Source: Pleurocapsales cyanobacterium LEGE 10410 (GTDB lineage: Bacteria > Cyanobacteriota > Cyanobacteriia > Cyanobacteriales > Xenococcaceae). From it: a DNA stretch of 64,000 nt. Of this stretch, positions 1 to 64,000 are shown piece by piece (within the stretch, counting starts at the first letter, position 1; each line of letters starts with the position of its first letter). A program made the position numbers and the translations under genes. The notes beneath the pieces were generated by a model that was not told the DNA's origin, did no database searches, and worked only from the letters and a program-made list of their open reading frames with translations. The stretch covers positions 1 to 64,000 of the forward strand of contig JADEXJ010000011.1 in the NCBI GenBank assembly GCA_015207195.1, given 5' to 3'.

Positions 1-217
1 ATGAGGATATTAGTCGTCTCTCACCCACTCGCTACAGACATATAAATCCCTACGGAAAATATCAGTTTGATATTGAGACGGAATCAAAGAGAACAAAATT
101 GCGACCTCTGCGTAAACCATCAAAAACTCAAGTTAAATAATCCTAATTATACGTCCAGCGTTGTTTTCTGTTCCGTTACTATCGGATCGCCTATTTGCAG
201 TTCGTGCGATACGGCGA
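1..217. other. window edge, no gene seen
   Basis: This AT-rich stretch precedes the first gene. I see no convincing coding sequence, RNA gene or CCTCA-type promoter. A reading frame of 14 codons starting at base 1 is too short to support. Confidence 0.5.
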
Positions 218-1786
218 ATGCAAAAGAAAGCTAGGAGAGCTTCTTTGATAGCTTTATTTAGCTGTAGTTTTATCTCTACCGTTTCTATTTTACCTGCGGT
301 AAGCGCCGATCGCATTGCTTTTTCTTATGGGGCTTTGGGGGAGTTTTACATTTCGATTGCTGACCTAGAAATATTTGCCACAGAAGGTAAAGTTACTCGT
401 AGCTTTGCCTATTATGCAGATCGCTTAAGTAAACAAGATTTGGCAAAATTAAGAGATTTACTCAATCAAAGCTTTGATATTAACCAAATCACGGTTAGTA
501 CTTTTCTTAATCTACCAATTGGTAAGCAACTGATTAAAGAAATAGGTTTAATTATTGATTCTCCTTCAAGAATAAGTCAGCCAGCTTTGAGAGGCTCTTT
601 GATTTTGGCTGCTAGCGAACCTGAAGGACTAACGATTCTCAATGTTCTTCGCCTTTATAGTACCAAGACGCTCAAATTGAACACTAAACGAATTATGGAA
701 GCGGTTGACGAGGGTACAAAACTTTTAGCAGATACAGAGCGAGTTTTTCAGGCATTAGAACGCGAAGCAGCAATCGGTGCAAAGATCGACGATACTATTG
801 ATGTCAATACGCTAGCCAATCTTAAAAAATCAGGGTCAAAAAAATGGCATCGAGAAACTTTAGTAATTAAAGCAGGCGATCGCCAAACTGAAGGAGTAGT
901 TTATTTACCCAAAGCTACTAAACAACCAGTCCCTTTAGTTGTAATTGCACCTGGATTAAATAACAATTGGCAAAATTTTGCTTATTTGGCAGAACATCTT
1001 GCTTCTTACGGTTTTGGCGTGGCTGCGGTTAACTTTCCTGGTACTAATGCCCACCGAATTAATGCTATATCACAAGGACTGGATACGCCACCTCCAGATA
1101 ATCAATGGGTAGAACAACCTAAAGTCATTACTCAATTGCTAGATGAGATTGAGCGCAAATCCCAAAGCGATCGCTCATGGCAGGGAAAACTCGATTTGCA
1201 AAGAGTTGGAGTTATCGGTCAATCTCTAGGTGGTTACACAGCAATTGCCAGTGCAGGAGCAAAGGTAGACTGGCAGCATCTTCAGCAAGAATGTCGCCAA
1301 TTTGAAAATTCCGATCGCCTTAATCTTAATCCAGCACTATATTGGCAATGTCAGGGGGCGAAAGATACTCCTCCCGATACAGATTTACAAGATCAAAGAA
1401 TAGTTGCTGCGATCGCCGTCAATCCTGTAACCAATCCCATCTTCAGCCAGCAGGGAATGAATAAACTCAAATCACCCCTAATGATAGTCACGGGTGACGC
1501 AGATTTAGTTGCTCCTGCTTTAGATGAGCAATTAGAGCCTTTTACCTGGTTGCCAAATACGAATAAGTATTTGGTCATGGTCAAAAATAGTACCCACTTT
1601 TCCTTTATTGGCGAGGAAACTGAGGAAATAGAATTATCTTCCGAAACAGTCGATTCTAATCTTGTTTTAGCTCGCTCCTATCTCAAAGTTCTTAGCGTAG
1701 CTTTTTTTAAAACTTATCTAGTGGAGTTAGGCTTAAATAAGGTATCTATTAAGCAGTTAAAGCTTTGCCTTTGTAAGTCCATTTGA
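218..1786 (+). CDS. DUF1400 alpha/beta hydrolase, truncated by an IS
   Basis: This is a secreted alpha/beta hydrolase of the cyanobacterial DUF1400 type. The ATG at 218 gives a typical signal peptide (basic MQKKARR, hydrophobic stretch, cleavage near VSADRIAF). A TTG at 161 would add 19 poorly fitting residues. The N-terminal third is the DUF1400 region. The hydrolase core follows, with the nucleophile elbow GQSLGG near residue 350, an acid candidate in VTGDADLV and a His in NSTHFSF. After codon 501 the frame runs into the IS630 element at 1721 and ends after 21 element-derived residues. The native 3' end survives at 3015-3149, so the intact protein had about 545 residues. All catalytic motifs lie before the break, so the truncated product could still fold. 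The substrate is unknown; the family includes lipase- and dienelactone-hydrolase-like members. Confidence 0.85.
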   Translation: MQKKARRASLIALFSCSFISTVSILPAVSADRIAFSYGALGEFYISIADLEIFATEGKVTRSFAYYADRLSKQDLAKLRDLLNQSFDINQITVSTFLNLPIGKQLIKEIGLIIDSPSRISQPALRGSLILAASEPEGLTILNVLRLYSTKTLKLNTKRIMEAVDEGTKLLADTERVFQALEREAAIGAKIDDTIDVNTLANLKKSGSKKWHRETLVIKAGDRQTEGVVYLPKATKQPVPLVVIAPGLNNNWQNFAYLAEHLASYGFGVAAVNFPGTNAHRINAISQGLDTPPPDNQWVEQPKVITQLLDEIERKSQSDRSWQGKLDLQRVGVIGQSLGGYTAIASAGAKVDWQHLQQECRQFENSDRLNLNPALYWQCQGAKDTPPDTDLQDQRIVAAIAVNPVTNPIFSQQGMNKLKSPLMIVTGDADLVAPALDEQLEPFTWLPNTNKYLVMVKNSTHFSFIGEETEEIELSSETVDSNLVLARSYLKVLSVAFFKTYLVELGLNKVSIKQLKLCLCKSI

Positions 1787-2486
1787 AAGGTTTTGCCATT
1801 TTGTCGTTGTAGTAAGCGATGAAATCGAAAATTTTAGCCGCTAAATCTCCTTGACTGTCGAAACTGCTTCGCTTGAGAAGTTTTCGCGCTACTATACTAA
1901 ACCAAATCTCTATTTGATTGAGCCATGAACAATGTTTAGGTGTGTAATTAAAGACAATTTTATGTTCACTATTGCTCAGAAAGTTGGCTCTAGTTTCCAT
2001 CGATTGTAGTATTCCAGATTGACCTTTTCTGCCCAAGGTAAAGGCAGAGATGCCCTCTATAGATGCAATCCAGCGTACTAAAGATTCGGATTGATGGATA
2101 TTTAGACAGTCCATGACTAAATGCCACTTGACTATGTTCGGATTAGCTTTATACATCTGTTTCAAATGCTCGACAAAATCTAGCTCGGTTCTAGTTTTAC
2201 CAATACTTTCGTGTATGATTTTGCCACTACTAACATCGAAACTTGCAATTAAAGTTTGAGTTCCATGTCGAATATATTCAAATTCTCTTTTAAGCGACTC
2301 ACCTGGTTTCATTGGTTTGTCAGGAAATTGACGCTCTAAAGCCTGAATTCCCGTCATCTCATCAATACTGATTACTCTCTCTTGCTTGATTCTTATTTCG
2401 ATTGCTTGTTGATAGAGTCTACAGATATTTTTGACTTTTTCGTCAAATCTTTCATCGGGGGGGGATTCAGCCAATATTCTGAACAA
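1749..2486 (-). CDS. IS630 transposase, catalytic frame (OrfB)
   Basis: This frame carries the DDE catalytic domain of the IS630 transposase: the first Asp in ISIDEMTG, the second in LVMDCLNIH, and the Glu in SWLNQIEIWFS. It overlaps the N-terminal frame by 94 bp. Homology starts at DERFDEKV, just after the C8 run, so its own start codon is doubtful. A -1 shift on the C run would join ...WLNPP to PDERF and give a single protein of about 401 residues. This is either programmed slippage or a recent inactivating one-base change. Confidence 0.85.
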   Translation of the reverse strand: MFRILAESPPDERFDEKVKNICRLYQQAIEIRIKQERVISIDEMTGIQALERQFPDKPMKPGESLKREFEYIRHGTQTLIASFDVSSGKIIHESIGKTRTELDFVEHLKQMYKANPNIVKWHLVMDCLNIHQSESLVRWIASIEGISAFTLGRKGQSGILQSMETRANFLSNSEHKIVFNYTPKHCSWLNQIEIWFSIVARKLLKRSSFDSQGDLAAKIFDFIAYYNDKMAKPFKWTYKGKALTA

Positions 2487-2953
2487 TGTGGTTTTAAACT
2501 CGCCTCTGATAGCAATCGACCTACATGCCTGGGAGAAATATTGGCAACTATTTCTTGTTCGATCATTTCTTCAGCTAATTCTCTTGATGTCCAGTGACTA
2601 GTTGGTCTGCCATATTTTTCGGGTGACTCACAAGCAATCGCAAATAACTGTAATACCTGTTCTGTCGTAAATTGAGTTGGCTTTCCAGATCTTTGTGCAT
2701 CTGCTAATCTTTCAACCACTGGCACATCTTTCTGTTTTAACTCTAGCCATCTATCTCGCCATAGTCGAGCCATTTTTCTGCTGATGTCTAATTCTCTTGC
2801 GATCGCTCGATGATTTTCTCCTTTCGATGCCAGAATGATTATTTTGGCTCTTTTTGCAACTTGTTGGCTTGTACTGTGACGAGCTAGAATTTTTTCTATT
2901 TCTTCCTGTTCTCCAGGCTCCAACTCTAATAATTTGGGAGCTAGTCTTGGCAT
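2393..2953 (-). CDS. IS630 transposase, N-terminal frame (OrfA)
   Basis: This frame encodes the DNA-binding half of an IS630-family transposase (186 residues). Two helix-turn-helix regions are visible: one around ILASKGENHRAIARELDIS and a second, Winged-helix-like one around TSRELAEEMIEQEI. The last 20 or so residues, after the run of eight C on the coding strand at 2464-2457, are out of frame with family homology. The catalytic half lies in the -1 frame. It starts at ATG 2953, about 60 bp inside the right inverted repeat. The likely active product is a fusion with the downstream frame. Confidence 0.85.
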   Translation of the reverse strand: MPRLAPKLLELEPGEQEEIEKILARHSTSQQVAKRAKIIILASKGENHRAIARELDISRKMARLWRDRWLELKQKDVPVVERLADAQRSGKPTQFTTEQVLQLFAIACESPEKYGRPTSHWTSRELAEEMIEQEIVANISPRHVGRLLSEASLKPHCSEYWLNPPPMKDLTKKSKISVDSINKQSK

Positions 2954-3014
2954 CTGCTTTTTTTGTTTTGCTACACTTCACTAATGGTAACTCTATTTAT
3001 GCCTAACTCCACTA

Positions 3015-3149
3015 GCCAAACAACAAGAATTTAAACCTTATCTAACCGAATCCTATGTCAATAGCCTGAGTAAACAGCCATCACCCATAGATTTGCTTCG
3101 CTCTCTAGATGTTGGTCAATTAGAACAGCTAAACGGCGTTGCTGATTGA
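3015..3149 (+). pseudogene. displaced 3' end of the DUF1400 hydrolase gene
   Basis: These 44 codons plus TGA read AKQQEFKPYL...LNGVAD. They continue the hydrolase frame broken at 1720. They no longer have a start codon and are separated from the rest of the gene by the IS element. They show the insertion was clean and that the gene originally ended at 3149. Confidence 0.88.
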
Positions 3150-3320
3150 GCAATGTCATACAAAGGTTTACTACTCTTAGCTTTTAGCTTTTTTAGAAAA
3201 GAATCTACCTTGATAGAGACAAGAAAATGCTAAATAGCATTGCAATTCATTAGCACCCCTATTAATTATTACCTCTTCATCACAGATTAATTAGTGCGTA
3301 ACATCAGTCAAATATTTCTC

Positions 3321-3353
3321 CCTCATAAGTTCCTCAAAGTATTTTTTTAATCT
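3321..3353 (+). promoter_or_regulatory. CCTCA-box promoter for DUF5335 and PII-like genes
   Basis: Half-sites CCTCA lie at 3321-3325 and 3332-3336, in the context CCTCATAAGTTCCTCAAA. The -10 candidate TAATCT starts 12 bases after the second half-site (3348-3353). The start codon at 3423 is about 70 bases downstream. This is site 1 of 10 with identical spacing in this window. Confidence 0.75.
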
Positions 3354-3422
3354 CAAAACAACAGCATAGTTAAGCAATCTTCAATTCAAAGCTAACTAAA
3401 TTTCGTTAGGAAATACAAGTCA

Positions 3423-3755
3423 ATGAGCAACAAACAAATTCCTCAAGAACGATGGGTAGAGTTTTTCGATCAGTTTACTAATGGCAATAGAAAGAGACTA
3501 ATTAAGCTAGAAATAGTCGATCGCGAAAGTGGCGATTTAGTCGCAATTAAAAATGCTCCTTTATGGTCGCTAGTCTACGATCCTGTTGATAAAGGTAACG
3601 ATTTGACGATTGAAACAGGACGAGATGAAGTGAACTACGCCCACACTGTTCTCGCTCCAAAGATAGTCTGGGAAAGACAAGATAGTAATGGCAAAGTGAC
3701 CGCTTTAGAGATTATAGACGAGGGCAACACTCAAACCATATTGCATCTCAAGTAA
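3423..3755 (+). CDS. DUF5335 family protein
   Basis: This is a small soluble protein of 110 residues that matches the DUF5335 pattern: W-V-E-F-F-D-Q-F near the start, then a beta-rich region ending in a short strand. It has no signal peptide, membrane segment or catalytic motif. No biochemical function is established that I know of. It lies 21 bp upstream of the PII-like gene on the same strand, so the two are probably cotranscribed from the CCTCA-box promoter at 3321-3353. The context points to a stress role, but that is inference. Confidence 0.7.
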   Translation: MSNKQIPQERWVEFFDQFTNGNRKRLIKLEIVDRESGDLVAIKNAPLWSLVYDPVDKGNDLTIETGRDEVNYAHTVLAPKIVWERQDSNGKVTALEIIDEGNTQTILHLK

Positions 3756-3776
3756 TAAGAATTAGTTGGAGTTATT

Positions 3777-4076
3777 ATGTCTTTTTCTTTGAATCAGGGA
3801 ACTCTCGTCACAATCGTATCTGAAACCGTATTACAGGATCGTTTAATTAAGCTACTAATAACATTAGGTGTCTCTGGCTACACGATTGTTCCAGTACAAG
3901 GTACTGGTAGTCATGGTAGACGCACGGGAGATATGGCGGGCTACAACACCAATATTGAGATCAAAACTATTGTGACATCTGAAGTATCAGACAAGTTACT
4001 TGAAGAACTGAAACATTTTCCCGAAACTTATGCCTTGATTGCTTTTCGGCAGAACGTAGAAGGATTGTTTGCATAA
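3777..4076 (+). CDS. PII-like signalling protein
   Basis: This 99-residue protein has the fold pattern of the PII/GlnB superfamily: a beta-alpha-beta start (LVTIVSETVLQDRLIKLL), a T-loop region with a Gly/Arg-rich GTGSHGRRTGDMAG, then a second beta-alpha-beta half. It lacks the classical YxGxxY T-loop tyrosine motif of GlnB. It resembles the divergent PII-like proteins such as SbtB, but shows no C-terminal CxxxxxC redox loop. Members of the superfamily bind adenine nucleotides and control transporters. No bicarbonate transporter gene is adjacent; the partner is the DUF5335 gene 21 bp upstream. GGAG upstream of ATG 3777 serves as the ribosome binding site. Confidence 0.75.
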   Translation: MSFSLNQGTLVTIVSETVLQDRLIKLLITLGVSGYTIVPVQGTGSHGRRTGDMAGYNTNIEIKTIVTSEVSDKLLEELKHFPETYALIAFRQNVEGLFA

Positions 4077-4228
4077 CAAATATCACGCAAATAATTAAAA
4101 CTGTAGTCAAAAATACTTAATGCGGTTTCTGGTTTTCTAGCATCCAGACTATTTCTTTAGGTAGAACTTCAATCCAGACAAAGGGCGTTGCCGATTTAAA
4201 GTATGAAACTGATAAGTAATCTGTTCGT

Positions 4229-4266
4229 AGCTTTTAGCTTTTAGCTCTTAGCTTTTAGCTTTTTTG
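4229..4266. repeat. TTTTAGCTTTTAGCT repeat
   Basis: A short run of TTAGC/TTTTAGC units sits in the 270 bp gap before glgP. Similar runs occur at about 3178-3193, 10190-10225, 34538-34572, 34655-34699, 35508-35534, 38363-38400 and 38611-38645. They are always intergenic. I see no coding or regulatory signature in them. Confidence 0.7.
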
Positions 4267-4346
4267 GATGTGTATCAAATTAAATTTTTAATAATTCATC
4301 CCTCGATTCAGCAATGCCCAGATAAAGAGTTAATAATTTTAAAGCC

Positions 4347-6923
4347 ATGTATGGAAACTATTTGAAACAGCATCAGCCTCATCTAAAAACCAATATTTTC
4401 GGCAGCGAGCGATCGCAAGTACAAATAGAAGACGATCGCACGGGAATTAGTATCGAAACCCTGAAACGAGCTATAACCGATAACTTATACTACATCCAAG
4501 GCAAAAACAAGTCTTTAGCTACGCCCCACGATTATTATATGGCATTGGCATATACGGTACGCGATCGCCTGATTCACCGTTGGCTAAAAACCATAGAAAC
4601 TTATCTCCAACAAGATGCCAGATTTGTCTTCTACTTATCGGCAGAGTTTCTCATGGGTCGGCAACTGGGTCACAACCTAGTTAATGTCGGTCTTTGGTCG
4701 CAGGCATACCAGGCACTCACTGAATCGGGACTCGATCTTTACGAATTAATGGAACAGGAAGCCGAACCTGGTTTGGGTAATGGTGGTCTGGGGAGGCTGG
4801 CAGCCTGTTTTTTAGATTCCCTGGCAACCTTAGAAATTCCCACCGTGGGCTATGGTATCCGCTACGAGTTTGGCATTTTTGACCAGCAAATTCAAGCTGG
4901 CTGGCAGGTCGAACGTCCCGACAGATGGTTGCATTTGGGCAACCCTTGGGAAATTCCCCGCCCTGAGTATATGGTAGAGGTCAAGCTGGGGGGACACACC
5001 GAAGCTTACACTGACCTACAGGGTTGCTATCGAGTGCGCTGGGTTAGCGATCGCACTGTCTTAGGCACGCCGTATGATACCCTCGTACCAGGATACAACA
5101 CCAACACGGTCAATACGCTACGCTTGTGGAGTGCTAAAGCCAGCCAAGACTTTGACTTTCAGGTGTTTGATACAGGGGATTACACCCGCGCCGTAGCTCA
5201 AAAGACATTTTCTGAGAATATATCGAAGGTTCTCTATCCTAACGATAATACGCCTCAAGGAAAGGAATTACGATTAGAGCAGCAATATTTCTTTGTTTCT
5301 TGTTCTCTACAAGATATTATTCGCATTTATTTATGGAATCACGATAACCTCGATCGCTTTTATGAGAAAGCAGCAATTCAACTCAATGATACCCACCCGT
5401 CTATTGGTATTGCCGAGTTAATGCGCCTATTGGTAGACGAACATCAGATGGACTGGGAACGGGCTTGGCAGATTACCCAGAATACTTTTGCCTATACCAA
5501 TCACACTCTATTATCTGAAGCCCTAGAACGTTGGTCGGTTAGTCTGTTTGCTCGTCTTTTGCCCAGGCATTTAGAGATTATTTATGAAATCAATCGTCGC
5601 TTTTTGGATCGGGTATGGTTGGAATACTCTGGCGATAAGGACAAAATTGCTCGTTTATCTTTAATTGAAGAGGGAGCGGAAAAACAAGTCCGCATGGCAC
5701 ACTTAGCCTGTGTTGGCTCTCATGCTGTTAATGGCGTATCGGCACTGCATACCGAGCTATTAAAAAGCGATGTTTTAAAAGATTTTTACGAATTATCGCC
5801 AGAGAAGTTCAGTAATAAAACTAATGGTATTACACCCCGTCGTTGGCTGTTATTAAGCAACCCCAAGTTAACCCTATTGACTACTCAAACCATTGGTAAA
5901 GAATGGATTAAGAATCTTGAAGAGTTGAGACAGTTAGAAACCTTGGTAAACGATTGCCATTTTTGCGATCGCTGGAATCAAATTAAACAGGAAAACAAAC
6001 AGGATTTAAAAGCCTATATTCAGCATCATCAGGGCATTGAAATAGATGCTAATTCCCTGTTCGATATCCAAGTCAAACGCATCCACGAGTATAAGCGTCA
6101 ACTGCTCAACGTATTGTACATCATCACTTTGTATAACCGCATTAAAAATAATCCCGATCTGGAAATTCAGCCACGCACCTTTATCTTTGGTGGCAAAGCA
6201 GCACCAGGCTATTGGATGGCTAAATTGATTATTAAGCTGATTAACTCGGTGGCGGAGGTAGTCAACCGCGATCCTCATGTGGGAAATCTTTTGAAAGTTG
6301 TTTTTCTGCCTAACTTTTCCGTAACTCTAGGTGAAAAAGTGTATCCTGCTGCCGATCTTTCCGAACAGATTTCCACCGCAGGAAAAGAAGCCTCTGGTAC
6401 GGGAAACATGAAGTTTGCCCTCAACGGTGCTTTAACTATTGGTACTCTCGACGGGGCTAATATCGAGATTCGCGAAGCCGTAGGTGCAGAAAATTTCTTT
6501 TTGTTTGGCTTGACTGCTGAAGAGGTAGTAAAACTCAAGACTCAGGGATATAACCCACGAGACTACTATAATACCAACGCCGAACTACGAGAGGCGATCG
6601 ATCGCATTGCTTTGGGTTACTTTTCCCTCGATGAGCCGAGCCGATTTCAACCAATCGTAGACTCCTTGCTCAACCGAGATGAATACCTACTGCTAGCAGA
6701 TTATCAATCCTATCTCGACTGCCAAGAACAAGTTAGTCAAGCTTACCAGGATCGAGATAACTGGACTCGAATGTCGATCCTGAATGTAGCGCGGATGGGC
6801 AGATTCTCTTCAGACAGAGCGATTCGCGAATATGCTGCCGATATTTGGCAAGTGAAGCCAGTCAAAATTGAACTTGAAGACACTGAGAAACTGTTGGTCA
6901 AACGTAGAGGAGTAGTGGAGTAG
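4347..6923 (+). CDS. glgP: glycogen phosphorylase
   Basis: This enzyme releases glucose-1-phosphate from the non-reducing ends of glycogen using inorganic phosphate and pyridoxal phosphate. The length (858 residues) is normal for the family. The PLP-binding Lys is K689 in [16 protein letters not shown]. The N-terminal region shows the usual [13 protein letters not shown] and [19 protein letters not shown] blocks, and [14 protein letters not shown] is also present. It starts a glycogen-breakdown cluster with HdeD-like and glgX genes on the same strand. A 198 bp repeat-filled gap separates it from HdeD. No CCTCA box precedes it. Confidence 0.96.
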
Positions 6924-7100
6924 TGGGGATAGTGGAGATAGTGGAGTAGTGGAGTAATTACCCCAAATACCTCACCCTAAAGGGTTCGGCATTCGCTCTT
7001 TGTAGGAAACCAACAAGCCCTAAAGGATACACCTTCGGATAACCGCGATGCCTCACCACCCTAAACACCCCATAATTTAATTTTTTTTACAAACAATCAC
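6914..7100. repeat. intergenic repeat cassette, copy 1
   Basis: It consists of GTGGAGTAGTGGA runs, then ACCCCAAATACCTCACC-like runs, then CCCCATAATTTAATTTT followed by TTTTACAAACAATC. The same three-part cassette recurs at about 9733-9935, and inverted at 16741-16850. Copies sit only between genes. The GTGGAG run overlaps the last codons of glgP, so it is partly translated. Confidence 0.65.
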
Positions 7101-7121
7101 TAAACTAAGGGAGAAAATAAA

Positions 7122-7685
7122 ATGAGAACTCAAGAATCTAGAAATATATCAAATTCGGGATGGACGCTTTCAACAGGGATTATCATGCTCGTACTGGGAA
7201 TGATTGCCGTCATTAGTCCCTGGTTCTTAGCTTCGATCGCTGTCGTACTTATGTTTGCGTGGCTTTTGATTATTGCTGGTATTGCCCAGGCGGTTCATGC
7301 CTTCAAGTCGAGTAGTGCAGGAGGCATTTTACTCAAGCTGCTGCTTAGTATTATCTCTCTACTTGCTGGAATAGTTTTGCTGATTTATCCCCTGGCAGGC
7401 ATGGTTAGTTTGACCCTGGTGTTAGGAATCTTTATTTTCCTTGATGGCGTTTTGCGAGTAATTCAGGCTTTCCAGCTACGCCCTATGCCTAAATGGGGTT
7501 GGATTTTATTCAACGGTATCTTGAGCATTATTTTGGGCATTCTCATCTGGTCGCAGTGGCCCTTCGATGCACTCTGGATACTCGGCTTATTTATGGGCAT
7601 TAGTCTGATTTTAAACGGTGTTGAGGTAATTACCTTTGCCACATCAGCGCGAGAACACCTAAGCGAACCAACTCATGAATCCTGA
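7122..7685 (+). CDS. HdeD family membrane protein (DUF308)
   Basis: This is a 187-residue protein made almost entirely of six hydrophobic helices in three pairs, the DUF308 repeat layout of HdeD. E. coli HdeD is linked to acid resistance at high cell density; in cyanobacteria the function is not defined. A GGGAG ribosome binding site precedes ATG 7122. The gene overlaps the start of glgX by 11 bp, so the two should be translationally coupled. That coupling places a membrane stress protein inside a glycogen-mobilising operon. Confidence 0.85.
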   Translation: MRTQESRNISNSGWTLSTGIIMLVLGMIAVISPWFLASIAVVLMFAWLLIIAGIAQAVHAFKSSSAGGILLKLLLSIISLLAGIVLLIYPLAGMVSLTLVLGIFIFLDGVLRVIQAFQLRPMPKWGWILFNGILSIILGILIWSQWPFDALWILGLFMGISLILNGVEVITFATSAREHLSEPTHES

Positions 7686-9732
7686 TGTCTTGTCTGGTCA
7701 GAGTTTTCCCCTCGGTGCTACCGTCTACCCTGATGGGGTCAACTTTAGTATCTTTTCTAAAAATGCCGAAGTCATGGAATTGCTTTTATTTGATGCACCT
7801 GTTTCAAAACCGACTCGCGTAATTCAATTAAACTCTCAAGCGCACAGAACTTACTACTACTGGCACGTTTTTGTCCCAGATATCAAAGCAGGACAGATAT
7901 ATGCCTATCGAGCTTATGGTCCTTTTGCCCCAGAACGAGGCTATCGTTTTGACGGGACGAAAGTATTGCTAGACCCCTACACCCGTGCGGTAATCGATGA
8001 TAATTATAGTCGTGAAGCTGCGATCGCTCCTGGGGATAATTGCGATCGCGCCCTCAAAGGAGTTGTGGTCAATCCGAGTGATTATAACTGGGAAGGGGAT
8101 AAGCCCCCAAGTATTCCCTATGCTGCTACGGTTATTTACGAACTGCACGTTCGCGGTTTTACCCGTCATCCCAATTCTGGCGTGACTCCCGTTAAACGAG
8201 GTACTTATGCGGGATTGATTGAAAAAATTCCCTATCTCAAAGACTTGGGCATAACTGCCGTAGAATTAATGCCCGTACAGCAGTTTGACGAACAGGGTGC
8301 ACCGTCAAATTTAACTAACTATTGGGGTTATAGTCCCGTAGCCTTTTTTGCACCTCATAACCGCTATAGTTCGCAACCAGATCCTTTGGCAGTAGTTAAT
8401 GAATTCCGCGATCTCGTCAAGGCACTACATCATGCTGGGATTGAAGTGATTCTCGATGTCGTTTTTAATCATACAGATGAGAGCGATCGCAATGGTCCGA
8501 CTCTTTCTTTCCGAGGCTTGGAAAATCCCGCTTACTATATATTAGAAGCCAACAAAGTTAACTACGCTAACTATAGTGGTTGTGGCAATACTTTTAACGG
8601 CAATCACTCTATCGTGCGCCAGCTAATTCTCGACTGCTTGCGATACTGGGTGAGTCAGATGCACGTTGATGGCTTTCGTTTCGATTTAGCTTCAGTACTA
8701 TCCCGTGATGAGTCGGGTCAACCTTTAGAAAATCCGCCAATACTGTGGTCAATTGAATCCGATCCCGTCTTAGCAGGAACTAAAATCATAGCCGAAGCTT
8801 GGGATGCGGGGGGACTCTATCAGGTTGGCACGTTTATTGGCGATCGCTTTTGTCAGTGGAATGGTCCTTTTCGTGATGACGTGCGCCGTTTTGTTAAGGG
8901 TGATTCTGGTACGGTCGAGGCTTTAGCTGCGCGGATTATGGGCAGTCCTGATATTTATCCCCAAAGCGATCGCGATCCCAACCGCAGCATCAATTTTGTC
9001 ACCTGCCACGATGGCTTTACCCTCAATGATTTGGTTTCTTATAACAGCAAACATAACGAGGCTAACGGTGAAGATAATCACGATGGTGCTAATGATAACT
9101 ATAGCTGGAACTGCGGTGAAGAAGGAAAAACAGATAATTTAGCCATAGAAGCACTCCGCCAACGGCAGATTAAAAACTTTTTAACTATCTTGTTTCTAGC
9201 TCAAGGTACACCCATGTTACTGATGGGAGATGAAGTAAGGCGATCGCAACAGGGTAATAATAATGCTTACTGTCAAGATAACGAGTTGAGTTGGTTTGAC
9301 TGGGGCAATTTAAACAAATATGCAGATTTACGGCATTTTACCAAGTGTCTGATTGACTTTACTCAAGCAAAAGCCATTTTTCGCCAGGAGAAAATCTTAG
9401 CCACCACAACGACAACCAAAGCACCGCAAATTATCTGGCATGGTATTCATTTGGGACAACCAGACTGGGGAGATGATTCCCACAGCCTGGCTTTCTCTCT
9501 GCATCATCCTGAGTGTAACGAGCATCTGCACGTTATGCTTAATGCCTATTGGCGATCGCTTACTTTCGATTTACCACCCCCGCGACAACCAGGGGATTGT
9601 TGGCATCGAATTGTAGATACGGCATTGCCAACATCTGAGAGTTTTTGCTTCCCTAAAGCTGCTTCGCCTATTAAAGAAGGTAAATACGAAGTAGCAGCAC
9701 GTGCCTCTGTGGTGCTGATGGCAGGAAGGTAA
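7675..9732 (+). CDS. glgX: glycogen debranching enzyme GlgX
   Basis: This is an isoamylase-type GH13 enzyme that hydrolyses alpha-1,6 branches left after phosphorylase action. The N-terminal beta-sandwich (GATVYPDGVNFSIFS) is followed by the TIM barrel. Conserved regions include ILDVVFNHTDESD, the nucleophile D337 in VDGFRFDLAS, the acid/base E374 in IIAEAWDAGG, and D446 in FVTCHDGFTLND. Its 685 residues are normal for GlgX. It overlaps HdeD by 11 bp and works with glgP at 4347. Confidence 0.95.
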   Translation: MNPDVLSGQSFPLGATVYPDGVNFSIFSKNAEVMELLLFDAPVSKPTRVIQLNSQAHRTYYYWHVFVPDIKAGQIYAYRAYGPFAPERGYRFDGTKVLLDPYTRAVIDDNYSREAAIAPGDNCDRALKGVVVNPSDYNWEGDKPPSIPYAATVIYELHVRGFTRHPNSGVTPVKRGTYAGLIEKIPYLKDLGITAVELMPVQQFDEQGAPSNLTNYWGYSPVAFFAPHNRYSSQPDPLAVVNEFRDLVKALHHAGIEVILDVVFNHTDESDRNGPTLSFRGLENPAYYILEANKVNYANYSGCGNTFNGNHSIVRQLILDCLRYWVSQMHVDGFRFDLASVLSRDESGQPLENPPILWSIESDPVLAGTKIIAEAWDAGGLYQVGTFIGDRFCQWNGPFRDDVRRFVKGDSGTVEALAARIMGSPDIYPQSDRDPNRSINFVTCHDGFTLNDLVSYNSKHNEANGEDNHDGANDNYSWNCGEEGKTDNLAIEALRQRQIKNFLTILFLAQGTPMLLMGDEVRRSQQGNNNAYCQDNELSWFDWGNLNKYADLRHFTKCLIDFTQAKAIFRQEKILATTTTTKAPQIIWHGIHLGQPDWGDDSHSLAFSLHHPECNEHLHVMLNAYWRSLTFDLPPPRQPGDCWHRIVDTALPTSESFCFPKAASPIKEGKYEVAARASVVLMAGR

Positions 9733-9989
9733 TAGGTAAAAAAGTGGTGGAGATAGACAAAGGCACGTAAAGCGAAGCTTTACCAGTCGTCTTACGACGA
9801 TCTGCGCGTATGCGCTGTGCCGCATGTAGTAATGGAGTAGTGGAGTAGTAGAGTAATTTCCTCAAACACCTCACCACCTCACCATCTCAAACACCTCAAA
9901 CACCCCATAATTTAATTTTCCTTTTACAATCAATCTCTTATTACTTATTACTTATTACCTATTACTTATCTTTATCCCCGCATGGGGAC

Positions 9990-10107
9990 GAGCCATTTAA
10001 TTAACTTGTTTTAACCAGTTAACATACTGCAATATCTAAAAGCTCCTCATAAATTCCTCAATTTTAATTTCTAGCTTAAGAATAGAACATCAATATTATT
10101 CAACTCA
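9990..10107 (+). repeat. duplicated 118 bp promoter block, copy 1
   Basis: It aligns without gaps to 16961-17078 with about 10 mismatches counted by eye (about 91 percent identity). Both copies contain GCTCCTCATAAATTCCTCAA and each lies upstream of a different gene: the P-type ATPase here, the AhpD-like gene in copy 2. Upstream of both are TTATTACCTATTAC runs. Confidence 0.85.
10045..10077 (+). promoter_or_regulatory. CCTCA-box promoter for P-type ATPase and antiporter
   Basis: Half-sites CCTCA lie at 10045-10049 and 10056-10060; the -10 candidate TAGCTT is at 10072-10077, again 12 bases after the second half-site. The ATPase ATG is 180 bases further on, leaving a long leader. Site 2 of 10. 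Confidence 0.72.
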
Positions 10108-10256
10108 AGATCTATTTTCAAGCGCAGTCTAATATATCCAATCTCGTTTGAGGAAACTTCAAAATCTCGATCGCCCGCATTCCTTCGAGCTAAAAGCTGA
10201 TAGCTGAAAACTAGCTAATCCTTAGCTTGGTCTACCAGGAGCAAAAACTGCTAAAA

Positions 10257-13061
10257 ATGAATACAAAATACTTCCAAAATAAAAAATTATCGGAAAATTC
10301 TCGATCGGGAGTTTTCACCCATAACTCTTTAGACCGAGAATGGGAACGTCTGTCTGTGTCAGAGGTAGTTGCTACTTTTAACAGTAATTTAACCACAGGA
10401 CTAACCCAACCCGAAGTAGCCGAGCGTCAAGAACGTTTTGGCGCGAATCAATTAACTCCCCCAAAAAAAACTAGTGCTTGGATGCGATTTTTACAACAGT
10501 TTAATCAACCTCTGTTGTACATCTTGATTGGGGCAGGAATAGTCACTTTGTTCTTACGAGAGTGGGTAGATTCAGGGGTAATCTTTGGCGTAGTTTTAAT
10601 TAATGCGATCGTTGGCTACATTCAAGAAGCTAAGGCTGAAAAAGCAATGGAAGCCTTAGCCAAGTCGATGGTAACTAAGACCAGGGTAATTCGCGATCGT
10701 CAACCACGGCGACTAGCTTCTGGTTCACTCGTACCTGGAGATCTTGTTTGTTTGGAAGCTGGAGATAAAGTTCCAGCAGATTTGCGCTTGCTCCAGTGCA
10801 AACACTTGCAAATCAACGAGTCTGCCCTCACGGGAGAATCTGTCCCAGTAAATAAAGACAGTAAACCCCTAAAAAAAGCGACCTCCCTAGCCGATCGCCT
10901 TAATATGGCTTATGCGGGTACGATTGTCACCGCAGGGCAAGGAAAAGGAATCGTAGTGGCGATCGCCGAGGCTACCGAAACGGGTAAAATTTCTACCCTG
11001 ATGGAGCAACAAACTAATTTAACCTCTCCCATCGTGCGGAAATTAGAGAAGTTTAGCTGGCAACTGCTGTATGTTTTCCTCGGATTAGCCACACTAATTA
11101 TTGTCGTGGGATTAGGACAAGGAAAATCTTGGATAGAAATGTTTGAGGCTGCCGTTGCTATGGCAGTTAGTGGAATTCCCGAACAACTTCCTCCGTTAGT
11201 AACGATTATTCTTGCCGTTGGAGTTTCTCGCATGGCTAGCCGTCATGCCATTATTCGTAGACTACCAGCCGTAGAAACTTTGGGGAGTGCCACAGTTATT
11301 TGCTCTGATAAAACAGGGACGCTCACCGAAAACCAAATGACCGTTGAAGAGATTTATGCAGGGGGACAGCACTATCGGGTTACGGGAAAGGGGTATAGCA
11401 TTGAGGGTGAAATTTTACAGGATAACCAGTCAATTGTGATTGAACCCGATCGAGAACTGCTGGAGTGTTTGCGGTGCGGATTACTGTGTAATGACTCACA
11501 TCTCCAAGTACGAGACGGGCGAGCGACAATTGTGGGAGATCCCACTGAAGGAGCAATGATTGTCGTGGCTCACAAAGCCCGAATGCACCATGCTACTTTA
11601 GAACAGAAATTACCGCGAATAGATGCGATCCCCTTTGCCTCAGAACATCAGTATATGGCAACTCTTCATCGAAACCCCAAAGGAGACAAAATCATCTACG
11701 TCAAAGGCTCTACTGAAGCGATTCTGAGTCGCTGCGATCTAGGTAAGGATAACGGAAGAACGGCAGTTGAGGCGCGAGTCATTGAATCTATAGCCGAACA
11801 GATGGCTGAACGAGGATTGCGGGTGCTAGCCTTGGCTAAAAAAACCGTTGACTCTCAACTTAACCATTTAGAGCGAAAACAGATCGATCGCGGTTTAACT
11901 TTTTTAGGCTTACAAGGAATGATCGACCCGCCTCGGCAAGAAGCTATTCGGGCAGTAGCAGCCTGTCAGACGGCGGGAATTGGGGTCAAAATGATCACTG
12001 GCGACCATGCGGTAACAGCTAGTGCGATCGCCCGTATGCTAAACCTAAGCCCAGGAAAAATACAGGCACTCACAGGCAAAGCTTTAGAACAAATAAGCGA
12101 TCGAGAATTACAAAATACTGTAGAAGACACTATGGTATTTGCAAGAGTCGCACCGCAGCAAAAACTGCGCTTAATTTCCGCACTGCAAGCCAAAGGCGAA
12201 ATTGTCGCCATGACGGGAGATGGGGTGAATGATGCTCCAGCCCTCAAACAAGCCGATATTGGCATTGCGATGGGCAAAAGTGGTACGGAAGTAGCCAAAG
12301 AGGCTGCTGATATTATCCTCACTGACGACAATTTTGCTTCGATTGAAGCTGCGGTGGAAGAAGGGCGAACGGTTTATCTCAATCTGCGAAAGGCGATCGC
12401 TTTTGTTCTCCCAGTCAATGGCGGAGAGGCACTAACGATTTTAGCTGCGGTACTCTTAGGAACTGTACTGCCAATTTTACCCCTGCAAATCCTCTGGGTA
12501 AATATGGTCAGTTCTTCTTCTTTGTCGATTCCCTTAGCTTTTGAACCGCAGCCGAAAAACTTGATGCGATCGCCACCCCGTCAGCCCAATGAACCCCTGC
12601 TTACAAGTAGTATCCTCTGGCGGATTGTGGTAATTTCCTTGTTTAATTGGACAGCTACCTTTGGCATATTTGAATGGATAGCAGTGAGTACGGGAGAAGA
12701 AGCCCTCGCTCGTACTATGGCAGTGCAAACCCTAGTAGCAGCAGAAATTTTTTATTTGCTCTGTATCAGCCGTTTTATTCCCTCTCTCTGGGCTAGAGTA
12801 CGCGATCGAAGAAAAGCGATACAGCGCGGTCTTGGGGGTTTCCCCCATGAGCGACTGTATCAAGAAGCGATCGCTTATGCCCCTGGAATCGGGATTATCT
12901 GCATTGTAGTTTTACAAATACTCTTCAGTCAGTTACCCGTGATGAACGCTTTATTTGAAACTGTTCCCCTCAGCTTAACCCAGTGGCTGATGTGTCTGGG
13001 TGCAGGCTTACCCGTGGTGATTTTTGCCCTGCTTTTAAAACGCTTCAAGCCCCTGAGCTAA
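10257..13061 (+). CDS. cation-translocating P-type ATPase (type II)
   Basis: This is a plasma-membrane ATPase of the Ca2+/H+/Na+ type II group. The ATG at 10257 is preferred over a TTG at 10227. It has the N-terminal cation-ATPase domain, the actuator motif LTGESVP, phosphorylation site D351 in DKTGTLTENQMT, nucleotide-domain VKGSTEAIL, and hinge GDGVNDAPALKQADIG. Ten membrane helices are likely. Ion-site motifs depart from classical Ca2+ pumps: the M4 PEGLP is IPEQLPP and the M6 segment reads WVNMVSSSSLSIPLAFEP where SERCA has VNLVTDG. The ion is therefore uncertain. M. tuberculosis CtpF in the DosR regulon is a related type II pump. It is followed 46 bp later by a Na+/H+ antiporter. Confidence 0.93.
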   Translation: MNTKYFQNKKLSENSRSGVFTHNSLDREWERLSVSEVVATFNSNLTTGLTQPEVAERQERFGANQLTPPKKTSAWMRFLQQFNQPLLYILIGAGIVTLFLREWVDSGVIFGVVLINAIVGYIQEAKAEKAMEALAKSMVTKTRVIRDRQPRRLASGSLVPGDLVCLEAGDKVPADLRLLQCKHLQINESALTGESVPVNKDSKPLKKATSLADRLNMAYAGTIVTAGQGKGIVVAIAEATETGKISTLMEQQTNLTSPIVRKLEKFSWQLLYVFLGLATLIIVVGLGQGKSWIEMFEAAVAMAVSGIPEQLPPLVTIILAVGVSRMASRHAIIRRLPAVETLGSATVICSDKTGTLTENQMTVEEIYAGGQHYRVTGKGYSIEGEILQDNQSIVIEPDRELLECLRCGLLCNDSHLQVRDGRATIVGDPTEGAMIVVAHKARMHHATLEQKLPRIDAIPFASEHQYMATLHRNPKGDKIIYVKGSTEAILSRCDLGKDNGRTAVEARVIESIAEQMAERGLRVLALAKKTVDSQLNHLERKQIDRGLTFLGLQGMIDPPRQEAIRAVAACQTAGIGVKMITGDHAVTASAIARMLNLSPGKIQALTGKALEQISDRELQNTVEDTMVFARVAPQQKLRLISALQAKGEIVAMTGDGVNDAPALKQADIGIAMGKSGTEVAKEAADIILTDDNFASIEAAVEEGRTVYLNLRKAIAFVLPVNGGEALTILAAVLLGTVLPILPLQILWVNMVSSSSLSIPLAFEPQPKNLMRSPPRQPNEPLLTSSILWRIVVISLFNWTATFGIFEWIAVSTGEEALARTMAVQTLVAAEIFYLLCISRFIPSLWARVRDRRKAIQRGLGGFPHERLYQEAIAYAPGIGIICIVVLQILFSQLPVMNALFETVPLSLTQWLMCLGAGLPVVIFALLLKRFKPLS

Positions 13062-13107
13062 ATTTATCTGTTTGGTTATTGATAAACTAGCTTTGCCAAC
13101 TTATGCG

Positions 13108-14658
13108 ATGAATGTTTCCTCTTTAGTCCAAATTCTCGTTATTCTCTTGCTGATTGCTACTGGCGTAGGTCTTTTGTCGCGACGGTTGGGAATTCCTTAT
13201 GTCACGGGGTTAGTTTTAGCAGGTTTACCGATTACAGAGATATTATCCCATCGCATTGGTTTAGAACCTTCGTTGGTTTTGAATCTTTTTCTGCCAATTC
13301 TAATTTTTGAAGCTGCTATTAATACAGATATTAGTCGCTTACGAAGCACGTTTAAACCAATTGCACTTCTGGCTGTACCTGGAACGGTGTTTTCTTTCGC
13401 TGTTATCGCTGTTTTGCTGAGATATGGATTGGGAATGAACTGGATTTCCTCGCTGTTTATCGGAACGTGTCTGGCAAATACCGATACGGTATCGATAATA
13501 GCTGTTTTTAAGCAGATACCTGTTCCTTCAAGGCTTTCTACCATTGTTGAAGGAGAAACTTTGTTTAACGATGCTGCTGCCTTAGTTTTGTTTAACCTAG
13601 TTTTGACGGTATATAAAACAGGTTCGCTCACGTTTTCTGAGGGATTACGGGAACTGTTATTTATTGCTCTGGGTGGCAGTATCGTTGGGTTAGTCTTAGG
13701 CTACTTGAGCCTACCTATATTTAATCGTTTAGACGATCCTCTTAGTAGTCTGTTATTAACGGTTGCAGTGTCATTAGGAATCTTTCAGGTAGGGCAATTT
13801 CTCGGTGTATCGGGGGCTGTAGCTGTAGTCATGGCTGGATTAATTTTCGGGAATCTAGGGCTTTCTCAGACTATTTCGGCTTCCGATCGGCTTGTACTGC
13901 TAAGTTTCTGGGAATACGCTAGCTTTGGTGTCAATACATTCATTTTTCTGCTTATTGGCATAGAAATTATGCCTATGGAGCTTTGGAACATTTTGCCAGC
14001 AATTCTGTTTGTCGTTTTAGCTTATCAACTGGGACGTGTTCTTTCAGTTTATCTGCTGTTATTGGGGCTACCCTGGTTCGATCGCCCAATCCCCTTACGC
14101 TGGCAGCACGTTCTGTTTTTAGGTAACATCAAAGGCTCGCTTTCAATGGCATTGGCTCTCAGTCTTCCTCTGGCTTTACCAGGACGAGAACAAATTATTA
14201 CTTTGGTTTTTGGTGCGGTATTTTTTTCTTTGGTAGGACAGGGACTAAGTTTACCTTGGCTAGTTAAACGGCTGAAATTATCTAACCTTTCTCGATCCCG
14301 TCAAAAGATTCAAGAATGGCAAGCTCAGTTGATGGCAGCAAAAGCAGCCCAGGATGAATTAGACAGTCTCCTCAAGTCAGGAGTGTTACCCAAGGCGGTC
14401 TATGAAGAAATGCGCTCGGCTTATCAGGTACGAGTAGCAGGGGCAGAAAAGGCATTACGTAACATTTATAATACTCGTTCGGCTTGGAGCGATCGTGATA
14501 ACGATTTGACCAAACTCGATGCCATTTGTCGTCGCTTACTGTTAGCAGAGAAAATCGCACTCAACGAGGCGATGCAGAAACGAATCCTCTCAGAAACAAT
14601 TGTGCGATCGCATTTGCAAACTATTGACGAACAGTTGTTACGGTTAAAAGATGATTAG
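13108..14658 (+). CDS. Na+/H+ antiporter, CPA1/NhaP type
   Basis: This membrane antiporter exchanges Na+ (or K+) for H+. ATG 13108 gives the hydrophobic start MNVSSLVQILVIL; a TTG at 13072 is less likely. About 12 hydrophobic segments cover residues 1-390, with conserved ANTDTVS and EGETLFNDAAALVLF, the CPA1 motif containing the ND pair. A charged cytosolic tail of about 125 residues follows. It lies 46 bp after the P-type ATPase on the same strand and probably shares its CCTCA-box promoter, making a two-gene ion-homeostasis operon. Confidence 0.9.
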   Translation: MNVSSLVQILVILLLIATGVGLLSRRLGIPYVTGLVLAGLPITEILSHRIGLEPSLVLNLFLPILIFEAAINTDISRLRSTFKPIALLAVPGTVFSFAVIAVLLRYGLGMNWISSLFIGTCLANTDTVSIIAVFKQIPVPSRLSTIVEGETLFNDAAALVLFNLVLTVYKTGSLTFSEGLRELLFIALGGSIVGLVLGYLSLPIFNRLDDPLSSLLLTVAVSLGIFQVGQFLGVSGAVAVVMAGLIFGNLGLSQTISASDRLVLLSFWEYASFGVNTFIFLLIGIEIMPMELWNILPAILFVVLAYQLGRVLSVYLLLLGLPWFDRPIPLRWQHVLFLGNIKGSLSMALALSLPLALPGREQIITLVFGAVFFSLVGQGLSLPWLVKRLKLSNLSRSRQKIQEWQAQLMAAKAAQDELDSLLKSGVLPKAVYEEMRSAYQVRVAGAEKALRNIYNTRSAWSDRDNDLTKLDAICRRLLLAEKIALNEAMQKRILSETIVRSHLQTIDEQLLRLKDD

Positions 14659-14688
14659 CGATCGAGGGACAATTGGCTATACTGACCG

Positions 14689-15240
14689 CTAGTTACTTCG
14701 ACTTTTAATAACTTTACCAGGACTAACAAAAGAAATTCCTTGTTGATAACCACTACCAATCATAACTGCCTCAATTATGGGTTCGCTCACGGTTGTTTGG
14801 GCGACCCACTCGACAATAAAATTCGCTCCCGAACCGCCACTATTATCAGTGGTATTGACAAAAAAATCTGTAGAACCTAAAGCAGCAATCTCAATGGGAC
14901 TCTCTAGATAATTTCTAACCAACTTACCATTCTCGTCATAATATTTTACCGAGGTAATAACGATCGCCTGGTTGAGATCGGTGTTGCGAAGACTGAGAGT
15001 AGCAGCTAAATCGAAAATCTTTTTTTCATCCTGATGATAAATGTGGGAGTAGATGGGGACATAAATAGTTTGTCCCATTGCTACCTGGAAATTTTCGTCC
15101 AAAGCGATGGTTTTTTGAGATCGCTCTAGGCGATCGCCATTAACTCGTAACTGCGATGGATTCTCTCCTGGAGTGCAGGATGCAAGTAAAATAGCAGCAA
15201 CTGCCAGACTAAAAAGTCTATATAACTTTGTCTTAATCAT
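14689..15240 (-). CDS. DUF3124 lipoprotein
   Basis: This 183-residue exported protein begins with a lipoprotein signal peptide ending in the lipobox LLASC, so Cys22 would be lipidated. The mature part matches DUF3124 (VYVPIYSHIY, then a beta-rich domain). The function is unknown. It starts 2 bp after the TrkA gene stops and is the last gene of the universal-stress/TrkA operon, so it is probably part of the same response. Confidence 0.82.
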   Translation of the reverse strand: MIKTKLYRLFSLAVAAILLASCTPGENPSQLRVNGDRLERSQKTIALDENFQVAMGQTIYVPIYSHIYHQDEKKIFDLAATLSLRNTDLNQAIVITSVKYYDENGKLVRNYLESPIEIAALGSTDFFVNTTDNSGGSGANFIVEWVAQTTVSEPIIEAVMIGSGYQQGISFVSPGKVIKSRSN

Positions 15241-15242
15241 TT

Positions 15243-15911
15243 TCAGCCTTTAATAAAATCAATGACTTGACGTACCAATCCGATTTTAGTGACAATCAGT
15301 ACGGTTGAACCAAATGCCAAAATCGTATTGCCATTGGGAATTATCAAATCCTCGTGAGGATGAGTTTGATAGCCAATAATCAAAGAACCCGCAGGAAATC
15401 TTGAGTCTTGGGCAATTTCTGCAACACTATGACTCGCCACATAAGATTTTTTAGAAATGGTAAGCTTTAGCACTTCTATTCCTTGCTCGAAATGCATCAT
15501 TGATTCTACCTGCGGATACTCGATAGCATTGACCATTTCGGAAACTGCTAGATCGATAGTACTAATAATATGAGTAGCTCCTGTAAAAGATAAGGGTTCG
15601 GCAAAATCGCGATGGCGCATTCGAGAAATAATTTGAGGAACACCGTAATTTTTAGCTAGCGCAACCAATGCCAAATTCAAAGCATCATTTCGCAAGACGG
15701 CAGCCACCGCATCGGCTTTACGAATTCCCGCTTCTAATAACACTTCTGTTTTCACAGCACTACCTTCAAAAGTCATTACTCCAACTTGTTCGCGGGCATA
15801 GTAACAAGCTTTAGGATCGAGATCGACCACGGCAACAGTATGCCTGAGTTCTACTAGTTTCTGGGCTAAACTTAGCCCGATTAATCCTGCTCCTCCAATG
15901 AGTACGTACAT
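15243..15911 (-). CDS. TrkA-type potassium channel regulator
   Basis: This is a cytosolic RCK-type protein. Residues 1-120 form a Rossmann NAD(H)-binding domain (GGAGLIGLSLAQ, then acidic DLDPKAC). Residues 140-222 form a TrkA_C domain. Such proteins gate K+ uptake systems in response to nucleotides. No Trk/Ktr membrane subunit is encoded nearby, so it must act on a distant transporter or have another ligand role. It follows a universal stress protein gene by 32 bp. Confidence 0.88.
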   Translation of the reverse strand: MYVLIGGAGLIGLSLAQKLVELRHTVAVVDLDPKACYYAREQVGVMTFEGSAVKTEVLLEAGIRKADAVAAVLRNDALNLALVALAKNYGVPQIISRMRHRDFAEPLSFTGATHIISTIDLAVSEMVNAIEYPQVESMMHFEQGIEVLKLTISKKSYVASHSVAEIAQDSRFPAGSLIIGYQTHPHEDLIIPNGNTILAFGSTVLIVTKIGLVRQVIDFIKG

Positions 15912-15943
15912 AGCTGTTTAAAATGCTTATTAATTTTTTCCTT

Positions 15944-16591
15944 TTAGGTGAAGCCCGATCTATGCTCGCCAAAATCGACAGCTTCAATACCGCGACTGCA
16001 TCGCTTTTTGTCATTTTCAAATTTGCGATCGACTGTAAATTGTCTGGCAAGCGGATCTTTAGCATCGAGAGCGTGCAAATAAACTTTGGCATCCGCTAAT
16101 TTGTGAGAAGTATAAGAGGTCAATTCTTCATCGCCCTGAGATAATTGAAGATCGGGATTAGCAGTTTTTAGCACGATTAAAACCGAACAGGGAGCATGGT
16201 GAGTTACATAATTACTGACACTGCCCAACAACATTTCTTTGATTCCTGTCCGACCTCTACTACCTACTAAAATCAAATCTGCCGACCAGGTTTGAGCCAC
16301 GTCGCAAATATCACGTTCGGGACTACCCCAAAAAATGGACAACTCAGCATTGACTCCCACTCTTGTTGCTTCTCGAACGAGAGAGCGTAAAAATTCTAGT
16401 CTCTGCTGCAAGAATCTTTGCCACTCTTTTTCATAGGCTTTACGAACTGCTTCACCCATTAAATCTTCAATCGGTAAAATATGCAGCAGCATTAATCTAG
16501 CTCCAGTTGTTTTAGCCAAAGATACAGCAGTTTCAAAAACATCGCTGCTTTCGGTTGAAAGATCTATTGCTACCAAGATTTTATTAAACAT
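15944..16591 (-). CDS. universal stress protein A
   Basis: This is a UspA-domain protein. ATG 16591 (MFNKILVAIDLSTES) is preferred; a TTG 21 bp upstream would add MSEVIEK. The nucleotide-binding signature GSRGRTGIKEMLLGSVSNYV and the terminal strand PCSVLIV indicate the ATP-binding class. A C-terminal tail of about 65 residues after SVLIVLK is longer than usual and has no recognised motif. It leads an operon with trkA-like and DUF3124 genes. A paralogue lies at 25647-26183. Confidence 0.92.
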   Translation of the reverse strand: MFNKILVAIDLSTESSDVFETAVSLAKTTGARLMLLHILPIEDLMGEAVRKAYEKEWQRFLQQRLEFLRSLVREATRVGVNAELSIFWGSPERDICDVAQTWSADLILVGSRGRTGIKEMLLGSVSNYVTHHAPCSVLIVLKTANPDLQLSQGDEELTSYTSHKLADAKVYLHALDAKDPLARQFTVDRKFENDKKRCSRGIEAVDFGEHRSGFT

Positions 16592-16617
16592 CTTCTCAAT
16601 TACCTCACTCAAATATA

Positions 16618-16650
16618 TGTATAAACGAGTGATTTGAGGAACTTATGAGG
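16618..16650 (-). promoter_or_regulatory. CCTCA-box promoter for usp-trkA-DUF3124
   Basis: On the minus strand the half-sites CCTCA are at 16650-16646 and 16639-16635, in the sequence CCTCATAAGTTCCTCAAA. The -10 candidate TATACA is at 16623-16618. The start codon at 16591 lies 27 bases downstream. Site 3 of 10. Confidence 0.78.
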
Positions 16651-16960
16651 AAATTTTTCCGATAAAAGATCTGCAACTTTTAGAACAATAAGGAGAATAA
16701 AATTTGCTTTGGCGAATTTGCCAATTTAATCCCTTTAGAGATTGTTTGTAAAAAGAAAATTAAATTATGAGGTATTTGGAGTAGAGGGGTGTTTGGGGTA
16801 GTTTGGCTTCCCTATCTCCTCTACTTCTCTACCTCCGTCACTCCACTACTTTTGTTCGTTTTCAAGATTTGTTTTACAAACAGTTTCTTACCAGGTACTC
16901 AGCTTATATAACCGTACAAAGTTATGTTAGGACACTTATTACCTATTACCTATTACTTGC

Positions 16961-17078
16961 GAGCCATTTAATTAACTTGTCCTAACCAGTTAACATACTG
17001 CGATATCTAAAAGCTCCTCATAAATTCCTCAAGATTAACTTCTAACTTAAGAACAGAAAATCAATACTATTCAACTCA
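16961..17078 (+). repeat. duplicated 118 bp promoter block, copy 2
   Basis: This is the partner of 9990-10107, gap-free with about 10 differences. Identity is full across AAAAGCTCCTCATAAATTCC and lowest just after the second CCTCA half-site. It ends 15 bp before the AhpD-like start codon. Confidence 0.85.
17016..17048 (+). promoter_or_regulatory. CCTCA-box promoter for the AhpD-like gene
   Basis: Half-sites CCTCA lie at 17016-17020 and 17027-17031; the -10 candidate TAACTT is at 17043-17048. The start codon 17094 is 45 bases downstream. Site 4 of 10, and the paralogous copy of site 2. Confidence 0.75.
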
Positions 17079-17093
17079 ATCGAGATATTTACC

Positions 17094-17453
17094 ATGAGCC
17101 AGCCAACAAACAACACGATGACTTATCCCGAACAAACCAAACATATTAAAAAGTATACCAGTCAGATTCGTACTGCTTTACCTGAAGTAATGAAAGCTTT
17201 CTATGCCCTCGGTCAAAATGCTTCGGCTTCTGGTGCGATCAATGCTAAAACCAAAGAACTAATTGCTTTAGCTATTGGGGTAGCTACCCACTGCGATAAC
17301 TGTATCGCTTTTCATACTCAAGCAGCATTAAAGGCGGGGGCAACCAGAGAAGAAATCATGGAAACTCTCGGTGTAACTATTTACATGGGAGGCGGTCCTT
17401 CCTTAATGTATGCTGCTCATGTAGTTGAAGCCATCGAAGAGTTTGGTGGTTAA
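17094..17453 (+). CDS. AhpD-like carboxymuconolactone decarboxylase family protein
   Basis: This is a 119-residue all-helical protein of the CMD/AhpD family. The redox signature C67-D-N-C70 followed by H74 (HCDNCIAFH) matches the thiol-peroxidase-linked AhpD branch, not the true decarboxylase. AhpD-type proteins reduce peroxiredoxin partners. No peroxiredoxin gene is nearby. It stands alone behind a CCTCA-box promoter and belongs with the stress genes of this region. Confidence 0.9.
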   Translation: MSQPTNNTMTYPEQTKHIKKYTSQIRTALPEVMKAFYALGQNASASGAINAKTKELIALAIGVATHCDNCIAFHTQAALKAGATREEIMETLGVTIYMGGGPSLMYAAHVVEAIEEFGG

Positions 17454-18089
17454 GCATTTAAATACCGTTCGATATTTTTGAATTATTTTTATCACCTGAA
17501 TCGATTGGTAATATTTCTGGCTGAATTGAGCTTTGCCGATCGAGCTTTATTTCCATCCTACTTTGATTCAATACATATATACTGTTATTACGATAGCTAA
17601 CACCGCAATACTTTAGCTCATAATTCGGCTGGGATATTTGGTTTTGTGGGTTGGAAGGTAAACCTCGATCTTCTCGCGACCAGATTTGGGAAGATAGGGA
17701 GGTAGGGAGGTAGAGAGGTAGAAAGGTAGGGAAGTCCCCAAATACCCCAAATACCCCAAATACCCCATATGCGAAGCGGTATCCTTTAGGACTACCCCAA
17801 ATTACCCCAAAACCTGCGTCTTCACAGATCGATAAATGCGTAACGTCAGTTAGTAATAGTCACGTAGGCAGAGTTAGAAAAGATTTGCTGGAGATATCTT
17901 TGAAGGGGAAATCTTATTGTTGTTTTGCCTTCTTCTTTAACTTTCATCAGAAAAATCTCCTTAATAATTGTTACTTTAAGACTAGGCAAATAAATTGAAG
18001 AACTCACGAGCAAAAGCTAGCTATAGTTGTAATTAGCTAGCTTTTGCTAGCCAAACAGAGGTCTTCTAACTACCAATACCAAGTAAAAA
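17454..18089. other. repeat-rich intergenic region
   Basis: No gene is seen in about 636 bp. Bases 17690-17820 hold GGTAGGGAGGTAGAGAGG and CCCCAAATACCCCAAATACC runs. Bases 17822-17851 (CACAGATCGATAAATGCG then TAACGTCAGT) resemble 3279-3309. A strong inverted repeat lies at 18010-18047 just before mgtC. Confidence 0.65.
18010..18047 (+). other. 14 bp perfect hairpin upstream of mgtC
   Basis: Arms GCAAAAGCTAGCTA (18010-18023) and TAGCTAGCTTTTGC (18034-18047) enclose 10 bases. There is no T-run after it, so it is not a standard terminator. It ends 43 bp before the mgtC start and could act in the leader or as a protein site. Confidence 0.6.
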
Positions 18090-18554
18090 TTGCTAGAATT
18101 CCATTCTTCTTCAATACAAGAATTATCAGTTATTTCTTTGAGGCTAGTTAATGCTGTAGTCGTTGGTGCAGTTATCGGCTGGGAAAGAGAAGTTAAGGAT
18201 AAACTTGCTGGATTGAGAACTCATATGTTGGTAGCTTTGGGAGCAGCTATTTTTGTTCTCGTGCCAATCTTCACTGGGGATATCTCCAAAAGTCCTGATG
18301 CACTTTCTCGAACGATTCAAGGTATTGCTACTGGGGTTAGTTTTTTAGGGGCGGGAGAAATTTTGCATATATCTCAGTCCCAGACAAAATATAGGATTCG
18401 AGGACTAACATCAGCAGCAGCTATCTGGATTTCTGCTGCTTCGGGTTTGGCTGCTGGATGTGGATTATGGCATTTAAGCCTAATCGGGGCTTTGCTAAAT
18501 CTGATAATTCTGAGAATCTTAAAAATATTCGAGCGTTATTCTCGTCGAGAATAA
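18090..18554 (+). CDS. mgtC: MgtC/SapB family membrane protein
   Basis: This is a 154-residue membrane protein with the MgtC N-terminal signature GWEREVKDKLAGLRTHMLVALGAA and four to five hydrophobic helices. It lacks the C-terminal ACT-like domain of Salmonella MgtC. MgtC proteins modulate ATP synthase or phosphate/Mg2+ physiology under low Mg2+ or acid stress. No ATG gives the full N terminus, so the start is taken as TTG 18090, which is uncertain. A CCTCA-box promoter at 18622-18654 points antisense into this gene. Confidence 0.85.
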   Translation: MLEFHSSSIQELSVISLRLVNAVVVGAVIGWEREVKDKLAGLRTHMLVALGAAIFVLVPIFTGDISKSPDALSRTIQGIATGVSFLGAGEILHISQSQTKYRIRGLTSAAAIWISAASGLAAGCGLWHLSLIGALLNLIILRILKIFERYSRRE

Positions 18555-18621
18555 TTTATTTAATTACTTTCCCATAACGATCTAGTTGAAGCACAAAAAA
18601 ATTCTTTGATGACTTGGATGA

Positions 18622-18654
18622 AGATTACGGTAAAAAGTTGTGGAACTTATGAAG
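18622..18654 (-). promoter_or_regulatory. CCTCA-like promoter facing antisense to mgtC
   Basis: On the minus strand CTTCA (18654-18650) and CCACA (18643-18639) are 11 bp apart around TAAGTT, with -10 candidate TAATCT at 18627-18622. Each half-site has one mismatch to CCTCA, but the spacing and -10 fit. No minus-strand gene follows; a transcript would run into the 3' end of mgtC. Site 10 of 10 and the weakest. Confidence 0.45.
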
Positions 18655-18662
18655 TGAAACAA

Positions 18663-19334
18663 TTAACTTAAAAGCAGAGCAAATAAACCACATAAGGCAA
18701 TACCATCGAATACTCCTGCACCGCCAATACTGAGAACTCCAACAGTCATTTTTTCAATTTGAGCTAAATGCAGTAAATCTGCACCAATCAAAGTCCCCAA
18801 CACTCCGCTAGCAAAAGCAACAGGAGGTACGGGAATTCCTTTAGTCAGCAAAACCGCACTTAAAACTGCTGTCAGAGGGGAAACTAAAGGATTCATGTGA
18901 ATGCCAATTCCTGGGACTATGTGGGCTGAATAATAACTAACTAAAGTAACGATCGCCGTACTCAAAATAATTGCCAAGATATTCGACCGCCCAAACTGAT
19001 ATAGTGCCAGCAGCACGGGAATTAAACCACCACCAACGTTGAGTGCCACGACTGTATAAGAGGGAACTTTTTGGAGAGGAATACCCCAATATCTTGCTAA
19101 CCAAATATCTTGAAAACTTAAAGGGATTTCCACTTGAGACTCAATCCGATAAAGAGGAATGTTAATCGTGCTACCAATAATTATCAAGGCAAATAATAGT
19201 ATTGCGATTCCCCGAGAAAATCCTAGCTTGGCTGCTGCTACCTGCACCACATCAATCGCCAGGGCAAACCAAAGAAAAGGTAATAGCAATAGTAAAATTA
19301 AGAAGAGAATTAAAGTAACTGGAAGATAAATCAT
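18663..19334 (-). CDS. DUF1614 membrane protein
   Basis: This 223-residue protein has about seven hydrophobic segments and the DUF1614 layout (INIPLYRIES block after two helices, then IHMNPLVSPLTAVLSA and Gly-rich GIPVPPVAFASGVLGTLIGAD). The function is unknown. It lies 126 bp downstream of the MarC gene on the same strand and may be a late member of that operon or separately expressed. Confidence 0.8.
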   Translation of the reverse strand: MIYLPVTLILFLILLLLLPFLWFALAIDVVQVAAAKLGFSRGIAILLFALIIIGSTINIPLYRIESQVEIPLSFQDIWLARYWGIPLQKVPSYTVVALNVGGGLIPVLLALYQFGRSNILAIILSTAIVTLVSYYSAHIVPGIGIHMNPLVSPLTAVLSAVLLTKGIPVPPVAFASGVLGTLIGADLLHLAQIEKMTVGVLSIGGAGVFDGIALCGLFALLLS

Positions 19335-19460
19335 AGGTAGTAGGTAATAAGTAATAGGGATTTTAAGCTTTTTAAGTAAGTTTAAATTTGTCCTTCATAA
19401 GTCTGAGAACTGCTATATTTTGGTTTGAGTAGCGATCGCTGATAGTAGCGTCAAATTTTG

Positions 19461-20111
19461 TTAATGGAATAAACTTGGTGCAGCATCTCTTAGCAAGGCA
19501 AAGACACCATCGGCAATTAGCTGTACGGCGATCGCCAAAATAAAGAAGCCTAGCACTCGATTTAATGCACCGATCCCGTTAGTTCCTAAAGTTTTAAAAA
19601 TTAGTTCACCTACAGACAGACAAATATAAAGCGTTATTCCCAGCAAAGCGATGCCTAGCAGGCATCCTAGATAATGAATCCAGTCAGAAGCTTGTACTCC
19701 TAAACCAATGACCACGCCAATCGCACCTGGACCACTCACCATCGGTACAGCCATTGGTGTAAAGGAAATATCCTCTTTATCTACTGCCTCCCGTCCTTCA
19801 ATTTTGGTCAATCTCTGGCGTACAGCAACCATTTCCCAGGCTGTCTGGGCAACCAACAACCCGCCAGCAATTCTCAGCACTCCCAACGAGATGCCAAAAA
19901 ATTCGAGAATTAATCTCCCTGCTATCAAAAAAACTACTAATACCAAAACCACATTAATTGAGGTCTTTCGCGCTTGGAGCTTTTGAAATCGAGGAGTATC
20001 ATTAGCTGTCAAACTGTAAAAGATTGGAATCGCACCAATGGGATTTGCGATCGCAAATAAAGAAAAGAAAGTTCCTGCTATGGAAGAAAACAACTGATGC
20101 AGCATAATCAA
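19461..20111 (-). CDS. marC: MarC family membrane protein
   Basis: This is a 216-residue protein with six hydrophobic helices matching the MarC/NAAT family (ANPIGAIPIFYSLT near residue 22, TPMAVPMVSGPGAIGVVIGL near 120). MarC was once linked to multiple antibiotic resistance, but its function is not settled. Its first codons overlap the end of the preceding ABC permease gene (ATG at 20111 or 20105). It is therefore the last tightly linked gene of the usp-export operon. Confidence 0.88.
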   Translation of the reverse strand: MIMLHQLFSSIAGTFFSLFAIANPIGAIPIFYSLTANDTPRFQKLQARKTSINVVLVLVVFLIAGRLILEFFGISLGVLRIAGGLLVAQTAWEMVAVRQRLTKIEGREAVDKEDISFTPMAVPMVSGPGAIGVVIGLGVQASDWIHYLGCLLGIALLGITLYICLSVGELIFKTLGTNGIGALNRVLGFFILAIAVQLIADGVFALLRDAAPSLFH

Positions 20112-21256
20112 CTAACCTGCTTACGAAATCGGTTAGCACTCACTGTTATCAGAACTACGGCAAAAATCAATAGGGCGATCGCATTGGGCAAAATCACCTC
20201 CAAACCGACTCCTCTCAAGAGAATGGCACGGACAATGGTAATGTAGTGACGCAAAGGATTGAGCAGAGACAAGTAAGCGAAGAAGGTCGGCATACTTTCC
20301 AGGGGAGCAAAAGCACCAGAAAGCATCATTATAGGCAAGGTAATGAAAAAAGAAGTGAGGATAACCTGTTGTTTACTTTTAGAAATTGTAGTCAGCAAGA
20401 TACCAATGGCTTGACAGGTAAACAGATAAATAGCGGAGATTGCCATAAATAGCCAAAAGCTACCCTGAAAAGGCACGTTGAAGATAAAGCGAGCAACACC
20501 CAAGGCTATCAAAACATCACCTAAAAGTAGTACAAATAAAGGAGCGACTTTCGCCAGCAGTATTTCTTCTGCCGATGCTGGAGTCATAAGTAATTGTTCG
20601 AGAGTACCTGCATCTTTTTCCCGCACCGACTCTGTTGCCGAGGTAATTACGCTCATAAGTGTTAATGTAGTTCCCATAATTCCAGGAACAAAAAACCAAC
20701 TACTAATTAGTCCAGGATTATAAAGGAAAGTAGTTCGAGTATCCGCTAGGGACGAAACAGCTTGAGTGTTGAGTTCAAGGTTGAAGCGATTAACAATTTG
20801 AGCGATGTAACCACTGGCAACTCCTGAAGTATAAGCATCAACTCCGTCTAGTAGTACCTGAACTTTAGTTGATGTACCTCGATCTAAATTACGATTAAAT
20901 TCTTGAGGAATGGTAATTCCCACCGCTATTTTTCCCGTTTCTACCTGCTGTCCGAGGACTTTTTGGTTAGGGCTGTAATTTACCACTTCAAAAACTCGAT
21001 TTTCGGTTAAAGCGGAAACCAGTTCTCGACTTTCAACACTTCGAGCATAATCAACAACGCCCAGCTTAATATGTTCGACTTCAGGGCTAAGACTAGCACC
21101 AAAGATGGTTAACTGAACAATGGGCGGAAATAGCAACAGAAAAATCAACTGTTTATTGCGTCTGATTTGGGCGATCTCTTTAACAATTAATGCCCACAGA
21201 CGACTCTGAAAAAAACCAAACTTCAAGGGTTTGAGGATATAATTTAATAATTTCAT
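20108..21256 (-). CDS. ABC-2 type permease, YbhR-like
   Basis: This 382-residue permease has one N-terminal helix (LLLFPPIVQLTIFGASL), a large periplasmic domain of about 140 residues, and five C-terminal helices with the ABC2_membrane pattern (EKDAGTLEQLLMTPASAEEILLAK). It pairs with the permease encoded 6 bp upstream as a heterodimer served by the double ATPase at 22363. With the HlyD-type adaptor this makes a tripartite-like exporter resembling E. coli YbhGFSR. The substrate is unknown. Confidence 0.9.
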   Translation of the reverse strand: MKLLNYILKPLKFGFFQSRLWALIVKEIAQIRRNKQLIFLLLFPPIVQLTIFGASLSPEVEHIKLGVVDYARSVESRELVSALTENRVFEVVNYSPNQKVLGQQVETGKIAVGITIPQEFNRNLDRGTSTKVQVLLDGVDAYTSGVASGYIAQIVNRFNLELNTQAVSSLADTRTTFLYNPGLISSWFFVPGIMGTTLTLMSVITSATESVREKDAGTLEQLLMTPASAEEILLAKVAPLFVLLLGDVLIALGVARFIFNVPFQGSFWLFMAISAIYLFTCQAIGILLTTISKSKQQVILTSFFITLPIMMLSGAFAPLESMPTFFAYLSLLNPLRHYITIVRAILLRGVGLEVILPNAIALLIFAVVLITVSANRFRKQVS

Positions 21257-21262
21257 AGTTTG

Positions 21263-22366
21263 CTAATCAGGTAACTGCATTCGACGTATACCCCACCAGG
21301 CGATCGCTAAGTCAATTACTCCCAGAATAATTAAAGCGGGAAATACATACCAAACTCCCGCCCAGCCAGTGCCTCGTACAAAGGCATCGCGGGTTAAATC
21401 GATGTAGTAGCGAGCGGGAACAATAAAGGATAACCAATCTAGGGGGAAAGGAATATTGCTGAGAGGATACATAAAACCAGTTAGGAGCATGGAAGCTAAA
21501 GCTTTGATCGTGCCGACTGCCTGAACTGCCGAACTCTGGGCGGTAGTTATAACTCCGATTAACAGCCCAAAGAACACGCTGTCCAAGAGAAAAATCGGCG
21601 TACCTAATAGCAGTGGTAGGGGATTGCCCGCAAATCCCAGTTGCCAGATTAGTGAGCCAATCCCCATCAGAAAGATCGCTTCTGCGATGGCAATGAGGGT
21701 ATAAGCTAAGGATTTACCCAGCAAAAATTCTATCGCACTGATGTTGGAAGCATAAATTTGGACAATAGTACTTTCTTCTTTATCCCGCACCATCGCGATC
21801 GCCATCAATAAAGAAGGATAGAGAGTTAGAGTAATGGCATAGACTCCAGGGACGATAAACAGTGATTCTTGATTGCCTGGATTAAACCAGAGACGCACTT
21901 CGGTATCTACCCAGTTGGGAAACGACTGTAAGCCAGCACTGACTAAAAAATAACGAGTAGTAAATTTAATACTGTTTTGAATTACCCTAGCGTTAGCCAC
22001 ATCCGAACCATCAATCAACGCCTGGATTTGAATCGGGTTGCCAGCCTGGAGACGACGTTCAAATTCAGGAGGAATTATCACCGTGGCTTTTGCCTCGCCT
22101 CGATCTAGTACGCTGCTAGGATTTTTGCCAGACAGAGCAACAGGCTTAAATTTGTTAGTGGCATATAACCGTTCTATATAAGCCCGACTGAGAGGACTAT
22201 TATCAAAATCTCGCACCGCTAGGGGTATATTTTGAGATTCCAAACGTATGGCAAAGCCAAAGATCAGCAGGGTTGCTAGAGGTAAAACAAAGGCGAGTGC
22301 TACCGTCAGGCGATCGCGTCGAAATTGATTTAGTTCTTTGACACATTGATTCCAAATCTTTTTCAT
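21263..22366 (-). CDS. ABC-2 type permease, YbhS-like
   Basis: This is a 367-residue permease with the same layout as the next gene: one helix, a periplasmic domain, then helices with RDKEESTIVQIYASNISAIEFLLGK. Its start overlaps the stop of the ATPase gene by 4 bp (translational coupling). It forms the transmembrane pair with the protein encoded at 20108-21256. Confidence 0.9.
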   Translation of the reverse strand: MKKIWNQCVKELNQFRRDRLTVALAFVLPLATLLIFGFAIRLESQNIPLAVRDFDNSPLSRAYIERLYATNKFKPVALSGKNPSSVLDRGEAKATVIIPPEFERRLQAGNPIQIQALIDGSDVANARVIQNSIKFTTRYFLVSAGLQSFPNWVDTEVRLWFNPGNQESLFIVPGVYAITLTLYPSLLMAIAMVRDKEESTIVQIYASNISAIEFLLGKSLAYTLIAIAEAIFLMGIGSLIWQLGFAGNPLPLLLGTPIFLLDSVFFGLLIGVITTAQSSAVQAVGTIKALASMLLTGFMYPLSNIPFPLDWLSFIVPARYYIDLTRDAFVRGTGWAGVWYVFPALIILGVIDLAIAWWGIRRMQLPD

Positions 22367-24324
22367 GATTCGCCCCGTTGCGATCGCTGGACAATGCTAA
22401 TAAAAGAATCTTCTAAAGAAAAAGGAATAGCTTGAAATGAACCAACCTCCAACCGTTCATTTTGCAATTGAGATCGCACTTGGGGCATTTCTAGATCGGG
22501 ATTGTCTAAAATCAGGTGTAGGCGATCGCCAAATAGAGATACCCGCCAGGAATCTAACTGCTGTTTAAGTAAATTGGCAGCAGTCTGGGGTTGTTTGGCT
22601 GTTACTTCAAATAATTGACCTGGTTGGTCGGTTTTAATTTGACTGGGAGTTCCTTCGGCAACTACTTCTCCTGCCACCATAAAGCACATCTGATGGCAGT
22701 GTTCCGCTTCCTCTAAATAGTGAGTTGTCACTAGTACGGCTGTTCCGTGGTGAGCTAAGTCTTCAATCAACCGCCAGAATTGACGACGAGCCAGAGGATC
22801 GACCCCAGAAGTGGGTTCATCTAAAAAGAGGATTTCTGGTTCGTGCATCACCGCAGCCCCAAATGCCACCCGTTGTTTCCAACCTCCTGGTAGTTGTCCC
22901 GTAATCATTTTTTCTTTACCCGTTAGACCACAAATTTCTAACACCCAATCAATTTTGGTTTGGCGATGTCGGCGGGGAATGCCATATACCCCACAGTAGA
23001 ATTTTAGATTTTCAATAATCGATATATCATCATAAAGGCTAAATTTCTGGCTCATGTAGCCCAGACGTTGACGGAGTTGGCTACTGCGTAAGTTACTGGT
23101 TTGACCTGCTAGGGTGATATCTCCGCCACTTGCTTCTAATAAACCGCACAGCATTTTAATTGTGGTAGTTTTACCCGCCCCATTTGCTCCTAATAAGCCA
23201 TAAATCTCGCCGTAACCGATATCTAAGGTTACATTTTTGACAGCCTGGAAACTACCAAAGGTTTTGCTGAGATTGTTAGTACCAATAGCTACCTGTCCTT
23301 TTTGATGGGTGCGTGGCGGATTGAGACGGGGTAAGGGAATAAAGGGAGGATCGAACCCCTGTTGACGGAGACGGTTGACAAAGACATTTTCTAAAGTAGG
23401 CTCGGCACGTCGAATACTGTTTATCTGTAATTGACTATCTGCGATCGCATTTCTAACCTGACTTTCCCCCATCTCAGGATTTTGAACTAATACATCAAGG
23501 CGATCGCCAAAAGTTTGTACGTCAGCAAAATCTGTAGGATTTTCGCTCAAGGTTTGTTCGGCTGCTTCTAAGTTGTTAACGCGAACCTCCAAACGATGTA
23601 AACCCAGACTATTTCTCAGTTCGGCTGGCGTGCCAGTCTGTTGAATTTGTCCTTCGTGCATCAATGCTACTCGATGACAGCGTTCGGCTTCATCCATATA
23701 GGGTGTAGCCACTACCATGGTCATTCCTGCTTCGGAAAGAGAAGCCAAAACATCCCAAAATTCTCGACGGGACACGGGATCGACTCCCGTTGTCGGCTCA
23801 TCTAATAGCAACACCTGGGGTTGAGAAATCAAAGCACAGCAAAGAGCTAGTTTCTGCTTCATGCCACCAGAAAGTTTACCTGCCAAACGGTCGGAGAACT
23901 TTTCCAGATTCATTAACCGCAGATATTTACTGCTTCTTTGAGCCAAATCTTTAGCAGAAATCTCTCGCAATCCCGCACTATAGCGAATGTTTTCCGCCAA
24001 GCTCAAATCTAAATAAAGAGAAAACTTCTGCGTTAGATAGCCAATTGCCAAACGAGCATCGCGGGGAATTTTGCCTACTACCTCTACTTTGCCTGCGGTG
24101 GCTGACATCACTCCTGCTAGAATTTGAAAGGTGGTGGTTTTGCCCGCTCCATCGGGTCCAATTAAGCCAAAGATTTCTCCTGGCTGCACGGTAAAATCGA
24201 TACCCCGTATTGCTGCTAATTTGCCGTAATTCTTGTGCAGTCCTGTAACTTCAATGTCGGGAAAATTGGTGACGGGCGATTTCTCTGTAGTCAACGAAGC
24301 TCGATCTAATTGACTAGAATTCAT
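22363..24324 (-). CDS. double ABC ATPase, YbhF-like
   Basis: This 653-residue cytosolic protein has two nucleotide-binding domains. Domain 1 (about 25-310) has Walker A GPDGAGKTTT, signature LSGGMKQKLAL and Walker B LLLDEPTTGVDP. Domain 2 (about 345-640) has Walker A GANGAGKTTT, an unusual signature LPGGWKQRVAF and Walker B ILFLDEPTSGVDP. The second signature replaces Ser with Pro, so the two ATP sites may be unequal. It overlaps both neighbours by 4 bp, fixing it as the motor of the export operon. Confidence 0.92.
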   Translation of the reverse strand: MNSSQLDRASLTTEKSPVTNFPDIEVTGLHKNYGKLAAIRGIDFTVQPGEIFGLIGPDGAGKTTTFQILAGVMSATAGKVEVVGKIPRDARLAIGYLTQKFSLYLDLSLAENIRYSAGLREISAKDLAQRSSKYLRLMNLEKFSDRLAGKLSGGMKQKLALCCALISQPQVLLLDEPTTGVDPVSRREFWDVLASLSEAGMTMVVATPYMDEAERCHRVALMHEGQIQQTGTPAELRNSLGLHRLEVRVNNLEAAEQTLSENPTDFADVQTFGDRLDVLVQNPEMGESQVRNAIADSQLQINSIRRAEPTLENVFVNRLRQQGFDPPFIPLPRLNPPRTHQKGQVAIGTNNLSKTFGSFQAVKNVTLDIGYGEIYGLLGANGAGKTTTIKMLCGLLEASGGDITLAGQTSNLRSSQLRQRLGYMSQKFSLYDDISIIENLKFYCGVYGIPRRHRQTKIDWVLEICGLTGKEKMITGQLPGGWKQRVAFGAAVMHEPEILFLDEPTSGVDPLARRQFWRLIEDLAHHGTAVLVTTHYLEEAEHCHQMCFMVAGEVVAEGTPSQIKTDQPGQLFEVTAKQPQTAANLLKQQLDSWRVSLFGDRLHLILDNPDLEMPQVRSQLQNERLEVGSFQAIPFSLEDSFISIVQRSQRGES

Positions 24325-25613
24325 TCTGCCTCCTGCTCAAAAACTATTGACCCATCGGCGGGCATTCCTGGTTTGGCAAAACCGTTAGGATTGTCAATAT
24401 CGAGCTTAACGCCAAAGACTTGCTGCACTCGGTCTTCCTTGAAATAGATATTTTCTGGAGTAAAAGAGGCTTCGCTGTCAATCTCCGTTACCTCGGCACT
24501 TAGAGGTTTGTTGGGAGCAGAATCGAGATAAATTTGCGCCGATTGACCGACTCGAACTTTACCAATCTGACCTTCAGGAATATAGCCTCGGAGGTAAACA
24601 TCATTAAGATTGGTTAGAGAAAGCAGAGTTTCCCCTGCGCTAACTACCTCTCCTGGCTCGACGCTGCGGGCGGTAACGACTCCAGAGATGGGGCTGATAA
24701 CCTGAAGGTAGTTCATCCGAGCCTGAATTTCTTTCTGCTGTGCCTTCACATTAGCCACATCATCTTGGGCAGCCTTTAATTGGGACTGGGTTTGAATTAG
24801 CTGCTTGTTTAATGAATCTAGTTCCGCACTGCGAATATCGGGATTGAGACGGGTGGTTTTAGCTTGAGTTAAAGTTCCTTGGGCTGCACTCACTTCTTTC
24901 TCGGCAGCATTGACCGCAGCTTCTTCAACTTCTACACTAGCTTGAGCCGTTTCCCAAGTGGTTTGAGCTTGGTCGAAGGCATCCTGGGATACTGCACCAC
25001 CAGTTAACAAATTTTGATAGCGATCGCGCTCTACTTTGGCTAAGTTTAATTCCGAACGAGCTTCTTTCACCGAAGCCTGAGCTTCTAATAGATCGGCTTC
25101 TGCTACAGCTAGATTAGCTTCTGCCTCACTAACCTGACCTGCCGTATCTTCACTAGATTGTTGTAAACTTAGCTGTGCCTGGCGGATTTGGCTGTTAATT
25201 ACGTCTATTTGTAAGCGAGCCTGCTGCTCTTCTTCTTGGGCTGCTGCTAGCTGCGCTTTGATGGCTTCTAGTTGCGCCTGTACTTCCTCGTCGTCGAGGC
25301 GAACAATTGTTTGACCGCGATCGACTTCATTCCCTTCCCTAACAGCAACCGATTCCACCCGACCAGATACCTTTGTTCCTATATTAGTTTCATAGCCTTC
25401 AATGCGACCGCTCAACTGTAAAGCTGTTTCCACTTTGGGCTGGGATAGAAAGTAAGCAACGGATAATCCCGCCCCTGCTAGTAAGATTCCCAAAGGTAAT
25501 AGAATACGTATTTTTTTACTTTTTTTACCCTGCTGGCGATCGGATGTCTGTTTATTGTCAGGTGATGAGTTAGATTCAGGTTCTTTCTTAAACCGAGAAA
25601 TTAAGTTAGCCAT
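24321..25613 (-). CDS. HlyD-family periplasmic adaptor
   Basis: This 430-residue membrane fusion protein has an N-terminal cytosolic stretch, one transmembrane helix at about 34-54, and a lipoyl half-motif (IGTKVSGRVESVAVREGNEVDRGQ). A long Ala/Gln/Glu-rich coiled coil covers about 110-300, followed by the second lipoyl half (ISPISGVVTARSVEPGEVVSAGE) and a beta-barrel. It would link the ABC permeases to an outer-membrane channel encoded elsewhere. It lies 33 bp after the universal stress gene and overlaps the ATPase start by 4 bp. Confidence 0.92.
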   Translation of the reverse strand: MANLISRFKKEPESNSSPDNKQTSDRQQGKKSKKIRILLPLGILLAGAGLSVAYFLSQPKVETALQLSGRIEGYETNIGTKVSGRVESVAVREGNEVDRGQTIVRLDDEEVQAQLEAIKAQLAAAQEEEQQARLQIDVINSQIRQAQLSLQQSSEDTAGQVSEAEANLAVAEADLLEAQASVKEARSELNLAKVERDRYQNLLTGGAVSQDAFDQAQTTWETAQASVEVEEAAVNAAEKEVSAAQGTLTQAKTTRLNPDIRSAELDSLNKQLIQTQSQLKAAQDDVANVKAQQKEIQARMNYLQVISPISGVVTARSVEPGEVVSAGETLLSLTNLNDVYLRGYIPEGQIGKVRVGQSAQIYLDSAPNKPLSAEVTEIDSEASFTPENIYFKEDRVQQVFGVKLDIDNPNGFAKPGMPADGSIVFEQEAE

Positions 25614-25646
25614 GATGTCGAGTCCATGTTTTCTAAAAGTTAATGC

Positions 25647-26183
25647 TTACGCAGCAGACGAGGTTAATTTCTCTTGCTCGCTTTCTGACAATTGAGGGTC
25701 GAGATTATCGGTTTGATGTACGATTAAAACCGAGCAGGGAGCATGATGAGTTACATAGTTGCTAACGCTGCCCAAAAACATTTCTTTAAGACCAGTTCGT
25801 CCTCTGCTACCTACCACAATCAAGTCTGCCGATTGAGTTTGCGCCAAGTCACATATAGTCCGTCCAGGATTGCCCAAGGTTTGAGTAAAATCGGTGCTGA
25901 TTCCCGCTTTAGTTGCTTCTTCAGCAGTTCCTCTGAGCATTTCTAATCCTTCCTGTTCAAATTGCTGCCACCGCTCTTGATAAGCTTCGATTAGAGTGGG
26001 TTCATAGGGATCGTATTCCAAACCAGAATAGATGGTCGGAGTGGGAAAATCCCGTTCTTCAGAGGATAAAACGTGTAGCAGCTTCAAGCTAGCACCACTT
26101 GTTTTTGCCAGAGACATAGCAGCTTCAAAAACTTTCTTACCTGCTGTGGAACGATCTATTGCTACCAAGATTTTATTAAACAT
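25647..26183 (-). CDS. universal stress protein A (second copy)
   Basis: This 178-residue UspA-domain protein starts MFNKILVAIDRSTAG and carries the ATP-binding signature GSRGRTGLKEMFLGSVSNYV and the end strand PCSVLIV. It is a clear paralogue of the protein encoded at 15944-16591. It leads the export operon (HlyD, double ATPase, two permeases, MarC), an unusual pairing of a stress protein with a drug-exporter-like system. The CCTCA-box promoter at 26267-26299 lies just upstream. Confidence 0.92.
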   Translation of the reverse strand: MFNKILVAIDRSTAGKKVFEAAMSLAKTSGASLKLLHVLSSEERDFPTPTIYSGLEYDPYEPTLIEAYQERWQQFEQEGLEMLRGTAEEATKAGISTDFTQTLGNPGRTICDLAQTQSADLIVVGSRGRTGLKEMFLGSVSNYVTHHAPCSVLIVHQTDNLDPQLSESEQEKLTSSAA

Positions 26184-26266
26184 ATTAATTTCCTCTATAC
26201 TTAGTCGTGTTTCGATCGAGCCTCGTAAAATAATTTTGGCGGTCGCCCGAATTACCTTACTTAATA

Positions 26267-26299
26267 TATATAGGAGAATAATTTGAAGAACTTATGAGG
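26267..26299 (-). promoter_or_regulatory. CCTCA-box promoter for the usp-export operon
   Basis: On the minus strand CCTCA (26299-26295) and CTTCA (26288-26284) flank TAAGTT, and the -10 candidate TATATA is at 26272-26267. The start codon 26183 is 84 bases away. The site sits in the 211 bp gap shared with the divergent response regulator gene at 26395. Site 5 of 10. Confidence 0.77.
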
Positions 26300-26394
26300 A
26301 AAAAATTAATGACGGCAAGCATCTACACAAATTATTTTTATTTAGCTTGGTAGACTTAAACTTAAGCAAGACTTGAAGTTACTCTGGAATTGGG

Positions 26395-28266
26395 ATGAGA
26401 CTTTTATTAGTAGACGATGACGAAGTGTTAGTAGATGCCCTAGCAAACCATCTCATCAAGCAACGATATGCGGTAGATATCGCCTCAGATGGTGAGGAAG
26501 CGTGGGAATATATTGCGCTTTTTAACTACGACCTAATCGTCTTAGATGTCATGCTGCCCAAACTTGACGGCATTAGTTTATGTGAAAAACTTCGCGATCG
26601 CGACCATAGTATGCCCGTTCTAATGTTAACCGCACGCGATCGCAGTACGGATATTGTCAAAGGATTGAATGCGGGGGCTGATGATTATTTGGTTAAACCA
26701 TTTAATTTTGATGTGCTTACTGCCAGGATTCACGCTCTTTTACGGCGAGAAGGTCAGAATCTACCATCGATATTAAAACGAGGCAGTCTGAGTCTCAATC
26801 CCAACAATTTAGAAGTAATCTATGACGATAAACTGCTTAATTTAACGGCAAAAGAGTATGCTTTAGTAGAGCTTTTTCTCCGCAGTCCCAATCGAGTTTT
26901 TACTTTAGGGGGAATTATTGAAAACCTATGGACTTTTGAAGAACCGCCGACTGAGGGCGCAGTCAGAACCCATATTAAAACTCTACGTAAAAAGCTCAAA
27001 AGTGCGGGGGCAGCTAAAGATTTAATTGAGACGGTTTACGGAATAGGTTATCGTCTCAAGCCACTGCCTAATGAAGAACAAACTGAGATATCTGCATCTA
27101 ATTCCGAAGTACAACCCGATACGACTGCCGACCTTGCTAACCTTTGGTCGCAATATAAAGAAGCAATGTCCGATCGCTTAGTTCTTTTAGAGAATACAGC
27201 GATCGCTTTAACAGCAAACAACTTCAACCCAGAATTAAAACAGTCGGCTAAGTTGGCAGCACACAAATTGGCTGGTTCTTTGGGAAGTTTGGGGTTTGAT
27301 GATGGCTCGAAGCTAGCGCGAGAACTAGAAGTTTTACTCGATCTAGAAACTTTTCCGCAGCCAGAACAAATTGAGTCTTTTAACCAATTAGTTAGCACCT
27401 TGAGAGCGCGACTGGAGCTTCATCAGCCCGTTCCTAGTTCTGCTATTGAGGCTCGTCCTTTATTGTTAATTGTAGATAACGATCGCGATTTTACTCACAC
27501 CTTAACCACAGCAGCAAGTAATTTCCGAACGGAGATCGCCACTACTGCATCTCAGGCACAAGAGATAATTGGACGCGATCGCCCTGCGATTGTCTTACTC
27601 AAAATATTTCATATCAAAACTAACTCTACCTTAGATAACTATCAAATAGATAGTTTAGATTTACTAGCAGAACTCGATCGGCAAATGCCCTCATTACCCG
27701 TTGTGGCGATCGTTCCTAAAACAGCTTTGTTTAATACTGATGATGATTTTCATCAGCGTCTTAAAGTTTTGCGTAGTACAGAACATACTTTACTAGTGCA
27801 GCCCGTAACTCCAACTCAAGCAATGGATGCCGTAACTCAACGCCTTCAAGGATTAGGGACAGAAAAAAAAATAATGATTGTCGATGACGATTCCTCGATC
27901 TTACAGACAATGCAAATAAGTCTCGAACCTTGGGGATTTGAGATTACCACTTTAGATAATCCCCATCAATTTTGGCAAGTTCTCCAGGCTACCTCTCCCG
28001 ATTTATTGGTGTTGGATATAGAAATGCCCGATGTCAATGGAATGGAATTATGTCGTGCTTTACGCAATGACCTAAATTGGAGTCATTTACCCGTTCTATT
28101 TCTCACCGCTCATCAAGACTTGGAAACGCAGGATCGGGCATTTGCCATAGGTGCAGATGATTATGTTAGTAAACCGATTAGGGGAACAGAATTAGCTACC
28201 CGTATACTCAATCGCCTGTCACGAATCCGCACAGTTCAAAGTAAATTTCCTTCAAATCTTGATTAA
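26395..28266 (+). CDS. multi-domain OmpR/PhoB-type response regulator
   Basis: This 623-residue protein has five domains. REC1 (1-120) has acidic pocket D8/D9, phospho-site D51 and K101. An OmpR/PhoB winged helix (about 125-225) follows, ending TVYGIGYRL. An HPt domain (about 245-340) has H290 in AAHKLAGSLGSLG. A degenerate REC2 (about 350-480) has K403 where the phospho-Asp belongs. REC3 (about 490-615) is intact, with D541. Such tandem REC-wHTH-HPt-REC-REC proteins occur in cyanobacteria as phosphorelay integrators. It is the only OmpR-family DNA-binding protein in the window and lies divergent to a CCTCA box, so it is the best local candidate to bind those boxes. No partner kinase is adjacent. 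Confidence 0.93.
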   Translation: MRLLLVDDDEVLVDALANHLIKQRYAVDIASDGEEAWEYIALFNYDLIVLDVMLPKLDGISLCEKLRDRDHSMPVLMLTARDRSTDIVKGLNAGADDYLVKPFNFDVLTARIHALLRREGQNLPSILKRGSLSLNPNNLEVIYDDKLLNLTAKEYALVELFLRSPNRVFTLGGIIENLWTFEEPPTEGAVRTHIKTLRKKLKSAGAAKDLIETVYGIGYRLKPLPNEEQTEISASNSEVQPDTTADLANLWSQYKEAMSDRLVLLENTAIALTANNFNPELKQSAKLAAHKLAGSLGSLGFDDGSKLARELEVLLDLETFPQPEQIESFNQLVSTLRARLELHQPVPSSAIEARPLLLIVDNDRDFTHTLTTAASNFRTEIATTASQAQEIIGRDRPAIVLLKIFHIKTNSTLDNYQIDSLDLLAELDRQMPSLPVVAIVPKTALFNTDDDFHQRLKVLRSTEHTLLVQPVTPTQAMDAVTQRLQGLGTEKKIMIVDDDSSILQTMQISLEPWGFEITTLDNPHQFWQVLQATSPDLLVLDIEMPDVNGMELCRALRNDLNWSHLPVLFLTAHQDLETQDRAFAIGADDYVSKPIRGTELATRILNRLSRIRTVQSKFPSNLD

Positions 28267-28272
28267 AATTGT

Positions 28273-28599
28273 TTATTCTTTGGCTTGAATAAAATCGAAA
28301 TTAGTAATTTTGACCTCATTGTCATTAAAGCGGGCAGTAATTTCTAACTCGCCACCCATAGCTTCAATCACTTCCCGTAAATGAGAAATATACATATCAC
28401 TGCGTTTTTCTAAACGAGAAATGGCAGGTTGTTTAACATTAAGTTTTAATGCCAGTTCGCCTTGAGTAAGAGCAAAAGCTTCTCGTAACTCATTAAGAGC
28501 CATTTCTGACTTAAGTTGTTGAGTTTGTTCGGCAATTTTAGCTTTTCTAGAGTGTGAAAAATTAGCTGTCAAATTGGAAAATGGTTGATGTCCACTCAT
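28273..28599 (-). CDS. HigA-type antitoxin (XRE helix-turn-helix)
   Basis: This 108-residue protein carries a C-terminal XRE DNA-binding domain (LREAFALTQGELALKLNVKQ then ISRLEKRSDMYISHLREVIEAMGG). It overlaps the toxin gene by 4 bp, with the toxin first, as in HigBA systems. It should neutralise the toxin and repress the shared promoter through the palindrome at 28965-28984. Confidence 0.88.
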   Translation of the reverse strand: MSGHQPFSNLTANFSHSRKAKIAEQTQQLKSEMALNELREAFALTQGELALKLNVKQPAISRLEKRSDMYISHLREVIEAMGGELEITARFNDNEVKITNFDFIQAKE

Positions 28600-28955
28600 A
28601 TAAGACCTTCTTCTGTAAGTTCTGAGAGATAAATGTCGTAAAGCCGATCGGCAATTGGAATCATTCTTTGATAGAAGCGTTTATCGCCAGTTTTATCACC
28701 ACCAATTAACAAAATTGCATCACGCTTAGGATCGAAGCAATAGAAGACTCTAATCGGGTTTCCTTGACTTTGTATTCTCAGCTCGCGCATTCGAGAATGC
28801 TTTGAACCGTTAATTTTAGAAGAATAAGGAAATCCTAATTTAGTACCTTTTTCTTCTAAAAGACCCACAACAGATGCAAGATCGTCTTGTTGTAATTCAT
28901 CTAAGTTGGAATACCAATGTCCAAACTCATTGGTGTATTCAATGTTCGTTGGCAT
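28596..28955 (-). CDS. RelE/HigB-type toxin
   Basis: This 119-residue protein belongs to the RelE/HigB superfamily (phage Gp49-like branch). It has an N-terminal helix, then strands containing KHSRMRELRIQSQGNPIRVFYCFDP and LLIGGDKTGDKRFYQRMIPIAD. Arg and Lys residues in these strands are typical of ribosome-dependent mRNA cleavage. It is followed by its antitoxin with a 4 bp overlap. The module is flanked by a duplicated scrap of the response-regulator gene. Confidence 0.88.
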   Translation of the reverse strand: MPTNIEYTNEFGHWYSNLDELQQDDLASVVGLLEEKGTKLGFPYSSKINGSKHSRMRELRIQSQGNPIRVFYCFDPKRDAILLIGGDKTGDKRFYQRMIPIADRLYDIYLSELTEEGLI

Positions 28956-28964
28956 ATCTAAATT

Positions 28965-28984
28965 ATATTACATGGATGTAATAT
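28965..28984. promoter_or_regulatory. operator palindrome of the toxin-antitoxin operon
   Basis: ATATTACAT, two G, then ATGTAATAT form a perfect 9+9 bp inverted repeat. It ends 10 bp before the toxin start codon and is the likely autoregulatory site for the antitoxin. Confidence 0.75.
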
Positions 28985-29110
28985 TTGCCGATTGTAATCA
29001 ATCATAAAGAAACCGCTAGAAGCTTGAAAGCTAGGCATAGATTTAATAGAAGGTAGCCAAAATATTTCAGCTTTTAATCAGAGACGGTAATATCTTCTGT
29101 TTGATATATT

Positions 29111-29181
29111 TTAGAGGAACGGAATTACTTACCCGCATACTCCATCGACTGTCATAAATTCGCGCAGTTAAAAGTAAATTT
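29111..29181 (+). pseudogene. remnant of the response-regulator 3' end
   Basis: These 71 bp align without gaps to 28178-28248, the end of the response regulator gene, with about 12 differences. They still read RGTELLTRILHRLS before a stop (original RGTELATRILNRLS). The two copies bracket the toxin-antitoxin module, so the module was inserted with, or next to, a duplication of this segment. Confidence 0.8.
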
Positions 29182-29182
29182 A

Positions 29183-30400
29183 CTAGTTAGCAGCTTCTCG
29201 TAACTCTTGGGGACGTACAGATAACTTCTGAGTTTCTTCTCCCCGTCGCACAGTGATGCTTAAAGGTTCACCAATCTGACTTTCTTCTACTGTCTTCTGT
29301 AATTCCTCGGCAGTTTCAATTTTATTTCCTGCAATTGCCACGATCGCGTCACCTTGACGCAAATTTCCTTTTGCCGCAGGACTATCAGCAACGACCCCTA
29401 CTACCAGTACGCCCTTAATTTCGGGAATAACCATCTTAGAATTAAGGTTTTTATTAAGCTGTTGGGCTACTTCGGGAGTTAAGGTCAACATCTGAATGCC
29501 AATATAAGGATGAGGAATGATTTCGCCATTGGCTAATCGGTCTTTAATTGTCTTAGCTTTATCAATGGGAATAGCAAAGCCAATTCCTTCAGCGTCAACA
29601 CTGATAGCGGTATTGATCCCAATTACTTCCCCCAGATCGTTTAACAAAGGACCACCAGAATTACCAGGATTAATCGCAGTATCGGTTTGAATAAAGTCAA
29701 GACGTTTATCGGCAATGCCAACCTGTGCGCTAGAGCGATGAAGAGTGCTAATGATTCCCAAGGTAACGGTGTTATCAAGTCCCAAAGGATTACCTACGGC
29801 GATTGCCCATTGCCCTACTTGTGCTTGACTGGAATTGCCCAGGGGAGCGACAGGCAAATCACTTCCTGCAATTTTGACTACTGCCAAGTCAGAAAGTTCG
29901 TCAACTCCCCGTACCTCCCCGTTGAAAATACGTCCATCTGGCAGCGTTACGGTTACTTTATCCGCACCACTAACTACATGGGCATTAGTGAGAATAATTC
30001 CCCGATCGTCGATAATAAAGCCCGACCCCTGACTCTGCTGAAGGGACTCTTCGGGTAGTTGAGGGAGAACATCTTCACCAAAAAAATTACGGTAGAAAGG
30101 ATCTTCAAAGAAAGGATTCTGAAAATTAGTTGCAACTGTACGCTCGGTATCGATTCGTACCACTGCCTCCTCGACACGATTAACGGCAGCAGCTACAAAG
30201 TTACGGTTTGGATTATTAGATAAAGCTGAAGCTTGAGAAGGAATAACTTCAACTGCTGTTGAATCCTCTGTTTCTGTAGCTGAGGGCAATAATTTGGGAA
30301 ATACCCGCAGCGAACCTAAAGTTAAAGCGACGCTAGCTGCTACAACAGTGGCATAAATTCCTGCTTGATACAGGGGCTTGGAATTAGATTGAATGGTCAC
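29183..30400 (-). CDS. htrA: HtrA/HhoA-type serine protease
   Basis: This 405-residue Deg-family protease has an N-terminal hydrophobic anchor or signal at about 12-30, a trypsin-like domain with triad H141 (NAHVVSG), D171 (LSDLAVVKI) and S248 (AINPGNSGGPLLN), and one PDZ domain (about 290-395). It degrades or refolds damaged proteins in the periplasm or thylakoid lumen. It is monocistronic and has its own CCTCA-box promoter 90 bp upstream, placing it in the same regulon as the universal stress operons. Confidence 0.95.
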   Translation of the reverse strand: MTIQSNSKPLYQAGIYATVVAASVALTLGSLRVFPKLLPSATETEDSTAVEVIPSQASALSNNPNRNFVAAAVNRVEEAVVRIDTERTVATNFQNPFFEDPFYRNFFGEDVLPQLPEESLQQSQGSGFIIDDRGIILTNAHVVSGADKVTVTLPDGRIFNGEVRGVDELSDLAVVKIAGSDLPVAPLGNSSQAQVGQWAIAVGNPLGLDNTVTLGIISTLHRSSAQVGIADKRLDFIQTDTAINPGNSGGPLLNDLGEVIGINTAISVDAEGIGFAIPIDKAKTIKDRLANGEIIPHPYIGIQMLTLTPEVAQQLNKNLNSKMVIPEIKGVLVVGVVADSPAAKGNLRQGDAIVAIAGNKIETAEELQKTVEESQIGEPLSITVRRGEETQKLSVRPQELREAAN

Positions 30401-30741
30401 GATTTTTTCCTCTTAAAAACTGATTCGGAAAAATATTTCGTCGAACTAAGATTTAACAAGTAGAGCTTGTACCTAATGCTCTTCTTTGTATATATAGGCA
30501 GATAATTTGAGGAACTTATGAAGAAAGTTTTTAAAAGAGTTTATGTCTAATATCAAGTTCGGTTAGACAGTTTTAATAAACTTCTTACTTGCATCCTTTT
30601 TAACTTCCTTCTGCCTTCTGCCTTACTCCACCGATGACGTAACTATTCAACAGGACATGATATAACACTCGGACAAATTTAAAATAACAATAAATTTTCC
30701 TCAAAAATTCTTCAATATTTTATTTAGTCAGAATCTTTCGA
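30401..30741. other. intergenic region between htrA and the PfkB-family kinase gene
   Basis: It contains the htrA promoter (30491-30523) and a CCTTCTGCCTTCTGCCTT repeat near 30606. A plus-oriented CCTCA/CTTCA pair at 30699-30714 lacks the proper -10 spacing. No gene is seen. Confidence 0.6.
30491..30523 (-). promoter_or_regulatory. CCTCA-box promoter for htrA
   Basis: On the minus strand CTTCA (30523-30519) and CCTCA (30512-30508) are 11 bp apart, and the -10 candidate TATATA is at 30496-30491. The sequence from half-site to -10 is nearly the same as at 26267-26299. Site 6 of 10. Confidence 0.78.
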
Positions 30742-31743
30742 CTAGAATCTCTCCCGCTTATTTTCGTTCTCTAGTAAAGCATCAATTTCATCTGGATCGG
30801 GTTGGGCAGCGATCGCACCCAATTTAGTCGTAGTCAAACTACCTACAGCACAGGCGTATTTGACAATATTTTCTGCTGCTTGAGGATTCGACAGTTGCTC
30901 GATGCCACAGCGACATAGCTGATGAATAAAGCCAGCTAGAAGAGCATCTCCTGCACCAGTAGTATCCTTGACAATCGTTTTCATCGGTTCGACTACTCCT
31001 TTATTCTTTCTCAAACAGTAACTAACTTGTGCATCACCGTCACTAACTAAAACACCTTCAATTGAAGCAAGGCGATCGGATATCTCTCCAGCATTAGCAG
31101 TATCAAATAACCACTGAGCTTCTTCTTTTGCCAGCTTGAGAAAATCGACGTATTGCCAAAGTTGCTCAATCAAAGGTAAAGCCTCATCTTGGTTGAGCCA
31201 AAACATGGGTCGCCAGTTAACATCTAAAACAATCTTTAGATCGTGTTCTTCAGCTAACTCTAAGGCACGAAATACGGCAGCTTGAGCTTGAGGATAAGCT
31301 AACTCCAGAGTACCTAAAACCAAATATTCCGCTTCTAAAAACAATTTAGTTGGTAACAAATCTTGGGCTAAATAAGCATCAGCAAATCGATCTGCTCGTC
31401 GCTCGCCAAATCCAGCAAAAGTGCGATCGCCTTCTACAGAGCGAGTAACGTATACTTGTCTGGTAGGTGCTTGTTCGTCATATTGAACCCCTGAAATATC
31501 TACGCCAATTGATTCTAAAAGTCGAACCAATTGTTCTCCCTGCGGGTCTTTGCCCACACGACCAATAAACGCTGAAGGAGTTCCCAGCTTTGCCAAAGCA
31601 CAGGCTACATTGGCTGGTGCGCCACCTGGATAATCAGTCCAAGATGCAACTTCTGATACAGTTTTGCCAGCTTGGTCGGCAAGGCGATCGAACAATATTT
31701 CCCCAAGACAAATAACTTTTATCGGGCGATTTGCTGTTGTCAT
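30742..31743 (-). CDS. PfkB-family sugar kinase, probable fructokinase
   Basis: This 333-residue ribokinase/PfkB-family kinase shows the N-terminal GG motif (DYPGGAPANVACALAKLG) and the C-terminal catalytic motif DTTGAGDALLAGF with its Asp base. The pattern matches fructokinases, which make fructose-6-phosphate from fructose and ATP. In this region it would complete a route from imported polyol through mannitol-type dehydrogenase (35625) to fructose-6-phosphate. It is separated from those genes by an SDR and a porin gene on the same strand. Confidence 0.88.
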   Translation of the reverse strand: MTTANRPIKVICLGEILFDRLADQAGKTVSEVASWTDYPGGAPANVACALAKLGTPSAFIGRVGKDPQGEQLVRLLESIGVDISGVQYDEQAPTRQVYVTRSVEGDRTFAGFGERRADRFADAYLAQDLLPTKLFLEAEYLVLGTLELAYPQAQAAVFRALELAEEHDLKIVLDVNWRPMFWLNQDEALPLIEQLWQYVDFLKLAKEEAQWLFDTANAGEISDRLASIEGVLVSDGDAQVSYCLRKNKGVVEPMKTIVKDTTGAGDALLAGFIHQLCRCGIEQLSNPQAAENIVKYACAVGSLTTTKLGAIAAQPDPDEIDALLENENKRERF

Positions 31744-31876
31744 AATAAATCTTAGTTTCTTTTGACTGGTATTTAGTAGTCATGTAGAAGTAACGATCTG
31801 AAATAATCGTTAGGTCAATTTCGCGCCAGCGAAGTTGTTTGTGATCTAACGTGTTATAAACTCTTTTCTAGTCGAA

Positions 31877-32818
31877 TTACGGCGACCAACTCAGGGATGT
31901 CTTCTGCTCTGAGAGCGTCCAGAGTTTGCCTGCCTCTTCCTGATTCAAGACGAACTCCTCTAGCGGACACTCGCCGATAGGACCGACCATCTCAAATCTT
32001 GTCGGACCATAATATTTTTGGGATTGCAGCCCCTCTTCCGTCGCACACATAACTTCAGGCCAAGAACCCTTCTCGGCAGATTGTGCCATAGGAGAGAGCA
32101 GTTTCCAGAGAAGCTTTGTGGTGAGGTTGGCGTTGCCCTCTATCAAACTCGTTCGTGACGCGCCAGGATGGCAGACCTGCACCCGAACGCTCTTATTCGC
32201 AACCTCGATACGGCGCTGTAACTCGTAAGCGAATATCATCTGCGCCAGCTTGCTCTGAGCATAGGAGTTCCAGGGGGTGTAGTTCTTATGGAAGTTGAGG
32301 TCTTCAAACTTAATTCTCTTCAGCCCCATTTTATACCCGTTACTACCAACGACCACGATGCGTCCCGCTGACGCTTCGATCCGCTCAAAGAGCAATCCAC
32401 ACAGGAGGAAATGACCGAAGTGGTTGACACCAAGCTGGCTTTCAAAGCCGTCCACGGTGATTTTCTGTTTGGCAACCTGCGCGATGGCGGCGTTACAGAT
32501 GAGCGCGTCGATGTGAGGAATCTTCTCCATTACCGCTTTTGCCGCTTCCCGCACGGAATCCAGCACTGCTAGGTCCATACGCACAAAAGTCACGTCGGCG
32601 TTACTGCCAAATTCCTGTTTTAAGGTTGCGATGGCAGCGGTTGACTTATCAGCGTTGCGGTTCATCATCACCACTTTTGCGCCCTTGGACAGGAACACCC
32701 GTGTTGCCTCAAAGCCTGCACCAGCGTTAGCGCCAGTGATGACATATGTTTTGCCTGCAAGGGAGCCGAGTTGCTCTGGTGTCCAGCCCTTCGAGCCAAA
32801 ATTTTTTTTGGTAGTCAT
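31877..32818 (-). CDS. SDR family oxidoreductase, probably acquired
   Basis: This 313-residue short-chain dehydrogenase of the protochlorophyllide-reductase/retinol-dehydrogenase-like branch has cofactor motif TGANAGAGFEA, catalytic Tyr-Lys in SYAQSKLAQ and Ser in VVVGSNGYK. Arg in NRNADKS suggests NADP(H). The gene has no GCGATCGC and looks more GC-rich than its neighbours, which suggests transfer from another phylum. It interrupts the polyol gene group. The substrate is unknown. Confidence 0.85.
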   Translation of the reverse strand: MTTKKNFGSKGWTPEQLGSLAGKTYVITGANAGAGFEATRVFLSKGAKVVMMNRNADKSTAAIATLKQEFGSNADVTFVRMDLAVLDSVREAAKAVMEKIPHIDALICNAAIAQVAKQKITVDGFESQLGVNHFGHFLLCGLLFERIEASAGRIVVVGSNGYKMGLKRIKFEDLNFHKNYTPWNSYAQSKLAQMIFAYELQRRIEVANKSVRVQVCHPGASRTSLIEGNANLTTKLLWKLLSPMAQSAEKGSWPEVMCATEEGLQSQKYYGPTRFEMVGPIGECPLEEFVLNQEEAGKLWTLSEQKTSLSWSP

Positions 32819-32868
32819 TGTTTAAACTCCTTATTTTGCGTACCTAGTTAGAGTGCTGCCCAAATTAA

Positions 32869-34494
32869 CTAAAAATTAAAGGTGGTACGCAAGACACCTA
32901 CATACTGCGTATCATTATCGCTGTTATTCTCTGGATTAAAAATTGCCCAAACACCTGGCGTAACTGAGATATTATCGTTGACTTTTAGGCGATAAAATGC
33001 TTCGAGGTGGTAGGCATTATCATCTTCTTCTAGAACATCGCTAGATGAGACGTGGGGAGGTACGCCAAAAACAATTCCTGGCAAGTTGCCTTCTCCTCCG
33101 ACATCGGGAAAAGAAACTCCAATCGCGCCATACCAAGCATTAGCACTATCGCCACTATTAACAGCGAAGGAATTTGTCCCACCAAGACCATCAGAGAGAG
33201 AACTAGTATCAGAGTTTTCTGCGTTTGCCCAAATGTAGCCCCCCCAACCGTGAATTTGGAAATTATCGGAAAAAAGATAAAATCCTTGCAGATCGACAAT
33301 GTCGTTAGAAGTAGCTATATTATCGCCGAAAGGGGAGTTTACCAGGACGCTGCCCGTTCCACCTATTAAACTCACTCTATCTCTAGGAGCATAGCCGTGA
33401 GAATAGCCAATACCAACAGCTCCTTCTTCCCCGATATATGTCAAGTGTGCCAGAGCATTATAACCACCATTAAATAGACCATTTCCTGACAAGGAATTAT
33501 CGGGATTGTCTGCTAAATAACCGACTGTTAGGGTTAACTTGTCTGTGAAATCCCAGTCGACACCCGCACCACCGCCACCGCGACGGAAGAAAGGACTATA
33601 AGATCCAAATAAAGAGGGGACTCCATTACCATCATCAGCAATTAGGGCAGGGGTAATAGTAGTGGTAATATCGGTGTAACCCATGCCTACTGGACCCACG
33701 GCAACGGAAATAGAGTCACTCACTGGAGTGAAATAACGAACCTGAGCAATAAAGGCATCGTTATTGGTGTCACTGTCGAAATTTAAGCGCGTCATTCCCG
33801 TACCAGTAGCCACGGCAATTTGACTATTGCCATCCTCATCGAAAAAATTACCAAATTCCAAACGAACTCTTAGTAAATCTTCTCCCGTAAAGCTGCTCTC
33901 AAAGTTAAGCCGACCACGATTAGCAAAGAAGACTTCAGATTCGTCGTCATCACCACCCACCGTATTACCAAAGCTATCGCTAACGGCAGTAATAATCTCC
34001 GCAACAAGTTTGGTAGTAGTAGAAAACTGATTATCTTCTAAGGTTGCGGTGCGTCCCTCTAATTCATCGACTCGTCCCTCTAAGGTAGCTAGTTCTGTAC
34101 TGAAGTCTGCTGACAATCTTTGCACCATTCCCAAGTCATCTGGGTCGATCTGATTGATATTGTCGGCAACCAGTTGACTGATTTGATTTAGACAGGAGTT
34201 TAAACTTGCAGCAAACTCATAACGAGTCAAAGGGCGATCGCCCCGAAAGGTATTATCGGGATAACCCGTGAGACAACCATAGCGTTGTACTAACGATTGT
34301 AATGCTTCGTAAGCCCAGTCATTCGGGTTTACGTCTGATAGCTGTCTTACTGAGGGAACTTGTCCTAAAGAATTATCTTCTGGTACTGCTAAGGCTACTG
34401 AAGGAAGTAATAGTACTAGAAAAGAGCTGGAGATAAGACTTTTTAAGATTAAATTGTTTGAATAGCGTGACTGTTGTTTTTGATAAATAATCAT
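32869..34494 (-). CDS. OprB-family carbohydrate porin with SLH domain
   Basis: This 541-residue outer-membrane protein has a signal peptide (about 1-36, ending VALAVPEDN), an SLH domain (about 50-105, DVNPNDWAYEALQSLVQRYG), a coiled coil (about 120-155, TLEGRVDELEGRTATLEDN) and an OprB-type beta-barrel to a terminal Phe (TTFNF). This layout is the standard cyanobacterial porin. Its place among polyol transport and metabolism genes suggests solute entry for that pathway, although related porins carry inorganic ions. Confidence 0.92.
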   Translation of the reverse strand: MIIYQKQQSRYSNNLILKSLISSSFLVLLLPSVALAVPEDNSLGQVPSVRQLSDVNPNDWAYEALQSLVQRYGCLTGYPDNTFRGDRPLTRYEFAASLNSCLNQISQLVADNINQIDPDDLGMVQRLSADFSTELATLEGRVDELEGRTATLEDNQFSTTTKLVAEIITAVSDSFGNTVGGDDDESEVFFANRGRLNFESSFTGEDLLRVRLEFGNFFDEDGNSQIAVATGTGMTRLNFDSDTNNDAFIAQVRYFTPVSDSISVAVGPVGMGYTDITTTITPALIADDGNGVPSLFGSYSPFFRRGGGGAGVDWDFTDKLTLTVGYLADNPDNSLSGNGLFNGGYNALAHLTYIGEEGAVGIGYSHGYAPRDRVSLIGGTGSVLVNSPFGDNIATSNDIVDLQGFYLFSDNFQIHGWGGYIWANAENSDTSSLSDGLGGTNSFAVNSGDSANAWYGAIGVSFPDVGGEGNLPGIVFGVPPHVSSSDVLEEDDNAYHLEAFYRLKVNDNISVTPGVWAIFNPENNSDNDTQYVGVLRTTFNF

Positions 34495-34842
34495 GATTTA
34501 ATTCTCCAAAAATAGACTTATTTTGTTATTTATTAAAAAGCCTTTAGCCTTCAGCCTTTAGCCTTTAGCTAATTATTTGCAATAGAAACTAGAGGCAAAT
34601 TAATTAGAAATTTGCTCAAACAAACTTGTTATGAAATTGAATGCGGTTTTAACAAAAGCTCTAAGCTTAAAGCTTTAAACTCTAAGCTAGAGAGTTTAAG
34701 TTTTCTCTCCTACCTTTAAGAGATGAAGAGTAAGGAATTAATAAGCTAATAGCTGCACAAGCCTGCGGCTTGCTAGTCGTCGCTAGACGACGATCTGCGC
34801 ATACGCGCTGCGCTAACGGCTAATAGCCAACCGCAAAGCGGT
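34495..34842. repeat. palindrome-rich intergenic region
   Basis: No gene is seen. It contains CCTTTAGCCTTCAGCC runs (34538-34572), an AAGCTTAAAGCTTTAAAC-type run (34655-34699), and consecutive small palindromes at 34763-34842, including AGCCTGCGGCTT, AGTCGTCGCTAGACGACG and AACCGCAAAGCGGTT. The AGTCGTC...GACGATCTGCGC block is also at about 9785-9812. Confidence 0.65.
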
Positions 34843-35484
34843 TTATGAACCTAGTAACTCTAAAAAGAAGCCAAGTAATAAGAAAATGAGACTGGCAATC
34901 TTCAATGAGCGATCGAGAGAAGGATGTTCGAGAAAATATGCCAGGGGTTTAACGAAAACATAATTAACTGCAAGTCCTAACGAAGCTATTGCCACGACTA
35001 TCAAAACGGTAAATAAAGGAGCGATCGATATTAATATGCAGCCAAAGATCGATATCGCTTCAACTAAAAAGAACCAATTAAAAATATGTAACTCTGCTAC
35101 GACCACAGTAAAGACTGTTAACAGAAAACAAATAAAGTAATTAAGAAGATTCAATTGAAAAAACTTGGGTTTTGATTCTCGATCGCCAGAATCTCTCGTA
35201 TAGTCTTTCAATACCGTTTGACGAAAGATTCTGGCGTACCAAGCAAAGCAGCGTTTGAGAAACAGAATTAGGGTCTTGGGCGAATTGGTGCTTTGCAGAG
35301 ATGTACCAAATTTGCGGATTTTTTCAGGTCCAATAATATCGGCAACTATAGTACTTGCTCCTAAAAACTGCATTACTTTACCGATTCTCTCCCACCAAAA
35401 GATACTTATGCCCCATAGCACTGCATCGGCAGATAAGTTATCGGACAACCAAAGTTTCCAGGTTTCGCTAAAAGTAATTTCCAT
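34843..35484 (-). CDS. hypothetical membrane protein
   Basis: I do not recognise this 213-residue protein. It has one or two weakly hydrophobic segments near residues 35-50, a basic central region (LKRCFAWYARIFRQTVLKDYTRDSG), then four strong transmembrane helices at about 110-210. No catalytic motif is visible. It lies 140 bp after the polyol dehydrogenase gene on the same strand, separated by repeats, so a shared role is not supported. Confidence 0.6.
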   Translation of the reverse strand: MEITFSETWKLWLSDNLSADAVLWGISIFWWERIGKVMQFLGASTIVADIIGPEKIRKFGTSLQSTNSPKTLILFLKRCFAWYARIFRQTVLKDYTRDSGDRESKPKFFQLNLLNYFICFLLTVFTVVVAELHIFNWFFLVEAISIFGCILISIAPLFTVLIVVAIASLGLAVNYVFVKPLAYFLEHPSLDRSLKIASLIFLLLGFFLELLGS

Positions 35485-35624
35485 TTGTTAACCGCTTCGC
35501 GGTAGCCATTAGCTTTTAGCTTTTAGCTATTAGCATTGGTCAGCTTCAATGTTCAATGTTCACCCTCAGCAATAACCTCAACGGAGGGAACCTCCGCAAC
35601 GGTTTTGCTTCGCAATGGTCAATG

Positions 35625-37205
35625 TTATTTATCCTCCAATATTAGTGATTTTTGGGTCTTTTCTAAGAATTGCAATAAAGCTACGTTTGTCCCCAAGCGG
35701 TCGATTTCGCCTTGGTATTTAGTTACGGTTTCGACAAAATGTGGGGATTGAGCTAAATCGCCAAACACTTCTTCTAGATCGAGCAAGGGTTGGGGGTCTG
35801 AGCCAGCTATACGAGCGCGTTCGACGAGAAGATCTGCCCTAGAATCTTCGATAGATAAAGACTTACCTTGTTCGTCAACACCTTGGAGATAGCGAAACCA
35901 TAGAGCGATGGTAAAGCTTAGATAATCTATCGAACCATCCTGTTTTAGTTTGTCTCGTAGGCTGCCAAAGATAAACTTAGGTAGTTTGTCTGAGCTATTG
36001 AGGCAGAGACGGGATAGGCGATCGCTAACTTTAGGATTGGCAAATCGTTCGATTAAGGTTTGTTTGTATTCCTCGATATCGACACCTGGCAAGGGTGAGA
36101 GAGTGGGTGTTACTTCATCCATCAAGCCTTTAATAGCCCGTCGAATCGGTTCGTATTTCATTGCCTCAGAGGTATAGGTATAACCCAGCAACGAACCTAA
36201 GAAACCCAGTAACGAATGACCTGCATTGAGCAGTCGCAGCTTCGCCAGTTCGTAGGGATGAACATCATCGGTCATTTGCACCCCGACAGCTTCCCAATCT
36301 GGTCGCCCCGCACAGAATTTATCCTCAATCACCCATTGATTAAAGGGTTCGGCTACTACGGGCCAAGCATCTTCGATGCCAAATTTATCCTCTACCATCT
36401 GGATTTCGTCAGGGGTAGTGGCAGGAGTAATGCGATCGACCATACTGTTGGGAAATGCCACGTTACGCTCGATCCACGCTCCCAAATCTGGGCTTTGCAG
36501 CTTGGCAAAGGCAATTAACATTTTACCGAGAACCCTGCCGTTACCCTGGACATTATCGCAAGATAAGACAGTGAAAGGTGGTAAATTATTATCTCGTCGT
36601 TGTTTCAATGCAGCCGTGAGAAAACCATACACGCCTTTGGGGCGATCGGGATGCTGCAAGTCGTGTTGGATAGTAGGATGTTGGGCATCGAACTCCCCAG
36701 TACCTTCAATTACGAAGTAACCGCCTTCGGTGATGGTTAGGGTGACAATGCGACACTCCTCACCTGCCAGGACATCAATCACAGCCTGGGGGTTTTCTGG
36801 TGCCATGAGATATCGAGTAATCGAGCCGATAATTCTAGCAGTATCTTGCTCTGGAGAACGTTCGATTAGAGTGTACAGACAGTCTTGGTCGTGTAGAATA
36901 TCTCGCTTTTTTGTATCGTTGGACAAACCAACACCGCAGATACCCCAACTGCTGCCCCGATTGTTATTACCTCGCTGTTCGTGTTCGATATAGTCGTCTA
37001 GATAGAGAGCTTGGTGTGCCCGATGGAAACCACCTACACCGATATGAACGATGCCATTAGTTACTCGATCGCGATCGTACTGAGGAACGGAAGCCCGATC
37101 GGACAGTTGCGCGAGATTAGTTTTGTTCGGAGGAATAGCGGTCTTTGTTAATTGTTGATTCGATTGAGTTAGGGAAGGATTGGAGGGGGCGAATTTGCTG
37201 TTCAT
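35625..37205 (-). CDS. mannitol/polyol 2-dehydrogenase family protein
   Basis: This 526-residue NAD-dependent long-chain polyol dehydrogenase (mannitol 2-dehydrogenase / fructuronate reductase family) has the Rossmann start IVHIGVGGFHRAHQALYLDDY near residue 50. The catalytic region includes LRLLNAGHSLLGFLG, with the family K-x5-N-x2-H signature (K/R-LLNAGHS). It oxidises mannitol to fructose or a related polyol to a ketose. Its start overlaps the 3' end of the ABC ATPase gene by 89 bp, and it follows the Smo/Mtl-type transporter genes, so it should act on the imported substrate. Confidence 0.9.
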   Translation of the reverse strand: MNSKFAPSNPSLTQSNQQLTKTAIPPNKTNLAQLSDRASVPQYDRDRVTNGIVHIGVGGFHRAHQALYLDDYIEHEQRGNNNRGSSWGICGVGLSNDTKKRDILHDQDCLYTLIERSPEQDTARIIGSITRYLMAPENPQAVIDVLAGEECRIVTLTITEGGYFVIEGTGEFDAQHPTIQHDLQHPDRPKGVYGFLTAALKQRRDNNLPPFTVLSCDNVQGNGRVLGKMLIAFAKLQSPDLGAWIERNVAFPNSMVDRITPATTPDEIQMVEDKFGIEDAWPVVAEPFNQWVIEDKFCAGRPDWEAVGVQMTDDVHPYELAKLRLLNAGHSLLGFLGSLLGYTYTSEAMKYEPIRRAIKGLMDEVTPTLSPLPGVDIEEYKQTLIERFANPKVSDRLSRLCLNSSDKLPKFIFGSLRDKLKQDGSIDYLSFTIALWFRYLQGVDEQGKSLSIEDSRADLLVERARIAGSDPQPLLDLEEVFGDLAQSPHFVETVTKYQGEIDRLGTNVALLQFLEKTQKSLILEDK

Positions 37206-38319
37206 GAGTTTGTCCTGCTGTGTGATTATAATTTTTGGCTTTGGGAATTGCTAAGTCATTGGAATCAAATACGTGACATAGGTTGCCGTCGATGTAAATA
37301 GGTACGCGATCGCCTACTCTGGCTCTACTATTGCCTTCGGCTTGAACGATTAAGGTATCGCCACCTGGAGCGCGGACATAGAGAGAGGTAGCATCACCAA
37401 GATGCTCGACTACGAGAACATCACATATTAGGGTGGGATTGTTTGCATCGATGCGTAGATGTTCGGGGCGAATACCTAAAGTAGCGCGATCGCCAGCCAT
37501 TAGAGTCTTGGGCTGTACTGGCACGGTTACGGTATCATCACCAGGGAGTCTTAGAGTAGTGCCTGAATCCTGAACGCTAGTAGTCATTACCGAAAGAAAA
37601 TTCATCTTCGGAGAACCAATAAATCCAGCGACAAAGCGATTGCAGGGATTGTGGTACAGTTCCATCGGTGCGCCGATTTGTTCGACAACCCCACCATTTA
37701 AAACCACAATTTTAGTAGCCAGGGTCATAGCTTCAATCTGATCGTGGGTAACATAGATCATCGTGGACTCCAAGCTATTGTGCAGACTACCAAGCTCTAG
37801 TCGCATTTGTCCTCGCAAAGCTGCATCCAAGTTAGATAATGGCTCGTCAAATAAGAACACCTTGGGGTTTCTTACTAATGCACGACCGATGGCTACCCGT
37901 TGTCTCTGTCCTCCAGAGAGCGCACCAGGTTTACGCTGCAATAGCGGTTCTAACTGTAAAACCCCTGCGACTTCTTTTGCCCTAGCAAGTCGTTTGGCTT
38001 TGGGCATACCCGCTAGTCGCAAACTAAAGGACATATTTTCCGCTACCGTCATGTGCGGATAAAGGGCATAAGTTTGAAACACCATCGCCAGTCCCCTTTG
38101 GTCTGGGGAAACATCGTTCATACGTTCGCCGTCGATTAATAGCTCTCCAGAGGTAATTTCTTCCAGTCCTGCAATCATTCTAAGCAGGGTAGATTTACCG
38201 CAGCCCGAAGGTCCAACGAAGACCACAAATTCACGATCTTCGATATCAAGGTCTATGCCTTTAATAATCTCGGTGTCAGTATAGGTTTTGCGGATGTTTC
38301 TTAAAGTTACAGTTGACAT
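37117..38319 (-). CDS. sugar/polyol ABC transporter ATPase (MalK/SmoK type)
   Basis: This 400-residue ATPase has Walker A GPSGCGKSTLLR, signature LSGGQRQRVAIGRAL, Walker B VFLFDEPLSNLDA and the H-loop TMIYVTHDQIEAM. A C-terminal TOBE/OB regulatory domain (about 235-360) follows. About 35 extra residues after DSNDLAIPKAK have no counterpart in MalK and cover the overlap with the dehydrogenase gene. Repeats occupy 338 bp between it and the permease gene, so transcription may be separate. Confidence 0.93.
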   Translation of the reverse strand: MSTVTLRNIRKTYTDTEIIKGIDLDIEDREFVVFVGPSGCGKSTLLRMIAGLEEITSGELLIDGERMNDVSPDQRGLAMVFQTYALYPHMTVAENMSFSLRLAGMPKAKRLARAKEVAGVLQLEPLLQRKPGALSGGQRQRVAIGRALVRNPKVFLFDEPLSNLDAALRGQMRLELGSLHNSLESTMIYVTHDQIEAMTLATKIVVLNGGVVEQIGAPMELYHNPCNRFVAGFIGSPKMNFLSVMTTSVQDSGTTLRLPGDDTVTVPVQPKTLMAGDRATLGIRPEHLRIDANNPTLICDVLVVEHLGDATSLYVRAPGGDTLIVQAEGNSRARVGDRVPIYIDGNLCHVFDSNDLAIPKAKNYNHTAGQTHEQQIRPLQSFPNSIESTINKDRYSSEQN

Positions 38320-38657
38320 AATTTTTTCGCTCTATTTTTTTCTTTAAATGAACTATGAATGGTTTTAGCTTTTAGCTCTTAGCTTTTAGCTCTTAGCCTT
38401 TGATTGACTACTTATGTACAAGTTAGAAAACTCATGATTATTGGTTTGTAAAAGGTGAAAACTTATATGCTTGAGCTTTTGGTATGTCATGCTTTATTAA
38501 GTAACTAGTGTTACGTACCAATTAATCTGTAGAAATTAGCAAAAGGTTAGGAATTTGCTTGTTTTATTTGCATATTTACTACAAACGAAGTAGAAAAATC
38601 TCTTGTAATTAAGCTAATAGCTAATAGCTGATAGCTAATAGCTAACCGCAAAGCGGT
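38320..38657. other. intergenic region inside the polyol operon
   Basis: No gene is seen. It holds TTTTAGCTCTTAGC runs (38363-38400), AATAGCTAATAGCTGATAGC runs (38611-38645) and the palindrome AACCGCAAAGCGGTT (38644-38658). The rest is AT-rich with no clear promoter match. Confidence 0.6.
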
Positions 38658-39485
38658 TCACTTAACGGCTCCAAATGTAAGACCTCGAACCAGTTGCTTC
38701 TGAGAGATCCAACCAAAGATGAGAATTGGCGCGATCGCCATTGTGGAAGCTGCCGATAGTTTTGCCCAAAATAGTCCTTGGGGACTGGAAAAAGAGGCAA
38801 TAAATGCGGTCAACGGGGCTGCATCAAAGGTGGTCAGGTTAAGACTCCAGAAGGCTTCGTTCCAAGAAAGGATAATCGAAAGGAGGGCGGTAGAGGCAAT
38901 TCCAGGTAAAGCCAGAGGAAGCAATACATAAGCCACTTCTTGATAGGTCGATGCGCCATCCATGCGATCGGCTTCGAGAATCTCTTTTGGCACTTCTTTG
39001 AAAAAGCTATAAATCATCCAGACTACAATCGGCAGGTTGATCAGGGTATAGATAATAATCAAACCGATACGGGTATCTAACAATCCTGTTTCGCGACCGA
39101 GAATGTAAATCGGTACTAATACGCCTACTGAGGGCAGCATTTTAGTTGAAAGCATCCACAGCAAAGTGCTTTTGGTGCGTTTGCTCGGAAAGAAAGACAT
39201 GGCGTAAGCTGCGGGAACTGCTAGCAATAGTGCCAAGATGGTCGCGCCGACGGAGATAATCACACTGTTCCAAGCAAAGTTAAAATAAGCAGCCCTTTCT
39301 TGAACGGCAACATAGTTTTCTAGAGTCGGCTTAAAGAATAGTTGAGGTGGTGTAGCTACTGCCATCGCTTCCGTTTTGAAACTGGTGATAAACATCCAGA
39401 AGATCGGGAAGAATAAAATACAGGCAACTAACCAACCTAGTAAGCCGATGAGCCATTGATTTGATTTTTTATTATTAGTTTTCAT
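38658..39485 (-). CDS. sugar/polyol ABC permease (MalG/SmoG type)
   Basis: This 275-residue inner-membrane permease has six helices and the EAA loop (EAARMDGAS-like EADRMDGASTYQEVAYVLLPLALPG). ATG 39485 (MKTNNKKSNQW) is preferred; it lies 1 bp after the stop of the partner permease. A TTG at 39509 would overlap that gene. It forms a heterodimer with the protein encoded at 39487-40401. Confidence 0.92.
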   Translation of the reverse strand: MKTNNKKSNQWLIGLLGWLVACILFFPIFWMFITSFKTEAMAVATPPQLFFKPTLENYVAVQERAAYFNFAWNSVIISVGATILALLLAVPAAYAMSFFPSKRTKSTLLWMLSTKMLPSVGVLVPIYILGRETGLLDTRIGLIIIYTLINLPIVVWMIYSFFKEVPKEILEADRMDGASTYQEVAYVLLPLALPGIASTALLSIILSWNEAFWSLNLTTFDAAPLTAFIASFSSPQGLFWAKLSAASTMAIAPILIFGWISQKQLVRGLTFGAVK

Positions 39486-39486
39486 A

Positions 39487-40401
39487 TTAAGTATCCAAAT
39501 TACTCGCAACGCTACGGACTAAGAAAATCGCGACGATGTTAGCTAGCACTACGGCGATTAACCCGCCAGCAGAAGCTCCACCCACGTCGAACTCCAGCAA
39601 TGCTTTGAGATAGATGTAGTAGGCTAAGTTAGTGGTAGCAAGTCCTGGTCCACCACCAGTGGTAACGAAAATTTCTCCAAAGATAGCTAGAAAGAAGATC
39701 GTTTCGATCATTGCCACTACGGCGATCGCCCTACTCAGGTGAGGCAATACTACATACCGAAACAAAGCGAAGGGTTTTGCTCCATCCATGCGCGCAGCTT
39801 CTATTTGAGAGGTATCGAGAGACTGAATTGCCGTTAATAAAATTAACAAGGCAAAGGGCAGCCATTCCCAAGAAACAATAATGATGATCGACACTAAAGG
39901 AAAATCGGTAAACCAGTCGATCGCACCTAACCCCAGCCCACGAGTGATTTGAGCAAACAGCCCGTTAACTGGGTGCATCAACATATTTTTCCAAATCAAG
40001 GCACTCACCGTTGGCATGACAAAGAATGGTGAAATTGCCAATACGCGGGCAATACCCTGACCAGGAAAATCTTGGTTAAACAGTACCGCTAATAGTGTGC
40101 CTAAACCAATCGTGATTAGCAGCACAGAAGCGACTAAGACGAGGGTAGTACCAATAGAGATCCATAATGCTGGATCGGTGAGAATAAAGATAAAGTTTCC
40201 TAAGCCAATAAACTCGCGGTTATCGGGAATCAATAAGTTATATCGCTGGAAGGCAAACCAGATTGCCATTGCCAACGGCACTACCATCCAGAGAATCAGC
40301 ACGATTACCGATGGTGCAACTAATGCCAGAGTGGGTATCTTTCCTGACGATCGCTCTTTAGGCTTAGATGGTGGTTGTGGTCTAGTTACTACTGAAGTCA
40401 T
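39487..40401 (-). CDS. sugar/polyol ABC permease (MalF/SmoF type)
   Basis: This 304-residue permease has six transmembrane helices and the EAA loop IEAARMDGAKPFALFRYVVLPHLS. It overlaps the binding-protein gene by 4 bp and is 1 bp from the second permease, so the three are translationally coupled. Together they form a CUT1-class importer. Confidence 0.92.
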   Translation of the reverse strand: MTSVVTRPQPPSKPKERSSGKIPTLALVAPSVIVLILWMVVPLAMAIWFAFQRYNLLIPDNREFIGLGNFIFILTDPALWISIGTTLVLVASVLLITIGLGTLLAVLFNQDFPGQGIARVLAISPFFVMPTVSALIWKNMLMHPVNGLFAQITRGLGLGAIDWFTDFPLVSIIIIVSWEWLPFALLILLTAIQSLDTSQIEAARMDGAKPFALFRYVVLPHLSRAIAVVAMIETIFFLAIFGEIFVTTGGGPGLATTNLAYYIYLKALLEFDVGGASAGGLIAVVLANIVAIFLVRSVASNLDT

Positions 40402-41768
40402 TGCTCTACCTCGTTTTTAGCTTGTTCGCTCGCCTCGTCCTCGATATAGCCCGTGTGACGCATAAATCGTTCGGCAACATTTTGCGATTTTTCGATCGCT
40501 TTATCGACCGAAACTTTATCCGCCAATGCTTCTGCCATCTGCTGTCCTACCTGAGTTCCAATCGCCTGAAATTCGGGAATATCTACATATTGAATTCCCT
40601 TATAAGGGGTAGGCAAAGGGGACGGACGTTCGACATCGGCAGACTCAATCGAATTCAGTACCGTCTTAGCAAAGGGAGCAACTTCTTGATAGTTAGGATT
40701 TTCGTAAGTCGAGGTGCGAGTACCTGGTGGCACACCAACCCAACCCGATTCATCCGCCACCATCTGAATATATTCTTTAGAGGTTGCCCAGGTAATAAAT
40801 CGCTGTGCCTCTTCGGGCGATCGCGATGTTTCAGGAATGGCTAATGACCAAGCCCATAACCAGTTAGAACCATTAGGATAAGACTCGACTGGTGCGGGTG
40901 CAAAACCAACTTTGTCGGCAACTTGCGAACCTTCAGGATTAGATAACAGTCCTGCTGCAACTGTGGCATCAATCCACATCCCGCATTTACCCGTTGAGAA
41001 TAGTGCCAGGTTCTCATTAAAGCCATTAGAACTAGCTCCAGGAGGTCCGTATTCGTTCAATATATTTACATAAAAAGTGACGGCACTTTCCCATTCTGGG
41101 GTATCGAGTTGAGGCTGCCAGTCCATGTCGAACCAGCGTCCCCCGTTAGTATTTACCAGGGTGGTCAAAAACGCCATGTTTTCACCCCAACCAGGCTTAC
41201 CCCGTAGGCACATACCGTAAACACCGTTAGCAGGATCGTGTACTTTACTTGCCCACTCTTCTACTTCTCCGTAAGTAGGATTCGCTGCCATCGTGATACC
41301 TGCTTTTTCAAACAGATCTTGACGGTAGTACAGCATCGAACTTTCCGCATAGAACGGTAACGCATAAAGCGAACCCTCGTGGGAAAGACCCTCGCGAACG
41401 GGATCGATCAAATCGTCCACGTCATATTCAGCAGGTAGATTATCGAGGGGCTTTAACCAACCTCGTTTTGCCCAGATGGGTGTCTCATAAGAACCAATCG
41501 TTAAAACATCAAATTGACCACCCTGACTGGCAACGTCGGTAGTAGTGCGTTGGCGTAATATATTTTCTTCTAAAACTACCCAGCGCAGCTCGATATCGGG
41601 ATTCTCGGCTTCAAACTTGCGCGATAAATCCTGCATAACCACCATGTCACCGTTATTAACAGTTGCAATGGTCAATCGCGTTTTCTCATCTGCCACCGAT
41701 TCTCCGCCACAGGCTTGCAGTAACGGTATCAGCATGACGCTAAATAGGAACGTCGTTATTTTGTTCAT
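40398..41768 (-). CDS. polyol (sorbitol/mannitol-type) binding lipoprotein
   Basis: This 456-residue solute-binding protein of ABC cluster B has a lipobox LLQAC, so Cys20 is the likely anchor. The mature N terminus LTIATVNNGDMVVMQDLSRKF and LEENILRQRTTTDVASQGGQ closely resemble SmoE/MtlE, the sorbitol/mannitol binding proteins. That resemblance, plus the dehydrogenase and fructokinase genes, makes a polyol the best substrate guess; glucosylglycerol-type osmolytes are an alternative. It is the first gene of the operon behind a CCTCA-box promoter. Confidence 0.88.
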   Translation of the reverse strand: MNKITTFLFSVMLIPLLQACGGESVADEKTRLTIATVNNGDMVVMQDLSRKFEAENPDIELRWVVLEENILRQRTTTDVASQGGQFDVLTIGSYETPIWAKRGWLKPLDNLPAEYDVDDLIDPVREGLSHEGSLYALPFYAESSMLYYRQDLFEKAGITMAANPTYGEVEEWASKVHDPANGVYGMCLRGKPGWGENMAFLTTLVNTNGGRWFDMDWQPQLDTPEWESAVTFYVNILNEYGPPGASSNGFNENLALFSTGKCGMWIDATVAAGLLSNPEGSQVADKVGFAPAPVESYPNGSNWLWAWSLAIPETSRSPEEAQRFITWATSKEYIQMVADESGWVGVPPGTRTSTYENPNYQEVAPFAKTVLNSIESADVERPSPLPTPYKGIQYVDIPEFQAIGTQVGQQMAEALADKVSVDKAIEKSQNVAERFMRHTGYIEDEASEQAKNEVEQ

Positions 41769-41788
41769 ATTTGTTAATGTCTCCTATA

Positions 41789-41802
41789 AGGTTTTGCAAC
41801 CT
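41789..41802. promoter_or_regulatory. palindrome in the polyol operon leader
   Basis: AGGTT, four bases, AACCT form a perfect inverted repeat between the predicted transcription start (about 41808) and the start codon 41768. The position suits a repressor operator. The regulator is unknown. Confidence 0.4.
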
Positions 41803-41814
41803 AATTAACGATCG

Positions 41815-41847
41815 AGAATAAAAGAAGAATATGAGCAACTTATGAGG
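41815..41847 (-). promoter_or_regulatory. CCTCA-box promoter for the polyol transporter operon
   Basis: On the minus strand CCTCA (41847-41843) and GCTCA (41836-41832) flank TAAGTT, and the -10 candidate TATTCT is at 41820-41815. The start codon 41768 is 47 bases downstream. Site 7 of 10. Confidence 0.75.
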
Positions 41848-42162
41848 AAAAAACAGATGTACTGCTTTTTTCCTTTCATTTTGAATAAATTATTTTAATT
41901 ATTGGGCATTTGCTCAAAGCTTGTTTAAATGCTCTATAGTATTGAATCATACTTTTTTTTCCAATAATTATGAGATAAGCTTTACGATTTGAAACAATTG
42001 CTTATTTGAAGGCGAATCTATGTGGCGCGATCGCCATTTATTTTTTAGGGTAAAACTATCCTAATTACGTGCGGTGCGGGAGAAATTGGCAGGACAAAGA
42101 TTCGCCGTTTTGCCGAAAACGGTGCTGGTGTTTTCTTATTAGATTTAACATGGAAGAAACAT
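41848..42162. other. intergenic region before arsR
   Basis: Apart from the decayed SDR fragment at 42049-42149, this is AT-rich with no gene or CRISPR-like structure. The polyol operon promoter lies to its left and the ArsR operator to its right. Confidence 0.55.
42049..42149 (+). pseudogene. fossil of an SDR dehydrogenase N terminus
   Basis: In one frame these bases read GKTILITCGAGEIGRTKIRR then FAENGAGVFLLDLTW. This is the start of a classical short-chain dehydrogenase (normally ITGGAGxIGRxxARRFAENGA). The first Gly of the cofactor motif has become Cys. The frame is closed by a TAG just before it and a TGA at 42175, with no start codon. It is a remnant about 34 codons long, next to arsR and not related in function to it. 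Confidence 0.65.
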
Positions 42163-42178
42163 ATCAATAAATTTTGAT
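42163..42178. promoter_or_regulatory. ArsR operator at the arsR start codon
   Basis: ATCAA, six bases, TTGAT overlap the arsR ATG (42177). The same motif occurs twice before the next gene. The ATCAA-N6-TTGAT motif is the known ArsR site of the Synechocystis arsenic operon. It implies autoregulation. Confidence 0.85.
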
Positions 42179-42494
42179 GCTAGTTACTACAAAAGACTCT
42201 ACTCAAATCTGGGCTGGTTTCCGCGCACTCTCCGACCCTCTAAGGATTCAAATCATCGAACTCTTGCGTTCTCAGGAGTTATGCGTCTGCGAACTATGCG
42301 AACAACTGGAAGTGAGTCAATCTAAGCTATCTTTCCATCTCAAAAACCTAAAAGAAGCAAATCTCGTTTATTCTCGGCAACAAGGACGTTGGATGTACTA
42401 TAGGCTTAATTTGACTCAATTCGTAACTTTAGAGCAGTATTTAGCTGAATACCGACGTTTTAGTGAGATAATACCAGCCAAAGCTTGTAACTAG
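42177..42494 (+). CDS. arsR: ArsR-type arsenite-responsive repressor
   Basis: This 105-residue winged-helix repressor begins at ATG 42177, one codon after an in-frame TTG. The metalloid-binding motif ELCVCELCE gives C36, C38 and C41 in the recognition-helix region, the classic ArsR type. The helix VSQSKLSFHLKNLKEANLV contacts DNA. It would be released from ATCAA-N6-TTGAT sites by As(III), derepressing itself and the operon at 42600-45338. Confidence 0.93.
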   Translation: MLVTTKDSTQIWAGFRALSDPLRIQIIELLRSQELCVCELCEQLEVSQSKLSFHLKNLKEANLVYSRQQGRWMYYRLNLTQFVTLEQYLAEYRRFSEIIPAKACN

Positions 42495-42522
42495 AATATT
42501 TTATTAATACTTCTCAAACCAA

Positions 42523-42563
42523 TCAACTTTTTTTGATGTATCAATTTTTTTTGATGTATGATG
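42523..42563 (+). promoter_or_regulatory. tandem ArsR operators and promoter of the ars operon
   Basis: Two ATCAA-N6-TTGAT palindromes lie at 42523-42538 and 42541-42556, 18 bp apart. A -35 candidate TTGATG (42534-42539) and -10 candidate TATGAT (42558-42563) have an 18 bp spacer that is filled by the second operator. Binding would block RNA polymerase directly. The start codon is 42600. Confidence 0.85.
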
Positions 42564-42599
42564 AAATTACTCCAATTAAAACTTTAGGAGTAATAAAAA

Positions 42600-43640
42600 A
42601 TGAATGTTCGAGACAAAACACTAATCAATCCTTTTCAGGTTCTAGCATTAGGTTTGGGAACTGCATTGTTAGTAATTTCTAACCCTCTAGCTGCTCAAGA
42701 GACTCCAGCGATCGCAATAGATGGTTCGAGTACGGTTTATCCTATTACCCAGAAAATAGTTGAAGACTATCGAGCTAGTGCAAAAAAACCCGTAAATATT
42801 GAGATTGAATTTTCTGGTACGAGCGGTGGTTTTGACAAATTCTGTAGCGGTGAAACTGAAATTAACAATGCTTCTCGTCCAATTCAGGTTGATGAGATGG
42901 AAGCCTGCCGAGAAGCAGGGGTGGCATATATAGAATTACCCGTAGCCTTTGATGCGCTGACTGTGGTTGTCAATCCAGCTAACGATTGGGTCGATACCCT
43001 TACCACTGAAGAATTAGCTAAGATTTGGTCGCCCGAAGCGGAAGGTAAAATTACCAATTGGAATCAGGTAAGACCGAGTTTCCCCGACAAGCCACTAAAT
43101 CTCTATGCTCCTGGCGAAGATTCGGGAACTTTTGATTATTTTACTGAAGCCATTGTCACTGAAGCCATTGTCGGAGAAGCAGGGGCTAGTCGTAGCGACG
43201 TTACAAAGAGCGAAGATGATGACGTGCTAGTGCAAGAAGTGAGCCAAGACCCCAATGCCCTTGGTTACTTCGGGTTAGCTTACTACGACCAACGTGCAGA
43301 TGAGATGAAAGCGATCGCTGTTGATAGTGGTGAAGGAGCAGTTTTACCTTCAGTAGAAACCGTAGAGCAAGCTCAATATCAACCTTTGGCACGTCCTCTG
43401 TTTGTCTACGTTAACGCTGCTGCTGCCAGGGAGAATGAAGCGTTGGTGAGATTTACAGAATTCTATTTAGAAAATGCTCCAGAGGTTGTTAGCGAGGTGG
43501 GTTATGTTCCTTTACCCGAAGAAGCCTATCAAATCAACGAAGTAACTTTTTATAGGGGTGAAGTAGGAACTGTTTTTGACGGTCAGTCTCAGTTTAATGT
43601 CACCATACCCGAACTGTTACGCAAACAGGCTCGATATTAA
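42600..43640 (+). CDS. PstS-like phosphate/arsenate-binding protein
   Basis: This is a 346-residue periplasmic binding protein of the PstS family. It has a signal peptide (cleavage near AAQETP), the oxyanion motif [10 protein letters not shown], and [16 protein letters not shown] typical of PstS-like proteins. Most PstS genes sit in pst transporter operons. Here it is the first gene after ArsR operators, with no PstABC genes near. It may bind arsenate or help discriminate phosphate under arsenic stress; that is inference. AGGAG sits 8 bp before ATG 42600. Confidence 0.87.
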
Positions 43641-43654
43641 TTGTTAAGAATTTT

Positions 43655-44809
43655 ATGAATACCGAAAATCAACCAGTTAATGCCAAAGCCGTCCAAGCTG
43701 GCGGTCAATTAAATCTATTTGAGAAATACCTGACCCTTTGGGTAGCCCTCTGTATTGCTGGGGGAATTGCTTTGGGTAAGCTATTTCCCAACGTCGCTCA
43801 ATCATTAGATTCGATGAGCGTTTATAACGTTTCAATTCCCATTGCTATCTGCTTGTTTTTCATGATGTACCCCATCATGGTTAAGATTGACTTTTCTCAG
43901 GCAAAAAAGGCGGCAAAATCCCCCAAACCAGTCTTATTAACCTTGGTAATTAACTGGCTAATCAAGCCTTTTACGATGGTGGCATTTTCCCAGTTTTTTC
44001 TGGGTTGGGCATTTCAGTCTTTCCTAACTGAAACAGAGTTAATCAGAGGGGTAGAAGTTACTCTGGCTAATTCTTATATTGCGGGAACAATCTTACTGGG
44101 CATTGCTCCCTGTACGGCAATGGTATTGATGTGGGGTTATCTCTCTTACAGCAATCAGGGTCATACTTTGGTCATGGTGGCGGTAAATTCCCTAGCAATG
44201 CTGTTTCTCTATGCACCTTTGGGAAAATGGTTGCTGTCGGCTAACAATCTCACCGTACCTTGGGAAACCATAGTATTGTCGGTTTTAATCTATGTAGGGT
44301 TGCCACTCTTGGCGGGAGTCCTCAGCCGTTACTGGATTATGCACAACAAAGGCAGACGTTGGTTTGAAGAGAAATTCTTACATTATCTTTCTCCTGTGGC
44401 AATTCTCGCTTTGCTGTTAACCTTGGTTCTCTTGTTTGCCTTCAAAGGAGAATTAATCGTCAACAATCCCCTGCACATCTTATTAATTGCCGTTCCTCTA
44501 TTTTTACAAACTAACTTAATCTTCTTAATTACCTATGTTGCAGCCTTAAAACTGGGACTAGATTACGAAGATGCAGCCCCCGCAGCCCTAATTGGGGCGA
44601 GTAATCATTTTGAAGTAGCGATCGCCACAGCAGTAGTTTTATTTGGTCTTAATTCTGGTGCTGCACTAGCGACAGTGGTTGGAGTACTAATAGAAGTGCC
44701 AGTCATGCTGATGTTGGTGGAGTTTTGTAAGCGCACTGCCAGTTGGTTTCCCCGCCATCCCGAAAAAGCGACTTTACTCGACCCTCGTTGTGTAAGTCCC
44801 TATCGATAA
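43655..44809 (+). CDS. acr3: Acr3-type arsenite efflux permease
   Basis: This 384-residue permease has ten predicted helices. The conserved C153 in [18 protein letters not shown] and the block [19 protein letters not shown] identify Acr3 (bile/arsenite/riboflavin transporter superfamily). It expels As(OH)3 using the proton gradient. It starts 14 bp after the PstS-like gene under the same ArsR-controlled promoter. Confidence 0.94.
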
Positions 44810-44879
44810 GCCAGCCGAATTTTAACTTATTTTGGCGATCGCGCTTGTTTAATCGAAGTTCTTAATGGAGAAGACATAA

Positions 44880-45338
44880 ATGTCAGACCAAATGACCTAT
44901 CCTGACTACGTTTGGTGGCTTATACCAAATAAACTAGCAGGGATGTCCAGACCCCCTTTAGAAGATTTAACTCGACTCGATCGAGCAGGTATGCGGGGTA
45001 TTGTTTCGGTCATGGATGAACCTTCAGGTATTGAAGAGTATCGTGAGACTGGATTTGAAGCTCTTTGGCTGCCAACCACGGGAGGAAAACCACCGACTGT
45101 AGAACAGGTAAAGCAGTTTGTTCGATTCGCCAATCCATTAATCGCGCAAGAACAGCCTGTAGTAGTCCACTGTACCAGTGGTAATCGTAGAACGGGAACA
45201 TTACTTGCTGCTTACTTAATTGCTGAAGGAGAATTACCAGAACGAGCGATCGCACTTGTTAAAGAAGCACGTCCTACAGCCGAGTTAAGAGATGCTCAAC
45301 AAGAATTTTTATTTCGTTTGCCAGATTTATTGAAATAA
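44880..45338 (+). CDS. dual-specificity-type protein phosphatase in the ars operon
   Basis: This 152-residue protein has the cysteine-phosphatase loop H97-C98-TSGNR-R104-T (HCX5R). General acid candidates lie in VMDEPSG. It resembles the small dual-specificity/tyrosine phosphatases. Position 70 bp after acr3 suggests an arsenic role. Phosphatase-fold enzymes (ArsC of the low-molecular-weight PTP type, Acr2p of the Cdc25 type) reduce arsenate, and this protein could be a third example. No other ArsC gene is in the window. Confidence 0.82.
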   Translation: MSDQMTYPDYVWWLIPNKLAGMSRPPLEDLTRLDRAGMRGIVSVMDEPSGIEEYRETGFEALWLPTTGGKPPTVEQVKQFVRFANPLIAQEQPVVVHCTSGNRRTGTLLAAYLIAEGELPERAIALVKEARPTAELRDAQQEFLFRLPDLLK

Positions 45339-45515
45339 TTTTCGTTTTTGAACCTCCCTAAGTATACAAAAAGGTACTACGTATCAAAAATGTGCGTACT
45401 TGTTCACTTTGAATATATATTCTATGCTCCTTATTAACAGCCAATAGCAGTTGTTAGAGAACTCAAAACAATTGTTAAATCTGGTTCGGATGAAAAACTC
45501 GAACGAATCAAGAAA

Positions 45516-46385
45516 ATGAAAAACATACGAACGTTTCTATCACTCGCACTGGCAATTTTTGTAATCGTCTGGGGTAGCACGCAGGTCGTATCCCAAAGCA
45601 CCGCACCAAAACCCGAAGTAGTCTTGATGTCCGAAGTCGAGTGGAGTCCGCTTAATCCCGCTCGTGGCGACCAAAGCCCCAGGGCGGGAACTCTTTGGGG
45701 AGATCGCACCGATTCTGGAGCATCAGGCTTTCTTGTAGAATTTATGGACGGTTTCTCTTCCCCACCTCACATTCATAATGTTACCTACCGAGGAGTAGTC
45801 ATTAGCGGTACTATTCACAACGATGACCCCAATGCCGAGAAGATGTGGATGCCAGCGGGTTCTTTCTGGACGCAGCCAGCAGGAGAAGCGCACATTACCG
45901 CTGCCGAGGGTAGTACCAACTTGGCATACATAGAAATCGACGAAGGACCGTATCTCGTTAATCCTACAGAAGAGGCGTTTGACAGTGGCGAAAAGCCAAT
46001 AAATGTATACGAATCAAACATTATTTGGTTAAACGCATCGAATATTACTCGGATCGATCGCCCCCAAATGTCCGCAGATGTCGATGGAGCAAAGGTAGCT
46101 TTTCTTTGGGGCAACCCGCAGTCTGGTGAGCTAAATGGAACTCTTATTAAGCTGCCTTCTGAATTTACTGGCGAGATACGCAACCAAGGCTCGACCTTTC
46201 GCGCTGTAGTAATTAAAGGGCGATCGCTGTACCAAGTGCCAAGCGAAACAGAGGAGAAAACCTTAGAACCAGGCAGTTATTTCGGCTTGGAGGCAGAAAC
46301 GGTACATCAGGTTTCGTGCCAAGCAGAGGAGGAGTGCATCATCTACGTGCGGACAGAGGGTAAGTACGATGTGATTCCATCTTAG
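45516..46385 (+). CDS. secreted bicupin, DUF4437
   Basis: This 289-residue protein has a signal peptide (about 1-27, ending VVSQSTAP) and two cupin domains of the DUF4437 type. Domain 1 contains [19 protein letters not shown] with two His candidates for metal binding, and [11 protein letters not shown]. Domain 2 ends with [21 protein letters not shown]. The function is unknown; an anti-sigma or sugar-binding role is typical for periplasmic cupins. It contains a GCGATCGC and fits the host composition. Confidence 0.8.
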
Positions 46386-46508
46386 CTCGCTTCTCGATCG
46401 CCCGAAAAAACCGAATAGTTTGACTCAAGACTAAATAATTCTTGTACGCTCAAGTCGAACAAGGGGAGATTTGTATTGACAATCTTTTTCTCAGTTATTT
46501 GGCTCTCT

Positions 46509-47390
46509 CTAACGCTCCCAGGGTGGAATCGGCTGAAACTGTTCGATTAAAAATTCAATCATTACGCGAACTCTTGGTGCAACGATTTGGCGACTTGGAT
46601 AAAGGAGCCAGATAGACGCTTCTGTGACGAGTGGAAATTCTGGCAGCACTTCAATAAGAAGCCCAGACTTTAGACTTTCGCAAGCATTCCAAACGGACTT
46701 CATGCCAATACCCATTCCCTGCTCAAGCATTTTTCGCATTGCCTCGCCATCGTTAACGGTGTTCGAGAACGAAATGTTAATGATTTGTCCGTCTTCAAAT
46801 TTCCATCTTGTTTCTCCAAGTGTGACACATCGATGCGCTGCGAGGTCGTCTGGTGTAGTAGGAATACCATGTTGTTCGAGATATGCCGGAGAAGCCACAA
46901 GCAGCCGTCTGTCAGCAGCTAGTTTACGTACAATTAATCTACTATCTGCCAAGCTTGCATTTCGGATAATTAGGTCATAAGCGCCTTCGATGACATCAAG
47001 GACTTCATCAGATAGTCGCAAGTCAAGCTTAACTTGTGGATAGCGAGATTGGAATTTGTCCAGGAGAGGAATGATATACATCCGTCCGAAGGAACCAGGC
47101 ATTGCCATTCGGAGTACCCCCTGTACCGATTCCTCTTGCCCTCTCACTGCATTTAGCCCAGTCTCCAGAGTCTCTAAGGTTTGTTGAGCGAAGGGCAAAA
47201 ACAGCTCTCCATCAGTCGTCAGTGACACTGCTCTGGTTGTTCTGTTGAATAAGCGAAATCCTACGATTTCTTCGAGTTTAACTAAGCGGGCGCTCGCACT
47301 TGCAGGGGAAAGTGACAGGTCATGTGCTGCTGCCGTGACACCACCCAGTTCGGCAATTCTGATGAATAAGCGGAGCGATAAAATATCCAT
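46509..47390 (-). CDS. LysR-family transcriptional regulator
   Basis: This 293-residue LysR regulator has an N-terminal winged helix (LRLFIRIAELGGVTAAAHDL then LSPASASARLVKLEEIVGFR) and a C-terminal effector domain. It resembles the one-component regulators of proteobacterial quinone-reductase/aldehyde genes. It is divergent from the oxidoreductase gene at 47498 with a 107 bp gap that holds a pair of ATCCGAAT direct repeats. It has no GCGATCGC, so lateral origin is likely. Confidence 0.9.
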   Translation of the reverse strand: MDILSLRLFIRIAELGGVTAAAHDLSLSPASASARLVKLEEIVGFRLFNRTTRAVSLTTDGELFLPFAQQTLETLETGLNAVRGQEESVQGVLRMAMPGSFGRMYIIPLLDKFQSRYPQVKLDLRLSDEVLDVIEGAYDLIIRNASLADSRLIVRKLAADRRLLVASPAYLEQHGIPTTPDDLAAHRCVTLGETRWKFEDGQIINISFSNTVNDGEAMRKMLEQGMGIGMKSVWNACESLKSGLLIEVLPEFPLVTEASIWLLYPSRQIVAPRVRVMIEFLIEQFQPIPPWER

Positions 47391-47401
47391 TTATCAAAAA
47401 T

Positions 47402-47450
47402 ATCCGAATTATCATTTCGTTTCAAGCCCATTTATCTTTTCAATCCGAAT
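47402..47450. promoter_or_regulatory. ATCCGAAT direct repeats between lysR and the quinone reductase gene
   Basis: ATCCGAAT occurs at 47402-47409 and 47443-47450, each followed by an AT-rich TTATC/GATTA stretch. They lie between the divergent start codons and are candidate LysR recognition and activation sites. Confidence 0.45.
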
Positions 47451-47497
47451 GATTAATATACAATTATCGCTTCCACAAATTGAAAGGAGACAGCATC

Positions 47498-48484
47498 ATG
47501 AAAGCAATGCTTATAAAATCGTACGGTGAAGACGCGAAGTTTGAATCTGCGGAAATCGCCAAACCTCAAGTCAAGGCGGGTCATGTCCTTGTAAAGATCG
47601 CAGCGTCGAGCGTAAACACGGTCGATACGATGATTCGGAAGATGGGCAAGGAATTACCACTTTCGCCCGATACACCAGCGATTCTGGGTATGGACTTCGC
47701 TGGGACGGTCGAGGCTGTTGGCGAGGGTGTCTCAACTTATTCAATTGGCGACGAAGTTTACGGCTGTGCGGGTGGATTAGCAGACTTACCAGGCACGTTG
47801 GCTGACTACATAGTGGCGGATGCCAACCTGATTGCCCACAAACCAAAAACCTTGTCGATGCTTGAAGCTGCTGCCTTGCCGTTGGTTGCTATTACTGCTT
47901 ACGAAGGTCTAACTCGTGCGGGCATCAAGCAAGGACAGAAAGTTCTCGTACATGGAGGCTCTGGTGGCGTTGGTCATGTTGCTTTGCAACTAGCAAAACA
48001 CTTTGGTGCCGATGTCTATTCTACGGGAGGTGGTGACAAACAGTTAGCCCTAATTGAACAACTGGGTGCAACTGGCATCAACTACAAAACAGAATCGGTT
48101 GAAGAGTATGTTTCCAAACACACGGGTGGGACTGGTTTTGATTTGGTTTTCGATTCTGTTGGTGGTGCAAATATGCTTAATTCATTTGAAGCAGCAGCAC
48201 TTAATGGTCAAGTTGCATCAACCGTTTCGATGTGTGAGCTGGATTTGACGTTAGCTCACTTCAAAAGGTTGTCATTGCATGTCGTGTTTATGCTGATTCC
48301 GATGCTGCACAACTTCAAACGAGAACAACACGGGTCAATTCTTCGGAGCATAGCTCAGATTGTCGAGTCAGGCGGATTAAAGCCCGTACTTGACGAAGAG
48401 CATTATTCGCTCGAACAAGCTGGACAGGCACATGCTCGTTTGGAAAGCGGACAAGGAATGGGCAAGGTCGTTATTGAGAACTAA
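47498..48484 (+). CDS. zinc-independent quinone reductase / MDR family oxidoreductase
   Basis: This 328-residue medium-chain dehydrogenase starts at ATG 47498 with AAAGGAGA seven bases upstream; a TTG at 47480 is unlikely. The GroES-like N-terminal half has MDFAGTVEAVGEGV, and the Rossmann half has LVHGGSGGVGHVALQLAK for NADPH. The structural-zinc Cys cluster is absent, so it is of the QOR type. It probably reduces quinones or enones under control of the divergent LysR protein. It has no GCGATCGC, unlike neighbours further on. Confidence 0.9.
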   Translation: MKAMLIKSYGEDAKFESAEIAKPQVKAGHVLVKIAASSVNTVDTMIRKMGKELPLSPDTPAILGMDFAGTVEAVGEGVSTYSIGDEVYGCAGGLADLPGTLADYIVADANLIAHKPKTLSMLEAAALPLVAITAYEGLTRAGIKQGQKVLVHGGSGGVGHVALQLAKHFGADVYSTGGGDKQLALIEQLGATGINYKTESVEEYVSKHTGGTGFDLVFDSVGGANMLNSFEAAALNGQVASTVSMCELDLTLAHFKRLSLHVVFMLIPMLHNFKREQHGSILRSIAQIVESGGLKPVLDEEHYSLEQAGQAHARLESGQGMGKVVIEN

Positions 48485-48552
48485 TAGCCAAAACTGCCGA
48501 CACAACATAACTTAATTCACGCCAATTCGTTTAAACGAATAGGAAATACAAA

Positions 48553-49398
48553 ATGAACTACGACAATTTCATTACTTTCAACGTTGAGACTGAAAATGCG
48601 ATCGCTTGGGTAACTTTTGATTATCCTCCAGTTAATGTTCAAGGTCTGCCCATGCTGGCAGATCTAAATAGCCTTGCGTTACTGCTAGAACGCGATCGCG
48701 AAGTCAAAGTCGTTGTTTTCCAGTCAGCCCATCCAGAAATCTGGGTTTGCCACTACGACACAAACCTATTAAAGGATATGTCGATGGAAGCCGTCTCCCG
48801 CGAAGAAGCTAAATTGCTGGATCTGCAATCTGTTTTAGAACGTATCAGCAAGTTACCCCAAGCCACCATTGCCAAACTCGAAGGCTTCGCACGCGGTGGC
48901 GGTCATGAGTTTGCACTCGCCTGTGATATGCGTTTCGCGGCACGGGGAAAATTTAAGTTTATGCAGATGGAAGTCGGTATGGGCATTTTGCCCTGCGGCG
49001 GTGGTGCATCCCGTATGGCGCGTCAGGTTGGGCTTGGTCGAGCATTAGAAATTATCCTCAGCGCCCGTGACTTTGATGCGGACGAAGCCGAAGCATACGG
49101 CACAATCAACAAAGCACTTGAACCAGATGAAATCGGTCCCTATGTTGATGAGCTAGCCAAGCGTATTGCTAAATTCCCAGCAGAGTCCATCAATGCCTGC
49201 AAGCAAGCAGTTTATGAGTCCATCGATAAGCCGATTGAGGAAGCCCTCAAGGCGGAAGCTTACTGGCTATATCAAGCAACTAATAAAACTCCAGCCGTTA
49301 AGCGTTTCCAAATTGCTGATGACAAAGGTCTGCAATACGATCTGGAAAACCAGCGTAACTGGGAACAATTGGTAATTAATGTTCAAGAAATAGAATAA
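48553..49398 (+). CDS. enoyl-CoA hydratase/isomerase (crotonase) family protein
   Basis: This 281-residue crotonase-fold protein has the oxyanion-hole segment AKLEGFARGGGHEFALACDMRF, and FKFMQMEVGMGILPCGGGASR where hydratases carry a catalytic Glu (here near MEVGMGI). The reaction may be hydration, isomerisation or another CoA-thioester chemistry. It stands 68 bp after the quinone reductase gene and 42 bp before a flavin oxidoreductase gene on the same strand. Confidence 0.85.
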   Translation: MNYDNFITFNVETENAIAWVTFDYPPVNVQGLPMLADLNSLALLLERDREVKVVVFQSAHPEIWVCHYDTNLLKDMSMEAVSREEAKLLDLQSVLERISKLPQATIAKLEGFARGGGHEFALACDMRFAARGKFKFMQMEVGMGILPCGGGASRMARQVGLGRALEIILSARDFDADEAEAYGTINKALEPDEIGPYVDELAKRIAKFPAESINACKQAVYESIDKPIEEALKAEAYWLYQATNKTPAVKRFQIADDKGLQYDLENQRNWEQLVINVQEIE

Positions 49399-49440
49399 CC
49401 AACATCGAACCAAACAAACTAATCGTTAATACGTACCCCA

Positions 49441-50418
49441 ATGAAAGATTTTGAATCAATAAACCAAGGGTATAACAGCGTCTTTAAACCCAACCAGTTG
49501 AGCATTGGAATTGTTGTGCCAATTGAAAGTTATGCTTCTAACCCCATACCAACGATGAAGCATCATTTAGCCAGGGTGCAGCTAATCGATCGCTTGGGAT
49601 TTAAAGCGTTGTGGCTGAGAGATGTTCCCTTTAACGTACCGACCTTTGGAGACGCAGGACAAACCTTCGATCCTTTTACCTACCTCGGCTATCTAGCTGG
49701 TTTGACTACAGATATTGCCCTCGGAGTTTCTAGTATTGCTTTACCCCTACATTATCCCGTTCACGTAGCCAAATCTGCTGCCACGGTAGATCGGTTATCT
49801 GAGGGAAGATTGATTTTAGGAGTGGCATCGGGAGACAGATACGAAGAATATCCTGCGATGGGAATAGATTATGAAAATCGAGGAGAACTATTTCGAGAAG
49901 CATTTGCTTACATTCGCAAAGCACAAGAAAAATTCCCAATTTTGGAATCTAAGCACTATGGAAATTCCCCAGGACATATCGACGTACTACCAAAAGCTAC
50001 TGCACATAAGATTCCCTTATTAATTACTGGAAGTAGTCGGCAAACCCTGGATTGGAATGCTCAAAACGCAGACGGCTGGATGTCCTATCCCAGAGATTTA
50101 TATCAGCAGCAAAACACCATCACACAGTGGCGCGATCTGGTGGCAAAAACACAAACTTACAATAAACCATTCATGCAGCCGTTGTATGTAGATATACAAA
50201 AAGATGATGACTTTAAACCTCAACCAATACACTTAGGTCTAAGAATTGGTGTCAATTATTTAATCGATTACTTACATCATCTTGAAGACATAGGGGTGAA
50301 CCATGTGGCACTGAATCTTCGGTTTAACTCAATGGATATGGATCGCACATTAGAACATCTTGCGAAAAAAGTATTACCCCATTTTCATTCAAACTTAATA
50401 AAGCAGAAAGTATCATGA
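49441..50418 (+). CDS. LLM-class flavin-dependent oxidoreductase
   Basis: This 325-residue luciferase-like monooxygenase-fold protein has an FMN-site region LGVSSIALPLHYPVHVAKSAATVDRLSEGRLILGVASGD and a C-terminal DIGVNHVALNLRF. Members oxidise or cleave diverse carbon substrates with FMNH2 and O2. It overlaps the next SDR gene by 4 bp, so the two products probably act together. Confidence 0.88.
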   Translation: MKDFESINQGYNSVFKPNQLSIGIVVPIESYASNPIPTMKHHLARVQLIDRLGFKALWLRDVPFNVPTFGDAGQTFDPFTYLGYLAGLTTDIALGVSSIALPLHYPVHVAKSAATVDRLSEGRLILGVASGDRYEEYPAMGIDYENRGELFREAFAYIRKAQEKFPILESKHYGNSPGHIDVLPKATAHKIPLLITGSSRQTLDWNAQNADGWMSYPRDLYQQQNTITQWRDLVAKTQTYNKPFMQPLYVDIQKDDDFKPQPIHLGLRIGVNYLIDYLHHLEDIGVNHVALNLRFNSMDMDRTLEHLAKKVLPHFHSNLIKQKVS

Positions 50419-51212
50419 AAACAATATTAATCACGGGAAGTACCGATGGCATCGGCAGGCTTGTAGCCATAAAAATTGCTAAAGAAGGACATGAAGTTTA
50501 TTTACATGGCAGAAATCCTCAAAAGCTAGCTAACGTAGTCTCAGAAATTAAAGAAGAAACCAAAAACGAAAATATCAAAGGGTTTGTGGCAGATTTTTCC
50601 GATTTAGATGTTGTCAAACAGATGACTCATCAAATTAAGGGAGCGACATCAAAAATTGATGTCCTGATTAATAATGCAGGAGTTTATAACAGCAGCAAAA
50701 GCCAAAACGATGATGGCTTAGATATGCGACTTGTAGTAAATTATTTAGCTCCTTTTACACTTACGAATGAGTTAATTCCTCGCCTTAAAAAAGGAGAAAA
50801 AACTCGCATTGTTAATCTAAGTTCGGCTGCTCAATCTCCCATAGATTATGAAGTCTTAGCTGGTAAAGAGATGCGTTCTGAAAGTGAAACCTATGCCCAG
50901 AGTAAATTGGCTTTAACTATGTGGAGTTTTTATTTAGCTAAAAAAGAACCTTCTATAAATGTAATCGCTGTAAACCCAGGTTCGTTACTCAATACAAACA
51001 TGGTCAAAGAAGCTTTCGGAAAACATTGGTCGTCGGCAGATAAAGGAGCAAATATTCTCTACGACTTGGCAGTTTCGGAAGATTACAAAGGTGATAGTGG
51101 CAAGTATTTTGATAACGACAGAGGAACTTTTGCCGAAGCACATCCCGATGCCTATAACGAAACCAAAATTAATAAACTTATTACTACAACGGCTAAAATT
51201 TTAGCTAATTAA
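50415..51212 (+). CDS. SDR family NAD(P)-dependent oxidoreductase
   Basis: This 265-residue short-chain dehydrogenase has cofactor motif TGSTDGIGR, NNAGVY, catalytic Ser in VNLSSAAQ and Tyr-Lys in YAQSKLAL; HGRNPQK suggests NADP(H). Its start overlaps the LLM gene by 4 bp. It is a different subgroup from the SDRs at 31877 and 52666. Confidence 0.9.
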   Translation: MKTILITGSTDGIGRLVAIKIAKEGHEVYLHGRNPQKLANVVSEIKEETKNENIKGFVADFSDLDVVKQMTHQIKGATSKIDVLINNAGVYNSSKSQNDDGLDMRLVVNYLAPFTLTNELIPRLKKGEKTRIVNLSSAAQSPIDYEVLAGKEMRSESETYAQSKLALTMWSFYLAKKEPSINVIAVNPGSLLNTNMVKEAFGKHWSSADKGANILYDLAVSEDYKGDSGKYFDNDRGTFAEAHPDAYNETKINKLITTTAKILAN

Positions 51213-51417
51213 TAACCATGTAATTATAGAAAAGCGATCTTTCTAAAACCCATTAAATTTGAAAGATAATCGTAAGGTGAGCATTGCCCACCTACATATG
51301 GTGTCTCTGCGTAAGTCCTGATTTTATGTCTGTGTTTTTAAATCTTCAGAGAGAGATAGCTAGCTCGCAAAGTGCAGTATCTTATTTTTAAGAGCTAAAC
51401 CGACATCGATAAAAAAC

Positions 51418-52323
51418 ATGAAGCAAAACAATTCTCTTACTATCGACTGGACTCAAAAAGATGTAGGTTCTCAGCTTTTCCCTGGTTCATCTTTACTAAG
51501 CAGTCACAAAGCAGGGTGGGAGAACATTACCTTAGAGCATCATTTTGTTCGCTCGGTTTGGGAAACACCAAAGATTAGCTATGCTCAACATACAGTTATT
51601 CTGCATTTAAACCCTAAAACCAATTTAGAACGAAAAATAGGCGATCGCCGACAGGATTACAATATGTCTATTGGCGATATTGCGATCGTTCCCGCTCATG
51701 TTAATCATTACGCAGTTAATAAAAATGAATGTGAAGGGCTTTTTTTAGCACTCGATCCTCAATTTGTCGCTCAAATTGCCTATGAAACGGTAGATCCAGA
51801 TAGCATGGAATTAGTACCGACCTTTATTCAATCCGATCCCTTAATTTATCATTTGGGTTTGGCAATCAAGTCAGAATTAGAAACGGATTATTTTGGTTCT
51901 CGTCCTTATGTCGAGTCTTTAACCACTGCTTTAGCAGCTCACATAGTTAAAAAATACTCTACCCGCAAAGTAAAGCTCGATCGCTATGAGGATGGATTGT
52001 CTCGATACTCTCTGCGACAGGCGATAAGCTATATTGAGGATAATCTTCACTCTAATCTAAAAATAGCTGAAATAGCTGAAAATATAGGCATGAGTCCTTT
52101 TTACTTCAGCCGTCTGTTTAGAAAATCGATGGGACTTTCGCCTCATGAATACCTAACCCAACGCCGTTTGGAAGTCGCCAAGCACAAGTTGAAAAAAACT
52201 AATATACCGATTATCGATATTAGTGCTGAGGTTGGTTTTAACAGCCAGAGTCATTTTATTACGCTGTTTAAAAAGCAAGTTGGCACAACGCCACTTAAGT
52301 ATAGAAAAGAATTCCGAGGCTGA
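51418..52323 (+). CDS. AraC-family transcriptional regulator
   Basis: This 301-residue regulator has a cupin-like sensing domain (about 20-170) and a C-terminal double helix-turn-helix (about 195-298: LKIAEIAENIGMSPFYFSRL then FRKSMGLSPHEYLTQRRLE). It is placed between two SDR genes on the same strand and is the best candidate to control one or both. The inducer is unknown. Confidence 0.9.
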   Translation: MKQNNSLTIDWTQKDVGSQLFPGSSLLSSHKAGWENITLEHHFVRSVWETPKISYAQHTVILHLNPKTNLERKIGDRRQDYNMSIGDIAIVPAHVNHYAVNKNECEGLFLALDPQFVAQIAYETVDPDSMELVPTFIQSDPLIYHLGLAIKSELETDYFGSRPYVESLTTALAAHIVKKYSTRKVKLDRYEDGLSRYSLRQAISYIEDNLHSNLKIAEIAENIGMSPFYFSRLFRKSMGLSPHEYLTQRRLEVAKHKLKKTNIPIIDISAEVGFNSQSHFITLFKKQVGTTPLKYRKEFRG

Positions 52324-52665
52324 TTGTTAGCGAATATCGTTCTCTTACTCAGTTATTCAAAACAAAATAGCGAAAAAAAAGAAATTTTTAGCACGATCGC
52401 GAAATTTCGAGCAGAAAAACGCAAGAAAGCAATCTGCAAGTCTTTGTATATTGATTATCAAAGGAACAGAAACGAAGTCTGGCAAATATAATTTACTCGC
52501 CGATCGTTCGGGTTCCCAAAAACGCTCAAACAACCAAAACACTTTTACCAAGGCTTCTGCCTTCGTTCAAAGATGAGCGAACCAAGTCAATTTGGCTGAC
52601 CAAATAGTCTTTTCCTTTTTTCTCTCGATCTCAATTCAAAAAGTTTCGCTGGCGAAAATATAATT
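52324..52665. other. intergenic region with a small palindrome
   Basis: No gene is seen in 342 bp. ATTTGG, four bases, CCAAAT form a perfect inverted repeat at 52590-52605, followed by a pyrimidine-rich TCTTTTCCTTTTTTCTC tract and 60 bp later the SDR start. It may be an operator or a weak terminator. Confidence 0.5.
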
Positions 52666-53460
52666 ATGGAACTCAATTTACAAAACCAAAAGGTCTTAGT
52701 TAGTGCTTCATCTGGTGGTATCGGTCATGCTATTGCAACCGCTTTTGCTAGAGAAGGGACAGAAGTTATTATTAACGGTCGTAGTGAAGATTCTGTTAAT
52801 AGCGCGATCGCCAAAATTAAAGAAAACTTACCAGATGCTAAATTACTACCTTTAGCAGCCGATTTAGGAACGGCAGATGGATGTAGACTGGCAACTGAAT
52901 CTTATCCAGAAATAAATATTTTAGTCAATAATCTAAGTTTGTACGAATCGGTCGATTTTTTTGAAATTACTGACGAACAATGGCAGCGTTTGTTTGATAT
53001 TAATATTATGAGTAGCGTTCGTCTGTCGCGACATTATCTCAAGCAGATGTTGGAACGTAAGCAAGGTAGGATATTATTCATTGCTAGCGAAAGTGCTATT
53101 TCTCCCGCACCCGAAATGGCTCATTACAGTGCGACTAAAACCATGCAGCTTTCGATTGCCCGTTCTTTAGCCGAACTTACCAAAGGGACTGAAGTAACGG
53201 TTAATTCCTTGTTGCCAGGTTCGACAATGACTGAAAGTGTGATGGACTTTATTCAAGATGTATTTGATGATAAATCGCTTTCCGCAGAAGCCGCCGAACA
53301 AAAATTTATGGCAGAAAATCGTTCTACTTCTCTCATTCAACGTCTGATTCGACCTGAAGAAATTGCTAATGCTGCCGTTTTCTTATGTAGTCCTCTAGCA
53401 TCGGCTTTTAACGGTTCGGCAGTACGTGTTGATGGAGGATTGGTACGCAGCATTTCTTAA
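52666..53460 (+). CDS. SDR family oxidoreductase
   Basis: This 264-residue classical SDR has cofactor motif SASSGGIGHAIA, where the usual TG is SA, then NNLSLYE, Ser in FIASESAIS and Tyr-Lys in HYSATKTMQ. The C-terminal RPEEIANAAVFLCSPLASAFNG and VDGG are typical of 3-oxoacyl-reductase-like enzymes. It ends 7 bp before the ltrA start, so they form a pair. Confidence 0.9.
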   Translation: MELNLQNQKVLVSASSGGIGHAIATAFAREGTEVIINGRSEDSVNSAIAKIKENLPDAKLLPLAADLGTADGCRLATESYPEINILVNNLSLYESVDFFEITDEQWQRLFDINIMSSVRLSRHYLKQMLERKQGRILFIASESAISPAPEMAHYSATKTMQLSIARSLAELTKGTEVTVNSLLPGSTMTESVMDFIQDVFDDKSLSAEAAEQKFMAENRSTSLIQRLIRPEEIANAAVFLCSPLASAFNGSAVRVDGGLVRSIS

Positions 53461-53467
53461 TTAAAAT

Positions 53468-54652
53468 ATGAATAAATTCCCCTGGATAAAACCAATTGCC
53501 ATTCGCAGTTCGGATGAGGCACACAGACAAGCTTCCTGGCTAGAACTGTTTGTCGATCTTGGTTTCGTTTTGGCAATTAGTTCGACTACCAAAATATTTG
53601 AAACAGGTTTTTCTCTTGATAATTTGTTAGTTTATTCGGGTGTTTTTTTCTCGATCTTTTGGGTCTGGAATCGGTTTACTTGGTACGCTACTCTTTTTGA
53701 TAACAACGATATTCCTTTTAGATTGAGCTTTTTAGCATCTATTTTTTGTATAATAGGCTTATCTGCGAGTATAGAAGAGATTTCAGCTAATAATTATAAC
53801 CACTTCACTTTTTACTACTTTATAGTAGAATGTATTTTGCTTTACTTGTGGAGTAGAGTTTGGCGAAAACCTCAATACAGAATACTGGCAAAACATCATC
53901 TGATTGGTTATTCAATTGGGACTCTACTAATCGCATTATCGCTTTTAGTAGAAGGTAAAACTAAACTTATTTTCTGGCTATTGGCAATTTTATCTGAAGC
54001 GATCGGTCCAATAGTAGCTTGGTATCGAATGCGTAGTCAAATTCCCGTTCATACCAGTCATATTATCGAAAGACACGGTTTATTTACGATTATTTTACTT
54101 GGTGAAGGGGTAGTTGCGATTGGACATAATATGTCTTTCCCTCTGTCTAATGATACTTTTATCCCGTCAGCGATCGCCTTCGGCATAATTATTGCCCTTT
54201 GGTGGATTTATTTCGATTGTGGTTTTGGTTTCTCGACCAATTTATCTCACAATATGTTGAAAACCTTTATTTTTGGTTACGGACAGTTTTTTGTGTTTTT
54301 GGCACTCTCGGCGATCGACATAAGTTTAGAATATGGTTTACACTTTGCTTTAAATCCCGAACACTCTGAATTAGTTAATGTTAAGGCTATTGAAAATATG
54401 CTATTAGCTGGTGTAGCGGGTTTTCTCTTAATTATGAGTGCGATTCAGATAATTATTTCTCAAAAAAATCCTAGGAAAATATATTTATTTCGTTTGGCGT
54501 GCGGAGTAGCAGTTGGGTTGGGCTTGTTTACTAAATTTAATCTGGCGTTTCAAACAATTATGCTAATTGTACTAACTGTATTAATTTTGGTTGCCATTAA
54601 TGATACCTATCACTGGGAAAATTTGAAAAATAATAGTCAATTATCAAAGTAA
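53468..54652 (+). CDS. ltrA: low-temperature-requirement A family membrane protein
   Basis: This 394-residue polytopic protein has about ten helices and the LtrA signatures: ASWLELFVDLGFVLAISST near the start and HIIERHGLFTIILLGEGVVAIG in the middle. LtrA was named from Listeria growth at low temperature, but the molecular role is unknown. It follows the SDR gene by 7 bp. Confidence 0.9.
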   Translation: MNKFPWIKPIAIRSSDEAHRQASWLELFVDLGFVLAISSTTKIFETGFSLDNLLVYSGVFFSIFWVWNRFTWYATLFDNNDIPFRLSFLASIFCIIGLSASIEEISANNYNHFTFYYFIVECILLYLWSRVWRKPQYRILAKHHLIGYSIGTLLIALSLLVEGKTKLIFWLLAILSEAIGPIVAWYRMRSQIPVHTSHIIERHGLFTIILLGEGVVAIGHNMSFPLSNDTFIPSAIAFGIIIALWWIYFDCGFGFSTNLSHNMLKTFIFGYGQFFVFLALSAIDISLEYGLHFALNPEHSELVNVKAIENMLLAGVAGFLLIMSAIQIIISQKNPRKIYLFRLACGVAVGLGLFTKFNLAFQTIMLIVLTVLILVAINDTYHWENLKNNSQLSK

Positions 54653-54895
54653 TTACAGAGTTGCTTTATATTACCAAATTTATTAAGTTAACCAACAAGC
54701 AAAGTTATCAGCATCCCTACCATATAATCAGTTGAATCTCGATCGCGAAGAACACCAGTGGTTTTCTAAGGCGCGATCTCCCTTGGTCTGAGCTTCGCAC
54801 TTCGGTATCGACTGAGCCTGAATTATCAAATTGAGCATAACGTGCATTTTTGAGCAAATCTTCAAACATCTGTAAAACTACTTACAATAGAGGAT

Positions 54896-54909
54896 ATCTA
54901 TAAATAGAT
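54896..54909. promoter_or_regulatory. palindrome at the SorC-type gene promoter
   Basis: ATCTAT, AA, ATAGAT form a perfect palindrome 14 bp before the SorC-type start codon. A -10 candidate TACAAT lies at 54883-54888, so the palindrome sits at the likely transcription start and fits autorepression. Confidence 0.6.
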
Positions 54910-54923
54910 GTTAAATAGCAAAT

Positions 54924-55874
54924 ATGGCAAAAACTCGTTCCGTGCAGCGCAGTGATAAGCTCGATCTGGCAGCCCGCGCAGCTTGGCTCTACTACATCGC
55001 CGATAATACACAAGAAGAAATTGCCACCAAACTCAATGTGTCACGGCAAGCAGCCCAGCGATTAGTCGCTTTGGCAGTTAGTGAGAAGCTAATTAAATTT
55101 CGACTAGACCATCCTCTTAGTAACTGTATTGCTATAGCCGAAGCCATGCGGGATAAGTTTGAGCTGTCCACTTGTGAAGTAGTACCAGCGAGTGCGGACG
55201 GTTCGCGTAACGGTCTGGCTGTTTGTGCAGCAGCTCATCTAGAAACATATCTAGTAGCAAAAGCACCTACTATTATCGCTTTTTCTTCTGGTCAAACGTT
55301 ACGAGGGATGGTTGAACAAATTCCGTCGATGAATCAGCCTCAGCATAAAATTGTCTCGATAGTTGGTAATCTGGCTCACTATGGTCGGGCAGGTCGCCAT
55401 GAAGTAGTAATTCACCTTAGCGAACGTATTGATGCTGAAGCTTATCCAGTACCGACTCCAGTAATTGCTGCCAGTGTTAAAGAACGTAGGCTACTGCAAA
55501 CGCAACAAGCATTTATCACCGTCGAATCTTTAGTGAACCAGGCAAAGGTTACTTTCGTCGGCATTGGCAATATTAGCTGGAATGCTCCACTGCATGAAAG
55601 TGGTTTTATTAATGATAAAGAGATCGCCGAACTTATGGAATTAGGTGCTGTGGGCGAAGTCGCAGGTTGGGCATACGACAAGCACGGTACTTTATTAACT
55701 AAGGGTACTAATACTAGGATTGCGGGTGTCCCTCTCGAACAGCCAGTTCAGAGACTAACTATTGGAGTGGCAGGAGGTCTGCACAAAAAAGAAGCTTTGC
55801 TGGCTGCGCTAAAAGGCAGGCTGATTAACGGATTAATTACAGATGAAGCAGTAGCTGAATCAATTCTTCGCTGA
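54924..55874 (+). CDS. SorC-family sugar-binding transcriptional regulator
   Basis: This 316-residue regulator has an N-terminal helix-turn-helix (NTQEEIATKLNVSRQAAQRL) and a C-terminal effector domain of the sugar-phosphate-binding SorC type (VGNLAHYGRAGRHE, FVGIGNISWNAPLHESGF, GVAGGLHKKEALLAALKGRL). SorC-family proteins include SmoC, the regulator of sorbitol/mannitol genes, so the polyol operon 13 kb away is a plausible target. It is monocistronic with a palindrome at its promoter. Confidence 0.9.
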   Translation: MAKTRSVQRSDKLDLAARAAWLYYIADNTQEEIATKLNVSRQAAQRLVALAVSEKLIKFRLDHPLSNCIAIAEAMRDKFELSTCEVVPASADGSRNGLAVCAAAHLETYLVAKAPTIIAFSSGQTLRGMVEQIPSMNQPQHKIVSIVGNLAHYGRAGRHEVVIHLSERIDAEAYPVPTPVIAASVKERRLLQTQQAFITVESLVNQAKVTFVGIGNISWNAPLHESGFINDKEIAELMELGAVGEVAGWAYDKHGTLLTKGTNTRIAGVPLEQPVQRLTIGVAGGLHKKEALLAALKGRLINGLITDEAVAESILR

Positions 55875-55984
55875 TGTTACCTACTTATTGATTTGCGAGA
55901 GTAGGTTAAGGGTCATGGAAAAGAAGTTCAAGGAATTAGAAATACTTTAATGCTAGCTTAGGATATTTCTCTAAAATAAATGCT

Positions 55985-56017
55985 CCTCATAAGTTCCTCA
56001 AACTTTTTCTATATCTT
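55985..56017 (+). promoter_or_regulatory. CCTCA-box promoter for the sensor-kinase cluster
   Basis: Half-sites CCTCA lie at 55985-55989 and 55996-56000, in CCTCATAAGTTCCTCAAA; the -10 candidate TATCTT is at 56012-56017. The first start codon, 56058, is 40 bases downstream. The next five genes are on the same strand with gaps of at most 90 bp. Site 8 of 10. Confidence 0.78.
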
Positions 56018-56057
56018 AAAACTTGACTTGAGAACAAATTAACCTGTGAGGTACATC

Positions 56058-56282
56058 ATGACTTTTAAAGTTGATACTTCTATAAAAAATATCAGAAAAG
56101 AAGTTCGCCATTTAGTCGATCTTCATAGCTTAGAACGCGAACAAGCTCTATATAATCTCAGCCAATTTTTCTTAGCAGGAGAATGGGAATTAGTTGAATG
56201 CGAACTAGAATCAAACGGTTATTCACTAATGAGCAACTCAATTGGCGACCTTTTGGCTCATGATGAATGTTCAGAAGATTAG
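56058..56282 (+). CDS. small acidic protein of unknown function
   Basis: I do not recognise this 74-residue protein. ATG 56058 has a GAGG six bases upstream; a GTG at 56046 would add four residues. It is predicted helical and acidic at the end (HDECSED), with no Cys pair or membrane segment. It is the first gene behind a strong CCTCA-box promoter, so it should be among the most induced products. It may be an adaptor or anti-factor; that is speculation. Confidence 0.7.
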   Translation: MTFKVDTSIKNIRKEVRHLVDLHSLEREQALYNLSQFFLAGEWELVECELESNGYSLMSNSIGDLLAHDECSED

Positions 56283-56362
56283 GAAAGGGCTAGGTTCGAT
56301 CGAATAATTATGCCCGATGGCAGTATTAGAAACTAGAAGTCACAGCCGAAAAGTAAGTAACT

Positions 56363-56554
56363 ATGGACAATAATAGTATTCCTAGCACCTTGATGACTGA
56401 CGAAGACTGGATCGATAAAGGGAAAGCAGATGCGTGGGATGGGAAACCAAGAGATTCTCCAGAACACGACTCAAGAGCAGCCAGTATGTATGACTTAGGC
56501 TATTGCGAAGGAGAAATCAGGCGATCGCCTGTTGTTAACCGTAAAACTGCTTAG
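56363..56554 (+). CDS. small protein, possibly ribosome-modulation-factor-like
   Basis: This 63-residue protein has the spaced pattern GKADAWDGKPRDSP, then YDLGYCEGE. It recalls ribosome modulation factor (G-x-A-x-x-G, then Cys/Pro, then W-x-x-G-W), but the match is weak and the protein is acidic where RMF is basic. The gene lies 80 bp after the first small gene and 66 bp before the nitroreductase gene. A ribosome-hibernation role would fit a dormancy operon but is unproven. Confidence 0.6.
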   Translation: MDNNSIPSTLMTDEDWIDKGKADAWDGKPRDSPEHDSRAASMYDLGYCEGEIRRSPVVNRKTA

Positions 56555-56620
56555 AGAATTTCTGGAATAAGTGCATAGCAAACTAAAAGCACGATCTTCA
56601 ACTATTCAAAGAGGCAAAAT

Positions 56621-57541
56621 ATGATTCATCCCCCACCCAGAAAACCTTCAACTACCAGTCACTACAAATCGACATCAGAATTAAATCCTTGGTTAGTTGA
56701 AGAGGATAATTTTCCTGCTAGTGGCGAAACTTCAGAACAGCTTGAGTTTCTACTTAATTATGCAGTCCTAGATCCATCAATCTACAATACTCAGCCCTGG
56801 TTTTTCAAAATAATTGATGATGCGATCGAGCTATATGCAGATACTCGCGTTTCGGCTACTGCTAATGACAATTATCGCGAATCAATTATTTGCTGTGGTA
56901 CAGCCTTGTTCGATCTACGTATTGCCATACGTCATTTTGGCTACCGAGACATAGTAGAAGTTTTCCCAGAGTCACATAACCCAAATTTGTTAGCGAGAAT
57001 TAGTTTTGGTAGTAAAAGAATAGTTCAACTAGAAGAAAAATTTTTATTCAGGGCAATTTCAAAAAGATCTACCGCTCAGTTTTACCTTGCCAACCGCAAA
57101 CTTCCAAAGTCTTTAATATCGGAGTTAGAGTCAGTCACAGATTCAGAATGTACCAGGTTGCAGATTTTAACTTCGATTGTCGCCGATAGTAGCGTTCGCG
57201 AGGTAATTAAATTGGTGGATAAAGGCGATCGCCTACAGACAAGAGATCCTTTTCGCCGAAAATTATTTCAATGGATTAACTCTAGTCATGAAGATGTACC
57301 TATGGCATCGTCAGTTGGCACTTTAATGTTAATCGGTAGCCAAAATGATAATGAATATGCTTGGCTGGCTACAGGAGAAGCCTTAGCGCATTTATGGCTA
57401 AGAGCCAGAATCGATGACGTTAGAGTATCTTGTTTGAATCAACCGATTCAAGTTCCCGAATTACGATCGCGCTTGCAGGCATTATTTCCTGACAATGGCT
57501 ATCCACAAATTTTATTACGCTTATGCTACCTAACAAATTGA
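56621..57541 (+). CDS. Acg-like nitroreductase-family protein
   Basis: This 306-residue protein has two nitroreductase-like halves. The N-terminal half shows LLNYAVLDPSIYNTQPWFFKI, the Acg form of the FMN-site motif, and LRIAIRHFG; the C-terminal half has a degenerate GEALAHLWLRA. M. tuberculosis Acg (Rv2032) and Rv3131 are DosR-regulated relatives that bind FMN but lack reductase activity and may store flavin. Position directly upstream of the CBS/PAS/GAF kinase suggests a role in redox sensing or dormancy. Confidence 0.8.
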   Translation: MIHPPPRKPSTTSHYKSTSELNPWLVEEDNFPASGETSEQLEFLLNYAVLDPSIYNTQPWFFKIIDDAIELYADTRVSATANDNYRESIICCGTALFDLRIAIRHFGYRDIVEVFPESHNPNLLARISFGSKRIVQLEEKFLFRAISKRSTAQFYLANRKLPKSLISELESVTDSECTRLQILTSIVADSSVREVIKLVDKGDRLQTRDPFRRKLFQWINSSHEDVPMASSVGTLMLIGSQNDNEYAWLATGEALAHLWLRARIDDVRVSCLNQPIQVPELRSRLQALFPDNGYPQILLRLCYLTN

Positions 57542-57631
57542 TTGGTATTTCCTGGGTTCGCTAGAAAATAGATCTAAACTGAAAATTAAGAGGAGCGCCC
57601 TACCAAAGTTTTTAGCTAGAACAAATTAACT

Positions 57632-60600
57632 ATGCCGTCAGAAAAGCTACCAATTCAACCATTCGTTCTAGAACGGGTAATCGATCGCAACCCGCCGATA
57701 GTGACGACTGAGACAACGGTTTTTGAGGCGATCGCTTTGATGAGCCAAATTTGGCATCAAAGCTGTATCAGAGCTAGTTGTGAGCTTAATAATATTACTG
57801 ACGCTTCAGATTTATCTTCAGTACAGGCAAGCTCTAGTTACCTTCTGGTAATGGAAGCAGGGAAACTGGTAGGAATTTTTACCGAACGAGATCTAGTTAA
57901 ATTGGCAGCTTCGGAGTACGATTGTTCGGCAATTAAGATTACTGAAGTTATGACTGCTTCGGTTATCACTTTGTCCCAGTCAGAAATTCGCGATATTTTT
58001 TGCGTACTGGGCTATTTTCGTCGGCATCGTATTCGTCATTTGCCGATTTTGGACGAGGAAGATCGACTGCTAGGAGTAATTACTACGGGCAGTCTACGTC
58101 AATCTTTGCAACCTAATAATTTTTTGAAATTGAGAAAGGTGGCAGATGTAATGGCTACTGAGGTAGTGACGGCATCGGCTAATGATTCGGTGCTGAGTTT
58201 AGCCCGACTAATGAGCGATCGCCAAGTTAGCTGTGTGGTGATTACAGAAGCGAGCGAAGACGAGAAAGGAGATATCTTAGTAACTCCCGTGGGTATCATT
58301 ACCGAAGGGGATATCGTTCAATTTCAAGCTCTCAATTTGAATCTAAAAAAAATCCAGGCAAAAACGGTAATGAGCTTTCCGCTATTTCCCGTCAAGCCTT
58401 TAAATGCTCTGTGGCAAGCTCATCTACAAATGCAGCAGCACCGTGTCCGACGCTTAGTAGTTACGGGAGACAGGGGAGAACTGGTAGGAATTGTTACCCA
58501 AACCAGTCTGCTACAAATTCTCGATCCTCTAGAAATGTTGCAGGAACTAGAAGATTTACAGCAGATTAAAGATAAGCAAACCTTACAGCTAAAACAGACC
58601 AATCGGCAACTACAAAATGAGATTGCCGAGCGAAAACGTTTAGAGTCTGCCCTGCGAGAAGCCAATCGAGCTTTAACTACACAAGTAGAACGGCAAAAGT
58701 GCGAACTAGGAGTAACAAAAGAAGTTTTACAACAAGAGACGGAAGCCCGCCAGCGATCGCAAATTCAACGAGATCGCTTCTTCGACCTTTCTTTAGACTT
58801 ATTCTGTATTACTGGGGTTGACGGTTACTTTAAGCAAATCAACCCAGCAATGGAGCAAGTTCTTGGTTTTAGCAGGTCAGAATTACTAGCTGAACCTTTT
58901 ATTAACTTCGTGCATCCAGACGATCGAGCAGCTACCACCGCCGAAGCTGCTAAACTTACCCAAGGAATGGATACGATTAGTTTTGAAAATCGTTATCGTT
59001 GCCGAGATGGTTCTTATAAATGGCTACTTTGGACGGGTACTTTTGCTGCTGAAGAGCAGCTTATGTATGGTTCGGCGAAGGATATTACCGAGCGTAAATT
59101 GGCAGAAGCAGAATCACAACGTCAATCTCGGCGATCGCAATTAATTGCAGAAATAACTTTAAAAATCCGTCAGTCGTTGAAATTAAAAGAGGTTTTACGC
59201 CTTGCTGTTACGGAGATTCAGCAGATTTTACAGACAGATCGGGTTTTAGTTTTTCAACTACATCCTGACGGTTCAGGTACAGCTATCGAAGAAGCGGTAG
59301 TTCCTGGCTACCCCGTTGTTTTAGGGCAGGATATTTTCGATCCCTGTTTTCAAGACGGATATGCAGCCCAGTATCTTCAGGGCAGAGTTGGCGCGATCGC
59401 CGATATCGAACAGGCAAACATTCAGCCTTGTTATGTAGAATTTCTCCAGCAGTTTGCGGTCAAAGCTAATCTTGTCGTCCCAATTCTCCAGCAGTCGCAG
59501 CTTTGGGGATTACTAATCGTGCATCAGTGCGATCGCCCCCGTCACTGGCAAACTTCTGAAATCGAGCTATTAAAGCAATTAGCAAACCAGATTAGTATCG
59601 CTATCTCTCAAGCGGAACTATTAGATGGGCTGGAAGAAAAAGTAGCAGAGCGTACAGTTAAATTAGAACGGGCAGACAAACGGCTTAAACTCACTCAATT
59701 TTCCATCGATCGTAGTGCTGAAATAATTGCCTGGGTTAGTCCTAATGGCGAGATAATTTATGTCAACGACTCAGCTTGTGACATCTTGGGCTATAGTCGC
59801 GATCGCCTAATGTCTCTAGATATTTCAGAGATTATTCCCGCTTTTTCACCAGCAGCTTGGGCAAAACATTGGCAACAGTTAAGAAATCGAAGTTCGCTAC
59901 AGTTGGAAACTTCTTTACAAACTCAAGATGGTCGTGTTGTTCCTATCGAAGCTATTACAGAACATCTCCAGGTAGAAGAGCGAGAATACAACTGTATTTT
60001 TGCTCGCGATATTAGCCAACGCAAACAGACTGAATCGGCATTACAGCAGAGTCAACAACAATATAAAACTTTAGTGAATAACGTTCCTGGTGCAATTTAT
60101 CGTGTTCTCGTTGACAGCCATTGGACAGCACTATTTTTTGACGATGAAATTAGTACCATTTCTGGTTATCCTGCTGCCGATTTTCTTCAAAATCAACGGA
60201 CTACTCTGAGCATTATTTATACCGAAGATCGCGAGCGAGTTGCCCAAGAAGTTCAAGCAGCACTTGCCCAAAAAAGAGCTTATACCATCGAACATCGCAT
60301 TGTACGTTCAGATGGAGCAATTAGCTGGGTAAAAAGCAAAGGACAGGGAGTTTATGACGAAGAAGATCGGCTACTTTGGCTAGACGGAATTCTTTTAGAC
60401 ATCAACGAACGCAAATGGGCAGAAACTCTACGACAATTGCAAAATCAAGTTTTAAGTATGCTGGCAAAAGGAGAAACACTCTACGATGTTTTAAACAAGC
60501 TAACGGAAGGGATAAATCAACTGTCTCCAGATTTAAATTCAACCATTCTGCTGATGGAGGATGATAACCAACACTTGTATCCATTCGCTAATTCCCAAAT

Positions 60601-61972
60601 GCCTCAAGTTTACGTGCAAGCGTGCGAGCATTTACCAATTGGAGAGAAAGCTGGTTCTTGCGGTACGGCTGCTTATTTAGGTCAGCGCGTGATAGTCAGT
60701 GACATTGCCAGCGATCCTTTGTGGGCACATAACAAACACTTAATTTTACCCCACGGTTTTCAAGCCTGTTGGTCAGAACCAATTAAATCGGAGACGGGTA
60801 AAGTCCTCGGAACTTTTGGGCTGTATTTTACCGAACCGCGATCGCCCAAACCTAAGGAACTAGAAATAATCGAAGCCTGTGCTAGTTTGGCTTCTGTCGC
60901 TATTACTCGCAAACAGTCTGAAGCTGCACTACAAAATAGCGAATCACAGCTTCGTCTGATTACAGATGCTTTACCAGTATTAATTGCTTATCTCGACGAT
61001 CGACAGTGCTATCAATTTGCCAACAAGACTGCTGAAAACTGGCATCGACTACCTCGTACCAAAATTGTTGGCAGCCATATCAAAGATATTGTGGGAGAGG
61101 TAAATTACCCGAAAATTCAACCGTATATAGAATCAGCCTTATCGGGCAATACTGCGACTTTTGAAACTGAATTATTTTTGAGCGATCGCTCCTTACGTCA
61201 TATCAGTGCTACTTGTATTCCCGCTCTATACAGCGATGGAGAAGTAAAAGGGGTTATTAATTTAGTTAGCGATATCAGCGATCGCAAAGCTAACGAACGG
61301 ATGAAAAATGAATTTATCTCGGTAGTCAGTCACGAATTACGTACCCCCTTAACCTCAATCTATGGTGCTTTAAAACTGCTCGTCACCAATCCTCAAAGTG
61401 GGTTAGACGAAGAAGACAGAGAAATGCTCGACATTGCCGTAACCAATACAGAACGACTAATACGCCTAGTAAATGACGTGCTAGATTTAGAGCGGATCGA
61501 ATCTGGCAAAATCGAAATGAATCAACAGCCTTGTGATGCTGCCGATTTAATTCATCAAGCGATAGAAGTCATGCTACCAATGGCTCAGGCTCAAGAGATT
61601 ACTTTGGTGACAGAACCCATTTCTATAGCAGTTAATGCCGATCGCGATCATATACATCAGACTCTAACTAACCTCCTCAGCAATGCTATAAAATTTTCTT
61701 CGCCTCATAGTTCAGTTTGGCTCACAGTTGACGAGCGAGAACGAGAAGTTTTATTTAAGGTTAGCGATCGCGGACGAGGAATTCCCTCAGATAAATTGGA
61801 GCGCATTTTTGAGCGGTTTCAACAGGTAGATGCTTCTGACTCGCGAGACAAAGGAGGTACTGGCTTAGGATTAGCTATCTGTTATAAAATTATCGAGGAA
61901 CACGGTGGACGCATTTGGGCTGAGAGTCAGCTTGATGAAGGAAGCACGTTTTGTTTCACCCTACCAAAGTAG
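57632..61972 (+). CDS. CBS-PAS-GAF multi-sensor histidine kinase
   Basis: This is a 1446-residue soluble kinase. Four CBS motifs lie at about 15-70, 100-155, 168-235 and 243-300 (two Bateman modules, likely binding adenine nucleotides), followed by a coiled coil (305-375). Then come PAS1 (380-495), GAF1 (503-667), PAS2 (687-805), PAS3 (810-930), GAF2 (940-1092), PAS4 (1105-1224), HisKA with H1234 in SVVSHELRTPLTS, and HATPase with NAIKFSS, GRGIP and GGTGLGLAI. No transmembrane segment is visible, so it senses cytosolic signals such as energy charge, redox or light. No GAF Cys of a bilin lyase type is obvious. A receiver gene starts 27 bp downstream. Confidence 0.93.
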   Translation: MPSEKLPIQPFVLERVIDRNPPIVTTETTVFEAIALMSQIWHQSCIRASCELNNITDASDLSSVQASSSYLLVMEAGKLVGIFTERDLVKLAASEYDCSAIKITEVMTASVITLSQSEIRDIFCVLGYFRRHRIRHLPILDEEDRLLGVITTGSLRQSLQPNNFLKLRKVADVMATEVVTASANDSVLSLARLMSDRQVSCVVITEASEDEKGDILVTPVGIITEGDIVQFQALNLNLKKIQAKTVMSFPLFPVKPLNALWQAHLQMQQHRVRRLVVTGDRGELVGIVTQTSLLQILDPLEMLQELEDLQQIKDKQTLQLKQTNRQLQNEIAERKRLESALREANRALTTQVERQKCELGVTKEVLQQETEARQRSQIQRDRFFDLSLDLFCITGVDGYFKQINPAMEQVLGFSRSELLAEPFINFVHPDDRAATTAEAAKLTQGMDTISFENRYRCRDGSYKWLLWTGTFAAEEQLMYGSAKDITERKLAEAESQRQSRRSQLIAEITLKIRQSLKLKEVLRLAVTEIQQILQTDRVLVFQLHPDGSGTAIEEAVVPGYPVVLGQDIFDPCFQDGYAAQYLQGRVGAIADIEQANIQPCYVEFLQQFAVKANLVVPILQQSQLWGLLIVHQCDRPRHWQTSEIELLKQLANQISIAISQAELLDGLEEKVAERTVKLERADKRLKLTQFSIDRSAEIIAWVSPNGEIIYVNDSACDILGYSRDRLMSLDISEIIPAFSPAAWAKHWQQLRNRSSLQLETSLQTQDGRVVPIEAITEHLQVEEREYNCIFARDISQRKQTESALQQSQQQYKTLVNNVPGAIYRVLVDSHWTALFFDDEISTISGYPAADFLQNQRTTLSIIYTEDRERVAQEVQAALAQKRAYTIEHRIVRSDGAISWVKSKGQGVYDEEDRLLWLDGILLDINERKWAETLRQLQNQVLSMLAKGETLYDVLNKLTEGINQLSPDLNSTILLMEDDNQHLYPFANSQMPQVYVQACEHLPIGEKAGSCGTAAYLGQRVIVSDIASDPLWAHNKHLILPHGFQACWSEPIKSETGKVLGTFGLYFTEPRSPKPKELEIIEACASLASVAITRKQSEAALQNSESQLRLITDALPVLIAYLDDRQCYQFANKTAENWHRLPRTKIVGSHIKDIVGEVNYPKIQPYIESALSGNTATFETELFLSDRSLRHISATCIPALYSDGEVKGVINLVSDISDRKANERMKNEFISVVSHELRTPLTSIYGALKLLVTNPQSGLDEEDREMLDIAVTNTERLIRLVNDVLDLERIESGKIEMNQQPCDAADLIHQAIEVMLPMAQAQEITLVTEPISIAVNADRDHIHQTLTNLLSNAIKFSSPHSSVWLTVDEREREVLFKVSDRGRGIPSDKLERIFERFQQVDASDSRDKGGTGLGLAICYKIIEEHGGRIWAESQLDEGSTFCFTLPK

Positions 61973-61999
61973 CTCCCAATTGTCAGAAAAACTGTTACT

Positions 62000-62371
62000 A
62001 TGACTGCCAAACGCATCTTACTTGTAGACGATGAAGCATCTATCTTATCGGTAGCTCGCATCGGTTTAAAGCGTGCGGGATGGTCAGTGTTAACCGCTAA
62101 TTCAGGTAAAGAAGGTATTGCTAAAGCAGTAGCCGAACAGCCAGATGCGATCGTTCTGGATGTAATGATGCCAGAAATGGATGGACTAGAAACTCTTAAA
62201 CAGCTACAGGATAATTCTCAAGTTCAGCAGATCCCAGTAATTTTTTTAACTGCGAAAGTTCAGCAATCAGATCGTCGTCGCTTTTATGCTTCTGGGATTA
62301 AAGGATTTATTACCAAACCTTTCGACCCTACTACTCTAGCAAGTCAAATTTCTGGCTTTCTTAACTGGTAG
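62000..62371 (+). CDS. stand-alone response regulator receiver
   Basis: This 123-residue single-domain CheY-like protein has an intact acidic pair D10/D11, phospho-site D54 (IVLDVMMPEMDG), and FLTAK and ITKPFDP with the Lys. It has no output domain. It starts 27 bp after the kinase and is its natural phosphoacceptor, able to pass phosphate to an HPt protein. The response regulator at 26395 carries an HPt domain. Confidence 0.93.
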   Translation: MTAKRILLVDDEASILSVARIGLKRAGWSVLTANSGKEGIAKAVAEQPDAIVLDVMMPEMDGLETLKQLQDNSQVQQIPVIFLTAKVQQSDRRRFYASGIKGFITKPFDPTTLASQISGFLNW

Positions 62372-62404
62372 CTAAAGATGTTCGCAAATCGAGCAGCTTT
62401 TTCT

Positions 62405-62437
62405 CCTCATAAGTAGCTCATATTTCTAAATTAGTAT
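62405..62437 (+). promoter_or_regulatory. CCTCA-box promoter for the Glu-type receiver
   Basis: CCTCA (62405-62409) and GCTCA (62416-62420) are 11 bp apart; the -10 candidate TAGTAT is at 62432-62437. The start codon 62522 is 84 bases downstream, with a hairpin in between. Site 9 of 10. Confidence 0.7.
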
Positions 62438-62461
62438 TAGTTATTTAGATTAGTTGCAAAT

Positions 62462-62490
62462 CTAATCACGAACAGATTGTTTGTGATTAG
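62462..62490 (+). other. leader hairpin before the Glu-type receiver
   Basis: CTAATCACGAACA (62462-62474) pairs with TGTTTGTGATTAG (62478-62490) over 13 bp with one G-U pair and a 3-base loop. A second, competing 6 bp pairing exists between GATTAG at 62448-62453 and CTAATC at 62462-62467. It lies in the predicted leader between promoter and start codon. There is no U-run, so it is not a simple terminator. Confidence 0.55.
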
Positions 62491-62521
62491 CTGCTTATTT
62501 GCTTAAGGAAAAATAATACTG

Positions 62522-62902
62522 ATGTCACAGCCAAGTCTAAAGTACATCTTAGTTGTCGATATTGCTGAAGATATTCAGCAAGTTATTAGACGTAGCCTCA
62601 AACACAATGTAAATTGGCAGGTAATTTTAGCCAACTCAATTACTGAGGGATTGGCTTTGATTAAAACTAAACGACCCGATGTAATTTTGCTCGAAGCTAG
62701 TTTATTAGATAATTGCCATAGTAATATTTGGCAACAACTCAAAACTATTGTTTCCAATCATTCCATTCCTCTGGTTTTCATGGCAGCAAGGGTTAAAGCA
62801 ATGGATCGACTTAAATTTCAACAACTTGGAGGAACGACGGAGATCGCCAAACCTTTTGACCCAAAAGATTTGGTAGAAACAATTTCCCAGGTGTTAAATT
62901 AA
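62522..62902 (+). CDS. degenerate receiver domain with Glu at the phospho-site
   Basis: This 126-residue CheY-like fold has the phospho-Asp position occupied by E58 (DVILLEASLLD) and the acidic pair reduced to VVDIAED. The Lys in IAKPFDP is kept. Glu often mimics the phosphorylated state, so the protein may be locked active. It has no output domain. It has its own CCTCA-box promoter and a leader hairpin, and it lies 150 bp after the intact receiver. It may compete with or sequester a kinase or HPt partner. Confidence 0.85.
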   Translation: MSQPSLKYILVVDIAEDIQQVIRRSLKHNVNWQVILANSITEGLALIKTKRPDVILLEASLLDNCHSNIWQQLKTIVSNHSIPLVFMAARVKAMDRLKFQQLGGTTEIAKPFDPKDLVETISQVLN

Positions 62903-62947
62903 TTTAAAGGCTTTTTTTAGCAGCACATATAAAAACGAAAAAGCCAG

Positions 62948-64000
62948 CTATGACGATAGATTGAGTTTTTCTTCTACATTAGCTCCTGGATTATGCTCCC
63001 AGCGATCGCCTACATGAGCATAGATTGAAGTAGTCCGAGGATCGGCATGACCGAGCAAGTCCTGAACCTGTCTCAAGTCCGAACCAGTTCTCAGTGCCAA
63101 CGTACCAGCAGTATGTCTGAGACTATGCGCCGAGAGAGTTCGTCCATCTGTATGCTTTAGATTACATCCAACTAAATAGCGATCGATTATCGCTCTGATG
63201 CTACGTCTCGATAGCTGTTGGTTCTTGCTGTTATTGCTTAGAGAGACAAAGACATAACTTTCAGGCTTTATTTTTCGTCTTAAGACTTTGTATCTAGTCT
63301 GGAGATATTCATCCAGCCAACTAGCTAAATTTTCGGTTAAGGGAACAATTCTACTCGCTCGTTTCGCCGATACCTGTAGTCCAGTTTTAATACCCTGCCT
63401 GACAATATTTTCTACTTTGAGTTGGTGCATCTCGACCGTTCTGCATCCTTCTAAGCTCATGATGCCAATTAAAATGCGATCGCGTAGCAGTACCAGTTTT
63501 TGTTTATTAGTTTTAGCTCGATCTAGTTGAGATTGAAGATAGTCGAGCAAAAACTTTAATTCCTCTGCCTCCATAAAGGTAATTCGAGCAGCAGGGTCTT
63601 TCCTATCTTTGGGTGCTTTGATTTTAGCTGCGGGATTATTGGCAATCAAGCCACGAACCTGTACTGCGTTATAGAAGATTCTGACAATATTGAGCTTAGT
63701 AGCGATCGTCGAGTTGGCATATTCTGACTGCACTAAATATTGACGGTAGAGCTTAATATCTTCTGGTTCTGCCTTTATCGGTGAGAGTAAATTGTCCCTG
63801 CACCAGTTTAAATACTGTTTGGTTACGGATAGGTACGAACGTATGGTATCGGTTGAAGCTGCACCATCTCCTACTTCAAGCTGAAGAAATTTAGCAAAAA
63901 TCTCCTCTAATGTTGATGTAACGTTCGTAGATTCTGGAACAACTATTACTGACTTTATAGGTTCAAGTATCCTATTTTCTTCTACAGGAACAATCTTAAT
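62948..64000 (-). CDS. tyrosine recombinase/integrase, N terminus beyond the window
   Basis: The frame is open on the minus strand to the window edge, so the gene starts past 64000. A GTG at 63733 is internal. The visible part has a SAM-like core-binding domain ([20 protein letters not shown] then [19 protein letters not shown]). The catalytic domain follows, with the first Arg in [12 protein letters not shown], then [12 protein letters not shown] (His-x-x-Arg), [13 protein letters not shown] (His and nucleophile Tyr). It resembles XerC/D and cyanobacterial integrases. No attachment site or tRNA is seen beside it. Confidence 0.9.

Follow-up and report, generated by a model that had tools for sequence, protein, structure and literature searches.

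A tandem 11-bp operator upstream of low-oxygen genes in cyanobacteria, its one-base variant in a gene island, and candidate RcaC-like regulators

Many cyanobacteria seem to hold a large gene set for life without oxygen behind a common and apparently undescribed operator, and in the window (the whole stretch of 64,000 nucleotides analysed here) this operator occurs in a form of its own. Two operator classes exist: the main class, TCACAA (consensus CYTCACAAnTTCYTCA), and the class of the window, TCATAA; their cores, CYTCACAA and CYTCATAA, are separated by one fixed base of the pattern. In the reading that we favor, with a probability of roughly 0.6, two paralogous RcaC-like regulators divide the classes between them, A reading TCATAA and B reading TCACAA, each as an activator replacing the -35 element in a low-oxygen regulon fed by phosphorelays; we infer this binding, activation, phosphorelay, and signal from established operators, geometry, targets, conservation, co-occurrence, tree, and gene neighborhoods.

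Operators and promoter geometry

The ten sites described in the earlier note are all present and are probably real gene switches. Their half-sites repeat with a period of 11 bp, as had been claimed; 11 bases separate the CCTCA of the second half-site from the -10 element, which begins at base 12, and the hexamers had been listed correctly. Nine face a nearby gene, also as described, and the tenth (18654, minus strand) faces none, the nearest downstream ORF (58 aa) being 305 bp distant. As a complete set the ten did not stand, since an eleventh site had been overlooked and the ten represent the TCATAA sub-class of a larger system. The sites (located by matrix) and the genes concerned (annotated with Pfam) are as follows.

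3321..3353, +: operator and -10 TAATCT, 5′ of DUF5335 (3423-3755) and a PII-like gene (3777-4076)
10045..10077, +: operator and -10 TAGCTT, 5′ of a cation P-type ATPase (10227-13061) and a Na+/H+ exchanger (13072-14658)
16618..16650, -: operator and -10 TATACA, 5′ of USP (15944-16612), TrkA, and DUF3124
17016..17048, +: operator and -10 TAACTT, 5′ of a carboxymuconolactone decarboxylase/AhpD-like gene (17094-17453)
17979..18011, -: eleventh operator, -10 TAGTCT, 5′ of a 33-aa gene remnant (17846-17947)
18622..18654, -: orphan operator and -10 TAATCT
26267..26299, -: operator and -10 TATATA, 5′ of USP (25647-26183), then HlyD/ABC genes; divergent from regulator A
26395..28266, +: regulator A, REC-winged helix-Hpt-REC (RcaC-like), candidate TCATAA reader (Pfam, orthologues, tree)
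30491..30523, -: operator and -10 TATATA, 5′ of an HtrA-like protease (29183-30400)
41815..41847, -: operator and -10 TATTCT, 5′ of a solute-binding protein and two permeases (38658-41768)
55985..56017, +: operator and -10 TATCTT, 5′ of DUF4327 (56058-56282)
57632..61972, +: histidine kinase with four CBS stretches, GAF, and PAS, candidate sensor (Pfam, homologues)
62000..62371, +: single-domain receiver, candidate RcaF-like shuttle (Pfam, homologues)
62405..62437, +: operator and -10 TAGTAT, weakest of the ten, 5′ of a receiver-like protein
62522..62902, +: receiver-like protein (Pfam), with 58-60% counterparts in three A islands

The 33-aa remnant resembles, as judged by eye, a small protein of the island. 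A PBP-superfamily gene (42600-43640) lies about 750 bp behind site 41847, which points away from it.

With a scoring matrix trained solely on 45 TCATAA sites of other genomes, the ten window sites score 21.5-42.6 and the eleventh 21.6; no other position in the window scores above 3.1, and 20 random windows gave at most 12.8. A loose pattern with 3 mismatches gave no excess in the window (52 matches versus 45.3 expected from shuffles) and was dropped in favor of tighter patterns and the matrix. In a scan of the organism's own genome, a check of the kind proposed in the earlier note, the pattern matched exactly at 29 places and its reversed form at none; with up to 2 mismatches allowed, the counts were 83 and 12. 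The sites avoid coding DNA: 1 of 176 falls inside an ORF of at least 150 aa, in 1.03 Mb of DNA of which such ORFs make up 71.5%, and in a later site set from other families two sites lie inside a mechanical ORF of that size. The dinucleotide TA stands at +11 in 18 of 20 exact 16-mers, an unbiased count because the 16-mers were located without TA in the pattern; the higher figure of 117 of 118 is biased by stretches selected partly by class, which leaves the 18 of 20 unaffected. The best -35 look-alike at the sites matches 2-3 of 6 bases. The claim of an OmpR/PhoB-type operator standing where the -35 element would be is thus supported, and it extends genome-wide, 5′ of genes. The possibility that the TCACAA matches were an unrelated repeat family was abandoned, given the same -10 spacing and the related targets.

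Target genes and distribution of the two classes

Sites of the TCACAA class stand 5′ of genes for HoxH-like protein, HoxU, HypC, a hydrogenase protease, PFOR (pyruvate:ferredoxin oxidoreductase), PpsA (PEP synthase), NrdG-like protein, and Acg; further targets are USP, NorB-type NO reductase, CBS, ATP synthase a subunit, and D1/D2-type reaction center genes, as well as Hsp20, PpsA again, and Rieske. Six families of the order have parts of this fermentation and low-oxygen set downstream of sites of this kind. In the five families other than f1, 24 of 45 exact sites lie 5′ of a homologue of an f1 target, and among ORFs of at least 100 aa, 20 of the 40 faced by a site are such homologues versus 22 of the 191 other ORFs on the same stretches. 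Phosphate, high-light, and phycobilisome or bilin genes are absent from the annotated targets, which are a part of all targets, and no phosphate-uptake gene in the Pfam annotation is faced by any window site. The "undescribed stress regulon" of the earlier note therefore stands in its first word, no description of the motif having been found in the literature searched, and needs revision in its second, because the targets are not those of general stress alone.

Sites of the TCATAA class cluster mainly in a gene island found in 5 of 27 genomes of the family. The five genomes with an orthologue of A are those with at least five exact TCATAA sites, and the five richest in them (p = 1.2e-5, kinship ignored). 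In three of these (G016, G013, and G002) the A-bearing stretch holds 21 of 22 exact T sites versus 1 of 14 exact C sites; the other two (G000 and G005) were omitted because their islands are split over contigs. Genomes without A carry 19 exact TCATAA sites, 0-4 each, by whole-genome exact counts, which are preferred to the partition of the sites read (in which no T site appears where A is absent), biased as it is by stretches chosen partly by class. Among the sites read, 3 of 69 in the A islands belong to the C class, and the A-bearing genomes have four T-class sites outside their islands. The site before DUF4327 is of the T class in the window versus TCACAA for homologues in five other genomes, on stretches picked by site.

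Candidate regulators, kinases, and receivers

The window itself encodes a likely regulator, kinase, and receiver, a point on which the earlier note needs correction. A and B are RcaC-like paralogues carrying Trans_reg_C (PF00486), A with the Pfam order listed above and B with an RcaC-type order and three receiver stretches (Pfam). Orthologues of A sit on contigs with TCATAA sites. In the tree, A is supported at 100/100 and the joining of A and B at 100/99, the branch of B itself being weaker (88/66). The recognition helix reads TEGAVRTHIKTLR in A and mostly GEEAVRTHIKGLR in B, and the differences include the position of PhoB Arg201, which contacts a guanine according to the available part of PMC3973317; this contact need not hold for A or B, where the equivalent residues are Gly and Thr, neither of them Arg.

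Outside the family, the B-type helix occurs in 14 of 18 genomes with exact TCACAA sites versus 0 of 17 without them; in the remaining 4 of the 18 the strict B-type helix was not found. A large RcaC-like regulator is encoded no more than 3 kb away from nine sites, versus 0.39 expected, counted in the 13 of 18 motif-bearing genomes with complete site lists. B proper is limited to the family, so other regulators must serve elsewhere. Within the family, a search at E 1e-155 left 4 of 27 genomes with no B orthologue; G023, missed at this threshold, does have a B-like protein, G040 and G041 (76-81% complete) hold 16 and 10 TCACAA sites without B, and G024 (96% complete) holds 2 without a B orthologue. 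A contig search with A returned one near relative only, on a 14.7-kb fragment of Pleurocapsa sp. CCALA 161 with no site at up to 2 mismatches, together with two remote proteins.

A candidate dedicated kinase and a candidate single-domain receiver occur in the gene neighborhoods of A and B. The window kinase has homologues in A-bearing genomes and beside B, and the receiver at 62000..62371 is 85-86% identical to copies in four other A-bearing genomes. Among 21 B loci read with short flanks, a kinase homologue lies near B in 14 and a receiver in 6; in the organism's own genome, where B is encoded on contig C46, neither a kinase nor a separate receiver was found beside B within the 9 kb read. In f18 and f33, the regulator adjoining the site is fused to a kinase.

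In the favored reading, an OmpR/PhoB-type activator would bind the two head-to-tail half-sites instead of a -35 element (a class-II operator) and recruit RNA polymerase to the -10 element 11 bases downstream. B, reading CYTCACAA, would drive the core fermentation and low-oxygen regulon, and the window-encoded A, reading CYTCATAA, a partly duplicate stress and low-oxygen set in its own island. Homologous multi-domain histidine kinases (with CBS, GAF, and PAS in the window) would feed A and B through a one-domain receiver, in a phosphorelay of the RcaE-RcaF-RcaC style, and the signal would be low oxygen or low energy charge, low oxygen being suggested by the target list.

Alternative explanations and relation to known systems

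Both classes might be read by a single regulator of the OmpR family, which may be one of the other winged-helix (Trans_reg_C) matches in the genome, 22 in all, the T/C difference being drift in a mobile island; the single differing base, the number of candidates, and the many TCACAA sites in some genomes without a detected B would fit, but the concentration of T sites in A-bearing genomes and stretches, the helix changes peculiar to A, and the DUF4327 comparison on its site-picked stretches make this unlikely. Compatible with the favored reading, and possible though tentative, is that the CBS/GAF/PAS kinase responds to darkness, redox state, or low energy charge in place of low oxygen as such, with the fermentation genes following. 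CBS domains bind adenylates, the kinase has four such stretches, and ion pumps, an antiporter, USP, and HtrA are among the targets; against this, the hydrogenase, PFOR, NrdG-like, NO reductase, and Acg targets point to oxygen or NO. That the repeat belongs to an alternative sigma factor's promoter, with no activator site, would explain the constant distance to the -10 element, but it is strongly disfavored by the 11-bp tandem repeat, the co-variation with winged-helix regulators, and the regulators adjoining sites.

Least probable of all is an assignment of the sites to known regulons, as Pho boxes, RpaB HLR1 sites, or RcaC L-boxes. Tandem 11-bp geometry is common to the Escherichia coli Pho box, whose spacing to the -10 element at pstS is also 11 bases, and the L-box (TTGCACA-N4-TTGCACA), but the core here differs from the known cores of all these motifs, in line with what the earlier note had said of the cyanobacterial Pho box and HLR1, and none of the annotated targets is a phosphate, high-light, or phycobilisome gene. 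The likeness to PhoB extends to the winged helix, the head-to-tail half-sites, the period, and the replacement of the -35 element; core and targets differ, and the regulator here has an additional Hpt and a second receiver. HLR1, in contrast, has a 10-bp period and its own core. The geometry had been compared to that of the Pho box, which is right as to type, but the L-box geometry is equally near. RcaC has the order REC-winged helix-Hpt-REC, and the RcaC system resembles the one proposed here in its kinase, one-domain receiver, regulator architecture, and 11-bp tandem operator, regulator and operator being linked here by co-occurrence. It differs in the half-site core, in its light-harvesting rather than fermentation targets, and in the CBS domains of the window kinase. 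The order RcaE to RcaF to RcaC and the binding to the L-box are described in the available part of PMC8256508.

DosR and OsdR are NarL-family regulators with a different type of site, whereas the candidates here are of the OmpR family, with direct repeats, in cyanobacteria. USP, small heat shock, nitroreductase/Acg, and PEP/pyruvate dikinase-type targets, clustered around the regulator, are nevertheless common to both, as far as the regulons of DosR/DevR (Mycobacterium) and OsdR (Streptomyces) are described in the available part of PMC5069765. For hox and nifJ in Synechocystis, the available parts of PMC11368403 and PMC13421787 name SigE, cyAbrB1/2, LexA, and perhaps Rre34; the target genes overlap the present set, and the mechanisms are other. 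RcaC is absent from the main text of both papers, and "direct repeat" from the review.

What these sources say on how cyanobacteria control hox and nifJ in the dark or under microoxic conditions concerns mainly Synechocystis. Now that six families show a conserved operator ahead of parts of a single low-oxygen gene set (hox, nifJ, ppsA, usp, hsp20, and others), and candidate regulators can be named, the question is open to direct test. We give about even odds to an anaerobic master regulon in many cyanobacteria, run by RcaC-like phosphorelays, of which one lineage duplicated a part, together with its regulator, kinase, and receiver, into an island, possibly on a plasmid, insulated by a fixed one-base change in one half-site and by matching changes in the recognition helix. 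In the present organism, it looks as if part of the set was copied, acquired a control protein of its own, and came to carry a one-letter change in the switch; the A/B pair, with two proteins and one base, lends itself to studying how a regulator is insulated from its parent after duplication and, if the reading is true, would be a natural case of regulon duplication through operator recoding.

Operator sites and their two classes

All ten sites claimed in the earlier note, each made of two tandem half-sites with an 11-bp period followed by a -10 element, are present in the window as described. A loose form of the pattern, with three mismatches allowed, gives 52 matches in the window against 45.3 in shuffles, which is no excess; the case made in the earlier note therefore depends on the tight form. 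When a matrix of 33 positions, trained on 45 TCATAA-class sites from other genomes only, is applied to the window, the ten sites and a further, new one score 21.5-42.6 bits; the next-best position reaches 3.1, and 20 first-order random windows give at most 12.8. In the window's own genome, CYTCAYAANTTCYTCA-N11-TA has 29 exact matches and the reversed pattern none; TA stands at +11 in 18 of 20 exact 16-mers, and since these were collected without TA in the pattern, the -10 spacing was not imposed by the search. A -35 hexamer is absent at the sites, the best match being two of six bases, or three of six at the eleventh site.

17979-18011, - strand: eleventh site (18011-), facing the following ORF
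17846-17947, - strand: ORF of 33 aa

This ORF has a likely ribosome-binding stretch and appears to be a truncated version of a small protein of the island, the gene region with clustered TCATAA sites. Short intergenic tandem repeats of the CCCCAAATA and CACCTCA types occupy 17680-17800 and 9869-9923. The site at 41847 is directed away from a PBP-superfamily (PstS-like) gene (42600-43640, + strand) situated some 750 bp behind it.

The genome-wide search showed CATAA to be one of two variants; repeat period and -10 spacing are shared by the other, CACAA, and the profile of both classes reads C-Y-T-C-A, then T or C, then A-A, with C-Y-T-C-A-A as the second half-site. Three contigs of the own genome (C44, C132 and C277) carry 15 of its 16 exact TCATAA sites, and the TCACAA sites are spread over many others. 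Equal frequency of the motif within genes and upstream of them, which the earlier note had named as contrary to its proposal, was not seen: in 1.03 Mb of retrieved DNA, 71.5% of it ORFs of at least 150 aa, there are 176 sites with no more than one mismatch, of which one lies inside such an ORF and 161 are followed by an ORF start no further than 400 bp away (median distance 80 bp), figures that describe site placement, not genome-wide rates, as the stretches were selected around sites. Two further sites, in stretches from other families, lie inside a mechanical ORF.

Downstream genes and spread across the order

Behind the TCATAA sites of the window stand genes for a DUF5335/PII-like protein, a P-ATPase/antiporter, two universal stress protein (USP) operons, an AhpD-like protein, HtrA, an ABC transporter with solute-binding protein, DUF4327 and a receiver-like protein; outside the window, the targets are Hsp20 (twice), PEP synthase, YHYH, a pyridine nucleotide-disulphide oxidoreductase, Rieske and rhodanese proteins and, after a one-mismatch site, a D1/D2-type gene. 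The TCACAA targets of the own genome, several of them behind sites with one mismatch, comprise HoxU, HypC, the hydrogenase maturation protease, PFOR, PEP synthase, an Acg/Rv3131-type oxidoreductase, USP, CBS, a NorB-type NO reductase, the ATP synthase a subunit, DJ-1/PfpI and MpsC, together with a HoxH-like large subunit and an NrdG-like activase, both under the cut-offs of their models. Identified by eye only are HypD (behind a site with two mismatches), an HPF/RaiA-like gene without an NCBIfam match and an AtpA-like gene. Annotation covered part of the downstream proteins, some of which matched no family. Target families repeat in relatives (Hsp20 and USP in nine genomes each, PpsA in seven, the DUF4327 gene in six), and the DUF4327 gene follows TCATAA in the window and TCACAA in five relatives, whose stretches were retrieved mainly because they hold TCACAA sites.

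Of 291 genomes of the order, 93 contain exact TCACAA sites (reversed control, 2), among them all 27 of the window's family, f1; counts are high in some genomes of families f16, f18, f31, f32 and f33, but close to zero in f2, f8, f12 and f14. Among 45 exact sites retrieved from six genomes of the five former families, 24 precede a homologue of an f1 target, and the next gene of the other 21 has no detected f1-target homologue, or there is no ORF. PEP synthase follows exact sites in f18, f32 and f33, USP in f16, f18 and f33, Hsp20 in f16 and f33, HoxU in f16, the hydrogenase protease in f18 and HtrA in f33, with single-family cases for an HPF-like and a psbA-type gene (f31) and a DUF4327 homologue (f32); sites with one mismatch further precede USP and Hsp20 in f31, HoxU in f33 and the protease in f16, and HoxF-like and pyruvate-formate-lyase-like genes were likewise seen by eye behind sites in other families. 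For ORFs of at least 100 aa in the same stretches, an f1-target homologue was found in 20 of 40 directly downstream versus 22 of 191 others, which include operon partners.

Candidate regulators and a proposed kinase-receiver relay

26395-28266: regulator A, REC-winged helix-Hpt-REC, RcaC-like
62000-62371: receiver, after a kinase with four CBS stretches, GAF, PAS and HisKA
62948-63733, - strand: phage-integrase-family protein, at the end of the island segment in the window

The domain order of A is also that of RcaC. Near orthologues of A (70-74%) were found in only 4 of 39 other genomes searched, one as a contig-end fragment, and all four stand on contigs bearing TCATAA sites. Among named organisms, Pleurocapsa sp. 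CCALA 161 gave the nearest hit, and from this and the genes present the order is probably cyanobacterial. Exact TCATAA counts are 16, 13, 10, 7 and 5 in the five A-bearing genomes of the family and 0-4 in the other 22, several of which are incomplete assemblies and two of which (G040, G041) were searched for A only via the B search; the probability that the five highest counts among 27 genomes all fall to five given ones is 1.2e-5, ignoring kinship. Within one genus, G013 has A and five TCATAA sites, and G020 has neither. In G016, G013 and G002 the A-bearing stretch holds 21 of 22 exact TCATAA and 1 of 14 exact TCACAA sites, the bounds in G002 (245-303 kb of C19) having been chosen after the sites were seen; G000 and G005 were excluded because their islands are split over several contigs.

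Three exact TCATAA sites within 7 kb, all with CATAACTTCC, occur in G019 (C166: 2480, 5915, 9435), where no A orthologue was detected; they may have another reader. In G028 of family f5, an RcaC-like regulator of 636 aa with the helix QEEAVSTQIKGLR, perhaps a third specificity, is encoded about 1 kb away from a TCATAA site (C75 34750; L105, L234). In G002 (C19 298152-299177, in L171), an ORF of 354 aa is similar to A over the first half of the latter, and its helix, QEDTIKSYIKSLR, differs from that of A. An HTH_37 and Gp49 pair (28273-28955, - strand), toxin-antitoxin-like by Pfam, immediately follows A.

In G013, whose assembly consists of six contigs, the island occupies a contig of 309 kb and another contig measures 5.04 Mb, which suggests a plasmid; together with the integrase-family protein, this hints that the island is mobile.

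At E 1e-155, B, the paralogue of A and candidate reader of TCACAA, was found in 23 of the 27 genomes of the family, and a B-like protein is encoded in G023. The tree, built from 35 regulators, places A in a single clade (100/100) and the 18 rows of B in one group (own branch 88/66), and joins both (100/99). The winged helix reads TEGAVRTHIKTLR in A and mostly GEEAVRTHIKGLR in B; when aligned with PhoB on HIxxLR, the Gly-to-Thr change between A and B presumably falls at the place of PhoB Arg201. In the available text of PMC3973317, this Arg201 bonds guanine, and Thr194 and Val197 touch thymines.

Outside the family, the helix signature P[GS]E[ED][AS][VI]RTH[IV]KGLR, defined after B was seen, occurs in 14 of 18 genomes that bear exact TCACAA sites versus 0 of 17 that do not (Fisher 1.6e-6), an association to be taken as an indication, since the count covered part of each genome's regulators, some chosen because they adjoin sites, and the genomes are related. 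Exact TCATAA sites, one or two per genome, are present in two of the 17 (G025, G028). Across 13 of the 18 genomes, a large RcaC-like regulator is found no more than 3 kb from nine sites, versus 0.39 expected, six of the nine being from three genomes of one genus.

Homologues of the window kinase and receiver (receiver 85-86%) occur in the other A-bearing genomes. In the short flanks examined, a homologous kinase, in some cases weak or partial, lies near B in 14 of 21 loci and a receiver of at least 50% identity in 6 of 21; neither is near B in the own genome. In f18 (L339 1516-5565, 1349 aa) and f33 (L342 1988-6490, 1500 aa) the site-adjacent regulator is fused in one chain with PAS (in f33 also GAF), HisKA, HATPase and further receivers. 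The plan of kinase, one-domain receiver and regulator, here seen from genes, is that of RcaE-RcaF-RcaC in the available text of PMC8256508.

Relation to known systems

Searches of the open-access literature found no description of the motif or regulon, the subscription literature being mostly outside the search. A 2024 paper and a 2026 review (PMC11368403, PMC13421787), in their available text, name SigE, cyAbrB1/2, LexA and Rre34 as hox/nifJ regulators in Synechocystis and RpaA for hox/nifJ control in Synechococcus 7942, and RcaC does not appear in the main text of either. DevR/DosR and OsdR differ from the present case in that the candidate regulator here is from another family and the operator here is a direct repeat; nevertheless, as far as the available text of PMC5069765 goes, their target list is close (USP, nitroreductase, heat shock and pyruvate phosphate dikinase), and their targets are grouped near the regulator, as they are here.
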